A stretch of DNA of 64,000 nt from positions 186,001 through 250,000 of the forward strand of contig MCGO01000029.1 in NCBI GenBank assembly GCA_002104985.1. The letters run 5' to 3'. The DNA comes from Rhizoclosmatium globosum (Eukaryota; Chytridiomycota; Chytridiomycetes; Chytridiales; Chytriomycetaceae). How positions within the stretch are numbered: position 1 is the first letter of the stretch; the number at the start of each line of letters is the position of its first letter. Shown here in pieces: positions 1-64,000 of the stretch. The notes beneath the pieces are model-generated. The model ran no database searches. It was not told the origin of the DNA and saw only the letters and a list, made by a program, of their open reading frames with translations. A program made the translations under genes and the position numbers.

Positions 1-1665
1 AATGTATCTTTCAACATTCAGCGACTCGAAATGTACCTCGAGAGTGAATACCACAGAGTTCGGCAACTTGAAGGCCGCCACTTGCCTCAATGATGTGTTG
101 ATCAAACCCATCAATTATGCGGGATACGCCGTTGTGACAACTTGTAGGATCTTAACCTGTAAAGCACTGTCAGCTAAACTTCTCTCTCGACAGACTCGGA
201 CGCAAACTGCAAAGTCCCTGCAAAACTCCAATACTTACCATCAATCCAAACACCATGTACCCCAAGTACAATTTGCTCACAAAACAACAACCAAGAGTTC
301 ATCACAACCACTTGTGATAAGACATACAACCTGGCTGCCACATCCAAATCTGTATTTGGCCCCACCACAGCCGTAACCGTCCAGACGTACTTGGATCCGT
401 CTTGTACTTACCCAGACGATAGATTCGATATCGCGCTGGGTGTATGTTTCTCAACCAACTGGCAATACAGTGATAACTCAATTTCCTCCGCGATTGCGCT
501 CAACACGACCGATGGAGTTCGTATTTCATTCTTTTCTGGCTCTGGATGTCAAGGAAAAAGCGTTTCGCCAGATTCGATTTTGTTTCCTGCAATGGGCGTT
601 TGTACCTCGCAAGCCAGGGTTTTCTATACACCTGGAAGTGGTGGTGAGAGCTCTGGACCTTCGATTGGTCTTATTGCAGGCGGTGTAGCTGGTGGCGTGG
701 TTCTTATCTTGTTGATTGTTGGGGCAGTGTGGTATTCCCGGAAATCAAAGGCTGTGGCTGAAAGTAATGTGGATCCAGTGAGGGATGAGCGTATCAACAA
801 GACAATGACGCTGCAGTTTTCGCAATATCCTACAGAGTACTCTGGTCAGTCTTCGTATTCACCACAGCCTGTTGCACATCCAACCCAGAATTCGAGTCAT
901 TCTCAACCGACCGCCCAACCAACACAATACTCTCAATATTCTCATCAACAGCAAGCAAATCAAACGCAAGTTATTGCTTCGAATAATTTGACTGAGAGAG
1001 GATATGCCGCTTACCCTCGCTCAGTCCATGGTTCAACTCATGGCTCGCACGGGAATGTACCCACTCGTATGGGTACTACCTCCACCTCTTTCCAAGCCGT
1101 GGACACTGCGACAATTGCTTCTGCAACAATTGGAAGCGCTGCGACTTACACTGCTTCAAACATCAATGTTGTTGGGGGCTTCAATGACGATACTGCCGCA
1201 ATGAGGTAAGTTCTTAAATGGCTATAATGCAACAACTAACTCATCAATAACAGCGATAGAACTAAGCCAGCGAACGTATTCGGCGAATTCAATGCAGTCG
1301 CGATCGGTGCTGGAAACCTCCGCGTCAACAATGTCTCCAACCTCGAGTACAACAATGAATCCATAAAAGTTCATGAATCGAATTTCGGAAAGCTTGTTCT
1401 TCCGTCACTGCCAAGTGTCTGGACTGTGAACGATGTTGTTGCCTGGACACAGGAGAATGATGGGAGCAGTGAAATGGTGGCTTTTGTGAGGGAGCAAGAG
1501 ATTGATGGACGAGCTTTGTTGCTCTTAACGGAGGGTCAATTGAGTTTCTTGAAGGTTGGATCACGTGTCAAGTTCTGGCAGAAGTTGAATGAGTTGAGAG
1601 AAGTGAATGCTTCTGTGTTAGCGACCGCTGATGAGCTGGCGCCTCCTCCTGAATATGTTGCATAG
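1..1665 (+). CDS. SAM-domain receptor-like protein 1 (5' partial)
   Basis: The 3' part of a single-pass membrane protein; its start lies before the window. Exons read as 1..143, 194..1205 and 1254..1665, with introns of 50 and 48 bases. The first intron restores the conserved VVTTYSDANC strand seen in the neighbours. The remaining ectodomain keeps the cysteine pattern of the family (Y-x-D-x-x-C strands). A membrane segment with GGVAGG lies near 660-735 and is followed by WYSRKSK, which predicts an outside N-terminus and inside C-terminus. A Gln/Ser/Thr-rich linker leads to a C-terminal SAM domain (about 1385-1600) with LPSLPSVW, the QEIDGRALLLL helix and FLKVGSR. Unlike later members it has no intron inside the SAM domain. 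Receptor or adhesion function is inferred from architecture only. Confidence 0.8.
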
Positions 1666-1723
1666 ATATAAAATAGAGTTTGTAGTATTTTGTTGGGTTG
1701 TCAAAGTGGGTGATCAAAAAAAG

Positions 1724-3769
1724 ATGGCGTCAAACCTCACAGCCACAATCTTGTACGCCGGACCAGGCTGCCCTGCCAACTATGCGATCCGTATCGACTA
1801 CGCACAACCAACTTCAACTGGCTGTGGACCAGCAACGATCTCGACCAGCTGTGCAAACAATGCTGCCACGGGTCTCTCGCAACGAAGCGCCTGTGTCGAC
1901 AGCAACAATCTTGCCACCTTCGGAAACGGCTTCTTTCCGGCTGACTCATCAGGAACAACTGGCGCAACTCAGATCCAGAGCCTGATCACTGCCAACTCAG
2001 ACTGTTCGGGCCCAGTCATTGGAGGTTCCCAAGTCCGCCTTGCCTCCTGCTTCCCAACAACCCCAGACGCTACATCTTCAGCAATGTTCAACATCGACGT
2101 CCAAACCGGCTCCCTCTACCTCTCAACCTTCTCCGACGACTGCACAACTCTCACAAACTCAACCCTCTACTCCTCTTCCTCAACCCCTTCCTGCATCACC
2201 TCCAAAAACACAAAAGTCACAACCTTAAACCCGTCAGACTACGTCGCCGTAACAACCTACTCCTCAAACACATGCACAACCCCCGCAAAAATCGAGTACG
2301 CCAAACTCAGCATCCCTTGCACAGAGAACCCCGTCTGTCATCCAAACGGATACAGCGAATTCATCACAACCACATGCTCAAAGACGAACCAAATCGACGC
2401 TCTCGCAAAGACGACATTCGGCACAACAACCCCATACTTCAAGCTGTACTCTTCAGTGAACGTGGACGCAACCTGCGAATACCCTGTTCCACCCGTATAC
2501 CAAGCGATCGGCGTATGTTACCCCTCACAGCCCTTCACGCCAAAGACAGGCGGTGCACCCGTCTCGCAATCGGTTTCGTCGAGTTTGAGTGCGAATGGGA
2601 CTGCGATTTCTGTGGTTTATTATGTTGGGACGGGGTGTCAGGGTGGTGTATACAGGACTGAAGTGTATCCTGTAGATGGGACTTGTACGTCGAATGGACG
2701 GGTTGTTTATAGCCCTCAAGCGGTTGTGACTGGTACGACAGGGAACGCGAATGGTGGAGGAAATAATGGTTCTGGTGAAGGTGGATCTAGTGGTGCTCCT
2801 GTTGGTGTGATCGCCGGAGGTGTTGTTGGAGGATTGGTGGTCTTGGGTTTGATTGGATTTGTAGTGTATTATTCACGCAACAAGAAGAATTCAGTGGATT
2901 CGGAGAAGTTAATTTCGACGGGTCCTCCTGCTGCACCTCCTGGCGTACCTGGATCTTCTAGGTCTGCGAATCAAGGAGTTATTGGATCAAACAATGCAGT
3001 GTATGGTGGTTCGACCGAGTTTTCATCTCAGACTGCCCCTACATCACAGCAGACTGGATATCCATCCTCTGTTAGTGGCTCGTCTGTTAACCCAGGTGGA
3101 TTGTACTTGAGTCAAACGGCTGCATTGGCTGCCTCTCAGGTTGATACTACCACGATTGGTGCATCCAGTCACGGAATGTCCAATATCAAAGTGATTGACG
3201 GATCTACGCTTGGCTCAACTGACAATTCTGGGTAAATTTTCCTCTCCTCATTTTGACCATCCTCTTGTGATCCTTGACAATGTTGTCATGATCGCTGACA
3301 ATTTCTATGGGATCAAAATTGTTTAGCTAATTGATATTTACCTTAAAATAGTACGGAAAAGCCAAAGGACGCCATCAACATTTTCGGTGAATTGAACGCA
3401 GCCGCATTGGGTGGGGTCACTACTGTTCGCATGAGTAAGGCTGACGAAGCGAAACTCGACAAACTGAGCAAGGGAGGCCGTGAATATGAAACTCAATATG
3501 GTCAATTGATTCTCCCCACTCTTCCATCCCAATGGACTATTCAAGATGTGCACGCGTGGGTACAGGAAAACGAAGGCAGTCCTGAAATGTTGACGTTTGT
3601 AAAAGAGCAGGAGATTGACGGACGGGCACTGTTATTACTGACTCAAGAACAGCTTGGATTCTTGAAAGTTGGCGCTAGAGTCAAGTTTTGGGAGAAGCTG
3701 AATGAGTTGAGACAGATAAATGCATCGGCTTCAGATGAATTGAACCCACCACCACAATATGCAGAATAG
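1724..3769 (+). CDS. SAM-domain receptor-like protein 2
   Basis: Complete and intact family member of 641 residues, exons 1724..3231 and 3352..3769 (intron 120 bases, longer than usual). The ATG at 1724 sits 58 bases after the previous stop and starts MASNLTATILYAGPGC, which is already the first ectodomain strand, so there is no ordinary signal peptide. Residues 1-350 are the Cys-rich ectodomain. The membrane segment at about 361-388 (GVIAGGVVGGLVVLGLIGF) is followed by YYSRNKK. The linker is Ser/Gly/Pro/Gln-rich. A SAM domain at about 555-625 has LPTLPSQW, QEIDGRALLLL and FLKVGARVKFW, and the tail is Pro-rich. SAM domains usually self-associate or bind partner SAM domains, so a signalling or scaffold role at the membrane is inferred. 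It is the best intact reference for the SAM-A subtype. Confidence 0.85.
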
Positions 3770-3923
3770 ATAGACGTGTTTCTATGGAAAGCACAATAGA
3801 ACATTATTAATGAATAAATCTCTTAACGCTTTGCGTGTCTGTTTTTGTGTCTGTTTTTTTTGAATCTGGATTCTGTATTTAAAACACTCAAGCAAAACCC
3901 TCATAGCCACAACTACCCACCCA

Positions 3924-5619
3924 ATGTCGCTCGCAGCCACTCTCTTGTACGCAGACGCACAGTGCCGGGGACCACCAGCGCGTGCGGACTTCATTCTTCC
4001 CAACAACGCGAACACGGGCTGTGTGTCGAGTGCCGTGGCGTCGAAGTGTTCCGTGTCAGCGACATCGAACGGCTTCCAAACCTCGACGATTTGTGTTGAA
4101 CCAGCGACCCAGTTTAAGTTTAATCCGTGGTCGAATTCGAGTGTTGTTGTTCGCGTGTTCAAAAGCGAGAACGGCGCTGACTGTTCATCAACTGTTCAAG
4201 TTGGATTTGCACAGCCCGTCGACGCCTGTGCGCCCTCGAACGGCGTCTTTACTCGGCTTACAATCGATCCAATCTCTCGCGAACTCTACTCGGCAACCTA
4301 CTCGGACTCCGCGTGCACGGCCCTGACAAGTGTGAAGACGTATGACACCTCAGTCGCCTGTAATGCGGGCATCTCAATCTCTCTTGCAAACTACAATGGC
4401 TTCTCTGAAGTGACTTCTTATACTGGCTCCGATTGCTCTACCCCGCGAAGCTATCGTTCCAGGTCTCAGGCTCACCTTGCTCGCCAGGTCCAACCTGTCG
4501 CAAAAACAGCGACGGGGAATACGAAACGCGTGTATGCTCTACAAATCAAACCGATATCGTAACTCGTCCTTCTGCTGTATTCAAAAACGCCTCATACTTT
4601 ACTCTCCAAGAATTTACGGATGCCAAGTGCTCTCTCCCAAAGAGTTCAGCCATGCTTGTACTTGGTACCTGTTTCCCAACAACCACCTCTCTTGACCGAA
4701 GCATTCAATCTGCGTCTTCATCTCTTTCGGCTGATGGCTCTGCTGTTCGCGTCTCGTACTTTGCCACACCTGATTGCCAAGGTACTGAGTCTGGCCCATC
4801 AACATCATTCCCCACAGACGGAACGTGTACATTTGGCACAAAAGTTGTTCTTGGATCCCCTTCTCTTCGCCCTGCACCTTCTGTCACGGCAGTGCCAGTG
4901 GCTGGAATTGCGGGTGGTATCATTGCAGCAATTATTCTCTTGGGACTCGTCGTTTTGGAACAATTACTACCACCGTCGAGGAAGCACTCCTGTCGATTCC
5001 GAGAAACTGATTTCTTCAGCAGCGAGTATGGCAGGCGAGGAAACCTCATCCGTTGTCTCCATCGCTGACAGTCAATCCTCTTCTCGTGTCCCTTGGTGGG
5101 AAAAGAAGCAACCCACTCGCTCCTTATTGGCAACTGGTGAAGATGAGGAAGTTTCTTCAGTTGCTGAGAGCACTGGATCTGGATCAAAGCGATTGGTGGT
5201 TGTCAGTCGAATGACGATGGGCGGTTCCAAGAAACGCGGCGCCGATTCAGAAGTCCAACGCAAAATAACCGATAAAGAACAACTTCGCGCCATGTTTGGT
5301 GACTTGTCTCTTCCTGCACTTCCCTCCCAATGGACCTCACAAGATGTTGTTGTGTGGTGTTTCAAGAATGACGGCACTCCTGGACTCCTCAAGTATATTA
5401 AAGGTATTCCGATCTTTTTTGATTCTATTATGAGGTAACCGTACCATATTAGGTCAAAACATTGACGGTCGCGCGCTTCTTGAACTGACAGAGGACCAAT
5501 TGGCTAAAGTGAAAATTGGAAATCGTGCAAAATTCTGGGAAAAGCTGAATGAGTTGAAGCGTGTCAATTCTTCCATTCTGGCTGCTGAATCTGTGTCGGA
5601 TGTCCAGCCTGATGCCTAA
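3924..5619 (+). CDS. SAM-domain receptor-like protein 3, two frameshifts
   Basis: Third array member, exons 3924..5403 and 5453..5619. The reading frame is broken twice. Near 4440 the CCCC run is one base short, as the frame resumes with PAKLSFQVSG as in the paralogues. Near 4955 the TTTT run in the membrane segment has one base too many (or two missing). Otherwise the order is conserved: MSLAATLLYADAQC start, Cys-rich ectodomain, membrane segment with AGIAGGIIAAIILLGLVV, linker with a DSEKLISS motif, then SAM with LPALPSQW and NIDGRALLEL. A 49-base intron splits the SAM domain just before the IDG helix, at a site shared with members 4-7. The junction intron before the SAM exon is absent here. 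The SAM-A type ending KIGNRAKFWEKLNELK groups it with members 1 and 2. Both breaks are in homopolymers, so sequence error is plausible. Confidence 0.7.
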
Positions 5620-5760
5620 TCAATCTACTTTCTATGTCTCTCATTCTCTGGTGTTACCTCCCCTCATACCCTTTTAACCCTCATGTTAATTATAAATGAA
5701 AGTTCCAACTGATTTTTCAAAGTTGCCTGACAAACCAAGCACAAGTACCGAAAAGGCCCA

Positions 5761-7650
5761 ATGGCAACTCAATCGCCCGTCGCTATCATCTACTTCCAAG
5801 ATGCGCATGCTCTGTGCCTGGATACATCTCGTACGTTTACAACGAAACTGGAGCGGACTGCAGCTCCGCCGACATCAACGACTGCCAACCTTTCCCAGGC
5901 ATGACAAATTGGTGGGGAAAGACTGTTTGCGTATCAGATATCAAGGCATTTGGAAACAGTATCTTTGGATCAAACACAGTCCAGCTGCAACTCCTCCAAA
6001 CCGGTCCAGGCTGCAAATCAAGTCCAACCGCTGGTCAACAGTTTGCCTTAAACCAGTGCACTCTCGTTAAACCAGGATCTTTATCCACCGCTGTATCCAC
6101 AAAGGTCATCATCGACCCATCAACAACCAAAGTCTATGGACAACCTACTCCGATCCAAACTGCCAAACATACCTAGACGCATACCCAATTCCAAACAGCC
6201 CCGACATATTCTGCCTCTCAAACCAATACTCCTCGACAATCCTAAACTACTCCAAAAAACTCTCCCTCAAAACCATTTACTCCTCAGATTCCTGTAAATC
6301 CCCTGCCCGTATTTCATACGACTCCGTGTCTTCCTGCACGTCTTCAACACAGTGCACATCCTCAAACACCACAGAATATTCAACAACAGAATGTACATCC
6401 GTATACGACCTCCCCAAACTCTCTCAACAAGCCTTTCCCGGGCCATACTTTATATACCAGCCATACTTGGACGCGAAATGCGCGACCCCACTTCCACAGC
6501 AAGCCATCGCGTTGAACACGTGTTTCAGTGTGACACTCGCGTCAGGGGCGACACGGTTCTTGAACGCTACGACGGCAGATGACAAGAGTGTTTTGATGCA
6601 ATGGTATGACGCGACAGGGTGTCTTGGGGATCCTGTTTCAGTTGAATTTTTTTCTGGGGGTGGAGAATGTGTTCCGGGGAAGGGTGAGGTGTTTTATTCT
6701 GGGTTGGGTGATGTTGGGGTTGTGTCAACATCCGTTGGGAGTGGTGTTGGAGTTGCCATGAATTCAACTGATTCTGGTGGAATGGGGTTCCTGTCGGTAT
6801 TATTGTTGGAGGTGTTTTGGAGGTTTGTTCTTGCTGGCTGTTGTTTTGTTTGTGGTTTGCTGTTGTGCAGCGAGGAGTCAGAGGAGGAAGTTAAGGGAGG
6901 CAGCGATTTTGCGGTTGATTCTGCTGGGCCTAAACGATCGTTCACGATTCTTCCCGCAAGTATGACAATCAGGAATGCAAGGACTATGTTGAGGAGACTA
7001 CTGTGTTCCGATTTCCCTTTTTGAACGGTACTTTGAGTACAACAGCATCCGCGCCTCGTTATTCCATGGCAACTGCGACGATCCTGTCAAGTGATGAACC
7101 CGATTTCATGACGTCTAGAGGAGTTACTACGAGGTGTTTCTGCGATATCTGCTTTGAATGATCGTTACTCAACCTAAACACTGATATTACAGGGTAACAG
7201 AAAAAGAATCTCAAGGAGTCGACATGTTTAGAACCATGAACACACTGCAATCATCATCAACGGCATTCACGTCCAAGGAAAGCGCAGGTGTCTCAAACCG
7301 TGCATCCGAATACACCATGTTTGGAGACTTGTTATTACCCGTCTTGCCATCTGACTGGACAGTTGAACACGTGTCAGAATGGGTTGTTGGGAATGATGGA
7401 ACGTATGAGATGCTTGAGTATATTCATGGTAACTTCATTGTACTCTTTCAAATGGTTTGATATGAACCGGTCTTTTGTAGAGCATGGAATCGACGGGCGT
7501 GCCTTGCTGTTGTTGAATGTGGATGATTTCAGCTTTCCAACAAAGGGACGGCGGATTCGGTTTCAAGATGCACTGGATAATTTGAGAACTCTGCAAACGA
7601 CGCATTCCGCCCAAACAGATCCCTCCCTCTCCCTTCCTTCTTATTCTTGA
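5761..7650 (+). pseudogene. SAM-domain receptor-like protein 4, six frameshifts
   Basis: Homology to the neighbours can be followed end to end, but the first exon (5761..7133) changes frame six times, near 5807, 6138, 6785, 6820, 6890 and 6958. Every step fits loss of one base, and the net shift returns to the frame of the next exon. Later exons 7193..7428 and 7481..7650 are intact and encode the SAM domain (LPVLPSDW, IDGRALLLL, FSFPTKGRRIRF, SAM-B subtype). The start MATQSPVAIIYF, the Y-x-D-x-x-C strands, the membrane stretch (GVPVGIIVGGVL then GGLFLLAVVLFVVCCC) and a basic stop-transfer are all recognisable. It is either a decaying copy or a badly called stretch. The intact SAM and splice sites, and the purely one-base losses, argue for the second. 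Confidence 0.6.
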
Positions 7651-7733
7651 AGCAGAATTTGAAAAAATTTGAACGCGGCAGAACTTCAAAGTCCAAAAGC
7701 ATACCTAGCCTCTTCTCCCAGTCGCCTGCCGCC

Positions 7734-9775
7734 ATGTCTGCCCCTGTTCTAACAGCGAAGGTCATGTTCCTGGACGCTCAATGCGCGACAGTCCCGTCTT
7801 TACGTCCTTCCTGTACCCAAATGCAACCGACTGCACTCCAACCGCTTCATTTGTTAGTTCCACTTGCACCAAGTCCACAACCAACCCAGGCTACTACTAC
7901 ACGTCTCAATGTGTGCCAGATCAGTCAAAGATCGGTAGTACTTTGTGGCCAAACACTGCCACATACCAACTATTAACAACTGGTCAGGGCTGCACCAACC
8001 CAGCCCAATCGGGTCTTCAATGGCCCTTCAACACTTGCGTCAAGGTTCCTCCCAGCCTTATTGACTCCAAGAACCCTAAATACACCATCCTCTCTGTCAA
8101 AACCACAATGGATCCATCCAATGGAAACCTCTACTTTGCAACTTTTATCGATGATGCCTGCAAGACAAACTGGGACTACATCCCCGCAGGTTCCCCGGCC
8201 GCCCCATCCTGCTTCGAAGGCCTCAAATCAACCCTCTTCAACTACGCCAACCAACTCTCAATGAAAACAGTCTACACCTCCTCAGACTGCAAAACCCCAA
8301 CCCTCCTCACATACGAACCGATCACATCCTCCACATGCACACCAAACCCTTCTTGCTCCCCTTCAAACAATGTCGGAGAATATGCTTCCACAGCATGCAC
8401 GAAAGTAAACGACATCACCGTCAGATCGCAACAACTATTCTCAACAACCCCATACCTCACCTACCAACCCTACATCGACACAGCCTGCACAATCCCCCTC
8501 TCCGCGCAATCCATCGCCATAAACACGTGTTTCAACACCGCTGCGACGGATGGATCCCCCGGTTCGTTGAACGCGACGGTTTCAGGGGATGGAAAGACGG
8601 TTACGTTGAACCGGTATGCGGAGAAGGGGTGTATTGGAACGCCGAACCCATTTCCTGCAGATATCTTTCCGGTGGATGGGACTTGTACTGTGAAAGGGAA
8701 GGTGTTTTATACGGCGTCGGTTGCTGTGACGAGTGGGCTGGGAATAATGGGAGTACCTCGGGGAATGCGGTTTCGACTGGTGGTGGTAGCGGTAATAATG
8801 GTAGTGGTGATATCACGAATGGGGGATCTCAAGGAAGTTCTGGTCCTTCAGGAGGTGCTATTGCGGGTGGTGTTATTGGAGGCTTAGTTGTCTTGGCAGC
8901 AATTGTGTTTGGGTTCTTTTACTACAGAAACAAGGGAAAGAAAGGTCGTGCGATTCGGAAGCTGCGTCAGTACAATTGTCGACGGGAACTGAGGCACCAT
9001 TTATGGCTGCTTCAGGACCTGCGCCAAGTCAAATTCGTTCAAGACCTCAATCTGCGTTTCCGTTCCTCAATTCTTCTATTAGTAGTGTTCCAACAAATCC
9101 TTCAAACTCTCAAGCAACGGCGACTGCTACGGGTACTGGACCTGCAACCACTGCCGCATCTGCTGTCGCCGTTACTATGAGTGCGAGCAACCCAGTGACA
9201 GCAACATCTTCTGGCCCAAGGTAGACCTCTTCTTTATCGACTAGAATGTATTAATTTATCTGCGGATACAGTACCGAAAAGGAACGAGGAGTTAATGTCT
9301 TTGCCAGCATTTCGTCAGGTCCAGATGAAAAGCGTTCAGCAAGCATGTTTACGTCCTTGAATAACTTGACAATTTCAACGGCTATTCCGACAAAAGAGCA
9401 AGAAGCAGCTGCCGAAGCCAGAGCCAACAAGGAGTTGACAATGTTTGGCGACTTGTTACTTCCAGCTGTTCCAAGCGAATGGACCGTTCACGATGTTATC
9501 GAATGGGTTTCCAAGAATGAAGGGACTCCTGATATTTTGAAGTTTATTCTCGGTGAGATTTTGGTATTCTGTTTTCAATTTGGTGGCTGAACCTTTTCGT
9601 TGCAGACCAAGAAATCGACGGTCGCGCCTTATTGCTAATGAACGTTGAAGAATTCTCGTTCCCAACAATGGGTCGTCGTATGCGTTTCAAAGAGTCATTA
9701 GATGAGTTGCGCAGTATCAACTCAGCCAAGATCTTGTCTTCCAACTCCTATGCTCCTCCGCCATCCTATTCTTAG
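7734..9775 (+). CDS. SAM-domain receptor-like protein 5, three frameshifts
   Basis: Exons 7734..9220, 9272..9552 and 9606..9775. It starts MSAPVLTAKVMFLDAQC, with no signal peptide. Single missing bases are inferred near 7792 (CCC), 8740 (GGG) and 8954; adding one base at each gives a continuous 1490-base first exon with correct splice phase. The ectodomain has the family Cys pattern with CKTP and CSPSNN segments. A Gly/Ser/Asn-rich stretch precedes the membrane helix (AGGVIGGLVVLAAIVFGFFYY, then RNKGKKGR). The linker is Ala/Thr/Ser-rich. The SAM domain has LPAVPSEW, DQEIDGRALLLM and FSFPTMGRRMRF (SAM-B) and is split by a 53-base intron. The short tail PPPSYS resembles other SAM-B tails ending PSYS. 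Confidence 0.72.
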
Positions 9776-9905
9776 AAAATCTCTTATCGTTATTAAATAA
9801 AGCGGATACATTTTTTACTGATTGACCTGCATTTAGTTCATAGTATCCTGATGCAACGAATGAAAACAGTCATTCCATCATTCCAAAAGAAACAAATCAT
9901 AGAGA

Positions 9906-11040
9906 TCATAGAGGAGTCCTTCTGCCTGCTGGCTCAACAGTAGCAGGATCAATGCGTTCCACCTTCTTTCCCTTCCCTTCCTTCACATCCACACCAGCAA
10001 ACCCAGAAAACTCACTCAAGCTCAATCCACGTTCTTCTTTCTTTACCAACCGAACACCCTGTCGATGTTTCCTAACACCAAATTCATCTTCCTGGCTTCC
10101 ACCAACACTAGTGCTAGCCTTCACTTGTCTCAACGCTGGACGCACCGCCTCTACAACAGGTTCAGCAGAAATAGGATTTGACGAGCCCAACGCCAAACGG
10201 CTTAATAACTCTTGTAGATGGCGTGAACCCTTTCTCCTCCGCATGACCTTGTGGAATGATACCAGAAGCAGGACGCACGTACTTGTGTTTCACAGATTCC
10301 GCTGGTTTGGCATTCGCAACAACTGACTTGGGTGTTGTGGCTGGATCCTGGTCCCTGGAGATAGAGACCGAGTCCATGCCAAGAACAATTGAGCTGTTCA
10401 AGTTGTGGTTGACTGCACCTTGCCGAAGACCGGGAGTGAAAGGGGTGGCAGGTTCCGTGGCGGCAGTGAGAGGGTTTGAGTCTCCACGGCCCAGAGGTTT
10501 GATGACCTTTGTGGAGGGAGTGAATACTGGATCGTCTGGTTGAGGGATGATTCCAGCTACGGGGCGAATGTGTTTTGATTTTGCGGATACGGCGGGAGTG
10601 TGTTGGTGGTGGGGACTCAGCGGAGTGGTGGTTGTGACAGGTTTCGGGGATGGAGCCGGGGAAGCGGCATCGCCAAAGACGATTGAAGACTGAGTGCGGC
10701 GTGCAGCAAGTGGTGAAGCGGGCGATGGAGACGTTGAAGAAGGTGGTTCGTGGTGGGTGATTGGCGATGGTCGGGGCGACGGAACAACTCGCTCTGGTTT
10801 TGGTGTGTGGATCGGCGTTCGAAGTGGCGCTGAAGAAGGCGTTGGTGCGAATTGAGACGAGGTGTCGCTGCCGAGCGAAATGGACGAGTGGCCGCCGGTG
10901 GGACTCGCTTGCTCATTTGGTGTGGGTTTTTGATCAGCCCAATATCCTTCTGATCAAGCTGTTTCATGTAACCTGACAGAATGCTGCACCAATTTGAAGA
11001 TTGGGACACCCTCGCCTAAGTCAGCCTCCGTTATCATCAT
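9906..11040 (-). CDS. Jupiter/HN1-like low-complexity repeat protein, one frameshift
   Basis: Minus-strand gene inside the receptor array. Proposed exons are 11040..11010 and 10949..9906 (60-base intron), giving about 357 residues if one surplus base in the GGG run near 10187 is removed. The protein is Pro/Ser/Thr-rich and has a duplicated unit: SSIVFGD..., a Lys-His-x-Arg-Pro-Val/Ala-x-Gly-Ile-Ile-Pro-Gln segment, then STKVIKPLGRGDSNP; the second copy is SSIVLGM..., VRPASGIIPQ, STRVIKPFGVGSSNP. A third SSISLG lies near the N-terminus. These short motifs resemble the SSRVL..PGG..S and S-L-V-L-G motifs of the animal Jupiter/HN1 (JPT) microtubule-associated family, but the match is short and I could not test it. 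The C-terminal 80 residues are basic. The first exon is the least certain part. Confidence 0.5.
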
Positions 11041-11211
11041 TTCAAGTACACTTGGGGTTAGAGATCGCAGTGGAAGTTCTGCTTGAATAGGAGGTATAAT
11101 AGAGCGCGAATAAACAGATTTCAACTGTAGGATTGCAGTTGAGGTTCAGGAGGATTCAAATACGATAGTGTTTAAGGGATTCTTAAACACTCTCATGCAA
11201 AAATCCAACAG

Positions 11212-11906
11212 TCAATCAACCTCTTTATTGTTAAGCTCTTCTTCATAATCTGGTAGTTCTACTGCGCATTCCAATTTATGCCCTTGCCTCCAATGTATCG
11301 CTTGATGTTCTCGTGAACAGTATGCAACACTTTTGCATTTACTGCATAGCTTAAGTTCCTTTACTCGCGGTTGCTGAAATTGATTTTCTATGCCGAAGTC
11401 CCCAAACGCAGGTAAGGATTCTGTTGAAGATGCCAATGACGTGGTACCTCCACCTCCTGAAGATTCTGAAATACATACGACACACGTCCGTAATGAACTC
11501 GATCGAAGGTATGATATGAGACTCGCTAGAGTCATACATCAAACTGAGAACGCGGTACTTCCGATATGTCGTCACTTTCCACGTTTCCGTCCAAATCATA
11601 ACAAGGATCCCGAAATATCATTCCAACAGGTAAACGCGATGCATTTTCTTGCCAGTCCCGTTTAATTGCAACATAGTTCGCAAGCGCCTTATCAAACACA
11701 TTATCTGTTGATATATTTTGGTTCTCTTCATAGATCCGTGAGACTCCCGGTATTCGTAGATTGAATCCCTTGTTTGCCATAAACTGTACGATAGGATTTC
11801 GCATGAATTCCAGCTTTTCTTGTTGTTGAGAGGACGCGTCTGTATCATGAACTAGATCAGACCTCATCGACTCTATTTGTCGTGTCCTCGTCTCATAGTC
11901 ACCCAA
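11212..11906 (-). CDS. MYND-type zinc-finger protein, one frameshift
   Basis: About 231 residues if one base is added near 11533, where the first frame ends (PRSQFDV) and the next begins (MTLASLIS) with an ATGA overlap. The N-terminal half has no family I recognise; it contains NPIVQFMANKGFNLRIPG. The C-terminal half has CVVC, then a spacer, then LCSKCKSVAYCSREHQ and HWRQGHKLEC, the C-x2-C...C-x2-C-x5-C-x3-H-x7-H-x3-C pattern of a MYND zinc finger. MYND domains bind proline-rich partner peptides. An intron rather than a frameshift could join the halves, but no GT..AG pair gave the right phase while keeping the CVVC pair. Confidence 0.6.
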
Positions 11907-12044
11907 TGTTTACTCCACGCATTCTTTTAGACACCACTTAATCCACGAAGCTTCTAACCGTTCCCCCTTCAACACATGCCATAGAACCATGAACTCTACC
12001 ATCCCTTCAATCCTCCGCCGCCATACTTCATCCCCGCCACATGT

Positions 12045-12703
12045 TCACAAGCGTATCCAACACTCACGTGTCACCTCAATATCCCAACAATCCGATCCAA
12101 ACACATTCTCAGCCGCCTCATCCAAAGTCCAAAAGCAGTACTCAGGTCTGTTCAGCAAAACCCACAACTCCCCCATCGACGCCGGCCGAATCCCTCTGGG
12201 CATACTCACAGGTCTATGCGCGTCATCCAGCGGCAGCGTATACAGAGCCAACACAAGTCCCAACTCCACATCCGTCTTTGACATTGTCTTTCCCCCATCC
12301 GCCATACGAACCAACGCGGTACGCACAATGTTAGAAGCGGAGTTGTATCCGAGGGGTAGCGACGAGCCGGATTGGTTGAGGCTGTTGAGGTAGGCGATTG
12401 AGAAGGAGGGAGTGTTTGGACCTGTGTGGAGGGCGCAGTCTCTGAGAGGGATGTTCCGTGTGTGTGAAGCATGAGGGATGAGTGGACTGGAAGTTGGTCT
12501 TGGGTTGATGAAGGAGAGGAAGGAGAGGTTGAAGGGATAGGGAAGATGAAGAGGGAGACGAGGGCGATGGTTCCACTTGCGTCACAGCATGTTACGTAGT
12601 GTTTTTGATGTGCTGGTTGAGGAAGTGTTTTTGAGTTTAACAAGTGGCGGAGTTGACGGGTTTCGGTGGTTTCGGTGAATGTGGCTCTGGATCTGTTTGC
12701 CAT
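12045..12703 (-). CDS. Unrecognised protein, one frameshift
   Basis: Reads as about 219 residues from ATG 12703 to a TGA at 12045 if one base is missing near 12480-12560. The N-terminal part contains HYVTCCDASGTIALVSLFIF. The C-terminal part is well formed: a segment with GYNSASNIVRTALVRMADGG, then LGLVLALYTLPLDD, RPVSMPRGIRPASMGELWVL and NRPEYCFWTLDEAAENVFG. The clean C-terminal frame and its stop argue for a real gene. I recognise no domain. It lies divergently beside receptor-like protein 6, sharing a 226-base upstream region. Confidence 0.45.
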
Positions 12704-12929
12704 TCAGTTTGTTTGGAATCCAAATTCCGGCCTGGCACCGAAACATGGCGCCTTCCTTCCAGTTTATCCTATCCAATGGGAGAAATTTAAGAGGTTGATG
12801 GATTGATCGTTGGAGAGGAGAGGGCTTGATCAAGGAGAGGGTTGCACTGTATGAGATTATTGATTAGAATAGAAACGTCGAGAGGAGATCGCTTACCAAA
12901 CGAGTTCAGCCTCAAAAACCTCTTCCCAA

Positions 12930-14923
12930 ATGTCGAACACCAACCTCGCCGCCCTGGTATATCACCAAGATGCGGCGTGCACAAGTCCGCAGAGTCTCTT
13001 CTACACAAACCAAAAGGGATCCGGCTGTTCCATCGGGGACACTGTCACTGCACACCAGTCAGTGCGTACCCAGGTTGGTACGTGGCGGCAACGTGCGTCC
13101 CTGCGAACGAACTCGCAACAAACACAAACACGTGGCCAAATGATGCTCAGTTTCAGAACTTGGTCAAGGCAGTGCGTGTTCGGGCGATGCAACTGGCGGG
13201 ACTCAGTTCCCACTTGGGCGATGTGTTCCCTTGGCCAAAGGAATGCTGCCTTCTCCGACTGGCGACGGCACTTTTGCTCTCTCAATGAAGGTGCGTCTCT
13301 CCTCGTGAATCGTTGTGATCTCATACCCAATCTTTTCTCAATACAGGCAACAATCGACCCCTTATCCCCAAACTTGAACTACTTCTGGTCTTTATATACC
13401 GACTCCGCATGCACAACCTTCCTCATTGATCAATCAGGAAACCTCCTCTCAAATGGAAAGGGTCTTAACCCTGACACTCTTGGTGTCAACAATGCTCCAG
13501 GCTGTTATGCAAACCACCAAGAGACAGTCCTCAACTACGACAAGTCGAAACAATCCCTCTTGACGGCATATACCGGTTCAGATTGCAAAACAGCTGCCAA
13601 AGTTACAGTGAACCCAACATATTCCAATAATTGCACAGACGTCCCAACTTGCACACGGGACCCTACAACGGGAGAATATTACACGCGCTCGTGTTCATCA
13701 AGTCATCTACAGATCTCACTTCACGAACCCAATCCCTTTTCCCCGACGCCACAAAATACATTACGCTCAAACAATTCTCAGACAACCAATGCTTCATCCC
13801 CCTCACTTCCCAAACAATTCTTCTTGATACGTGTTTTCCAGGCGGAGGTATTGGAAACTCTGTGAAGGCTACTATTTCCGATGCTGGAATTAAACTCTCG
13901 ACGTTTAAGGGTACGCTGGGGTGTGTCGGAACTAGCACTGATTTGTTGCTTCCAATCGATCAGAGTTGTACGGTTGGTGTGGGTATGAGTGTTCTTGCAG
14001 TTACCAAAAACCAGTTGGCGACAGCTGTAATTACTGGAACCGCTCCATCTCCTACACCTGTGGCTAAGAGCGATAATGGAGGCTCTAGCGTGCCTGTTGG
14101 GGCTATTGTCGGGGGAGTCGTTGGTGGTCTTGTCGTTCTCTGTGCAATTGGATTTGCTGTTTGGTATAGCCAGCGGAAGAAACGTGCTGCTGCTGACAGT
14201 GGTAAAAGCGAGTCAGAAGCTGCGGAAAGTGTACGTGGAAGTAGTCGATTCAGATATGCGGGCTCGTCTATTCTTACCGGGGCCACATCTCGGCCTGCGA
14301 CTCGTCAAGAATACCATGCTCCAACGGCACAAGAGCAAACGCAGCCATCAGGATATGCGCAATCAACTGCCATTAATTCTCAGCAGTCTCATATGGGTAC
14401 CGCGCATGTTTCTTTGGCAACGAGGTAAGTGAAAGTTTGGGCGATAAACGTTTCTAACTCTCACTGGATACAGAGATGAAAAACAAACGTCGCGACTTTT
14501 TACGGATATGACAGAGGTTGCGTCTAATATTGGTGACGCGTGGTCTTCAAAGTATCTTCAAACCACGACACAAGGCGACAATTCTTACACCATGTTTGGC
14601 GATTTATACCTTCCAGACACTCCTAGCGTTTGGACTGTCAATCAAGTCGTACAATGGGTCCAAAGAAATGAAGGGACCCCAGAGATTCTCTCTTTCATTC
14701 AAGGTGATTTTAAATTGGACATCCTTGCAATTTTCAATCCCTAATCTTCCTGCTTATAGAACAAGAAATTGATGGCAGAGCATTGCTTTTGATTAGAGAA
14801 GATGATTTGGCTTTCCCAACAGTTGGTCGGCGTATGCGATTTAGAGAGGCGCTTGATGCATTGAGAAGAATCAACGAAGCTCGAGTCCATGCAGCTGCAC
14901 CCCTTCCTTCTTATTCTGGATAA
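12930..14923 (+). CDS. SAM-domain receptor-like protein 6, three frameshifts
   Basis: Exons 12930..13290, 13347..14424, 14474..14703 and 14760..14923. Start is MSNTNLAALVYHQDAAC, again without a signal peptide. One missing base each is inferred near 13046, 13158 and 13698; adding them gives correct splice phase in both affected exons. A 56-base intron (13291..13346) interrupts the ectodomain right before ATIDP; the closest paralogue (protein 7) lacks it, so intron gain or loss occurred inside the array. The membrane helix is GAIVGGVVGGLVVLCAIGFAVW followed by YSQRKKR. The linker is Ser/Ala/Gln-rich. The SAM domain is type B (LPDTPSVW, QEIDGRALLLI, FPTVGRRMRF) with the shared internal intron, and the tail ends PLPSYSG. 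Confidence 0.72.
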
Positions 14924-15084
14924 TTCTTCTTTTTGTTTCCTCATATTATATTAAAGATATACCTCATAACATACTTCTTTTCAAGTGGCAGTGCGCAATT
15001 GGAGATGAACAAAATCTCTTCACAAACCAACTGTTCTCTGCCCAAGGCAGTTGTCCAGTCCTCTCATCCTAGCCAGGCATTCAA

Positions 15085-17019
15085 ATGGTCGTACCAACTG
15101 GCTTTAGCTTCTATCAAGAGGCGCAGTGTTCCAGCCCACTTCTTCTCGTTTACTCAATAGGCAATGGCACCGATTGCACCCCCGAAATTGAGACGCCAAC
15201 ATGCACACAGGACCCAAAGCGACCTGGATGGTACTACAAATCTGCGTGCGCAACAGAGGGGCTTATCACATTCGGTAACAAGTACTTCCCAAACATTGCT
15301 CAATACCAGTCGATGCAAACGGGTCTCGGAGGATGCGATGCTGATGTTCTCGGTGGATACCAATTCCCTTTCGGTGCCTGTGTCCGAGTACCTTCTCAAA
15401 TGATTGATCCTATTGGTGGCTATCCAATTCTGTCCATGAAGGCAACAATCGACCCATCATCACCCCTTTTGAACTATTACTGGGGCTTGTACACTGACGC
15501 TACATGTACAACGTTCTTGGTTGATCAGTCTGGAAACCTTCCCACTCCATCCAATCCAAACCCCAATCCACTTGGAGTCAACAACTCTCCTGGCTGCTAC
15601 GACAATCATAAACAAAGGGTCTTAAACTTTGGAAAGAAGTTTGCCGGCACAACTGTCTATTCAGGACCCGACTGCAAAACTCCTGCGAAACTGTACTATT
15701 CAACTGTTTACAATACAACCTGTTCCGACGTTTCAACTTGCACACAAGACAGTACAACCGGAGAATGGTACACATCAACTTGTTCGGACTCATACGACCT
15801 CAGTCTCAAAACAGCTACAACTTGGCCTGACGCCACCAAATACATTTCATACAAAAAGTTCAACGATGTTCAATGTTACAGTCCTCTCAGCTCGGAGAAT
15901 ATTCTCTTGGATACTTGTTTCCCATCTGGTGGACTTGGGAACTCAGTCAAAGCTTCGATTTCTGTGCTGGGAATTAAATTGACCACGTATACTGGCTCGC
16001 AAAGCTGTACTGGCTCGTCTTCGGACTTAATTCTGTCGATTGATCAGACTTGTACGCTTGGAGCTGGCTCGAGTGCACTTGCTGAAACCAAGAATGCTTT
16101 GGCGAAAACGGCTCCAAGTGTTTTATCCACACCTGCTCCGATCACTCCTGTAAAGAACGAGAGCTCTGGTCCCTCTGTTGGGTTGATTGCTGGAATTGCA
16201 GCTGGAGTTGTTGTCGTACTTGCGGCAGTTGGGTTCTTTGTGTGGAGTAGAAAGAACAAGGTTTCTCAAGAGCCTGGAATTCAACTCGTTAATGGCGATG
16301 TGTCGAGAAAAAATGGAACTACGTTTGGAAGAAGCTTTAGCTTGGGTCAAGAAAGTTCAACCGTCGATTCGCCACCACGTGCAGCCCCAACTACGTACAG
16401 CTCGATTCCGGCTCCCATGGGAACAGTTCGAGCCTCCGAGAGCGGAAACCCATCGATATTCCATTCTACTGATCAATCATCCATGTCTGTGATTCATTCA
16501 ATGGGCACCAGGTGTGTGTTGATTCATTACCAAAAACATCGAAACTAACTCTTTGTAGTCGCGAAGAGAAGCAAGGAAGCTCCAATTTATTTTCAGGTCT
16601 CAACGATGCAGTGTCGGACAATTCTCGATCTGCAAAGCACCGTGAAGCTTACCGTCAAGATGGATATGCAATGTTTGGCGAATTGGAGCTTCCAGATACT
16701 CCCAGCAATTGGAGCGTTCAGAATGTTATTCAGTGGGTGGAAAAGAACGAAGGAACTCCAGAGATTCTGCGTTTCATATATGGTTTGTTACATCACACTC
16801 TAAATTCGATAATAGTATTCACGCTATTTTCCTGCAGAGCAAGAGATTGACGGACGCGCTTTGCTTTTGATGAAGGTGGAAGAGTTCTCTTTCCCTACTA
16901 TTGGACGTCGTATTCGTTTCAAAGAAGCTCTTGAATCGTTGAGAAGCATTAACGAGAACCGGTTGAGGACGTTTGCTCCACTTCCTTCCTTCTCTGAGGC
17001 AACTGGATTGCCACAGTGA
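15085..17019 (+). CDS. SAM-domain receptor-like protein 7
   Basis: Intact SAM-B member, exons 15085..16511, 16559..16782 and 16838..17019. Residues 1-355 form the ectodomain with the complete strand series (SFYQEAQC, GLYTDATCTTF, TVYSGPDCKTPAKL, KFNDVQCYSPL), plus C-x4-C-like pairs such as CSDVSTC. The membrane segment is at about residues 362-386 (GLIAGIAAGVVVVLAAVGFFVW) and is followed by SRKNK. The cytoplasmic linker is Ser/Pro-rich. The SAM domain has LPDTPSNW, QWVEKNEGTPEILRFIY, EQEIDGRALLLM and FPTIGRRIRF. It is the cleanest reference for the SAM-B subtype. It converges on the TMEM42-like gene, whose end is 50 bases away. Confidence 0.87.
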
Positions 17020-17068
17020 ACAATATTTCGATGACTTGAGACACCGCATTTAGAAAATATTAGAAATT

Positions 17069-17567
17069 CTATTCCGTTTTCTTTGACCGTGTTTTCATTG
17101 CATGTTTCTTTGGTGTTTGTTGTTGAGTGTCGCCCTGTGTCATTAACGCTGTTCCAGCAAGCACAAATCCTGCTCCAACCCACCACCTTACTGATAATTC
17201 CTCTTGAAAGATGATAAATCCCATCAGCGCCTATTTTTGAACGTCAGGCTCTGAAAGGGTCACCGGTTGGAGTTTCAATACATACCGATGCAATCATATT
17301 TGCGCTGTTGTTCAATACGCTCACTGCAGCCGAGGAAGGTGATGAGCTGAGGGCTCGAGTGAATGTGGACCACATGAGGACATTGCAGCCAATAACAAGC
17401 GGGAGCAGAATGAGTTTGGGTGAAATCCAGTCAAGTGACGATGGAAGGAAACTCAGAGGTTCATTCGAGAAGGATGATGATAATAGTTTTGCAAAGAGAG
17501 TGGATCCTGCGGCGAATAGGCCAGATGTGATTGATAGGACAAAGTTTGTTCGCTTTTGTTTTGGCAT
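17069..17567 (-). CDS. TMEM42/EamA-like small membrane protein
   Basis: Two exons (17567..17286 and 17230..17069, 55-base intron) give 147 residues. Four hydrophobic segments are visible: LSITSGLFAAGSTLFAKLL, LILLPLVIGCNVLMWSTFTRAL, AVSVLNNSANMIASVALMGFII, and VRWWVGAGFVLAGTALM. The order, the N(x)SANM segment in helix 3 and the final W-x-G-x-x-L-x-x-x-G-x-x-L helix match half-size EamA/DMT-type proteins of the TMEM42 group. The C-terminus is Lys-rich (KKHAMKTRSKKTE), perhaps an ER retention or cytosolic tail. Family known, substrate unknown. Confidence 0.75.
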
Positions 17568-17702
17568 CTTTCTTAGCTTCTATTTATTTGTTGCTTATCG
17601 CACACTTGAGTATGAACCAAATATTGAATTCGTGATAATTGGATTTTGAGAGCAAAAGTCTGGCAAAAGAACTGTGTTTTCTGGAACATTGTTTAGACAC
17701 AG

Positions 17703-18929
17703 ATGTCGCCCACTCTTATAGCGGGCATTGCTTACTCTGACAGCAACTGCAAGTCGCCGATTCGAATCGACTATACCTCAAACACAACCGACTGTAACCC
17801 TGCCGCGATATCATCCCAATGTTCAAAATCTCAAAGTACTGGGGCTTATTTCACCACAGCCTGCGTCAACGACACTTCAACTTTTGGCGATAACTATTGG
17901 CATGACAAAACAATGCAATATCAAAGTCTTAACGCTGGGCAAGGTTGTGGAGGGGCAATCATCAGCGGCGTTCAATACCCTGTCGGATCTTGTGTGCCTG
18001 TCCCAAATGCAACAGGAGACTTGCACTACGAAAAGGTTCTTATAAACGCAACCGATGCATCTGTATCTTGGATGAAGTTTTCGGATTCATCATGTTCCAC
18101 GCTCACATCACTCGAATCTCAGGGTGTTAGACCACAGAACTCGTGCATCTCTTCATTCAACAAAGTCTCAATCCTTAATAATAACGGTGTGAGAGTCGTC
18201 ACAAGTTTCTCAGGCCTAGATTGCAGCACCCCGATTCACATTGGCTTTGAAGTTGCTTTGACAAAATGTGAAGCTGCAGGACCTCAATGTTCTTTCGACC
18301 TGGATACAAATTCGTACTTGACGGTGTCATGTCCGCAGACTTACGATTTAACAAATTTGGTTGATGAGATTTCCCCTGATTCAACTTATATCACGATTCA
18401 GTCTTACACGGACCTCATCTGTGGTGTTCCTTCATTAACAGAAACGATTCGCATTGGATCGTGTTTGAATATAACGACTGCCGGAACTGGCCTGGCAGCA
18501 AATTCAGTCAAGGCTGTACTTTCAGCGGATGGTTCATCTGCCTCCTTGATTTATTACTCTAGCTCTACTTGCGATGGGTCATCTATTTCATCAAACCTTT
18601 ATCCAACGAACGGGGGATGTACTTCATTTGGTAAAGTGCTCTCCGTGATGAAGGGAGTTCCACATTCAGATGGAGGAAGTAAACCGTCTTTTGCTGCGAT
18701 ATTTGGAGGAGGAGTAGGGGGATTAGTTGCGTTGGCATTGCTTGTGACAGGATTCTTTTGTTGGCGGAAACGACAACGCGAGAAGGGAGTTTCTATAATG
18801 CAAGGAGAAGCTCCTAGGACTGGCAACGTCGAAATAGGCACAAATGCTGTTGAGCAAGCTGGTACTCAATCAGGGTTTATGGTAGCGTCAAGACAAAAAC
18901 CAGTGAAGCGGTTTTCAATGTTCACATAA
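17703..18929 (+). CDS. Receptor-like protein 8, no SAM domain
   Basis: Single exon, 408 residues, intact. It starts MSPTLIAGIAYSDSNC directly with the first ectodomain strand. Cysteine spacing follows the array (YSDSNCKSPIRIDY, KFSDSSCSTL, SFSGLDCSTPIHI, SYTDLICGVPS, YYSSSTCDG). The membrane segment at about 330-355 (AIFGGGVGGLVALALLVTGFFC) is followed by WRKRQREK. The cytoplasmic tail is only about 50 residues and has no SAM domain; no SAM-like exon is found before the next gene. Closest to protein 9, with which it shares the SPIRIDY start, the FGGGVGG helix and the tail GFMVA. Confidence 0.82.
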   Translation: MSPTLIAGIAYSDSNCKSPIRIDYTSNTTDCNPAAISSQCSKSQSTGAYFTTACVNDTSTFGDNYWHDKTMQYQSLNAGQGCGGAIISGVQYPVGSCVPVPNATGDLHYEKVLINATDASVSWMKFSDSSCSTLTSLESQGVRPQNSCISSFNKVSILNNNGVRVVTSFSGLDCSTPIHIGFEVALTKCEAAGPQCSFDLDTNSYLTVSCPQTYDLTNLVDEISPDSTYITIQSYTDLICGVPSLTETIRIGSCLNITTAGTGLAANSVKAVLSADGSSASLIYYSSSTCDGSSISSNLYPTNGGCTSFGKVLSVMKGVPHSDGGSKPSFAAIFGGGVGGLVALALLVTGFFCWRKRQREKGVSIMQGEAPRTGNVEIGTNAVEQAGTQSGFMVASRQKPVKRFSMFT

Positions 18930-19064
18930 TAAATAGAAGACAAGGTGGAAGGAATTCTCTAGTATTCAAAGTACTATTAAATTATCGTTATTGGATGGCT
19001 TAATCGTTGTATTTCCAAAAATAGAGATAGGGGAAACAAGAGGGCAAAACTGAAGTTCGACCAA

Positions 19065-20363
19065 ATGCCAGTCGTCACAGCCCTTATTGCATTCAGTGAC
19101 AGCTCGTGCCATGACCCTATTCGAATCGACTACTCATTTCCTAAGTTTACTGACTGCAATCCTGCCACTGTCACGAGTGCCTGTGTCAAATCAGGTGAAA
19201 ACGGATGGTACTTTAAGACCTCGTGTGTCACCGACATTTCGACGTTTGGCGACGAATACTGGCACAACCACACGTCGCAATATCAGAGTCTCAATGCTGG
19301 CCAGGACTGTGCAGCTGATCCAACCGAAGGCGTTCAATACCCTCTCTCACAATGCACTCCGATCCGTCACGGAAACGCTACCTACTATGAAAAAGCTGTT
19401 GTCGATCCCGGCAGTGGACAGCTTTATTGGCTCAGATATCCAGACGAAGGATGTCTCGCTGCAACAAGCAAAGTCGAAATCTATGGTTCGGAGCCCCTCA
19501 AAACAGCGGCTTGCATTGCATCTTTCAACAAAGTATCTGTCTTGAACTATAACGGATACAAAGAGCAGATTATATATTCGGGATCCGACTGCAAGACTCC
19601 TATTATGTTTGCCTCTGACATTGCCCAAACCGAATGTGTTGCAACAGGTTCAACCGCGTCTGCCGGAGGTCACAAACGAAGCGGTGCTGAAAGTTCTGTA
19701 GTTGCATCAGTCACCGCGGAATGTTCATGGAATGCTGACTTGGGAGTGTATGAATCTGTAACTTGTTCAAGCAAAAACAGGTTCGATGATATCACTCAGA
19801 GCGCTTTTGCCATGACATCAACTGTAGTTACAGTTCAGAGTTATGAAGATACAATCTGCAATATCCCAAAAAGCTCGCAAGCATATGCAGTTGGAGCTTG
19901 TTATCACTGGAACTCGACAACGAACGGAATTTCCTATGGCTCAGCAAACCTTCTTATTTCCCCTGATGGACTATCTGTCGCCTTGAACTATTTTTCGGAT
20001 GCTTCGTGCAAGACCCAAGTTCTGTCCAACTCGTTTCCCACTAATGGTGCCTGCACGCTATTTGGAAAAGTTCTTGCAGTGATCAAGAATACACCTAAAG
20101 TTAAATCAAACCCACCAAACTTTGGAGCTGTATTTGGGGGTGGATTGGGAGGCTTGATTCTCGTAACGATTCTTGTCTTGTTTGCTTTTCATGTGCGAGC
20201 AAAGAAGTCACGAGCAAGAGAAATGGCACACACAGGTGGCGATGTTACCAGAACTGGAACGGGATCCCAATTGCAGGAAGTTTCAACAGGAATCGAGCCC
20301 AAGATACGACCGCACGGCTTTTTGGTTGCCGGCAAGAAGGAGAGCGCAAGCAATATTGCATAA
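19065..20363 (+). CDS. Receptor-like protein 9, no SAM domain
   Basis: Single exon, 432 residues, intact. It starts MPVVTALIAFSDSSC with no signal peptide. The ectodomain parallels protein 8 (FSDSSCHDPIRIDY, YSGSDCKTPIMF, SYEDTICNIPK, YFSDASCKT), with an extra Ser/Gly/Lys-rich insert near residue 200. The membrane segment at about 355-380 (VFGGGLGGLILVTILVLFAF) is followed by HVRAKKSRAR. The tail is about 55 residues and ends near GFLVAGKKE, similar to the GFMVA of protein 8, so the two look like a recent tandem duplication. No SAM exon follows. Confidence 0.82.
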   Translation: MPVVTALIAFSDSSCHDPIRIDYSFPKFTDCNPATVTSACVKSGENGWYFKTSCVTDISTFGDEYWHNHTSQYQSLNAGQDCAADPTEGVQYPLSQCTPIRHGNATYYEKAVVDPGSGQLYWLRYPDEGCLAATSKVEIYGSEPLKTAACIASFNKVSVLNYNGYKEQIIYSGSDCKTPIMFASDIAQTECVATGSTASAGGHKRSGAESSVVASVTAECSWNADLGVYESVTCSSKNRFDDITQSAFAMTSTVVTVQSYEDTICNIPKSSQAYAVGACYHWNSTTNGISYGSANLLISPDGLSVALNYFSDASCKTQVLSNSFPTNGACTLFGKVLAVIKNTPKVKSNPPNFGAVFGGGLGGLILVTILVLFAFHVRAKKSRAREMAHTGGDVTRTGTGSQLQEVSTGIEPKIRPHGFLVAGKKESASNIA

Positions 20364-20797
20364 TACCGTCTCATGGATCATAATTATATTATTCCATCCT
20401 CATTGTGGATACGTTAATAAATATTGTTTTTTATGAAACGAGTTAACGACTCAACTACCATACTTCCTTGCTCAACCATCTTGCATTGTAATGAATCCAC
20501 AAAAAGTTCCCTCAAAGAGCTTGGAGACTCTCGTAAGTGGGGTGACCATGCATATCTGCTGCGTACTTTCATAGAAATTCTCCCACTTGTTCATTGGTTG
20601 TGAGCTGCATGCATGAAGGGATGTGTATGAGGACTGTTAAACTGATGATGGAGGAGAGGATTTTATTGCATTTCAGTACTCTGTTCAGACACAGCTTGTA
20701 ACAGAATGGCTGAGCAGCTAATGTTTCTTGCATGATAATCTTCACTGTTTTGTGAATTAAATAATTATTGTGTTTTCAATCAGCTGTCAAACCGGCG
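20364..20797. other. Intergenic region before receptor-like protein 10
   Basis: About 430 bases, AT-rich. It should hold the terminator of protein 9 (AATAAATATTG near 20418) and the promoter of protein 10. I see no coding segment, tRNA or repeat. Confidence 0.5.
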
Positions 20798-21967
20798 ATG
20801 TTTGCAACAGCCCATATCCACTTTGCAGATAGCCAATGCGCCACACCATTACGTATCGACTACGCGTTCCCAAACTCAACAACATGTACACCTACCCAGG
20901 AAGCTATGTGCTCGACAGATGACTTCGGAACGTCATCTCAACACTGGTCCTGCGTGGCAGACTTGAGAAACTTTGGGACCTCCTATTTTCCAAACAAAGT
21001 AATTCATGAAAGCATTGACGATGACTGCAAAGGCGCCTCAGTCTCAGCCTTTCAAGCTCCCATGGGAACTTGCATTCCGTCAACACCAGCACCTCCCTAC
21101 ACTTTTGCAAAACTCTTTATTGATCCTACAAACGGCGCTACAATCATAACTACATACTCGGACGCGTTATGCACATCTCGAGTAAACGTCTCATCTCCAA
21201 TTTCAAAGGAATGCACCAAAACCCAACTCCTAAACTACAACGGATCCCTCGCTCTCACCACCTACACAACATCCGATTGTACAACCCCGATCAAACTCGT
21301 CCACGACACCTCAATCCCTCAACTCTGCACCTCAAACCCAACATGCACCAAAGGCACTGGCCAAGAATACACAACAACATCATGCACGAATTCCACAACC
21401 CTTGACGAAACAGCACTCAAACTCTTCTCAACCACGCCATACTTCAAATTCCAAACATTCCCCACAACTTCAGGATGCACAGGTCCCGCAGAATCAACAC
21501 AATACGTGCGCCTTGGAACGTGTTTTGAATCGTCGCCTATGGATTGGGTACACGCCATAAACACATCCTTGTCTATTGACGGACGGTATATCGTGTTTCG
21601 GTATTATGCGGGGTTTAAATGCACGGGGTGGTATGAACAGACTTTGTTTCCGAACGAGGGAGGGTGTGTGACAAATGCACGCGTGTTTTATAACACGACG
21701 TTGTTTGAGAGTGACGCGAAAGGGTTGGATATGCGTGTTGTTAGTTGTGCGGTTGTTGGTGTTTCTGTTGCGAGTTTGATTTCGTGTGGGATTTATTGGT
21801 GGTGTTGTCGTAAGACGAGGCAGGGGAAGACGAGGATCTCACGGATGAGGTGGAATCGGGTCAAGTATGACTCTTTGTTGCCTTTGCAAATGATTCCTCT
21901 GGAATCTATTGATATTACCGATTATGTGCAATCAAGTGTTAGTGTGGCTCCGGCGGCTGAAACCTAA
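20798..21967 (+). CDS. Receptor-like protein 10, no SAM domain, divergent tail
   Basis: 389 residues from the ATG at 20798; an in-frame ATG at 20768 would add ten residues. I prefer 20798 because MFATAHIHFADSQC aligns with the other starts. The ectodomain has the family strands (FADSQCATPLRIDY, TYSDALCTSR, TYTTSDCTTPIKL, YYAGFKCTG). The membrane segment at about 310-335 (VVSCAVVGVSVASLISCGIY) lacks the GGVVGG zipper and has a Cys/Trp-rich exit WWCCRKTRQ, possibly palmitoylated (inference). The 55-residue tail is basic then hydrophobic and has no SAM domain. It is the last recognisable array member. Confidence 0.8.
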   Translation: MFATAHIHFADSQCATPLRIDYAFPNSTTCTPTQEAMCSTDDFGTSSQHWSCVADLRNFGTSYFPNKVIHESIDDDCKGASVSAFQAPMGTCIPSTPAPPYTFAKLFIDPTNGATIITTYSDALCTSRVNVSSPISKECTKTQLLNYNGSLALTTYTTSDCTTPIKLVHDTSIPQLCTSNPTCTKGTGQEYTTTSCTNSTTLDETALKLFSTTPYFKFQTFPTTSGCTGPAESTQYVRLGTCFESSPMDWVHAINTSLSIDGRYIVFRYYAGFKCTGWYEQTLFPNEGGCVTNARVFYNTTLFESDAKGLDMRVVSCAVVGVSVASLISCGIYWWCCRKTRQGKTRISRMRWNRVKYDSLLPLQMIPLESIDITDYVQSSVSVAPAAET

Positions 21968-22435
21968 ATTTGAGTTGTAATCGTAGAAAATGAAAAGGGA
22001 ATCAGAAAATTAAAGGTATAAGAGTTCGACTAAATTGGAGTTAAACTTTTTGTTCAAGTTCAAGTGCACTATCTTTGACCGCTGACAAATCGTTCTGGAA
22101 TAAAATGAGCGATTCATCCGCCTAATTCGGATGCTTTGATAGTTGTATTTCGCTAAGCACTTTGAAAGGATAAGCATCAAGACACTTTTGAGGTTCCGTC
22201 TGATTCGATATCACTTGTCCAATTCGCAATCAGAAATCTCAAAAGAAACGAACTCTTCCATACTCGTGGTTGGAACATCAAACTCTTCCACAAACAACAC
22301 ACAATTATATTCATAAGATCCCTGCGAACCTTGTTGCTTGCAACATTAATCCCACCAAGTCCCACTTCTGGTCCCGCTTCAAACTTTTGAATACAAACTT
22401 GTCCCCCTCAAACCATCAACCAAACACAGGAAGAA
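21968..22435. other. Intergenic region at the end of the receptor array
   Basis: About 470 bases between the last array member and the DUF3471-like gene. I see no open frame of substance, RNA gene or repeat. An upstream exon of the next gene could lie here (CACAG at 22425-22429 could serve as an acceptor) but none is convincing. Confidence 0.45.
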
Positions 22436-22840
22436 ATGGTCTCCAAAACACATGAGCAGCCTATCATTGACGCTTCCGAGCTAACCAGCAACCCACTTTC
22501 GCAAGCGTTGGGTGCCAAATCAAGTTGGTATGCACCAGCACCTTATCGTGGAACATTCAAGAACGCAGACTACGGAACAATTACAATAACCGAACGAGAA
22601 GGCAAGCTATGGTTTAACCTCCAATCAAGCGAAGTCGACCCTGATCTGACAGGTCTCTTACTTCCTTGGAGTCGAAACGTGATGGCAGTGTGTGAGATAC
22701 CGGCTTTGGGATACCGGGAATACGAAGAACCTGTCATGAAATTCCGGTTTGTTCCTGATGACGAGGCAGAGAAAGTGACTGGCTTCTGGGTGAATTTGGA
22801 TGAGGAGAGTGAGCCAGTACTGTTTGAAAAGTTGGAGTAA
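22436..22840 (+). CDS. Isolated DUF3471/lipocalin-like domain protein
   Basis: 134 residues, single exon. From residue 33, WYAPAPYRGTFKNADYGTI and LWFNLQSSEVDPDLTGLLLPW, followed by VMKFRFVPDDEAEKVTGFWVNL, resemble the small beta-barrel (DUF3471 type) found at the C-terminus of serine beta-lactamase-like hydrolases. Here it stands alone: no catalytic domain with an S-x-x-K motif is visible upstream within 470 bases. It could be a detached regulatory domain, the last exon of a broken gene, or a small binding protein. The match is by pattern memory and moderate. Confidence 0.6.
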   Translation: MVSKTHEQPIIDASELTSNPLSQALGAKSSWYAPAPYRGTFKNADYGTITITEREGKLWFNLQSSEVDPDLTGLLLPWSRNVMAVCEIPALGYREYEEPVMKFRFVPDDEAEKVTGFWVNLDEESEPVLFEKLE

Positions 22841-23052
22841 ACGATCAGGAATCCTGGCTTATTGATTTATTTTTTTAGATTGTTCATGTGTAATAAATTG
22901 CTGTATAATGTCATTGTGAGTGGACTTGTCTTGATTAAGCCAAGGGAATGAAATGAAGGTGGATTCCAATTTCAAAGGCGTAGTCAATGCAGTGCACCTT
23001 CCAGGGATAAGAAAAAGAATCCCTCAAACACTGCAACTACAACAGATTTCAG

Positions 23053-23911
23053 ATGTCAACAAGTCGGTGTGGAACATCCTGGACCAATGCCAATTCCAAC
23101 TGCGGACCCACGTGCGTTCTCTGGAGCGACTGTACCGCCAACACGACGTGTTTCACCGGTCTTGACAGCGGCGCGTGTTCGAGTTTGGCTGCTTCGGTGG
23201 TTGCCGTGACTACATCGACCGCCACCGCCACGGCCAAGGCAACACCAAACGCGTGGTGGCCCAAGGACGTTGCGTTTCCGCCGCCGGGCTTTCCAAATGG
23301 ATTCAATTATCCGCCGGGATTTGCGCCTGGTTCGCCTGCGCCTCAGGGCTGTGAGTGTGTTTGGTTGCTTTGTTGGTTGACTGGATTCTGACTCGCACTC
23401 GCACGCTTACTAAACAGGGGCGCCGGGATACCCGTGGCCACCGCCTCCGCCAAACTATCCTTGGAACGACGTGGCTGGAAAGAACGCGACGACTGCTTCG
23501 GCGTCCGGAACTCAGGCGGTGAAGGCGTGGAACGGCTGGAACGGCCAGGAGAATCACAACTTTCAGAATTCTGACTCCGGAACCACCACTGCTCTTGCCA
23601 TCGCTATTGGAATCTCGTGTCTCGCTCTCTTTGTTGTTGCGACAATCATTTGGATTCGCCGCAAGAACCAGTTGACTCAGGAATCGAAATTGAACTTGGA
23701 ACGAGGAATCATAGAGGCTGCGTATCCATCCATCATGACAAGGGATGCTTATGAAGAGAGAACAGGAGGTGGTGCAAGTGGATCTGCAAAGGTGGGAGAG
23801 TTGCCGACGTCAGAATTCATCATTGCTGCTTTGTTGGCTGCCAAGCATGGAAATTCTCCGACCATTGAAAGCAACGGAGTGACAACTCGAACAACAACTG
23901 GGTCGGAGTAA
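23053..23911 (+). CDS. Cys-rich wall-type single-pass membrane protein
   Basis: Exons 23053..23350 and 23418..23911 give 263 residues. Residues 5-40 carry CGTSWTNANSNC, GPTC, SDC and TTCF, a six-cysteine pattern (CG-x-SW-x2-A-x3-C-x3-C) common in carbohydrate-active proteins of chytrids, oomycetes and diatoms. A Pro/Trp/Gly-rich stretch follows (PPGFPNGFNYPPGF, WPPPPPNYPW). Then comes one membrane helix (TTTALAIAIGISCLALFVVATIIW) and a cytoplasmic tail starting IRRKNQ. A wall-binding anchor or sensor is inferred. As in the receptor array, no signal peptide precedes the first domain; a TTTCAG acceptor sits immediately before this ATG, so an upstream signal exon is possible. Confidence 0.65.
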
Positions 23912-24099
23912 AGTATTTATGAGTATGTTATTAGTTGGACGAGGATAGTTGGACGAGGTTATGTTTTAGTACTTGCATTTGCTTTCAGTATCATTTCTTA
24001 GTTGTTATTCTACATCTATATCACTTCCAGTTTCATATTTTTGAGTTGAGATGTGTCTGTGCTTGACTTTGGCGAAACCCTTTTTTGAAATCAGGCAGA

Positions 24100-25356
24100 A
24101 TGACAACCGCCATCCGCAACCGCCGCCATCCGCAACCGCCGCCACAGCAGCAACAACAAGCCGAAGCAAAGGCGTCTGTGCAACCTCGGCCGCGGGCTGC
24201 GACGCAAGGTTTTCCGTCGTTTAAGGTGGCTCGAGTTGCTCCCCATCCCGTTCCTGCGCCGCCACTTCCTGCGACTCTGTGGAAGGTTTTGAGCGACGGA
24301 CTTGTGTCGTTGTCACTGTCGGTGCTGGCAGAGGCTGACGATGACGCGCCAGACTTTGTCTTTGAAACTTCGGATGCTGGTGACGAATTCCGGTGTCCAA
24401 ACTCAAAGAAAGAACTGGCTTACCTAAGACTGAGGTTGGGTATTATCTCTCTGTTCCGGTGCTGGGAGTATTTGGTGTCCCTGGCTGAATCAACAGTGTA
24501 CGCCACCCTGCTTCTTGCCGCCTTAGTCAACACTGCAGTCCTAGTCGTTACTGTCCTGAGAGACCGCTTCATACGACTATTCCAGTCGGCACAATCCGTC
24601 TTGATCCACAACCAGCTGAAACCTAGGGCAGACTCAGCAATCTCTCTCTCCCCTCTCCCGCAAGCCCCAACACCTTCTGTATCAACTCCAACACACTCGT
24701 TACCCAATCCAACGCTATCGATCCTTCTTCTTTCATCCAATAACGCAGACACAATCTCTCAACTATGCTCCCGCCTTATCTCAACCTGCAAAGCACTCTC
24801 CCTCACCAGCCGAATAGACTACGTCCTCGTAGACGCTGCATCTCTAGACGACACAGTCATCATCGCTCAAAGAGTATTTGAATCCAACAAGCAAACACTG
24901 ACAGTCTTCCGTGACTCACGAGGAACGAAATGGGAATCAAAACTGATGCAAGGAATTCGAAATTCTTCTTCCGACTTTGCACTCGTCATCAACGCAGATA
25001 TTGGGAGATACGATGAAGACGTGCTTGGAAAAGTTGCGAAGTGGGTTTCTCAGTCTTTGATTGTCGCGTCTGGGAAAAACTCTTGCTCGAACCACGTTTC
25101 GTTCTTCCCGTCGCTTGGATCTGAAGATTCGTTGAGTTTTGTGAATAAGGCGGCGAAAGCTGTAAAGTTCCCGTTGCAGCCTGATCACCTCAACATATTG
25201 TTTGGTCGAACATTGGATTTCATCAAGATTGCGCAGGTGACGGATTTGAATCGACAAGATATTAAGCAGACGGATAAGTCGAGTGTGAAGGATGGTTGGT
25301 GGACTGTTGCCAGGAGTGTTGAGGATGCCGGGTGTTGCTGGGTTCCATACACATGA
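24100..25356 (+). CDS. Membrane-anchored GT2-like protein
   Basis: Single exon, 418 residues from ATG 24100. The N-terminus is Pro/Gln-rich. A hydrophobic segment (YATLLLAALVNTAVLVVTVL) lies near residues 135-155, followed by RDRF. From about residue 205, LSILLLSSNNADTISQLC, DYVLVDAASLDDTVIIAQRVF and FALVINADIGRYDEDVL have the strand order of a family 2 glycosyltransferase (nucleotide-binding strands, then an acidic site), but the usual D-x-D is replaced by NADIGRYDED and no acceptor-site motif is clear. It may be a divergent or inactive glycosyltransferase. The neighbouring wall genes fit a surface role. Confidence 0.55.
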   Translation: MTTAIRNRRHPQPPPQQQQQAEAKASVQPRPRAATQGFPSFKVARVAPHPVPAPPLPATLWKVLSDGLVSLSLSVLAEADDDAPDFVFETSDAGDEFRCPNSKKELAYLRLRLGIISLFRCWEYLVSLAESTVYATLLLAALVNTAVLVVTVLRDRFIRLFQSAQSVLIHNQLKPRADSAISLSPLPQAPTPSVSTPTHSLPNPTLSILLLSSNNADTISQLCSRLISTCKALSLTSRIDYVLVDAASLDDTVIIAQRVFESNKQTLTVFRDSRGTKWESKLMQGIRNSSSDFALVINADIGRYDEDVLGKVAKWVSQSLIVASGKNSCSNHVSFFPSLGSEDSLSFVNKAAKAVKFPLQPDHLNILFGRTLDFIKIAQVTDLNRQDIKQTDKSSVKDGWWTVARSVEDAGCCWVPYT

Positions 25357-25739
25357 CTTTTTCTATTTCTCATGCAGTTCTCTTCTTATTTCTTTTTATC
25401 GTTTGTTATGCATACCCTGAATACATTGAGTTTTAGCATCCAGTCCTTGGTTCTGCTTTGTTAGAGTTCAGTTTTTTAAGTGCTGCCCAAGAACAACGGT
25501 CGCTGTACTCTCGAACATAATGAACGCCTTCGTCGTACTCAATGGGGGAACAGCTGTTTGAAACTCGCCACATTTATAAGCCTTATCCATCACAAGGTAC
25601 AACACCTCAAATTAAAAACCCAGGACCACTTTCCGTCTTACATAACAATCAAATCTTCAAGTTCGACGAAATAGAAAACTTAAGAGCAGTGGGAGACAGT
25701 TCGGAACAAATTGAAACAAACCTTCATCCAAAAAAACAA
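25357..25739. other. Intergenic region before chitin deacetylase 1
   Basis: About 380 bases, AT-rich. It may contain the promoter of the deacetylase gene or an unseen upstream exon carrying a signal peptide; I could not define one. No RNA gene or repeat is visible. Confidence 0.45.
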
Positions 25740-26907
25740 ATGTCGAAGTAAGCCCACCCCCTTTCCACTCTTACCACACTAGACCCTCACATAACCTCCA
25801 TCCAGCAACTTTGATTGGGCCCCCAAACCATGGACCAAAGCTCCTGCAACACCTGTATGGACTCAGTATTTCAAACAAGCAAATCCGACTCCAGTGTTTC
25901 AGAAGGACGACCTGCGTGCATGCACTGCACCAGGTAAGATATGGGGAGCTACCTTTGACGACGGACCTTCTCCAGCTACACACGGACTCTTGGATTGTGA
26001 GTGCTCGTTTCCTTTCTTTTGTGTGATGGATACATTGGGTCGAACTTTGGTGTGCTGATGGATTTCCGACAACCCCTAAGACTTCCGAACCATCAATATG
26101 CACACAACGTTCTATACAGTCGGGTCTGTTGCTATCAAATACCCTGAAGTTTTATTGCAGACATATCAAGCCGGTCATGAGATTGGGTGAGTTGGTCCAT
26201 TTGGCTTGCTCCCGTTTCTAATCAATGTCGGCTCTCAGTGTCCACACTTGGTCTCACCCGCTCTTGACAAAACTATCTGACGACGAAATTGTGGCGGAGC
26301 TCATCTACTCTGCAAAAACAATCTACCAGTTAACAGGCCAAGCCCCCAAATACATCCGCCCGCCTTTCGGAGGAAGTGACGACCGCGTACGACGAATTGC
26401 GAATTCTATGGGCTTGACAGTCGTTGGGTTCGTCGACACCGAAGATTGGAAACATTGGGACTCAAAAGCGAAGATGCAGCCTGTCGTAACAGGACATTTC
26501 AAAGAGTGGATCAAGAACGGAGTTACAGGGTTAATCACGCTTCAACATGATGTATGGGCTGCGGAAGTCGAAGTCGGAAAGGAGGCGATGGATTTGTTGG
26601 TGAAGGCTGGGTACACTGTGAAGCCTGTCTATGAGTGTTTGGGGGCAGTTCGTGGTATGGAAATAAGGTGCTTGAAGGATTTTTCAAGTCCGGGCAGTTT
26701 GAAGAGAAGTGGAATGTTGTCGCGCCGTATGTTGAGAAGGTTGTGACTGTGACGCCGAATAATGGGACAAGTGGTAACTTGAACATGAAGCCTGTCCCTG
26801 CCAAGGTTGTTGTCAGTGCCCCAGTGGAAACTACTGTACGTTCAGGTGCTCTATTGATCTCATTACCAAGCTTGTTTGCTGTTGTTGTTGGATATCTCAT
26901 ACTCTAG
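25740..26907 (+). CDS. Polysaccharide (chitin) deacetylase 1, CE4, one frameshift
   Basis: Exons 25740..25747, 25806..25996, 26081..26186 and 26239..26907, about 324 residues after adding one base in the G run near 26644. All five CE4 motifs are visible: TFDDGP, HTWSHP, RPPFGGSDDRVR, DTEDW and LITLQHD, with the His/Asp metal-binding residues. The enzyme removes acetyl groups from chitin to give chitosan in the wall. The C-terminus (SGALLISLPSLFAVVVGYLIL) looks like a GPI-attachment signal. The first exon would be only 8 bases (MSN then NFDWAPKPW), so no signal peptide is encoded in the model, which is odd for a GPI protein. It is closely related to deacetylase 2, with identical intron positions. 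Confidence 0.82.
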
Positions 26908-27110
26908 ACCTGATTCATTGGTCAATTTGCTTTACATCTATAATAAAACGAGAGGAACTTGAACATTGCCATCATATCTCAATCAGGCAGCGCGAAAATG
27001 CGAAGACTACATCAAAAATGTTACGTAATAATGATCTCAAGTTCAACTGTTGGCACGCGTTGGAGATTTGGTGAAGTTGGGAGACACGAATAACAAAACA
27101 AAAAAAAACC

Positions 27111-28237
27111 ATGTCGTGAGTCCACATTCTAGGCTGCCTGACTCCTGTAACTCACCTACGCTAGTCTTGACTGGGCTCCTAAACCATGGGTGAAAGCTCC
27201 TCCAACACCAGTATGGACACAATACTTCAAACAAGCAAACCCAAATGCCACAGTTCAAAGAGACGATCTCAGGGCATGCACTATTGGTGGCAAAATCTGG
27301 GGTGCTACTTTCGATGACGGACCCTCAACGGTTGAGCCTGCCTTGACAGACTGTGGGTTTTGCTTGTTTGCGCATAACAAGGTTGCTGACAAGCTAAACC
27401 AACTAACAGACTTCAGACAAATCAACATGCTTACCACTTTCTATACCATTGGCTCCGTAGTGATACAGTACCCCAACATTACTCTTGATACCTTCAGCAA
27501 AGTACATGAAATTGGGTGCGTGCCCTTCACCATCTCCAAAAATTGCACCACCTCGTTGTTACGTGCTTGTGAAATCTAAATCATTTATTCATCATAGATT
27601 GCACACTTGGAGTCATTCCCTTCTAACCAAGCTGACGGATGACGAGATCGTGGCAGAACTTGTGTATTCTGCAAAAGCTGTATACCAAACCATTGACCAA
27701 GTTCCCAAGTATCTGCGGCCACCATATGGAGGAAGTGATGAACGTGTTCGGCGGCTCGCGAATTCCATGGGCTTGACTGTTGTCGGTTTCGTTGACACTG
27801 AGGATTGGAAGTATTGGAACTCCAAGACACAAATGCAACCCGTTGTGACAGGACATTTTAAAGATTGGATCAAAAACGGAACTGCGGGATTAATCACGCT
27901 TCAACATGATGTATGGCAAAGTGAGGTTGATGTTGGGAAGGATGCCATGGATTTGCTAGTCAAAGCCGGATATTCCATTAAACCTGTCTATGAGTGCCTT
28001 GGAGACACTTCACCGTATGGGAATGAAATCTTGGAAGGGTTTTTCCTGTCTGGTCAGTTTGAGAACAAGAATGCTGTCGTACCTCCGTTGGCGGGGAACT
28101 TTGTTTCAAGCAACTTCACTGGGAGAATTGGACCTGTCAAGCAATTTGTTTCCGTTGTGCCAGTGACGACTACGAGCAGTGTAGAACCATGTGGCTTCGG
28201 ATTAGTCTTCTCAATTCTTGCAATGATGCTAGTGTAA
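27111..28237 (+). CDS. Polysaccharide (chitin) deacetylase 2, CE4
   Basis: Exons 27111..27115, 27165..27352, 27410..27515 and 27598..28237 give 312 residues, intact. CE4 motifs TFDDGP, HTWSHS, RPPYGGSDERVR, DTEDW and LITLQHD are present. Most of the catalytic part matches deacetylase 1 closely (tandem duplicates). The C-terminal hydrophobic end (CGFGLVFSILAMMLV) fits a GPI signal. The model starts from a 5-base coding exon (ATGTC) joined to TCTTGACTGGGC (MSLDWAPKPW) and thus lacks a signal peptide, as in copy 1; an upstream exon may have been missed. Confidence 0.84.
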
Positions 28238-28305
28238 ATAACGATACGGCATAATACAAATGTTTATTAGAAGCAATTGGAAAATATAGAAGATTTTGTG
28301 TATGG

Positions 28306-29715
28306 CTACGCGTTTTGTTGATACGCAGATGCTGGAGAGTCTCCTGACCAAACAGAATAAGGAAGGGGAACTTTTCCGATCGATCCACCTGAATCAGTTC
28401 GTACTGGACTTGGTAACGCTCTAGTTTCTCGACGGTCCAAACCCCGTTGTTCCCTTTCCTTTGCCCTAGCCAGTTTCCACTGAGAATATTGGGCTAACGC
28501 ATCATTTACGGACACGTTTACTTCCATCAAAGTATTTAACTGATCTTCGTCTTCAATTGTATCAATCAATTTCACAATATCCTGCTGCGATACAAGGCAT
28601 TGCTGGTAGCATTCCTGAAGTAGCGTCAGAATCTAAAATTAAATAACATCGAAACAATACCTCCATAAGATCTTTTTCGGGTTTCGCGACCGAGAGAAGT
28701 TCTGCCAATAAGGATGTGCAGTTGAGGGTTGATGCAATTAATCCATCCATTTTTTGCTGATGCGCTGGAGCTTCGTTCACCGCGACTGCTGAATTCGCAG
28801 CCGATCCAGCAACGATAGGAGTATGGCCTACGGGCGTACTGCGATCAATGTCCAAGAATGTTTGGGATGTTTGCTTGGATGAGTCTGCCGATAATGCCCC
28901 CGACGCTGACTTGCCCAAGTGATACGCCATTGAGTTCAAAAACTGATCTTTTCTGAGCTTAAGTCCCCTGAATGGTCCGGTTGTATTGATCTTTTCGTAC
29001 GTTCCAGGTTCGAGCTGATTGGAAAACATCAGTTTTCTGCAACAAATTCCACTAGTACTTTTACCTGATTCCAAATCTCTTGAGGGAATTTATGTCCCTG
29101 TCGAACGAGAGTTTCAAATAGCTCTTGTAAAGCCTTGGCTAATTTGAAAAGTAAGGAACTCAAGCAATTTAAACGAAGCTTACGCTCTTCCACTTGGATT
29201 GCCCACTTCCCAATCAAGTTGATGCATATTTGTTTGTTTTCCTTCTGTTTGAGTGTACCGTTCATGTTGGCATCGATGAAGTGCAGCAGTGCACCAATAT
29301 TCTGAGCTTGCGAGAGAGTATTGATGAAGGGCTGCCCGCACTGGCCAAAGAGAAAGTCCGTGAGCTCCAAGGTACATCGATTGACCACTAAATCGTGGGC
29401 GATCAGCGAGCGACGGGTAGAGTCATATGCTTACGATAATTGCCAAAGTCAAGCTGCTGTCGAATCGCATCCAATGCTTCAATGCACCTATATTGTGACA
29501 ACTAGTCTAAGGAGCATGTTTTGGATGGTTGTTTACTGGCTCACCCAGCCTGCGGATTGGCTGTCGCATAGTGCGACGTTACGGCATCTGCAATCTCCAC
29601 ATACACAGAGTCTGACGACTCGATGCCATTCGTGGCTCGATCTTTGTAAGCCTTGCGGTCAGTTCAACGATGGCTGGGAAGTGGACTTACCAATGAGAAG
29701 ACCAATCCGACTCAT
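28306..29715 (-). CDS. VHS-GAT domain protein (LSB5/TOM1-like)
   Basis: Seven exons: 29715..29691, 29641..29545, 29487..29435, 29387..29184, 29138..29065, 29014..28661 and 28632..28306, 377 residues, all phases consistent. Residues 10-140 form a VHS-like helical superhelix (DRATNGIESSDSVYVEIADAV, ECIEALDAIRQQL-type helix, GALLHFIDANMNG, ICINLIGKWA). Residues about 245-320 look like a GAT three-helix bundle (LLAELLSVAKPEKDLMEILT, LLQECYQQCLVSQQDIVKLI, EDEDQLNTLMEVNVSVNDAL). VHS-GAT proteins bind ubiquitin and Arf and sort cargo at endosomes. The acidic C-terminus ends SVWSGDSPASAYQQNA. Sits between deacetylases 2 and 3; 28237 to 28306 is the convergent gap. Confidence 0.75.
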
Positions 29716-29813
29716 TTTGAAAGCAGAACTTCAAAGTGGAATTAAGCAGGATGTGAGAAAAGCATTTATAATCGATAATACTGAATAAGGAATCAAAATG
29801 GCACTGTATTGAA

Positions 29814-31048
29814 ATGCTTCTGGAATTGCAACTTTTTCTCATCGCTTCTATTGGGATCGTGTATTCATCCAACGTTGATTTCTCATGGGCTCCATCCTCG
29901 TCGAATATCGTGTCAGTACCGAAATGGACTGCTTATTTCAAAGCATTGCCGAATATTTCTGTTTCTGATTCCGACGACATCAAATCTTGTACCAACAAGA
30001 CAAAAACTGGTTGGGCTGCAACTTTTGACGATGGCCCCTCCAATTTTACAAACATCGTTTTAGATTGTGAGTGCGATGAGTCCGGGTTCACTGGTGTGCT
30101 AATTATTGATGAGAGATTTGAAGTCAAAGAGAATGAAGGCCACCTTTTGGGTGATGGGTTCTCGTATCATGGAATATCCTGAAGTTCTTCTTGATGCATA
30201 TCAAGCAGGCCATGAGATTGGGTTTGTGTGGGTGTAATTCAAGGTGTGGCATTTAATTCTATTGAAGGATCCACACGTTCACCCATCCCCATTTGCCCTC
30301 CCTTAATGACGATCAGATTATAGCAGAATTAATTCTGACTGCAAGAGCTATTTATGAAGTGATTGGAGAGTATCCTCGATTCTTCCGGCCTCCATGTAAG
30401 TCTTCACCCTTCCAAGAATACAACCTAATACATTGTTTAAGTCGGGGATATTGATGACCGTGTTCGCAATCTTGCGAAGTCAATGGGCTTGACAGCGGTT
30501 TTGTGGGATGCAGACTCGCAAGACTGGGACAACGTTAATAATACCACAATGTCAAAAATCCCTGGTATATTTAAAGCATGGATGGAAAAGGGAATGAACT
30601 ACTCGATTTCCTTGGAACACGATTATTGGCAGTAAGCTTGATGAAATTGAGTGCTGTCATTCACAATCTTTGTAGAGACACTGCATCTATCGCGGTTGAT
30701 TGTATGAACATTCTGATAGATTCTGGAATGATTATCATACCTCTGTCAGAATGTATAGGTGTATCATCCGTCTATAACAACAACATTCTACAAACCTTCT
30801 TTGAATCTGAAATATTTACTGATAGACCTAAAACTCATCCAAGTACGAGAAACACAGCCTCGTCTCTCGTGTCATCAAGTACAAGTTTTGCAACCAGTAC
30901 TACGAGCAATCCAACAACGACAGCTTCTGTCAACGTACAAGCACCTCAACTCAAGTCCTCAAGTGTTTTATCTCAGGCTTCTGTGATTGGAGTTTTAATT
31001 GCCACCATGTTTTTTCTGTTTGTATTTCCGATGAACACCATACTTTGA
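29814..31048 (+). CDS. Polysaccharide (chitin) deacetylase 3, CE4, divergent
   Basis: Exons 29814..30066, 30116..30221, 30268..30395, 30442..30631 and 30676..31048, 349 residues, intact. It begins with a real signal peptide (MLLELQLFLIASIGIVYSS), unlike copies 1 and 2. Motifs: TFDDGP, HTFTHP, RPPFGDIDDRVR, a DADSQDW segment and SLEHD. The metal-binding Asp/His/His set is kept. A Ser/Thr-rich stalk precedes a GPI-like end (SVIGVLIATMFFLFVFPM). Divergence from copies 1 and 2 is large, and two extra introns split the catalytic part. Probably a secreted, anchored chitin deacetylase with somewhat different substrate preference (inference). Confidence 0.8.
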
Positions 31049-31087
31049 CGATTCACGCAGCCTTCCAGATTTATTTAATGATTGGAG

Positions 31088-31402
31088 TTAATTGTTATTG
31101 ATTACCGTTGACATCATAAAATTAATGCCCAATTGTGAAAATAGTGAAGGAGTTAACGAATATTGAAAAGGGCAAAACGAGCATTCACAATCGTTGCAAT
31201 ATAGCTGAATAACCCATGTATGCTTGATGGTAGACCCTGCACTTGAAGAGCAATTAACACATATCATTTGATTTGGCGAGTCAATCCAGTCCGCAATCAT
31301 CCAAATAATTTCAGTTGGAATCCAAACTTTCATTAAAGAATGTCGTAGAATTAATTGCAAAATCTGCTGGACTGTCGTGGTGACATAAAAATGTCGTGTC
31401 AT
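31088..31402 (-). CDS. Small Cys-rich protein with F-box-like helix, uncertain
   Basis: An open frame of 104 residues from ATG 31402; the same frame is open to 31585. It contains KVWIPTEIIWMIADWID, reminiscent of the first helices of an F-box, followed by ICVNC and YCNDCECSFC, cysteine pairs that could bind zinc. It lies convergent to deacetylase 3 and divergent from the microprotein gene. There is no family match that I can name, so this may be a chance frame. Confidence 0.35.
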   Translation of the reverse strand: MTRHFYVTTTVQQILQLILRHSLMKVWIPTEIIWMIADWIDSPNQMICVNCSSSAGSTIKHTWVIQLYCNDCECSFCPFQYSLTPSLFSQLGINFMMSTVINNN

Positions 31403-31599
31403 TTCAGTTTCCTTTGGAGTCGTACATCTGCGGATTGAGAACGGTGGAATCAAAGATTGAATGGTGTGCGTGTTTGTGTAAATATGCTTATAATCGAGGG
31501 TGGGTTTGGTTAGGTCTGGTGATTCTGGCATCGCGTTTCTCAGTGATAACGGTCTCTTTGAGTTTCTTTTGCAAGTTTTTCTCAAATATTCAACGAATC

Positions 31600-31750
31600 A
31601 TGTTTCCGTCTCAAGTTCATGTCCATTCACCAGCTGCTAATCAGAAGCCACAGTCAACGAATAGGGGAAGCCGTAAAGAAGCTGGTGAGTTGGTGCAGGA
31701 GTACAATGTCATCCAGCTTTTCTAACCAATCGACAGATATCGTCCCGTGA
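31600..31750 (+). CDS. Spliced microprotein of 32 residues
   Basis: ATG 31600 opens MFPSQVHVHSPAANQKPQST and continues NRGSRKEA; a perfect donor GTGAGT at 31685, a TCTAACC branch sequence and a CAG acceptor at 31734-31736 join it to ATATCGTCCCGTGA, giving a 32-residue product ending EADIVP. Exons are 31600..31684 and 31737..31750. The intron signals are among the best in the window, which is why I list such a short frame. It is basic and Gln/Ser-rich with no domain I know. It ends 41 bases before the coiled-coil gene, so it could also be the leader (upstream ORF) of that transcript. Confidence 0.4.
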
Positions 31751-31790
31751 GACACTTTGCACCTCGTTGAATCGCTTATCCCACACAATC

Positions 31791-32473
31791 ATGCCTCAAA
31801 ACAGCTCAAGCTTAAACGCTTTCTTTGCCCGCCAAATCGAACAAACGATGAACAACGTGAGCCAAGCACTCGATTCCACCGTCGCAAATCACTCAGAGAA
31901 ACTTAATGAATTCATCCGCATCGACGAACAGGAATTGTATTGGATCTCTTGCCTTCTCTCGCTACGTTAACATCCTTACAACACAGGATTCCAAAGATTC
32001 GCGAGGCAAAGAGACAACGCGACGAAACATTTAACAGTGCTCTCCAAGTCGCGAAAAAGTGCAAGATCCAGCTTTCAAAGCACGAAGTTGGTTGCATTCT
32101 GTTATTTTACACTGCTGATCAGTCTTCCCAGCTGGCCCTTTCTCAGCTTCACAAGACTCTCAACAAAAACACCACTCAGCTTGAGAAATCGCGTTTGCAA
32201 TTACAGCAGGATTTGGAAGATGGCAGTTGAGTCATGGAATGATGTCATGGTAAATCGGACGCTTCTAAACAACAAAACAGGAGCCCAGGCTCAGCAGCAA
32301 CAGCTTCAGCTACTCTCTTCAATGAAGTTGAAGTTCGATCAATTCAACAAGTTTGAGGATGGCTTGAAAGACAAGGTACACATTCAAATCAAATTTGGAT
32401 GACTTCTAATTCGTTTCTTAATCAGGGCGAGTCCAAGAGAGAATTGCAAAGGCTGATGGCATCGTTTCTTTAG
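31791..32473 (+). CDS. Small coiled-coil protein
   Basis: Exons read as 31791..31936 and 31987..32086, then from 32123 with a possible second short intron, and a last exon 32426..32473. The product of roughly 190 residues is helical throughout (QIEQTMNNVSQALDSTVAN, IREAKRQRDETFNSALQVA, LQLLSSMKLKFDQFNKFEDG, ESKRELQRLMASF), with heptad-like spacing. Two proposed introns are only 34-36 bases, shorter than elsewhere; one of them (32194-32227) could instead be a frame error. The composition suggests a complex subunit, perhaps cytoskeletal or kinetochore-like, but I cannot name a family. Confidence 0.5.
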
Positions 32474-32708
32474 CCTCATCGTTTATTAAACTTTCTCCGA
32501 TTGCTATTGCATTGATTATCGATTTATCGCGTAATACGTTCTCATCCAAATAAAAGCATAACTTAGTGATTTATTGATCGAATGATGGCGGGAAGCAACA
32601 AGTATAGTATTAGGTGGGCATTGAGGTAGTTGTTTGTGGGTGAAGGCGAATCCCAAAAATGAAATAAAAGAATAAAATGTAAAAGAAACATGGCCCCAAT
32701 CGGACACC

Positions 32709-33980
32709 TTATTCTGGAGCTCTCTCGAACAACCAAGAGACAGATTCTCCGTTATGGGTTCTTCGGATTGCTTCAGCAAAAGTAGCAGCGACATCGATGG
32801 TGTCAATCTTTGGACACAAGAGCTTCTTCTCTTCGTGTGGAATGGTGTTGGTCTGATAAAGCCAAGTTAAGTTAATAATTTCTCGGTTCTATTCAAATGA
32901 CAATTAACCTACCACAACAACCTTGGTCAACACCGAGTCATTGATAACACTGATGGCTTTTCCGGAAAGAACTAAACGGAATTGACCTTCAGAACTGGTG
33001 AAGAATCAAGAAACAGATGTAAATCGACGAACCTCCGTGAGTAACGATAGCATACACTTGAGTTGCACCATTCTCCAAAAGGGTCTTGGCAGCAAGACCC
33101 AAAGTACCACAAGTATCAGCCATATCGTCCACAAGAACACAAGGACGACCCTTCACATCTCCGACAAGAACCATGCGTGACACTTCGTTGGCCCTCTTAC
33201 GCTCCTTGTGGATCAAAGCAAAGTCAACATCCAGCTTATCAGCAATAGCAGTCGCTCTATTCAGAAAACTAATCAGCACATGTTTTGGGGGCAATAAATA
33301 TCCAACACACCTCTTAGCACCTCCAGCATCAGGAGAGACAATAATAACGTCCTTGTGGTTCTCAATATTCTCACGAATATATTTCAAAGTACATGGCTCA
33401 GCGTACAAGTTGTCGACAGGGATGTTGAAGAAACCCTGGATCTGACTCGCGTGAAGATCCATGGTGATGACATGGTTAGCACCCGCCACAGTAAGCATGT
33501 TGGCTACGAGTTTGGCGGTGATTGGGGCACGGGACTTGTCCTTCTTGTCAGCTCTGGCGTATGGGAAGCATGGGATGACAGCGGTGATGCGTCTGGCCGA
33601 GGCGGTTTTGCAGGCGTTGATCATGATGAGGAGTTCCATCAGGTTGTCGTTGATTTGGTCGCATCCGGACTGGATAATAAAGACGTCCTCGTCACGCACT
33701 GAAAGCCAAACGATGAGTTCCCTTGTTTGCGTTTAAATTCAACAAGTTAAGCTCACCAGACTCGCCGATGGTCACCGAGGTCTCCTGGTTCGAGTACTTT
33801 AGCACAACACACTTGGCAAGCTCGAGCCCGAGCTTCCTGTGGAAAGTGAAAAAGCTCAAAGGTCAGGTATCCTGTCAAAGGGAAAAGGGGGGAAAAAGAC
33901 CGCTACTTTGCGACCAGTTTGGCAAATTCAATGTGTGAATTTCCAGAGAAGATCTTGATGGAGTTCTTGTTGCTTGCCAT
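32709..33980 (-). CDS. PRS: Ribose-phosphate pyrophosphokinase (PRPP synthetase)
   Basis: Six exons (33980..33907, 33836..33757, 33698..33311, 33256..33033, 32971..32913, 32852..32709), 322 residues, a normal length. It makes 5-phosphoribosyl diphosphate from ribose 5-phosphate and ATP for purine, pyrimidine, histidine and tryptophan synthesis. Seen motifs: KIFSGNSH at the start, [17 protein letters not shown] (ATP loop with RADKK), [14 protein letters not shown] (metal-binding DLHA-x-Q), [10 protein letters not shown], and the PRPP loop [13 protein letters not shown]. The last exon ends with FERAPE. Intron 33257-33310 is 54 bases without a stop, so retention would keep the frame. Which fungal PRS paralogue it is cannot be told. 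Confidence 0.95.
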
Positions 33981-34168
33981 TGTTGAAGATAAAGGAACGT
34001 CGCCAGAGAACAGGTCTGTTTCAATGGAAAGAAAAAACAAAAAATTGCAACCTTCCCCATCTCCATCGGCCGTTCTTCCTCCCGATTCTCTCCGTGTTTG
34101 GAAGCATGTGGGTGTACTGATGATTTTATTACGATCAATGAGCGTTATGCCTAGTTTGCAACTACCAC

Positions 34169-37100
34169 CTAGAGTTCCCACACGTGCGGAGTGTGAGAGC
34201 TCACAATCAAGCTTCTCCGACTGTCCATATTCTTCCATTTCAATATCTCCTGGACGATTGACCGCTCGGTTTCTCCATCTAGACCACTCGTTGCTTCGTC
34301 CAAAATCAGCACCTTGGGATCCTGAGCAATAGCGCGAGCTATGCAAATTCGCTGCTTTTGTCCTTCCGACAATAGTGATTCACCATCTCCTATCACCGTA
34401 TTATATCCGTCAGATAACTTTGAAATGAAGTCATGCGCACAAGCCAGCTTGGCTGCACGTTCAATATCTTCAAGATTGACGCTTGGGTTCGAGAGCGAAA
34501 TGTTTTCTGAAATCGTGCGACGAAACAGCCTTGATGATTGGCTTACAGTCACAACTTGAGAACGTAAAATGTTGGCGTCAAGCATAGAAATTTCTTGTCC
34601 AAAGAGATTAATAGAGCCAGCCTGAGGACGGCGAAGCTTTTGAAGAAGTTGAATGCAGGTTGACTTTCTAAAACGAGCAGGAAATGAGTAAGCTTTCGTA
34701 GTTCAAGTGCAAAAATCGTAATCACAGCTCACCCACTACCAGACCCTCCAGTCAACATCGCAACATCTCCAACTTTCACCTTTAGATTATATCCATCAAG
34801 AACTCGAACTCCGTTTCTACCAGCGTACTCATATCCTACGTCAATAAACTCAACAGCAAGTTCACCATTAAGTTCCAAAACATTTTCATGTCCATCCTTG
34901 ATTCCTTCATAATCCAAGACTTGCAAAACTTTCCAAACTCGTCTTGCAGCTTCTCCTAATCCAGATAATCCTCCGACAACACCTATAGTCTCAACAACGC
35001 TCAAAGTGACTGTCGTCAGAACAATAACCATTTCATCGGCCTTGACGCCGTGTTGGTGTATCAAATGCGCGCCTGCATGTAGTCCAGCTGTTGCAAGAAG
35101 AATTATGACTGCGTCACGGAGTGGAGCGCCAACAAGAGCCTGGGCTAGGTGGTACCTAACCCCTGCCTTATGCGCAACAGACTCAAGAGTTTCGTACCGT
35201 TTATGAAAGAAATCGCTGGCATTTAAAATGGTTATGGTTCGCGAGTTTGCTGCGGTCGAGAGTATGAAACGAGAAGAGTTTTCGATAGATTGTGTCGATG
35301 GCGTTTGGAATCTACAAAACCTCAGAAACTAGTTAATCAACAAATAAAGTGAACACACACCTCGAAACAACAAAGCCCTGCAACTTTACAATCAAGACAA
35401 CAACGGGTACGAATACAAATACCCCCAACACAAACCTCCATGAATACCACAATGCAACTCCGAGTCCCAAAACCCCCGTCACGGTTGCTTTAACAACTCT
35501 GCTCACCCAAGCTCCAGGCACTGCCTCCACAAACTGTACGCCATCAACTAAAACCATCTCCAATTCTCCAACCGAAAACCGCTCTTCATCAAAAAAGTCA
35601 AGGTTTTGCAACAACGCCTTCTGAAGAACACCGACTTTCACGTCCGCGGCCAGACGTGCTCGACTATACGAGCTTCCGATTTCTGAAATGCAACAGCACA
35701 AGAGGTTGTAAATTCCCAGCGCAATGAGGCCTAACGAGTATTTCACAGTTTCGCGGAACTGGATTGCGTGTGGGAGGGAGTACGAGGTGACGACTGACGA
35801 TATGAGGAATCCCTGTGTGGGTGCAATGAGGCCTTCAAGAAGTTGTCCAAGCACGGCGAGGATAAAATATGAGAGATGCGGCTTTGCTAGGTCAAAGAGG
35901 CGGGTCCATGGAATAGACAGAATTGGTTCAGCCGGACTTTGTTCGTCGGCTTTCGTAATTGACTTGGATACAGTGGTGGTAACGCTCGGGATTGTCAAAA
36001 CGCTTGAGGTAGTAGCTGCATCGTGGTCGAAAAGCTGCTTGTATCGGGAGTTAGGCAGCTCTAATAAATCCTGGTGACATCCGGATTCAACTATTCTCCC
36101 TTTTTCAAGCACTAAAACATGAGAGACAGATTCATGATGTAGCATGGCGACTCGATGAGTAATGAGCAGCGTTGTTTTGGTTTGGCAGAGGATATCAAGC
36201 CCCTTTTGAACGTGCGCTTCTGATTCAGAGTCTAGAGCACTGATTTCATAAATTAGATACATTGCCTCAGAAAAGACAGAATTACCTTGTTGGCTCATCT
36301 AGTAAAACAATTCCTCTTCCACCCGTGATACCCATCAGACAGCCTCGAGCTACGCCAAGTCGTTGTCTCTGACCTCCACTGAACCCTCCATTCACACCAC
36401 CTACGACCGTCCATAATCCATCAGGTAGACCGTCGATCACAGCATCAATACCTGCCATCTCTAAGGCCCCTTTTACATCCTTGACGGAAGCATTTGGAGA
36501 TCCAAGAGTTACGTTTTCAAACACACTGAGTCCTTCAATCAAACTTGTTACTTGTTCGACCACCACAAATTGATCACGGAGCCAAGATGGATCTATGTTC
36601 TGGATATCAATTCCATCAATAAAAATAGCGCCATTTGTTGGAGTATAAAGGCGAAGAAGAAGTGCGAATATTGTGGACTTTCCGGAACCTGATTCGGCAA
36701 CTAGAGCCGTAGTTGAGCCTGGTGTTATTTTAAATGAAAGGTTCGATAGAATGAGGTCGTTGGGCCGAGAGGGATAAGCAAAAGAGACGTTTTGAAATTC
36801 AATGAGGCCCTTAAATGGAGGCAATGATGAGGTATCGATGGAAGAGTCAGATTTAGATGAAACTTCGAGCTGAACATCTAGGATCGAGACAAGTAAGGTG
36901 TCGGCATGGCGTAAAGAGTTCAGGTGACTCCCGATATTTCCAAGAGCCGTGATTCCCACAGCCAACTGAGTAAAGCACACTAAAACATCTCCAGCAGTCA
37001 ATATTCCTTGATTTACAAGAGATCCACCGGTCCAGAAAGCAACAGCAAAAGCCAGAAACATTGTGCAATGGTAAAGTCCCCATCCAAACCCGTTCACGAG

Positions 37101-37792
37101 TGCATTCTGTTCCAAGACGATTGAACATTGTTTCACATAATCCGAATACCGTTTCAATTCAGCGGATTGCATATTAAGGGACAGTATAGTCTCAATGTTT
37201 GACAAGACTTCATGGGCAACACGGGCAGCACTTTCTGTGGCAACTTTTGCAGACACGTCGTTATCTTGGTTCGTCTGCCACATACGCGAGAGAATCAAAG
37301 CTACAAAAGGAAAGGAGGCCAATATCGCGAGAGAGAGGGTGACTGACGTGCGCAATGCAATGATAAGACCGGCAACAAACAACATGATACACTGCACGAT
37401 CGCCGGCACACTTTCCTCAATCTTTTTTGTTGCGGCGTGAATGTTTTCGAGTTTGTTTGCGGTTGATGCGGTTTGGGCAGCGCCGAGGGATGCGTCAAAG
37501 AGTCTTCGCCGCAGCCCCGACCGAATCTTCGAAGCAAAGAAGGAAAAGGCCGCGGATCGAATGGCGCCGACTAAAACGCGGCGGCGGCAACTGCGGCGCC
37601 GTCAAACGTTAACTGCGCCAGGTTTGGCGTGTTTGGCGATTGGAGAGCGTCAACGAAACGGCCGAGGAGAACGTTGCGTGCGGGTTGAACGAGTCCGTCG
37701 GCAATGGCGGAAACGAGGAGGAAGGCTGCTATCAGGGGCGAGTGCTTTGTGGAGGTGTACCACGTCTCAAGTGCTGACTGCAACCCATTCAT
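34169..37792 (-). CDS. ABCB-type full ABC transporter, one frameshift
   Basis: Exons 37792..36286, 36239..35361, 35311..34733 and 34667..34169, about 1154 residues after adding one base near 37578 (GCG|GTTTTAGTC). The order is TMD1-NBD1-TMD2-NBD2. NBD1 has Walker A ESGSGKST, signature FSGGQRQR, Walker B GIVLLDEPTSALD (spanning the first splice junction) and an H-loop His in LLITHRVAML. NBD2 has GGSGSGKST, a degenerate signature LLSEGQKQR, Walker B VLILDEATSGLD and SSHTPHV. TMD helices such as IVQCIMLFVAGLIIAL and FILAVLGQLLEGLIAPTQGFLI are present. Likely an exporter of lipids, peptides or drugs at the plasma or vacuolar membrane (family-level inference). The start MNGLQSALETW lies 224 bases from the divergent ADC-like gene. 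Confidence 0.88.
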
Positions 37793-38015
37793 TGTGAGTT
37801 CGATTCCACTGCCCTTGTCCCCAACTCTTCATTTATCCAACCGAAGTCCCTCATAATCTAGATTTAAAATCAATTCGGTTTCTTATTCTTCATGGGTCAT
37901 GTGTCTGATTTCAAAAATCTATATTGTTGATCAGATTTCGAATGTGTGCTTATTTCAGCAGTATTTCAGAATCCACACCGTCACAAACCCACTGAAAAAC
38001 ACAATCTTGAACCAG

Positions 38016-38771
38016 ATGAATTACAATCCTTTGCTTACGACAAAGACCGACCGTGGCACGGCAGATCAAGAAACGAGGCAAATATCGTCACCTTGGACTT
38101 GGCAAGTCCAGCACTGCTTCACCCTTCCATTCATCAGTAAATCACAATTAAATCCAAGAATGGCATCTCAAATGTTGAGCTCAGATCAAGATCGCAGAGA
38201 CTTTCAAGGTGGACTTGGGTTCATAATGATTCTGCGACACACCGACTCTCAAGTCGGCCCCTATGATGAACTAGTCTTGACGCCAGGAGCTTTCTCTAGT
38301 CCAGCTACAATGTCCAAGCCAAAAGGTATTTTTGCAGATCGCCGTGTGACACGAATCTGGGTGAACAACGAACAAGCACTTCGTAATGGTCGCGTAAACT
38401 GGGGGTTCCGAAAAGAATTGGCTACGTTTGAGTGGACCGAAGATTCTAAAACAGGGAATGTTCGCATTGTTATCCATGAGCGTCTTTCTGGCCAGCTGAT
38501 TCTCGACGCTACATTCAAAAAGCCATCAAGTCTTACTGTTCCAGCTCCCGTATCCTTGGTGCCGCCATTTTGTGAACGTATTATAGATGAAGAAGGTAGA
38601 TGCGGTGAGAAAGAGGAGTGGGTTCGGACTGAAGTACAGGGAAGTTTGAAGGCAAGGTTTTCAGGGATGATTGGCACCCCACCAAGAGTTGGATCAGCAG
38701 TGTTTCCAGACTTACAAGACTTGACGATTCCAACTGTTTTAGATTTGAGTGGAGTAATGGTGTTCCAATGA
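38016..38771 (+). CDS. Acetoacetate decarboxylase-like protein 1
   Basis: Single exon, 251 residues from ATG 38016 (the frame is open further upstream). Conserved segments: PWTWQVQHCFTL, GGLGFIMILRHTDSQVGPYDEL, VLTPGAF, RRVTRIWVNNEQALRNGRVNW and FRKELATFEW. These match the ADC-like fold proteins of fungi (GPYDEL near the cavity, R-x-T-R-I-x-V, GR-x-x-x-x-x-x-KE-x-A-x-F). I do not see the catalytic lysine context of bacterial acetoacetate decarboxylase, so the reaction is unknown. A paralogue lies at 46514-47236 beyond the retrotransposon. Confidence 0.72.
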   Translation: MNYNPLLTTKTDRGTADQETRQISSPWTWQVQHCFTLPFISKSQLNPRMASQMLSSDQDRRDFQGGLGFIMILRHTDSQVGPYDELVLTPGAFSSPATMSKPKGIFADRRVTRIWVNNEQALRNGRVNWGFRKELATFEWTEDSKTGNVRIVIHERLSGQLILDATFKKPSSLTVPAPVSLVPPFCERIIDEEGRCGEKEEWVRTEVQGSLKARFSGMIGTPPRVGSAVFPDLQDLTIPTVLDLSGVMVFQ

Positions 38772-38816
38772 GGCTATTATTATCCATAAAACATGAATAA
38801 AAAAGTCTTGATAACT

Positions 38817-41800
38817 TCAAAGAGATCGGGAATTGACAACCTCTTTAAGGCTTTGCCATGTTTGTCCTTCAATAGTAGTGTTTTCTGTGGCGACCATGAA
38901 TCTCAGAATGCTCTGGTGTTCCAGGTTGATGGTCATTGTTTCAGCTGTTCTCCCTTTGTTGGCGTTTGTATCTGCTTTATCATTGCCTTCTTTGTCGTCG
39001 CCTTCTGTTTTGGAGTGTCCGGTCACTTTCTCGAACTCAATTTGTCTCCCTTCTTTGAGTAGGTCTTGTATGAGCTGGGCCATGATGGTTACTTGGGTAA
39101 TGCAAGATTTTTCCATCAGTTTCCTTGCAGTTATGAAACCTCCAGTTTCTACTAGTTCTTGTCCATCTTGGACCACTGAGGCGTTATCAATTTTTATGAT
39201 TGTTTTCCCTGTTTTGGCCCCAACCATGGCTGCAATGGCAGCCATTGCTTCTGGGAGTTTGGATGATGCCCACCCGTTAACTTTTGCTGCAAACTCTCTT
39301 CCTTTACTGGGTCCTTCTGTGCATATACCTCCGGCGCCCATTGCTTCTGTTGTTCTGGATCCGTCTGTAAACACGATGCATGTCTCGTCTGTGTTTGATG
39401 TTACTCTGATTCCCAGACTGTTAAGGAGGTTCTGACTTGCTTTCAAATATTTTCCTGCAATGTTGGTTTGTTCCAGGTGTTGCTTTTCCTGTGGTGGGTT
39501 TTCAAGTACTGTTTCTGGCATCAATCTGGCTCCATTGTATAGCTCATGTAGTCGTTCCTCTGCTGCTCGGCGTTCTAATTCGGGTACTCTTTCCTCTGGC
39601 TCCTCAGGTATTAATGTTTGTTGGTTTCTTTCTGTTGCAAAAGGGTTTGGTTGCAGTGTTTCCACTTTGTTGAACTTGCTTGTTCCGTCCAATTCAGGTT
39701 TGTTTATGTCGCTAATAAGTTTATGGTACCATTCTGATTGCTTTCCGTTTCTGGGCCATTTGTGTCTCCTTTCCATGTCTGTTCTTGTCAAGAGTTTCTT
39801 TCCACATCTTGCCGTTATTTGGTCTATGTAGTAGATGTTGTACTTCCTGAGGTGGTCAGAGTACTTTTCAAATAGTGCCCATCCTAGTGTTTTCCACATT
39901 GTTGTGTTGCTTCCGTTGCCGTCTATTCTGCCAAAGATTTCTGTGGTTTGGTTTTCTTTGCACAGGAATTCCTGGGGTACTATTCTCAATCTTTGCTTGT
40001 ACATTCTATTCATGAGGTTGGCAATGCTGTTTGTTCCTTTTACTGTTTTGGCTGGGTACGGTTCTAGTAGTGGGAAGTGCGGAAGGCCCAGTGCATCCTG
40101 AAGGTTAAGGGCGCGTATTCTCATGATTCTGCCAAGTAGCGAATCTTCATTCAGTGCAATCAGCAGGGTGTTGGTTTTATCAGATGTGTAGTGTCGGTTC
40201 CAGTTTTCAAGTCCATATATGCATGGGTTTTCAAGTAGTGATGTTGGGGTGCTTGCTGCGAAGCCTGCTTTGTGTTTGACTACTTGGACTGCTTTTGCAT
40301 ACCACTTGTCAATTTCTGTCTCTGTAAGGGCAAGTGTTTTCCATATGTATTTGATCTTTGGTAATAAGACAGTGTTTACAATTGATATTGCTGTGACTGC
40401 TGTGATTTCTTTTCTGTTTAGAGTTTGGCATATGGTTTCTACTGTTGTGTTGATTATTTCTTTAGCATCCTTGCCAAGATTGTCTGAGGAGAACCAGTTG
40501 CCTAATACTCTCTCTCCTTTTCCTTTTATGTTAATGTTGACCTTAGCTCCATCCCCCCAGGTTAGTTGTGTACGTGGATGGTCTGGATTCACTGCAATGA
40601 CTGCCATTTTGCTAGTGTTGGACTGTATTGAGTTAATTTCTTGGAACTCGTAGATAATTTTTGCTTGTTTTTCACATTCCTCCCAGCTATTTGCAAAAGC
40701 CGCTGTGTCGTCAACGTAGGCTTCACAGGTAAGTCTTTCCTTGAGTTCATATTCCTCCATGTTCCCATCCTTCTTGATTCCTTTTTTTGTGTCCCTTTTA
40801 TTGTTATTCCTTCTGTATGTTTGTCCAGGGCACATAACAGCGAGTCCCAAAATATTCTCCACTCTAGAGGTGCCAGGATTGAACCCTGTTGTATCATTGT
40901 CCCTATTTTGATGCCATCTGTTGGTCCAAATGCTGTGAGGATTTTAGCAGTCATGAGTTTCTGTGTGTCCCACTTCCATGCAGAGTATTTATATGGTAGT
41001 TTGATTCGTTTGTGACTTCGCATGACAGCTGTTGGACCCACGCTGTCAAACGCTTTTTTAATGTCATTGAAGATCATGAATCCTTGCATCTTGTTTTCTT
41101 TGCAGTATTCAATGATGGCGTTTATCATCACTAGAGAAGTTTCCGTTGATTCTCCAGGTAGTGCACTGAAGTTTCTCCCTGATAAGATATGCGTGTTCTG
41201 GAGCATGATTTTTTTCAGTCTTGCATACCAGAGCGCTTCCATCAGTTTGTATGGGATCTCCAGTAGGGAGATGGGTCTTGTTTGTAGGAGGTCTCCTCCC
41301 CAGACTGCTGATTTTGGGATTGGTTTAATGTATCCTTTGGTCCATTCTTCTGGGGTTATCATGTAGTCTTTACATAGTTGCATTAGTGTTCTGATGAATT
41401 CCCATAGGTATTCCTGTCCAAGTTGCAGTGCTTCTGCTTGAAGGCCGCTGGGGCCAGGTGCTTTGTTTCTTGCCATTTCTCTGATTCCTTCTGCAACATC
41501 TTCTATAGTCCAGTCCTTTTCAAGCTCGTCATATGTGTTGTTTGCAATTGTATCTTTTGGTTTATATTCTTCTGTAAATACTGAGTCTTCTGGTATTTCT
41601 TTGGTCTGGCGTTCTTTGAACACTTCACTCATCACCTTGTCAGTGCCAGCCTTCACTTCCTCAGCTTCAAATACCGTTCCAAACTCATTCTTATTACAGT
41701 CAATTATAACGTGTGGTGTCTCTCTTTCCAATATTTTGTTGAACATCTTTTTCCGTTGTGTTGTGAACTGTTCGTTTCTTTTGTCTATGCTTGCTTGGAT

Positions 41801-43834
41801 ATCATTCCAAGTTTGGGCCCCCTTTGCTTCTCTCCACAGTTTTGTGACTTCGTGTCTTTCCCTTCGTAGCCAGCTTATGAGTTGTTTTTTTGCCACTTCT
41901 GGTTTTTCATGTATGTTGTTGGAGTGTTCTGGTGTTTCAGTTGTCCATTTGTGTTCTAGTTTTATGCGAAGTGTTTCAATTGTCAGAACTGTCTCGTTTG
42001 TCACCTCTCCATTAGTTGCGCGGCTAGCCTCTACTATTGCACGTCCAATTGTTTTGTCGAATCTAGCCCACTCTGCAGCTAGTCTTTCCTCCTCTGTTCG
42101 TTTGTTTGTTCCCATTATTTTGGTTGGTAGTGTTGTCATAAGGATATCGGTTATTTTGTGTTCAAGTTCCGTGGCGTATTTACTTGTGACTTCTCGAACG
42201 TAGTTTCTTTCCCTTAGGTCACATAGCTTGTCTTTACTGCTAGGTGGTGTGCATTTGATATTGTTTGCGTTTGTGATGTGTGCCGCCATTCTGTCTGGAC
42301 AGCCCGCAATCATTTGGAGATGTTTGGTTTCTTTAACCAAGTTTTTTAGCATTTCTTTGGTTGCCTCTTCACATTGTTGGGTCGCATTTTCCTTTTCTTC
42401 GGTTGTTGCTGCCCTGAAGTCCACCACTCTCCTCATTATGGTGTAAGGTTTGGGTGCTTTTTGAAACCATCCAGTAAGGTCAAATGATGCAACCACTGGT
42501 ACATGATCTGATTCTCTTAATGCAAACATCTCTGTGAGGATTTCGCAGTGAGCGGTTCTTTCTGCCAAGGTTGTTGATGTGTATATTGCGTCGATTCTTG
42601 ACTTCGAGCTTCCGTCTGCACTTTCTCTTGAGTATTTGATAGTTTCTGGGTTGTATCGGCGATAGGTGTCTGCCATATTGCTGTCTTTCATTGTTGCCAG
42701 GATTCCTTGTTGCGGTTCTTGCAGTTGTACCGGGAAACGGTCAAGTAGTCTGTCTGCTGTTGCGTTCCAATCTCCCAGGAATATACTTTCTCGCCCTTTT
42801 GCTTGATCCTCTTGTATGTATTCTTTGACTTTATTTGTGAGGTTTTGGTGTTCTGGGTGGTTTGTGGTGTTTGGCCAGTATATGTTTGTTATTCTTATCT
42901 CTCCGCCTTTTACTTGAAGTATTACAGAGATAAGCCTTGTCCCCTGTCGTTCTACTGCTCTTGCATGTTTTGCAAAGTCTGACCTTATTATCATTCCCAC
43001 TCCTGCTGATCGGCCATTTGCACTTGTGAATCTGGCGTAGTCATAGTTGTGTTCTGTGTCTTTACATCTGCCGTTTTCGTCGTTCTTTGTTCGACCTTTC
43101 CAGAGTTTTACTGCTTCAGTCTCTTCAACCTTGGTTTCTTGGATTCCTAGTATGTGTATCCCGTATGTTGTGAGTGTGTTTTGGATTGTTTCTATCTTGA
43201 GCGAGGCCGTGTTGTATGTGCCAACACATAGTTCCACTCGGTTTGCGGCAGTTCTTAGTTTCCTTTGTTCAAAGATGCTTCCTGTTGCATCTGTCTTCTG
43301 TGGTTTTTGTGTATCCTGTTTGTTTTCATTGTTGTCTTCGGTCTGGTTCCTTTTTCTGCCGCAGATTTGGTTGTTAGTACTATTATCAATGTCACTGTCC
43401 TTGTTGATTTTTGTGGTGTTCATGCTTCTTGTCAATTCTCTGATGTTTAGCCTTTTCTTTTCTTCAGCCTCCTTTTCCGTTGTGGTGTTTTGGTCTTCCT
43501 GTCGTGTGTATTTCCCTTTTTGGTTCCTTGTTGGTTTCTTAAGAGGTACTTCTTCATCTACGTCGTCATCTGTGTCCCCTTCATTGTCTTCCTTGTCTTT
43601 TCTTCTTTTATATTCCTCTTCTTTGTTGTTGCTGAGGATCCTCTTTCTTTTTTTGGTTGATTCCTCCTTACTTTTTTCCTCCTCTTTTGCAAAGTTTTCT
43701 TTGTTCTTTTCTAGCATTTCCTCTCTTGTTATAGTTTGGAATAGGTTGTTAATAAATATTTGGTTTTTATTTGAATATGTTGTTTCCATTTCACTCCCAC
43801 TCTCCCTTCTTCCAGTTTTTGGTGTATCACACAT
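38817..43834 (-). CDS. Retrotransposon ORF2: endonuclease, reverse transcriptase, RNase H
   Basis: It starts at ATG 43834, which overlaps the ORF1b stop (ATGTGTGA). After a Lys/Glu-rich leader come an AP-endonuclease domain (CVGTYNTASLK, GIQETKVEE, FLGDWNATADR, SDHVPVVASF), then RT (RPISLLEIPYKLMEALWYAR, FMIFNDIKKAFDSVG, GSILAPLEW, AYVDDTAAF at about 40718-40700), a connecting region, and RNase H near the end (CIVFTDGSRTTEAMGAGG, IKIDNASVV, GHSKTEGDDKEGNDKAD). The frame shifts by -1 at an A7 run (40782-40788), between the RT motifs before and containing YVDD. The site reads A-AAA-AAG, but a lost A is as likely as programmed slippage. It copies the element RNA into DNA at a nicked target. Confidence 0.87.
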
Positions 43835-44489
43835 GCTTCGCAGGGGGGGTCTTGGTTTGGTTACTGGGGCCCTCAGCGTTCTCGTCCATGGACAATTTGG
43901 TTGGAGTGTTGAGTAGCTCGTCGTCGGCGTCATCGAGGATTTCCTCATCTTGGTTGTTACAGTTGTCGGGGGATGAGACGACAATGGGTTCATGGTTGGC
44001 ACGGTTGGGTTGGTCGGAGCGGCTGGCAGTCTTCTTGTGAGGGCGGCTTTCCATGTCGTCTTGGCTCTGGTATCCATTGCTACAGTTGCGCTTGTTGTTG
44101 GAGGCCATTGTTTCCACGCGGTAGTCAAGGTGCTGGATTCTGGACTCCATGTGGGTGATCTTGGAGCTGAGGGTGTTGGTTAGGTTTCCCAGTGCAGTGG
44201 CTTGGGTTGACAGGGTCTCCAGTGGTTGCAATCTGGCAAGGATAGTCTGGAGCATGGCCTCCATGTTGTTGTTTGTATTGGTTGGGGTCTTGGCTGCCTG
44301 TGGTTGGGTGTTGTTACTTGAAGCCCGGTGGCGGGGTTGGTATTTGGCAATGGTCATGGCGCCTGGGGCTGTGTTGGTTGTTGGGGGGTTGTGGTAGTTG
44401 TTAGTTGGTTGGAACCTTGGGAGTGAGCCAATGTCCCAAAGTCTCTGATACTCCCTCAGTTCTGGCACCCGTCCCTTCAGTCCCCTCAT
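43827..44489 (-). CDS. Retrotransposon ORF1b: coiled-coil protein
   Basis: 220 residues. Its ATG overlaps the stop of ORF1a as ATGA (44486-44489), and its stop overlaps the ATG of ORF2. Residues 75-130 (MEAMLQTILARLQPLETLST, ALGNLTNTLSSKITHMESRI) form a heptad-like coiled coil, as expected of an ORF1 trimerisation segment; the C-terminal third is acidic (DEEILDDADDELL). Nested start-stop overlaps suggest termination-reinitiation translation. It could also be the C-terminal half of a single ORF1. Confidence 0.65.
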   Translation of the reverse strand: MRGLKGRVPELREYQRLWDIGSLPRFQPTNNYHNPPTTNTAPGAMTIAKYQPRHRASSNNTQPQAAKTPTNTNNNMEAMLQTILARLQPLETLSTQATALGNLTNTLSSKITHMESRIQHLDYRVETMASNNKRNCSNGYQSQDDMESRPHKKTASRSDQPNRANHEPIVVSSPDNCNNQDEEILDDADDELLNTPTKLSMDENAEGPSNQTKTPPAKHV

Positions 44490-45522
44490 ATTAGGACATC
44501 GTACTCATTCCTGTTTTTGATCCATGTCCCCAAAGTCTTTCCTTCGTCGGCTGCAATTTTGAAGAAGGCCAACTCCACTTCTTTTTTGCTGAGGTTGTTG
44601 AAGTGTATCCCTTGTGCCCGGTGGCAGAGCCCTTCCACTCGTTCCTGGAACAGATCACAATCCTCCGTTTCATGGTGTTGCCCACATTCACTACAGTCCT
44701 TGTGTTCCTCGTACACTCCGTTGACAACAAATCCCACTGCTCGATGCTGTTGAGGGCCCTTGTTTGTAGTTTGGCTGGTGACACCATTCATGGCCTTGGC
44801 CTGCAGAGCAGAGCGGTGGAGTAGGAGAACACGGTCGTTGCTGATGAATATGCTGTCGACGCCGCACTTGGTGGTTGGCATGAAGTCTTCGCACGAATGG
44901 GATGCTTTTCTGGTCTGAACCACGTTCCACGGATCTTGAGGTCTTCTTTAGAGGTGGAGAGGTCTGTGGCTGGGTTACGTAGCTGTATGTTGATGTTTGG
45001 GAGGTTGGGGATGTAGCAGTACATGGGGTCGTCCAGGAGGCGTCTGAATTGGGCCTCACTGTTGCAGATGATGTAGCCGGTGGGAGTTTTGGCTTTGGAG
45101 TAGATGTGGACATCCTCGACTTCCTCCTTGAGCACGTTGTAGATGAAGTCGCTGATTTCGTCTTCGATGGTGGTTCGGTGATAGTTGCTGAGGTCAAGGT
45201 GGGTGAGGCCGAGTGCGACAATGGTGAATGGGTTGGTTGGGCGGGTTCGTTGTGCAAAGGGGAGTGAGTAGATGATCTGTTGGTTGGTTAGTTTCCCAGT
45301 TTGTGTTGTTTGTTTGGAGTGCACTTGTCTTACCCTCTTGGCGTCGTCCTTGTTGCACAGCAGTGTCGTGTACTCGCGGTGGGGTGTCACAGTTGCATGG
45401 GCACCAGCGTCGACTAATGCAGCTTGGATCCTGGCAGACGACTTGGACAGGCTGTTTGTGTCGCCAAACGTGTAGTCGCATAGGTCTGCGTGGTAGATGT
45501 CAATGGTATATTGGTTGGTCAT
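44486..45522 (-). CDS. Retrotransposon ORF1a with zinc-knuckle-like motif, one frameshift
   Basis: It begins MTNQYTIDIYHADLCDYTFG and runs about 345 residues with a frame change near 44900-44920. The middle has a globular segment (FTIVALGLTHLDLSNYHRTT, EDVHIYSKAKTPTGYIIC). Near the end is CSECGQHHETEDC, an atypical C-x2-C-x3-H-x4-C zinc knuckle like those of Gag/ORF1 proteins that bind element RNA. It ends NEYDVLI at the ATGA overlap with ORF1b. Confidence 0.65.
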
Positions 45523-46500
45523 CGTGGTTGTCTGGTTGAGTGGTGGGAGAGGGCATTGGTGCTTGCTTTTGTGTCCCTTTCTCTTTCCACCCCTTGTTGC
45601 ATATTTCCCGCCCTTTGCGCAGTTCCCACAGACTGCGCATTTTGGTTTTGCGCTTTTGGTTTGTTATTGTTCTACTTTGTTCTTTATTTGTTTTTTGTCT
45701 GTCACTTCCTTTCGTTTCATTCTTTCTTTCCCTCTCGTCCTTCTTCGTGTATTTATTGTTTTGTTTGTTCTTTTTTGTTTCTACAGTGCTTGGTATGGGA
45801 GTTGAAAAGTGTTTATTGTGATGTTGAGTTGTAGGTGTTAATAAACGTCGGGTGTTGCCTCGTCTGTATTGACTGTCATCCTGATGTTGGCTGTTTCGCC
45901 TTTTGCTGCGTGGTGTTGTCCCTTCCGCGTTGGTTGGCGCCAGCATTGAGTTCCTGTCGTGTTGGTAGGTTGTGTATGGCTGTTGCGCCTCCTTCGACGG
46001 TCCCTCACTTTCCTTCCAGTGCGTTTTGTGTAGCTGTTGTGCCTGTTGTCGTTTCGCGTTGTGGAGGGGTAGGTGTGTTATTCCATTTCTTGTGTCTGGT
46101 ATTGCTGGTAGGTCTGTTTCGACTGTTCCGTTTCGTTTTGTTGTAGTTATGGTTCCTAGGCTGTTGTTGTTGAGGTGATGGGTTGTTAGTATTTGTGTTG
46201 GGTTGTTGGGGTTGATTTGTTTGGGGGTTGGTGACGCGCGTCCCCTCGCTTCGTGTCTCGTCGGGGCTCCTGTTTCGGGCTTCGCTGTTCCGCAGTCGAC
46301 TACTCGACTTTCCCGCTGTTTCGCGGCTGTTTCGCTCCGTTGGCGTTGTTGTTTCAACCCCAGTGCGACTCCTCTTCCTTCGCTCCCTGTCCCCAAAACT
46401 TCCTCAGCCTCCGCACGTCTCCGCTCTGTGATCCAAGCGACCAACACGGCAGACACGCGGAGGTGGGACTGCGTCTTTTCGTGCATTGTGTCGTTGTTTG
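45523..46500 (-). other. Retrotransposon 5' leader with long open frame
   Basis: Nearly 1 kb upstream of ORF1a on the minus strand. One frame stays open for about 345 codons (46537..45500) and overlaps the first codons of ORF1a; it is Gln/Asn/Thr/Arg-rich with no domain (TTKRNGTVETDLPAIPDT, KKNKQNNKYTKKDERERKNE). It probably is a 5' UTR with internal promoter; an ORF0 is possible. The open frame crosses the presumed element end, which argues against it being element-specific coding sequence. Confidence 0.4.
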
Positions 46501-46513
46501 GTTGCGGTTTCAG

Positions 46514-47236
46514 TCTCCGAGAAAGTTTTGGAACCATTAGACTTTGAGATCGAGCACTGTTTCACACTCAAATTCAACACAAGCGCTGAGTTGGATCCAG
46601 AGCTGGAAGCAAAACTTCTTCCCTCCAATGCTGATCGTCGAGACTTTCTTGGGGGCCACGGATCAATCATGTGTATCCGTTATCGAAGTACCCCCATTGG
46701 CCCTTACGACGAAATCGTTTTGGTAAGGAGCCTGAATCGGTTTTCAACCACACTTATGCAAGTACAGGTGCCAGGAGCATTTGCCCACCCGCCCAATGCC
46801 GATATCCCAGCACCAACATTTTTGTCAGACCGTCGATTTACACGGATATTTGTTAGTCACGAAGATGCACTTCGAATTGGCCGTGAAATGCTCGGAACCC
46901 GAAAAGAAATGGCAACATTCAAGTGGACATTTTCTGAGAGTCAAGTTCGTTTAATCGTTCTCACGACCCTGGAGTCTCTTTTCCGTTCCTGTGCCATTGG
47001 ACTTTTTAACACTTTTTGCACCGTCAATTTGCGAAAGGAGAATTGATGAAGATGGTGTGCCTGTGGGTGACGAGGAATGGGTCCGTACGCGATTTAGTGG
47101 TTTCTTGTGGGCTTCTATGACAGGAATCAATGGCACGCCAAACCGAGTCCAGAGTCCTGTTTTTCCGGACTTACAAGATTTGAAAATTAATACTGTGCTG
47201 TACACGACTGGGACTATGAGAATAGCAGCGGAATAA
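46514..47236 (+). pseudogene. Acetoacetate decarboxylase-like protein 2, 5' end missing and frameshifted
   Basis: Paralogue of the gene at 38016. The readable part starts at a TTTCAG acceptor next to the retrotransposon and begins VSEKVLEPLDFEIEHCFTL. Exons 46514..46722 and 46768..47236 (45-base intron). Conserved: DRRDFLGGHGSIM, PIGPYDEIVL, VPGAF, RRFTRIFVSHEDALRIGREM, TRKEMATFKW and DEEWVRTRFSGFLWASM. Two one-base losses are inferred near 46958 and 46981 (VSHDPGVS then FSVPVPLDF restores the homology). No start codon is identifiable: the first exon is missing, far upstream across the element, or was replaced. Confidence 0.6.
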
Positions 47237-47255
47237 ACGCTTCTCTGCCATCGCG

Positions 47256-47430
47256 ACTATCTGTTGCGGATTTCAAAGAAATTCGTCTTGTTACATTTAA
47301 ACTGTGAAGCTGTTTTATTGCCTCTGAAATTCGTCCTTTTTTTGAACACTCCTGACCAATGAAGGCACCTTGGCAAGGCTCGCGGGTCATTGACTGAGAC
47401 AACGAGCGCTATCGAGGAAATGCATATTGA
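47256..47430 (+). repeat. Direct repeat R1 (copy of ALG7 upstream region)
   Basis: Imperfect direct repeat of 48845-49010. Shared landmarks in the same order: CTATCTGTTGCGGATTTC against CGATCTGTTGCTGATTTC, AATGAAGGCACCTTGGCAAG against AATGAAGGAACCTTTGCAAG, and ATATTGAATCGAAT in both. The two copies flank inverted arm A. Confidence 0.7.
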
Positions 47431-47621
47431 ATCGAATTTATCCTTGTACAACATAAAGCCAACGTTGATGAATATGGTAGAAAACAGCAAGCAGACAAGA
47501 TGGACGCGACATGACGTCGAATGCTTCATCAACAACAGCGCTAGAACAAAAGGTATCGCATTTAAATGGATTTTATTATACGACACGAGCCAATAAAGTA
47601 AAAGCAGAGATAATTAGTATC

Positions 47622-48372
47622 TCAAGCCAAAAGATCTTCCACCTTCTTGGCAAGGTCCAAAGCACTTCCTGGGTTTTGTCCAGTCACAAGTTTTCCATCA
47701 ACAACAACGTGGCTCCCCCAGTCAGCAGTCTTGCTGTAAATACCTCCGTTCGCCTTCAAGACATCCTCAAGCAAGAATGGCATGAACTGAGACAACTGCA
47801 CGGCATCCTCCTCAGTGTTGGCAAATCCAGTCACGTTCTTTCCCTTCACCATGTAAGAACCGTCAGAGAGCTTGACCTGAGCGATTCCAGCTGGTCCGTG
47901 ACAGAGAGCCGCGACAATCTTCTTGTCTTCGTACATTTGTCTGCAGAACTCTATAATGGGAGTACATGGTTAAAATTCCATCCAACACACTGTAAAACAC
48001 GAAACGAAGCAAAAAATACTCACCAACCGAAGTAGCATCAGAATACAAGTCGTACATTGGACCATGACCTCCAGGGTACAAGATACAGTCATAGTCAGCA
48101 GGCTTGAGGGTAGACAAGACCTTGGTGTTTGCAATCATGTCCTTGGCGACAGGGTCAGCGAGGAACGCGATGACTTCGGCGTCGTCAGCGTGGGCCTGGA
48201 CTGATCCTGGGTCGACTGGCGCAACGCCTCCTTTTGGAGAGGCAAAAGTGATGTTGAAGTGGTTCTTGAGGTGGTTGTATGGGTGGGCTACTTCAGAGAC
48301 CCAGTAGCCGGTCTTCTTGCCGGTGGTTCCGAGGTCGGCGTGGTTGGTAAGGACAAAGAGGATTGACTTCAT
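47622..48372 (-). CDS. HSP31/DJ-1-type glyoxalase III-like protein, copy A
   Basis: Exons 48372..48024 and 47950..47622 (73-base intron), 225 residues. It belongs to the DJ-1/PfpI superfamily, class of HSP31-like proteins (glutathione-independent glyoxalase and deglycase, cytosolic stress protein). Seen: MKSILFVLTNHADLG start with YWVSEVAHPY, the metal or catalytic Glu in VSEVAHP, YDCILYPGGHGPMYDL, the nucleophile elbow VAALCHGPAG with Cys, and NTEEDAVQ with FLLEDVLKANGG. The copy at 54523 differs by a few residues (KPADYD against KPSDYD; DATSVG against DATSLG; VEDLLA against VEELLA). Confidence 0.92.
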
Positions 48373-48629
48373 TTTGTGGTTTGCTTTGGTTGGGTTAGCT
48401 TTTGTTTTTCGTGTGCTTTTTCGCTGACAGAGATGCAAGGTTTGTGGCGTCTTTTTGTCATGCTGTGTTTCAAATCCAAAATCAAATCTAAATAATCAAA
48501 TGAAAATTTATATCAAATTGAAATCAAGCATGACAAATGCAGCAATGTGGAGCTTTCTCAACGTTTGAAATACAATGGTTCAGCGAGTCAAGTAATCTTT
48601 CTTTAGGGATTATCAAATAAAAACAACAA

Positions 48630-48690
48630 TTAAAATCCAGATTTTCGAGGTTTCTTCTTCATAGGTCGTAAAGAACTGCCTTGTGTAATG
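48630..48690 (-). pseudogene. Fragment of the Rrn6-like gene 3' end
   Basis: The minus strand reads QGSSLRPMKKKPRKSGF and stop, matching the last codons of the Rrn6-like gene at 54241-54301 (QGSSSQPMKKKPRKSGF). Homology stops after about 20 codons. It marks the edge of the inverted duplication and is not a functional gene. Confidence 0.85.
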
Positions 48691-48844
48691 ACGAACCAAC
48701 TTGGCTTTGATGGAAAAAGGATTGAGTTGATGGCAGTTGCGAAGATTAACTTGGTTGGTTGCCTCTTATTGCCGGAGAAGACCCAAATCGCAGCGGTGGC
48801 TCTAAGTGTGAGGGAGAAAAGAATCGTCCGCTTTGACTTTGAGC

Positions 48845-49010
48845 TGCAATCAAAGCTACGATCTGTTGCTGATTTCAAAGACGATTCATCCAGCCCCTTT
48901 GGAAACAGCGATGTTTTGTTTTTTTGCCTGCGAAGTTGTTGATTTCAATTTAACTCCTTTAATGAAGGAACCTTTGCAAGGCTCAAGAGTCGACTGAAAT
49001 GGATATTGAA
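48845..49010 (+). repeat. Direct repeat R2 (ALG7 upstream region)
   Basis: Partner of R1 at 47256-47430. Because it lies immediately upstream of the ALG7-like start (49060), R2 is probably the original promoter-proximal sequence and R1 the displaced copy. Confidence 0.65.
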
Positions 49011-49059
49011 TCGAATTAATTGTTTGTAAACCATTCTTGTTCTGTTTTCTACATTCAAA

Positions 49060-50757
49060 ATGTCAGTGAAAGCTTTGGCATGGACATCAGTTCCAGTAGC
49101 CGTTGGGATCGCTCTCGTCCATAATGCTTTAGCTGTATCTCTATCCCTTGCGGTGCTTGCGTATTATGCTACGTACAGCTTCATCCCACTAGTGTCAGAT
49201 GTGTTCATCAAACACGGCCGGTTTGGGAAGGACAGGCTCAAGAAGGACTTTCCTGTCGTGTAAGTGCCTTTTTTGGTTTGCTTTGGTAATATCTCTGAGA
49301 GTTTGATAAACAGGGCTGAGAGTATGGGTCTGATCGCCGGATGTGTTTACTTGGGTGTCATGTTCCTATTCATCCCGGTCCCATTCGTGCCCTTCTTTCG
49401 TCAGCAAACAGATGTCAGTGGAACGAGTGGATTAGACTTTTTTGGAGTCCCTATGTTTCCTCATGAGACGGTGTGTTCACACTCCCAACACGTGGCAATT
49501 TCTGCCTTCCCAATCTTGAATTAGAATCTGACTTCAGCGTTTCGATAGCTCGGTCAATATCTTGCAGGCTTATTATCTCTCTTCTCGATGCTGTTTCTGG
49601 GATTCGTGGATGATGTTGTTGACATCAAATGGAGAGTGAAGATTTGGATGGTCAGTATCAACTGATATCGAACGTTTGATTTAATTATATAATTATGCGA
49701 ACTTAGCCTCTTGTCGCGTGTATTCCTCTTCTCATGGTTTATATGGTCACATACAACGTAACACATATTGTAGTTCCTATTCCATTCCGTGGCTTATTTG
49801 GTCTTGAAAAGCTTGTTGATTTAGGTTCGTCACCTTTCTTTGAGATTTCAAACGTTCGGAGTTTGACACATACATCCGCAGGTATCCTTTACTACGGCTA
49901 CATGGCTGCTCTCTGCATATTCGCGACAAACGCCATCAATATTATTGCAGGAATGAATGGTGTCGAAGGAATACAATGTCTCGTGATTGGATCTGCGCTG
50001 TTGATCAATAGCTTGTACCAAGTTGCGATAACGACTTACCAGAGCACCAAAGAAGCCCATCTCATTGCAGTGTATTTTCTATTGCCTTTCTTGGGAGTCA
50101 CTATTGGGTACTTGCGGCACAACTGGTTTGTTTTCTCTCAATGCCGTTGCCAAAGCTTATTTGCGTTTAAGGTATCCATCAAAATGTTTTGGAGGAGATA
50201 CGTATGTGTATTTTGCTGGAATGACATTCGCTGTTGCTGGCATTCTTGGACGCTTTACAAAAACCGTTCTGCTCTTTATGGTTCCACAAATCTTCAACTT
50301 TTTGTACTCTTGTCCTCAACTCTTTGGATTTGTTGAGTGTCCGAGACATCGAATGCCTCAGTGAGTTGACGATTTATTCACCTTACGGTGTTTCTTACTT
50401 AGTTCCAGGTTGAATTCTGAAACGGGAAACGTCGAACAAACACGTGTATCACTCGAAAAGACAAAGCCATTAGGAAAAGCTATGATTCGTATTCTTGAAG
50501 TTCTATACCTCGTTGATGTTGAACGAGACCCTAAAACAAACAAAATGATCAGCTGCAATAATCTAACGCTGATTAATTTGCTGCTTGTTAAGTTTGGGCC
50601 GACTACTGAGGCCAATGCCACACTTCGAGTTGGCTACACGCAGCTTGTTTTCTGTTTGCTTGGATTTTGTGCTCGATACGGATTGGCGTTCCTGTTCTAT
50701 CGCCAAGACTATCAGCAGGGCTCTACAACAGAAACTGTTCGTCAAAATGAATTGTAA
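49060..50757 (+). CDS. ALG7: UDP-GlcNAc:dolichyl-phosphate GlcNAc-1-P transferase
   Basis: Seven exons (49060..49259, 49314..49470, 49549..49650, 49707..49824, 49882..50125, 50172..50360, 50409..50757), 452 residues, typical length. It catalyses the first step of N-glycan precursor synthesis on the ER membrane and is the tunicamycin target. Seen: [20 protein letters not shown] with [13 protein letters not shown] (substrate motif), [18 protein letters not shown] (catalytic F-x-DD), [18 protein letters not shown] (N-x-x-NI-x-x-G-x-NG), [17 protein letters not shown] (the G-D-T loop), and [14 protein letters not shown]. About ten membrane segments. Intact, no frameshifts. Confidence 0.95.
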
Positions 50758-50786
50758 TAGATGTATTTTGTTTTGTTTTTTGTTCC

Positions 50787-53700
50787 ATGTCTTCATCAGC
50801 ATCAGTTCGATTTCCGCGGCTCTTTGACAGCAGCGGCTCTTCCGCGCTTCCATCTTCAGTCGGCACTTTTGACGGGCTCCTGTTTGAATCTGATTTCGCA
50901 CCTCAGTTCGCAAACAGAGGATCAGGTTTCAGCAAACTTGTCAACGAAGCGAACGCTTACATTTAACATTCACAGCATCATCACAATACCTTTTGAATCC
51001 AGTTAAGCCTCTCTCAAAGCAAGGCCCTCGATGGAGGACTTGGGATAGGCCCGTTGGTGCAACTTCGTTTCAAACTGCGAAACAGAGACAAATGGATGAG
51101 GTTAGACAAGCAGAGAACCTGCGAATTTCTTATGCTCCACCTTCTTAGATCAATTACTTCGAAGCTGTTTATCTGGATCAGGGAATCTCTCGCGAAATTC
51201 TTCTTCCAATACTTGAGGAACAGCATTCACTTGATGATGAACTCTATCATTATGACCCTTCGCGGAAAAACGTCCTGGATATTTATAGGGATGGGCTTTA
51301 TGCGGGAAGGGAATGGCTATTAATGCCTGGAGGGCTGGCAGGAAACGAGCTCTGTAAGTGTGAAGTATTCCATACCAAAAACTCAGTTCTCACTCGCGAG
51401 TTAGACGCTTACAGTTTCGATCAAAATGGGACTATGCGTGCCCAACATAAACCTTCTTTCAGTTTCAACACACCGATTTTACAAATAACTTCATCGGCGG
51501 CACAACTTGAACCCTACTCCTCGAATCTAGTGGCTGTGCGAACGTTCAACTCCGTTTCATTCCTGTCTGGAACCGTTGATAATGAGTCAACTCTTATCTT
51601 TCATGATATTCATTCGAGCCTTATTCATTCCGAGCCAGTAGATGTCACATTCAACCCTACTATACCTTGCGAAGCTGCGTGGATATGTGCAGATAGATCA
51701 TTGCACGTTTGGGATCTTCGAGCATCGTCAGATATACCTCATAATCGAACGAGAGTTATCCACAACGGAGATTGGACTGAGACAAGCACTTCATCAGCAA
51801 CAAGTCGAAACTATTCATTTAAATGGAAAGGTGTGCAATATGCTTGGCATCCGAGGATACTGCTGGTCGGAGAAGCCCAATCTGTTTCGATTTTTGATCT
51901 CCGTTCTCCATCTGAACTGCTGCTACCTTTCTATACCACATTTCCTCACACAAATTTACTTCGCGGAATGGCATACAATCTTGAAAATAATTTTGAAATT
52001 GGAGTCTGCGGGACTGAACGCACTTCCTTGATTGATACACGATACCCAAAGAGACCTCTCATGGAATGGGAAGTCTCAGATCTCAATGATCCACCTGTCG
52101 GAATACAGTTTTTAAAAGCAGGAAATGAATGTAAACGCAGCTCTCTAATTCCATTCGTTCTTTAATAACACAATTCAGCGGCCCTCCTCACCTGGAACTG
52201 TCGGCACGGAGACATAATACTCCACCCATACACGCCAAACCCCTCGATTCCAAATCCATTCCACACGTTCTCCGAAACAGCTCCCCAGCATCCCCCGCAA
52301 TCAAACTACAAAGCTCAACGTCTCCCTCCTTTCCACCAACATGATCCTCTCTATTCTGATCCTCAATCAGATCCAACCTTCTCGCTTCCAACGCGCCGGA
52401 TCGACTTATACCACCCTGAAGAATCCGGTTGGGGCTTTGTTTCTGAAGTAAACCCACATCCCCTGATAAAATCAAAACGAACTGGCGGGTTTGGAGGAAG
52501 TGCGTCGTCTTCCGGAGACCGGTTATTAGATGAAGGGGATGTGAGGAGGTTACGAGAAAATACGCGGCGAAAACGGGATTCGCGGGTGCCGCCTTGGCCG
52601 GGGCTTGTCGGTGTCGCTGTTAAAAGTTGTGCTACGGGTGTGGATATTTTCCAGCTTTCGGCTGAGGGATGTTTGTATTCGCAGCGATTTCAGGTTTCGG
52701 GTAGCGGAACGGATGAATCGAATGATGAAACTCAAATGGCAAAGATTTCCAGACGAGAACGAAATTGGATTAATGCGGTTGAAAAGAGGGCGTTGGACGA
52801 TTATGATTCGATGCCGTTTCTCAGGCAGAATCTGAAAGAGTATGATTTGACTGTCTATATGAAATGTAAGAAAACGTGTACGCTTGTATCCATAATTCTT
52901 ACATTTGAAACAGATTTCTCCAAGATTCTTCTCAATCCTATACCTGCCGAAAGCCCACTTCTTGATAACGACAAATTCATTGAATCGACTTCTTCGATAG
53001 TATTGCAGCGACAATGTCAAACACTGTTTGAAGTTTATGAAGCTACAAGAAAGAAGGTTCCTGTTCAGTACATCACGGATGGTCGGCCAGTTCTCATACA
53101 CCCTCGGTGCAAAACACTTCTTACTAATATGGAAGCTGTCAACTCTCTCGTCAAATCGTGTAACCCAGAAACAATATCGCAATCTTCATCAGCTTCTAAC
53201 GCCGACTATATGGATCTTGACACCCAACCCCTCGACCTTGTTTCCTCACAAGAAACAGAGGACTCAAACTCAGGATCCATCAAACTTCGTCGAATACCTC
53301 TAAGTTTCTTGAACATGTTTGAAGCAACCAATAATGTGCCGTCACTGGAGTCTGTTCGATCACTGTTGGAAGACGAGTTTTCAAAAACCGAGTTTTATCC
53401 AAACGTCCCCAGCAACCTCACGGGAGTGCCAGGCGACGGACAATATGGCGTGTCAAAGATTGGTATTTATAAGGAGCTTGAACGGTTCTCTGATTTGAGT
53501 CGAGCCTCTGCTTTGGATTGGATGGCTTCAGATGTTTTATTGGGCTCTACGGTTATCGAAGGTGGCCATAAAACAATAACTACAGAAGCTGTTAAGCTTC
53601 AGGCTTCAGTGGAAACAGTGACTGAGGAGGACGAGTATGAAGATATTGATGAGACCATCAAAGCTCTTCTACAAGATGCTGACTTGAATCTACCTGCGAC

Positions 53701-54301
53701 TGCAACCATACATAATTCCATGATGCTGAAAAAGCCGTTTGCCCTGTCGAAAGAAAGCATCTTGTTGCGTGATAAATGGGACAACCCGTCCAACTGGTAC
53801 GACGACGACTACGATGCCAAACGAAGAATGAATTCCCAGTCAGTTCTTCACACTTGGTCGAAACGCGAGAACGCCTTGAAAACTGATGAAGTGGTGGAAG
53901 AAGAGGAGGCGGCAGAAAGAGTACACCACAAAAGAAAGAGCGGAAGAGCTGCTGTCACTCAAGAAGAATTATTTAGAGCTGCAGAGATGGAGTCTCAAAT
54001 GGGGAGTCAGATACGAGTTATATCAGCTTCACAAAGGACAACACAGTCTGTCCCTATGGCTGCAACTCAAAGTCAAATTCAAAGCCAACGATTCTTTCCT
54101 CCCTCGCAAATGGAGTCGCCATTGCGATTTGCGTCTTCTCCGGCAATTAAGCGGGAACCAGGGCAATCTTCACAACAACCGCCAACTCAATCTCTTTTCC
54201 GCCAGAGCCAAATCGGATCGTCATTGGGAAGTAGGTTTGGGGCTTCACAAGGTAGTTCTTCACAGCCCATGAAAAAGAAACCTCGAAAATCTGGATTTTA
54301 G
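50787..54301 (+). CDS. RNA polymerase I initiation factor, Rrn6/TAF1C-like
   Basis: Five exons (50787..50925, 50976..51100, 51149..52130, 52179..52865, 52914..54301), 1106 residues, intact. The 48-base intron 51101-51148 removes an in-frame TAG. Features: an N-terminal acidic part, a WD-like beta-propeller region (AWICADRSLHVWDLRASSD, SVSIFDLRSPSELLLPF, LTWNCRHGDIILHPY), a helical middle part, and a Gln/Ser-rich tail ending MKKKPRKSGF. The propeller followed by a basic C-terminal K-K-K-x-R-K-x-G-F is the hallmark of Rrn6/TAF1C, a core factor subunit that recruits Pol I to rDNA promoters. The last 20 codons are duplicated at 48630. Starts 29 bases after the ALG7 stop. Confidence 0.72.
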
Positions 54302-55440
54302 ATTCTAATGGTTTGAGGGTTTATCACAATAAAAGTCGACTTGGCTTGCTGAACCATTGTATTTGAAACATTAACGAAGTTCCCCACGTGCTGCATTTGT
54401 CATGTTTGATATTCATTTGATTTGGATTTGAAACACATGATTTCAAAAAGGGCGCCACATGTCTCCAAACTCAACTCAGCGAAAAACCAAGCAGCAAAAC
54501 AAAATCCAAAACAAACCACAAAATGAAGTCAATCCTCTTTGTCCTTACCAACCACGCCGACCTCGGAACCACCGGCAAGAAGACCGGCTACTGGGTCTCT
54601 GAAGTAGCCCACCCATACAACCACCTCAAGAACCACTTCAACATCACTTTTGCCTCTCCAAAAGGAGGCGTTGCGCCAGTCGACCCAGGATCAGTCCAGG
54701 CCCACGCTGACGACGCCGAAGTCATCGCGTTCCTCGCTGACCCTGTCGCCAAGGACATGATTGCAAACACCAAGGTCTTGTCTACCCTCAAACCTTCTGA
54801 CTATGACTGTATCTTGTACCCTGGTGGTCACGGTCCAATGTACGACTTGTATTCTGATGCCACTTCGCTTGGTGAGTATTTTTCGTGTTTCACAGTGTGT
54901 GTTGGATGAAATTCTAACCATGTCCTCCCATTATAGAGTTCTGCAGACAAATGTACGAAGACAAGAAGATTGTCGCGGCTCTCTGTCACGGACCAGCTGG
55001 AATCGCTCAGGTCAAGCTCTCTGACGGTTCTTACATGGTGAAGGGAAAGAACGTGACTGGATTTGCCAACACTGAGGAGGATGCCGTTCAGTTGTCTCAG
55101 TTCATGCCATTCTTGCTTGAAGATGTTTTGAAGGCGAACGGAGGTATTTACAGCAAGACTGCTGACTGGGGGAGCCACGTTGTTGTTGATGGAAAACTTG
55201 TGACTGGACAAAACCCAGGAAGTGCTTTGGACCTTGCCAAGAAGGTGGAAGAGCTCTTGGCTTGATGCATTTGAGATGCTAATTGTCTCTACTTTTACTT
55301 TATTGACTCATGTCGTATAATAATTAAATGCGATATCCTTGTGCCAGCACTGTTGTTGTTGACGCATTCGAAGGGAATGTCATGGCAAGGGTCGAGTCCA
55401 AGTTGTCTGCTTGCTGTTATGATCGATGTAAAAGTTCTAC
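54240..55440 (+). repeat. Inverted repeat arm B
   Basis: Presumed original of the duplicated segment: it contains the true 3' end of the Rrn6-like gene, HSP31-like copy B and the 3' end of the WW-domain gene, all in a continuous arrangement. Arm A (47440-48690) carries the same order inverted. The spacer between arms is about 5.5 kb. Confidence 0.85.
54523..55265 (+). CDS. HSP31/DJ-1-type glyoxalase III-like protein, copy B
   Basis: Exons 54523..54871 and 54937..55265 (65-base intron), 225 residues. Same protein as copy A: start MKSILFVLTNHADLG, PGGHGPMYDL and nucleophile elbow ALCHGPAG. The first roughly 270 bases of the two copies are identical, after which third-position and a few coding differences appear (AAACCTTCT against AAGCCTGCT, GGTGGTCAC against GGAGGTCAT). 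Introns differ in length. This step from identity to divergence suggests gene conversion limited to the 5' half. Confidence 0.92.
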
Positions 55441-55822
55441 CGTATTCATCGACTTTGGCTTCCCATCCAGGAGGCAAGGGTCTGTGGTGTGTCAATGATG
55501 TCAGCTGTCAGAATTTGACACAAGCCCAGATAAGTCAGAACAAACCTTTCCATTCGAGGCATTTGATGGTGCTGCTGTCCAGCTTGGTATACCGGCAATC
55601 GACTGCTTTGTTTCACAGGCGGATCAGGGTACAGAGGGGCTGTTCCGTTTTCCGTTCGAGAGGGTTCATAAGCTGTCGATTCAAATGCCGCCCTCGCCCG
55701 CAGTTGCTCTTCAGTGGTAATAATTCCAGGCTGTTTGTAAACACAGAACCAGATCAGGCCACCTATGACAGCCACTGCGAATATCAGGCCGATGATACTC
55801 TTATAAAGTTAAAGAACCCCAT
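55380..55822 (-). CDS. WW-domain single-pass membrane protein, two frameshifts
   Basis: Exons 55822..55546 and 55481..55380, 126 residues if two missing bases are added (near 55806, and in the T run near 55430). The restored order: MGFFN and LYKSIIGLIFAVAVI with GGLIWFCVYKQPG as a membrane helix, then a short cytosolic segment with PLYPDPP (a proline-rich possible ligand), then a WW domain PLPPGWEAKVDEYGRTF followed by DHNSKQTTWTRPLP at the very C-terminus. WW domains bind PPxY-like peptides, and LYPDPP-type segments may compete in cis (inference). The 3' end overlaps inverted arm B. Length agrees exactly with two lost bases. Confidence 0.65.
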
Positions 55823-55911
55823 TCCACCAGACTGAATTCAAGAGGAAATTAAAAATTACATCTTTCCCTCTTCTTCTTCTTTCTTTTGTTACATAACCAT
55901 TCATAAAAAAG

Positions 55912-57474
55912 ATGCCATCATCAGAAAGTGACGATGTTGTTGAGCGACCACTGGGATCACTTGTTGATCCATGGCACCGCATCAGCGATGTGGTCGTTCT
56001 AGCAATTGGGTTTCTCTTTGTATTTATGACGTTCACGGTGCTTCAGGTAATTGTGTGCTAGTGCATCTGTGTGAAGGAGGAGGAGCCTTGACTACGTTGA
56101 GTACAGACGCAGGCATCGACGATCCTCGATCCGTCCGTTGCGTTCAAGTCGCTTGGTGCCTTGTACGTGTCGTTTGCGTTCTTCAACTTGTTTGCGGGTG
56201 CGTTGACTTGTTTTGGCGGAGTGTTTTAACAACCAATCGCCGCTAACTCTTCAACTCTTCAACTCTTTTACAAAAACAGCGGCGGCAATTGTCGAGCGAC
56301 TTGGCTGTGGCGCTGCTCTTTTTGTGTCGTCGATTGGATACACTTTGTTTGGCGCTGCGAATGTTGCCGCACTTCGATTGGGCGACGATGTCGAGGCCCA
56401 GGTTTGTTTGTTGGAACTATGGTACTATCGACTATCGAGTGTTTAAACTCCGCCTTCGACAAGATTGCGATTCTGCTCCCGGCGGCCGTGCTGACGGGTC
56501 TCTCCGCATCCGTGATTTGGGCTGCCCAAGGCGTGTACGTTACCCGCTGTGCTGCATCTGCAAATGTCGGAAAGTACACGGGAATCTTCTTTGGAGTTTT
56601 CTGGTGGGCCTCGATTCTGGGCCCGCTTCTCACTCGGGTCTTGCTTGCCGCTTCTTCAGATACATTCTATGTTATTGCTCAACTCACGGCAATCGGAGCA
56701 TGTGGACCTTTGGTTCTTCTCTGGCTTTGGCTGGCTCGTCCAGAGCCAAGCCATCCTGAAGCTCTACAGGTTTCGACAGAAAGTCTTGTCGAGATTCCTC
56801 CGATCCGTTACAAGTTCCTCAGAACATTCCGCATTATGTTTACACGATCTATGTTCTTCCTGGCTCCTTTATATTACTCTACATCCGTTGAACAAGCTTT
56901 CTCTGGAGGATCGCTCCCACTCTTTATCAAATCTGACAATCCGAAAGTTGATCTTGAGAACAAACTCTATCTTCAAGCAATCTTTGGAACAACTCTCATG
57001 ATCACTTCGTTTATTATTGGTGGTATCACTGACCGTTTTGGATCCCGCCCTCTTCTCGTCTTTGACCTCTTTCTTCACATTGGAACAATGTCAATCATGT
57101 GGTTCTTGAAACCAATCAACAACCTCTCTATTATCTTTCCATGTGCAATCGCACTTGCTGTCAGTGACTCTTTGCTGATGAATCAGATTTACAAACTCGT
57201 TGGGACGTTGTATCCTCAAAAGTCGGAAACTACTACTGCTTTTGCGGCTTACAAGTTTCATCAAAGTTTTGCAACGGGTTTTGTCTTTGTGAGCTCTAAA
57301 GCAATGTTGGGTGAAAATGGTGTTCCGAATATGGGCATTTGGACTCCACTGATTTCTGTAGTTCTCATTACTGCTACAGCTGGAGTCTTTATGGCAACTG
57401 AAAAGTCTGTTTCTGCTCGTGAAGAAATCGTTGGAAATGATTCGAATGAACGCACGCCTCTGTTGGGTGAATAA
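55912..57474 (+). CDS. UNC93-like MFS membrane protein A
   Basis: Exons 55912..56046, 56107..56197, 56280..56401 and 56464..57474, 452 residues if translation stops at 57474. About twelve membrane segments; key parts: FLFVFMTFTVLQTQASTIL (helix 1), LGALYVSFAFFNLFA (helix 2), GASVIWAAQGVYVTRCA (helix 4; W-x-x-QG-x-Y is typical of UNC93), YTGIFFGVFWWASILG, and ITDRFGSRPLL. UNC93 relatives regulate channels or transport ions and lipids; substrate unknown. The last codons include a donor-like GGTGAATAA at 57466, which could splice to the next gene and bypass the stop. It ends SNERTPLLGE. Confidence 0.85.
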
Positions 57475-57520
57475 ACCCTGAATATTTGATTTACGTTGAG
57501 TCTGATACGGACTTATTCAG

Positions 57521-59147
57521 CAGGTTCAACGAGGATCAGCTCTAGCGAATCGGAAGAAACTCCGTTACTTGGTAACTTTTCCCATAAGAAGCAAGACTTT
57601 CCTCACTGATTGTTGTTATTAAGGAAACGCACCAACGTTTACGGATTCCCCAGAAGAATTGGAGGAAAAGCGAAGAAACAACAGATTAGGCGACGTGTTT
57701 ACTCTTGCTACCGCATTCTTTTTCATTTTCAGTGCATTCGCAACGATTCAAGGCCTTGCATCTTCAGTTCTACCGAAACCTGTAGCCTTCTTCACACTTG
57801 GAGCACTCTATTTCTCGTTTGCATTCTGTAACTTATTCTTGGCGGCTCCCATAGGTAATTCCTGTCGCCTCTAAGCTTTTCATTACTCTAATTCGTTGAA
57901 ATCTAGTTGATTGGATTGGATGCAGGCCTGCTCTATTCTTTGCTGCGATTACATACTCGATTTTCAATATCAATACTTTCGTGGCTTTGAAGTCAAGTGA
58001 GCCTGTTGTACAGGTATTTAAAAAAAACAAGTGCGTTCTTTAGATATGCTGATGCCTCTTTCAGACCAGTATCTTACTTCCCGCCGCTCTATTAAATGGT
58101 CTTGGAGCGAGCGTGTTATGGGCTGCTGAAAGTGTGTACGTCACAAAGTGCGCATGTAAGGACACTGTTGGGAAATACGCCGGATACTTCTTTGCGTTTG
58201 TCGGTCTTGCAAGTCTCTTGGGACCCTTCTTTTCGTCGTTTTTGATTCAATTATCCTTTGATAAGGTAAACGCAGCACTTGTAGATTCATTCAATAACTC
58301 CCAGAAAACAGGTCCAAGTCTTTGAAATTTTGTGCTTTGTTGGAGCGTTAGGACCGCTGTTGATTCTTTACATCATGTGGAGACCACCCCCATCTAACCC
58401 ATATGACATTGTCACGGAACCAGTAACACCTGCAACCACAACAACCCCAGCAGCGCGTCCAGTTACTACCGCAGTAACAAACACGAACCCTATGCTAAAG
58501 ACCTTTTACACAATGATCTCCCCAACAATCCTCCTAATCGCCCCGATTTCGTACTTTGGAAGCTGTCAAATGGCGTTCAACGGGGGATCCATCCCTCTCT
58601 TCATCCACACAGGCAACGACGCAGAAGACTTGAAGATAAAGCTGTACATTGTTGCGATTATGGGAGCCGTGTCAACTGTCACGTCGGCTTGCGTTGGACC
58701 GTTCACGGATAAGTATGGTCCTCGGATTATGCTTGTGTTCTCCGTTGGGTTGTATACATTGACGATGGGGACGATGTGGGTTACGAGGCCGGAGAATAAT
58801 TTGTGGGTGTTGTTTCCTTGTGTTGTGCTGTTTTCGTTGTGCTCAGGGGTAAGCGGTCGTCATTTCTTTTCAGTGTGGTGATTAATATTGGAATTTAGGT
58901 TGTCGCGAACCAAAACTATAAAATGATGGGAGTTTTGTTTCCTGGTACTGCAAGCGCCTTTGCGGCGCAACGGTTCCATGGGTCTTTGGGAACAGGTGTT
59001 GCATTCATGTCTTCCGGACTCATGCTTACGCAAGATGGGATTCCAAACATGAACATATGGGCTCCATTGACATGGGGATTTCTGATTGCTGGAACAATTG
59101 GTTCGTTCATCGTCACAAGAGATGAAAGGTTTCATAGACGGAGATAG
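57521..59147 (+). CDS. UNC93-like MFS membrane protein B (possibly second half of a fusion)
   Basis: Exons 57521..57571, 57624..57854, 57907..58013, 58065..58265, 58312..58848 and 58899..59147. Helices mirror protein A: FFFIFSAFATIQGLASSV, LGALYFSFAFCNLFL, GASVLWAAESVYVTKCA, KYAGYFFAFVGLASLLG, FTDKYGPRIML. No start codon exists in frame: the coding frame is closed by a TGA upstream of 57490 and the first Met appears only about 200 codons in. A 54-base GT..AG intron (57467-57520) would join protein A before its stop to this frame in the right phase, giving a 908-residue double protein (TPLLG to AGSTRISSSESEETPLLG). Otherwise an upstream start exon has been missed. Confidence 0.75.
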
Positions 59148-59172
59148 ATTTTCGTATTCGCTTCATTAATTG

Positions 59173-59796
59173 CTACTCAGTAAAATAAGCCTCTCTCAAT
59201 CCACCATTCGTTCTCTCGTTCATCCAATCCAAAGAATACCTTGTAGGATTCGTTTGCTGGAAATTGTAGCTGGTGTTCATGAGCGTCCTGACAATTTGAT
59301 CGATATTTTTCGGCTCGTTTAGCTCTGCTTCTGTGATCCAGTGTCTTCGACTGAATGGTTCATGAGAATAGTGAACCAAAAATTCACGCGTTTCAGTGTC
59401 CATATGGTGAATGAAATCAATCTCTAGCGGTTCTCCGGATTTGGAAGGAGTTGTTTTGGGTCTGACGAGAGGCGAGCCCTTGTGACCCACAGGTTTTTGT
59501 GATGAGGCGCGATTGTTTTGGTTTGATTCTTCGTCGGATTCTTCCAGCTCGAGAGTAGCATCAGAGTCTGCATCAGAATCTATTTCATTTGATTCCATAT
59601 ATATCGCTGGATCTTGCTGGGCGATCGGTTTGGATTGTGGCGCTGTTGTTGCTATTTCTGGCACGCGCTCATTTACTCCATTCTCAAGAGTGCCAAGACG
59701 CCATCGAGGACCTAGACAGATACGGCACACGATCCAGTCGTATAGAGGCACTTCAGACGCCTTGATTTGTAACGTTTGGTGTTGAACGAAAATCAT
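59173..59796 (-). CDS. Unknown acidic-linker protein 1 (paralogue pair)
   Basis: Single exon, 207 residues. The N-terminal block MIFVQHQTLQIKASEVPLYD with WIVCRICLGPRWRLGTLENG, an acidic centre (SDADSDATLELEESDEES), a KGSPLVRPK basic patch, and a C-terminal block with HMDTETREFLV and ITEAELNEPKNIDQIVRTLM, NPTRYSLDWMNE. All blocks recur in the next gene. I know no family; the pattern may be lineage-specific. Cytosolic or nuclear location is inferred from lack of signals. Confidence 0.7.
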   Translation of the reverse strand: MIFVQHQTLQIKASEVPLYDWIVCRICLGPRWRLGTLENGVNERVPEIATTAPQSKPIAQQDPAIYMESNEIDSDADSDATLELEESDEESNQNNRASSQKPVGHKGSPLVRPKTTPSKSGEPLEIDFIHHMDTETREFLVHYSHEPFSRRHWITEAELNEPKNIDQIVRTLMNTSYNFQQTNPTRYSLDWMNERTNGGLREAYFTE

Positions 59797-59837
59797 TTAT
59801 GATCAGAATTATAGATGGAAAGAAAAAGAAACTCGCG

Positions 59838-60497
59838 TCATTCGCCAAAAAAGTGCTCAAGTTGCCGAAAGTGAGAGTTCATCCAGTCGGAGCTGAATCT
59901 GGGTGGGTTGGTTTCTTTGCGATTGTATTCTGTTGTTGCCAGTGTTATCAAAGCACGTTCCACTTCGTCGTCATCTCCAAATCTGTGATACGAGATCCAT
60001 TGACAATCTCTGGGATTATTTCCCACCAATATGGACTCTGTCTCGTAATCAGCTTGGTAGGTAAAGTCAAAGTCTGGGGTGAAATTGGAGTTAGGCGCCT
60101 CCTTCTTCAGTTCTTGCGACAAGGTGTTTTCAAATAATTGAGACAGAAGGTTTTCATCGGAACACGTCTTGTATTCATGTCTGGCTCTGGGTTTTGGTGA
60201 ACCAATGTGATTGAATGGCTTTCGCTTTGGTTGAAAGAAGTCGATTTTCTCCTCCTCACTGTCAGAATCATCAGTCAATTCCAAAGTTTCATCCGACTCA
60301 TATTCAGATTCTTCGTCTTCTTCCATTGGTGCTCGTGTTTCGGTGACGTTTCCCATTTTTGGAACGCGTGATACTTCACCTTTGTCCAGGCCTCCGAGAC
60401 TCCAGGCGGAGCCGAGAACAACTTTGCAGACTAACCAGTCGAAAAGTGGCATAGCTGCGAGTTTGGTGGGGAAAGTGGGGTGTTGAACAAAGAACAT
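59838..60497 (-). CDS. Unknown acidic-linker protein 2 (paralogue pair)
   Basis: Single exon, 219 residues, tandem paralogue of the preceding entry. Shared blocks: MFFVQHPTFPTKLAAMPLFD with WLVCKVVLGSAWSLGGLDKG, an acidic run (EEDEESEYESDETLELTDD), IGSPKPRAR, and DDDEVERALITLATTEYN with NPPRFSSDWMNSHF. Conservation is concentrated in the N- and C-terminal blocks while the acidic middle drifts, which points to two functional modules. No named family. Confidence 0.72.
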   Translation of the reverse strand: MFFVQHPTFPTKLAAMPLFDWLVCKVVLGSAWSLGGLDKGEVSRVPKMGNVTETRAPMEEDEESEYESDETLELTDDSDSEEEKIDFFQPKRKPFNHIGSPKPRARHEYKTCSDENLLSQLFENTLSQELKKEAPNSNFTPDFDFTYQADYETESILVGNNPRDCQWISYHRFGDDDEVERALITLATTEYNRKETNPPRFSSDWMNSHFRQLEHFFGE

Positions 60498-60639
60498 CTA
60501 TTTTTGGATGATTTTGGTACATCGTATTCCAAAAAACGTGAAAATCAAAAGAACAAACGGATATACACTAATGATGTGTTTTTGATGGTATCTTATGCTT
60601 TCTTATTATCGATCTTTTTTCAAGAATCAACAAAGAGCA

Positions 60640-61409
60640 ATGTCGTCAACTCCCACGAACCAATCCAAACCACCTCAGTTCCAGCGACCAGCTGCTCTCT
60701 TCACAACACCCTCATCCAAACCCGGTCAGCCATCGCAAGTGTCGTATTCGCCTCGAACCCACTCCCAAAACGGCCAACCAATTCAGTCACACACTTACAC
60801 GGATCAAGAACAAACCATCAATCAGCTGAAAGAAATGATCATGCAAAAGACAGCCGAATGCGAACGTCTCAAAGCCCAACTGTCATCGAACCGTTCTGAC
60901 GCGACATTTTCTACACCAACTCGTCTCCCAAACGCTACTACAGTTCCAGAAAGAGAAACAGAGCTCGATTACAGCATTGCTGAATTGCTCGTCTCCTTGA
61001 AACGAGAAGTCGAAGAAAAGAGTGAAGCGATCAAGTTGCTCCAACAAAAGTTACAGGCGACTGCGTTCACAACTGAGAGGTGTGTTTAGCTCTTGATATT
61101 ACACTTCAATTTCTCATCCATTGGTGTGTGGATTGTAGCGTGGCTGGAAAGAGGCTTACATCGCTTGTGTCGTTACTTGAAGTTGAAAACAAGGCTCTTC
61201 TCTCGCATTTGAGCGAGGATTCAAGAGTAGAATATTTGCAAGCCCAGTTGGCTCATATGAGGGTTGAAAATTTGGCGTTGCGGTGTAAATTGCAAGGTTT
61301 GTTGGATTCTATGTAATTCTGTGAAGGTCGACTTAAAACTTTGCAAATAGAGACCGAGGTGTTGGCTGAAAGTTTGGATGCTGAGTTGGAGAAAAATTCT
61401 AAGGTTTAA
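60640..61409 (+). CDS. Coiled-coil protein
   Basis: Exons 60640..61079, 61139..61296 and 61351..61409, 218 residues. The N-terminal 55 residues are disordered (Pro/Gln/Ser-rich). Two coiled-coil segments follow: TINQLKEMIMQKTAECERLK with SIAELLVSLKREVEEKSEAI, and VSLLEVENKALLSHLSEDSR with YLQAQLAHMRVENLALRCKL, ending ETEVLAESLDAELEKNSKV. A 30-base alternative last intron was set aside for the 54-base one, which has normal length and phase. Function unknown, perhaps a centrosomal or tethering protein (guess). Confidence 0.65.
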
Positions 61410-61845
61410 AATGATGCTGGAAGCAGTTGTTGCTGATTATCTATTGCTGTTATTTTATCGTTGCTGCTCGATCTGGGAGAAACGAGTCCCTATGGGCTGT
61501 ATATCTTCGCTGTATAAAAATAATTGCTGGTTTTCTATCAATATTTTTACTTTTCCATCTTTCTCTCAACATTATAAAATTATAACGAAACAAACCAAGG
61601 ACAACTGAAGGAGCCATTAGATTTGCAATATATGCTTATATATGACCATTGCACAAATATAAAATAAAGATTTCTTGAATTTTCTATGTTTGTAACGCAA
61701 ACACTCAGCTCATTGGGTTTATTTACCAGACAAATAGCAGGCACTTGCAAAGCAATACAAATCAAAGCATATACGAACAAAAAAGTAGATAGAAATCCAT
61801 AGTTAAGTGTTGCGAGTTGGTTCTGCGCATGATCACCTACAACAC
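61410..61845. other. Intergenic region before tRNA-Leu
   Basis: About 435 bases, AT-rich. No convincing coding sequence on either strand; a few short frames on both strands lack splice or family support. Confidence 0.5.
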
Positions 61846-61927
61846 GGGCAGATGGCCGAGCGGTCAAAGGCGTCACGTTAAGGCCGTGATCTATTCGTAG
61901 GCGTGGGTTCGAATCCCACTCTGCTCA
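61846..61927 (+). tRNA. tRNA-Leu (anticodon AAG)
   Basis: 82 bases. Acceptor GGGCAGA pairs with TCTGCTC (one G-U), D-arm GCCGAGCGGTCAAAGGC, anticodon stem TCACG/CGTGA around TTAAGGC (anticodon AAG, reading CUU), a long variable arm (TCTATTCGTAGG) typical of class II Leu tRNAs, and T-arm GTGGGTTCGAATCCCAC. No intron. Internal A and B boxes (TGGCCGAGCGG, GGTTCGAATCC) are present. Confidence 0.95.
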
Positions 61928-62420
61928 CGTGTTTTGGCGGTGGGATGTGGCGGCGACAGGTTGAGGTTTGGTGGTCAAAGTTGGTGTAGACGGAATTTCC
62001 ACGTGTATTCAACAATACCTCCATGCTACAACAGCAATTCATTCAAATGAGTTAATTCAGCTTGCCCAGGTGGTTGGACAGGTGTGTTGAGGAGGAACGT
62101 TGTGGTAGTGTGATTTTCAACACGACATTCTCAATCCATCCCATTATAACGGTCTAGATAGTTATGCATTGTACAATCACAGAGTAAAAATTATACATCT
62201 ATAACACCGTTAGCTTGTTGTTTTTATTGAAAAAGGGTGTTGCTTGTTTTTAGTCCAGACGTTTTCATTTCATCTATACGGCAAAGCTACGCGGTCTTTG
62301 TACTCATTCATAACAGATTTATCTTACAAAGGACTTTAAACGCGTCAATATTGTCAGGTGTTGGTGCGTTCCTCAAATTTTAATGAATTGTGAGTGACAT
62401 TTTAATCGGCGACGGCAGAT

Positions 62421-62492
62421 TCCTAGATCGCCAAGTGGCTAAGATTCCACCCTCTCACGGTGGCGACCGGGGTTCAATTCCCCGTCTGGGAG
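62421..62492 (+). tRNA. tRNA-Glu (anticodon CTC)
   Basis: 72 bases. Acceptor TCCTAGA pairs with TCTGGGA (one wobble), anticodon stem CCACC/GGTGG around CTCTCAC (anticodon CTC, reading GAG), T-arm CGGGGTTCAATTCCCCG, discriminator G. A short variable loop and no intron. Confidence 0.92.
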
Positions 62493-63109
62493 TGATTTGG
62501 CTGCGTGAGCGCTGTAATTATTGAGGTGTTTGATGTTTGATCAACTGTTGTTCTGAAAACGTTTTCCCTATTGGGATGGATAAGTATGGCTCAATTTTAC
62601 GAAGAGAATCTCAATTATTTAGCTGTTGCGTTTTGGCGGTAATGGAAATGGTAGCGGTATCCTTGGCAGTTGAATTTCGAACAAGAGTCTTAAAATTGCA
62701 CCTATATTTATTACAACTGGGAAACATCGAGTGTTTAGTAATATTTAAAGATGTAGAGAGGAAATGTGTGTTGTTTGTACGTTTATTGGCTTTCCTTGAA
62801 GTTTTGTAACTTATGCAAGTAGATACAGACGAATAGAACCTCTAAAAATCAGCTGAATAATTGCATTATGTATTGGGGAAACTAATGAATATAGGAGGTA
62901 CTGTTCCATTTCAAGTTGTATCAGTTGTATCGAGTAATTTGAATTATTAAAATTAATGGCGTTGGGTAAAGAAAGATCGATGAGAAGTCTCTTATTTAAA
63001 GAATGCCCTATCTACTTCTAATTTGTAAATCGTGATGGTTATTCTGGAGAAATGAGATATCTAATTTTAGTTATTATATATATTCTTTCTTTTTTCACCT
63101 CAAATCAGA
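62493..63109. other. Intergenic region between tRNA-Glu and CTU1
   Basis: About 620 AT-rich bases. A 90-codon frame near 62537-62809 has no homology or splice support and I do not call it. No repeats or further tRNAs are seen; the CTU1 promoter lies at its right end. Confidence 0.5.
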
Positions 63110-64000
63110 ATGAAGTTGTGTGTCCTCTGCAACACAAACCGAGCGCAACTCAAGCGACCCAAGACGGGCCAACAGATCTGCAAAACATGCTTCTATGCGG
63201 TCTTTGAGTATGAAATCCACTGTACAATCACCGAAAACAAGCTGTTCAAACGAGGCGACAAAGTCGCTATTGCAGCTTCAGGTAACCAGTCTTGACCAGT
63301 TTGGTACTGCTGTGTCCCTAACAACTACTTTAACTCAAGGCGGCAAAGATTCGACTGTTTTGGCCCATACCATGAAGCTGCTCAACGATCGTTACGATTA
63401 TGGTCTTGACCTCTGTCTATTATCCATTGACGAAGGCATTAAAGGATACCGAGATGACTCGCTTGAAACAGTGAAGCGGAATCAATTGCAGTACAATCTG
63501 CCTCTGTTGGTCTTAAGTTATGAGGAGTTGTATGGCTGGAGTATGGACAAGGTACGTTTGCAACGAGAGTCTTGCAACAGCGTATTCATAAGTCCATTAG
63601 ATTGTGGCTCAAATTGGTACGAAAAACAATTGTACTTTCTGTGGAGTCTTCCGCCGTCAAGCGCTTGACCGTGGTGCAGCCAGACTTGGTGTGGACCACA
63701 TCGTCACTGGCCACAACGCTGACGACGTTGCAGAAACCGTATTGATGAATCGTAAGCTCCTCGTCCTATTCCAGAAATTCACACTCACGCATTTTCCTCT
63801 AGTGTTCAGAGGCGACTTCGCTCGTCTCACTCGTTGCACCTCCATCACAACTCAGACGCTCGAAACATCTGCTACAACTGCTCCAGAGCATCTAACAATC
63901 CCTCGCTCAAAGCCATTCAAATACACATATGAAAAGGAAATCGTCCTCTACGCATACTTTCTCTCGCTCGACTACTTCTCAACGGAATGCACTTATTCAG
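63110..64000 (+). CDS. CTU1: Cytoplasmic tRNA 2-thiolation protein CTU1/NCS6 (3' partial)
   Basis: Exons 63110..63281, 63340..63551, 63601..63751 and 63803..64000, running off the window. With its partner CTU2/NCS2 it thiolates U34 of Lys, Glu and Gln tRNAs using sulphur from URM1. Seen: N-terminal zinc ribbon CVLC...CKTC, PP-loop [47 protein letters not shown], the second Cys pair [18 protein letters not shown], and [14 protein letters not shown]. After the last splice the frame continues to the edge ([19 protein letters not shown]). Intact in the visible part. Confidence 0.95.

Follow-up and report, generated by a model that had tools for sequence, protein, structure and literature searches.

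Eph receptors are single-pass membrane proteins with a C-terminal cytoplasmic SAM domain, and the SAM domains of ETV6, PHC3/Polyhomeotic, SAMD1, Scm, L3MBTL3, and SARM1 are known to polymerize or to form rings. The Pfam family PF11912 (CfaA_B_C, DUF3430) includes the Bad proteins of Dictyostelium (PMC7886984). The members described in that paper are dictyostelid proteins and two single protist proteins, all with a signal peptide, and a MiAMP1 or βγ-crystallin fold is speculated for BadA. The same paper mentions Phytophthora proteins that consist of an ectodomain with conserved aromatic and Cys residues, a transmembrane (TM) segment, and a cytosolic signaling domain.

The gene family described here forms an array of ten genes, all on the plus strand, in the region 1-21967 of the window, that is, the 64,000-nucleotide stretch of DNA of the chytrid Rhizoclosmatium globosum that was analyzed. 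Each of the ten products combines a Cys-rich ectodomain with a membrane helix, and in seven (m1 to m7) a SAM domain is added. The start codon of m1 (1..1665; introns 144-193 and 1206-1253) lies 367 bases upstream of the window, so that its gene model, open across the window edge, encodes 644 aa comprising the ectodomain, TM segment, linker, SAM domain, and a PPPEY tail. The same parts make up the 641-aa product of m2 (1724..3769; intron 3232-3351; an open model), which has a PPPQY tail. The m2-type layout recurs in m3 (3924..5619; SAM intron 5404-5452; no PPxY tail), m4 (5761..7650; LPSY tail; a mid-SAM intron with two possible splicings, 7429-7480 being one of them), m5 (7734..9775; SAM intron 9553-9605; PPPSY tail), and m6 (12930..14923; SAM intron 14704-14759; LPSY tail), all of which show frame breaks in the window copy. 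The 610-aa product of m7 (15085..17019; introns 16512-16558 and 16783-16837) contains the ectodomain, TM segment, linker, and SAM domain, followed by an LPSF tail in which the [PL]PxY motif is not kept. The remaining members, m8 (17703..18929; 408 aa), m9 (19065..20363; 432 aa; annotated as BCR33DRAFT_718443, 428 aa, with an identical start), and m10 (20798..21967; 389 aa), are single-exon genes for an ectodomain and a TM segment, without the SAM domain. Six of the ten genes (m1, m2, and m7 to m10) can be read without a break from ATG to stop, and the introns, where present, are of the GT-AG type. The row is split between m5 and m6 by minus-strand ORFs, one of them with a MYND finger; ORFs for one glycosyltransferase-2 and two polysaccharide deacetylases are located a few kilobases away.

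A previous sequence-only reading of this DNA had proposed ten tandem same-strand genes with SAM domains in the first seven, and these were confirmed at the positions given above. The row is not complete in the window, however, as two more members, both with SAM domains, are found just upstream. That reading did not include these upstream genes, the C-terminal [PL]PxY motif, the missing signal peptides, or the relatives elsewhere in the genome. In homology searches that reached the genus Rhizoclosmatium, m2 shared 97% identity with P0001, an annotated protein from Rhizoclosmatium sp. JEL0117, in which the ectodomain, helix, and SAM domain are joined in one annotated model. Assignment of the SAM and membrane exons to separate genes was rejected, since the JEL0117 protein joins both. 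A deposited protein encoded at C212:266k (P0004) stops short of the downstream SAM exon, a counterpoint to such joining.

The ectodomain consists of two tandem homologous units with eight Cys residues each; in m2 (ectodomain, 1724..2740), these span approximately 1724-2245 and 2237-2740. An hhalign comparison of the two units gave a probability of 98 and a score of 68, with 30 column shuffles scoring no higher than 9. All 16 Cys residues are invariant in 11 family ectodomains, whose identity to m8 is 26 to 42%, and the Y/F/WxxxxC motif occurs 107 times in 15 models versus 22.7 times after shuffling. The ectodomain is predicted to be β-rich. Among the members, m8 gave the best PF11912 match (39.9 to 40 bits, with a cutoff of 28.6; E value of about 6e-10), and an upstream member scored 30.1 bits against the same cutoff in a search of the own genome. 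At an E value of ≤0.1, PF11912 was matched by 6 of the 11 first units and 7 of the 11 second units (0 of 10 when the second units were shuffled with Cys residues fixed), as well as by 6 of the 11 whole ectodomains even at this permissive level. When the own genome was searched with PF11912, 9 candidates received a score and 2 places were listed, one of which exceeded the cutoff: most members have diverged too far for this search. For the scanned ectodomains, Pfam listed no carbohydrate-binding family, and fold searches returned no clear match. Judged by sequence, the ectodomain is made up of two diverged PF11912 (DUF3430) units and is not an orphan, and the array proteins are relatives of this domain family rather than typical secreted Bad/Cfa proteins. 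They share with the latter at least eight conserved Cys residues per unit, the aromatic-xxxxC motif, the β-rich prediction, large family size, and a significant HMM match, but are fungal, contain two tandem units, have no recognizable signal peptide, and possess a membrane helix and, often, a SAM domain and PPxY motif. The Cys-rich domain of the earlier reading is present as a tandem pair. A match of the ectodomain to a well-characterized family, which that reading had named as refuting it, thus exists in part, the described PF11912 members being secreted dictyostelid proteins (PMC7886984). The Phytophthora proteins, as described in PMC7886984, differ in having a signal sequence and a kinase in place of the SAM domain.

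All seven SAM domains are readable in frame; in five, reading continues across a GT-AG intron in the middle of the domain. In the profile scan, those of m2 (3521..3730) and m1 scored 34.9 and 25.4 bits against SAM_PNT (cutoff, 24); the other five were assigned by alignment, being collinear with these two over 67 residues without gaps. The own-genome SAM search had no match in m8 to m10. Sequence matches among solved protein chains include ETV6, PHC3/Polyhomeotic, SAMD1, Scm, L3MBTL3 (all five of them relatives of the m2 SAM domain), and SARM1, so that by sequence the array SAM domains resemble polymer-forming ones; the known proteins ETV6, PHC3/Polyhomeotic, Scm, SAMD1, and SARM1 are not membrane receptors. 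Eph SAM domains were absent from the 58 PDB sequence matches. The likeness to Eph receptors consists in the single-pass layout with a C-terminal SAM domain; no Pfam match to a kinase or an ephrin-binding domain was seen in the array exons scanned, and assignment to Eph-like receptors was rejected, as the kinase is absent. The proposal of a C-terminal SAM domain of a potentially self-associating type is supported by its nearest solved relatives. The array itself goes far beyond chance, considering the 16 invariant Cys residues, the SAM scores above the cutoff, and the single JEL0117 model. Tandem expansion is likewise supported, with ectodomains diverging more than SAM domains (mean identities in the same four members of 27% and 52%, respectively).

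A [PL]PxY motif was found in 13 of 17 C-terminal tails, 10 of them with PPxY (in m2, PPQY within the tail at 3731..3766), compared with a shuffled mean of 0.4; none of 20,000 shuffles reached 13 of 17. No PPxY motif is present in m3 and m7. This motif and the absence of a recognizable signal peptide are newly noted features of the array family. The same genome encodes arrestin-SAM proteins and, at C212:277.9-279.8k, three WW and two HECT matches located together. A PPxY motif is also found in the α-arrestins and other Rsp5 adaptors, but the array proteins carry it themselves and lack the arrestin domain.

These features can be combined in the view, to which we assign roughly an even chance, that the array encodes single-pass receptors or adhesins of the cell surface, a family expanded in this lineage, with the N terminus outside, diverged ectodomains, SAM-mediated clustering, and turnover of the Nedd4/Rsp5 type. 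The two β-rich PF11912-type units, presumably stabilized by disulfides, would face outside and bind a variable ligand; the helix, Gly-rich in most members, may favor helix-helix packing; and the basic stop and linker would lead to a cytoplasmic SAM domain. The latter could cluster the receptors head to tail with SAM domains of the family or with SAM-bearing scaffolds, and the [PL]PxY tail might recruit a WW-HECT ligase of the Nedd4/Rsp5 type, leading to internalization. Given that m8 to m10 have no SAM domain, clustering is not a function common to all members; these three may serve as non-clustering coreceptors or decoys. The lack of PPxY in m3 and m7 and the frame breaks in four members were counted against this explanation. 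Of the earlier interpretation, it retains the layout, the SAM type, and the expansion, with self-recognition and clustering as inferences; the ectodomain is now placed with PF11912. A more specific version, which we consider doubtful, envisions a so far undescribed, leaderless N-out class of fungal receptors whose paired DUF3430 ectodomains would recognize bacteria or other cells. These would signal through mixed SAM polymers, in which tandem-SAM scaffolds and arrestin-SAM adaptors encoded by this genome would also take part, and be shut off via their own PPxY tails, as a kinase-free, chytrid-expanded counterpart of animal SAM receptors.

The single-pass layout is supported by the sequence, as is the Gly-zipper helix in most members, though not in m10. 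By a plain hydropathy scale, no signal peptide is recognizable in 15 models, with a top N-terminal hydropathy of 1.31 versus at least 2.2 for the helix in 14 of them; a type I receptor with a cleavable signal peptide does not fit, since a hydrophobic N-terminal signal is absent. The first Cys is found at residue 14 to 17 from the nearest Met in 32 of 36 rows (23 in one), and the same nonhydrophobic starts are seen in three deposited proteins. A hydrophobic extension in the same frame is present in one of the haplotype copies of m10. Without a signal peptide, the entry of a disulfide-rich domain of ∼330 residues into the endoplasmic reticulum is unexplained, and the Cys-rich half could instead reside in the cytosol or an organelle, with the helix in another membrane. 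We regard this as quite unlikely: the 16 invariant Cys residues and homology to secreted proteins favor an oxidizing side, and in 11 of the 14 models that have a clear helix, the flank toward the SAM domain is more positively charged than the one toward the N terminus. Nevertheless, charges are equal in two models (m9 and an m3 copy) and reversed in one (an m4 copy), so the topology is not settled. N-glycosylation sequons are not enriched (70 observed, 69.4 shuffled). For the disorder that the earlier reading assigned to the linker, the evidence covers the tail of the SAM-less m8, where pLDDT values are low. The frame breaks of m3 to m6, which go beyond introns, and the lack of an open m5 in either haplotype could also suggest a decaying, partly pseudogenic cluster. 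However, the broken genes differ between haplotypes: m4 and the ectodomain-helix part of m3 are open on the second-haplotype contig C27, on which m1 and m2, open in the window, are broken, and m7, m8, and m10, also open in the window, are broken on C414. The haplotypes are 94.9 to 97.6% identical in DNA, and dN/dS between them is 0 to 0.25 in 8 of 10 segments, the exceptions being the m1 linker (0.39) and the m8 ectodomain (0.62), both from few changes. A pseudogene cluster was rejected because the breaks alternate between haplotypes; decay is highly improbable, and assembly indels are the simpler reading.

Functions other than variable ligand recognition were also considered. Homology to PF11912 would fit membrane-anchored antibacterial proteins whose units act directly on bacteria, as proposed for BadA of Dictyostelium, and whose SAM domain and tail only place and recycle them. 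Bacteriolytic activity of cell extracts went up when BadA was overexpressed and down when it was depleted (PMC7886984). According to the same paper, BadA in purified form had no lytic effect on bacteria by itself; the likeness is at the domain level, and the conserved SAM domain and PPxY tail are not obviously needed by a killer protein, which makes this role unlikely. Just as unlikely are sensors or anchors for chitin or the own cell wall in zoospores or rhizoids on arthropod remains. They would suit the life of R. globosum on chitin and the chemotaxis of its zoospores to GlcNAc, both reported in PMC12115818, as well as the nearby glycosyltransferase and deacetylase ORFs, but gene neighborhood is weak evidence in fungi and the scanned ectodomains had no carbohydrate-binding family listed. 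A role in recognition between cells or in the sensing of density, as an analogy to the dictyostelid counting factor-associated proteins behind the PF11912 name would suggest, could draw on that name and on the tandem expansion with diverged ectodomains. The close similarity of the haplotypes and mostly low dN/dS reveal no haplotype diversification, however, and the literature search found no paper on CfaA-C function, so such a role appears improbable.

Among the matches listed in the literature search, there was no description of a fungal family with the ectodomain-TM-SAM layout. If these proteins are indeed N-out surface receptors or adhesins, a DUF3430-type ectodomain would occur on a membrane protein of a fungus, beyond the dictyostelids and the two single protist proteins that constitute its range in PMC7886984, and the route by which such an ectodomain gets outside with no signal peptide would need explaining. 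Little is settled about how the zoospores of chytrids perceive their substrate, bacteria, or one another, and this array supplies concrete genes for such work, with a recognizable ectodomain family and with candidates for a clustering module and a turnover motif.

The ectodomain shared by the ten plus-strand genes at window positions 1 to 21967 (m1 to m10) is a duplicated structure. When the alignment of 11 family members was cut at the middle and its halves were compared with hhalign, using 30 column shuffles as the control, they matched with a probability of 98 and an E value of 1.3e-12 over 148 columns, with a score of 68 (shuffled maximum, 9). By this comparison, the two halves are homologous and form an internal tandem pair. 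Sixteen cysteines, eight per half, are invariant across the 11 ectodomains; across all 22 half-domains (units), seven cysteines are invariant and the eighth is present in at least 90%. One member, m8, scores above the cut-off of Pfam family PF11912 (CfaA_B_C, the family of the Dictyostelium Bad/Cfa proteins), and at E values of ≤0.1 this family is matched by 6 of the 11 whole ectodomains, 6 of the 11 first units, and 7 of the 11 second units, as opposed to none of 10 second units shuffled with their cysteines fixed. A search of the same genome with PF11912 scored nine candidates and listed two places. Y/F/WxxxxC motifs, which PMC7886984 describes as usual in PF11912, number 107 across 15 ectodomain models (22.7 expected by shuffling). 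AlphaFold2 predicts a mostly beta ectodomain containing blocks with pLDDT of 70 to 93 and a single unit with a mean pLDDT of 86.5. Comparison of these models with solved structures gave no clear match, and, given that they were built on 11 and 22 sequences, no new fold is claimed. The ectodomain is best considered a relative of PF11912 and not a typical member, because the signal peptide characteristic of the members described so far was not recognized here.

The apparent lack of a leader was assessed from hydropathy over 15 residues, rather than with a dedicated predictor: no signal peptide was recognizable at the starts of 15 models, whose highest N-terminal value was at most 1.31; in 14 of these models the membrane helix reached at least 2.2. 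The exon at 135 kb of C212, the contig that contains the window, showed no clear helix by hydropathy. Among 36 open reading frames with a start region matching the profile (haplotypes and overlapping loci counted), the 45 residues preceding the first cysteine include a methionine in 32, and the other four lack one in frame. The first cysteine is residue 14 to 17 from the nearest methionine (23 on contig C235), and the predicted first strand already starts at residue 5. Gaps of only 58 and 83 bases separate m2 and m5, respectively, from the preceding gene. The annotated starts of P0001 (a Rhizoclosmatium sp. JEL0117 protein 97% identical to m2), P0003 (m9), and P0004 (the deposited protein of the member at 266 kb of C212) are those of the leaderless models. 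There are two counterpoints. An in-frame upstream methionine of m2 opens a hydrophobic stretch, yet it sits inside the last codons of m1; the second-haplotype copy of m10, unlike that in the window, is extended in frame by a strongly hydrophobic stretch that has a methionine of its own. Models contain 16 cysteines each, save for 17 in those at 127 kb of C212 and on C235, and 17 in m2, whose start was automatically placed at the upstream methionine. Other proteins, such as neuregulin-1, are known to expose their N-terminal domain with no signal being cleaved off. The flank of the helix on the SAM side is the more positive in 11 of 14 models with a clear helix, equal in two (m9 and the m3 copy), and the less positive in one (the m4 copy). 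N-glycosylation sequons are not enriched (70, versus 69.4 after shuffling).

The seven SAM domains (m1 to m7) align without gaps over 67 residues at 45 to 76% identity, and those of m1 and m2 are above the SAM_PNT cut-off. Solved chains matching them come from ETV6, PHC3, Polyhomeotic, SAMD1, Scm, L3MBTL3, and SARM1, all known to form polymers or rings; Eph SAMs, the receptor precedent named in the sequence-only reading, were not among the solved-structure matches listed. Mean identity among m2, m3, m4, and m7 is 27% for the ectodomains (those of m3 and m4 taken from the haplotype) and 52% for the SAMs, the outer part having diverged more than the inner one.

After the SAM, 13 of 17 distinct single-SAM genes carry a PPxY (10 genes) or LPxY (3 genes) motif; shuffling each tail gave a mean of 0.4, and none of 20,000 shuffles reached 13. 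This count covers genes whose DNA was read, setting aside unfetched relatives, haplotype copies, the broken m7 copy, a multi-SAM gene, and a SAM gene on C374 (both with PPAY). The motif is missing from four tails, those of m3, m7 (LPSF), and two minus-strand array genes (APPY). At 277.9 to 279.8 kb of C212, three WW matches are followed by two HECT matches, the makings of a putative Nedd4/Rsp5-type ligase, to which the tails might bind.

Possible partners of the array SAMs are encoded elsewhere. The multi-SAM gene, with several SAMs in a row before its PPAY end (L053:4828-6068, L051, and L052, on contigs C268, C381, and C108), has SAMs that, outside the array family, rank among the most similar to the window SAMs; nearby lie ORFs matching LRR and PAN, which may or may not belong to the same gene. 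In a tandem gene set on C24 and C103, single ORFs carry a SAM together with an arrestin C-domain; C24:194393-197587, scanned alone, is below the arrestin cut-off. A similar set at C364:66001-76000 looks arrestin-like by eye, with PPxY in some ORFs.

In the window, ATG-to-stop reading frames are open in m1, m2, m7, m8, m9, and m10, and the introns of m1, m2, and m7, 47 to 120 bases long, have GT-AG borders; in m3 to m6, introns do not account for the changes of frame. The region has a second copy on contigs C27 and C414, with aligned pieces 94.9 to 97.6% identical to the window, which is read as the other haplotype because C27 stops where C414 starts (window base 9240). Among the matches listed, the haplotype copies of m4 and m3 (ectodomain-helix) are open, and breaks occur in those of m1, m2, m7, m8, and m10. 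The frame of m9 is uninterrupted in both copies and that of m5 in neither; the m6 ectodomain breaks at positions different from those in the window. Such alternating breaks are more readily explained by assembly indels than by decay. Comparison of the two haplotypes gave dN/dS values of 0 to 0.25 in 8 of 10 segments tested and higher ones in the m1 linker (0.39) and the m8 ectodomain (0.62), all from small counts.

The same-strand array extends upstream of the window by two members, each with a SAM after the ectodomain, which has a single unit in one and two units in the other; the next 4.8 kb contained no additional member. Further members form an array on the minus strand of C212 (126 to 141 kb) or stand singly at 266 and 411 kb; these C212 members have counterparts on C27, C414, and C159, and diverged relatives are found on C235/C266, C113/C362, C164, C135, C73, and C124. 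The 85 matches listed by a genome-wide SAM search are not a gene count, since haplotype copies, exon halves, and SAM genes of other kinds are among them. P0004 (419 aa; L044:2376-3719) stops upstream of a SAM-and-PPLY exon at L044:4059, so its annotation may omit the SAM. A candidate short motif, F[LMV]V[SA], lies toward the end of the exon that encodes ectodomain and membrane helix in several members (L035:6379-7809, L036:3231-4667, L044:2376-3719, L046:2399-3997, L049:1942-3321, and m8 and m9, which retain it without a SAM).

C212 comprises 484,643 bases of a 56.9-Mb assembly in 420 contigs, the window being its bases 186001-250000; deposited R. globosum proteins on it include BCR33DRAFT_718443 (m9) and BCR33DRAFT_307120, the tag presumably indicating strain JEL800. 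Close to the array, window positions 24067-28234 hold a glycosyltransferase-2 ORF and two polysaccharide deacetylase ORFs, with another such ORF, by eye, near 30575. Also by eye, long minus-strand ORFs at 38820-46561 resemble a LINE-type retroelement (endonuclease, reverse transcriptase, RNase H-like), and near-alike DJ-1/PfpI-looking ORFs on opposite strands (47866-48495 and 54421-54906) form an inverted duplication.

To our knowledge, the nearest architectural precedent for this family is provided by Phytophthora proteins that, according to PMC7886984, have a similar domain, often with a helix and a kinase. The same paper reports 160 dictyostelid PF11912 proteins, 54 of them in D. discoideum, and single ones in Symbiodinium and Bodo; bacteriolysis by cell extracts rose with BadA overexpression, and purified BadA did not lyse bacteria. 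R. globosum itself is described, in PMC12115818, as a chitin-living saprotrophic chytrid. No description of the ectodomain-SAM combination was found in a literature search made largely at the level of listings; the domains themselves are known ones. The most economical account, to which an even chance can be given, is that these proteins are clustered surface receptors or adhesins. Their ligand may be one of three: bacteria, by analogy with the Bad proteins; chitin or wall, by habitat and neighboring genes; or other cells.
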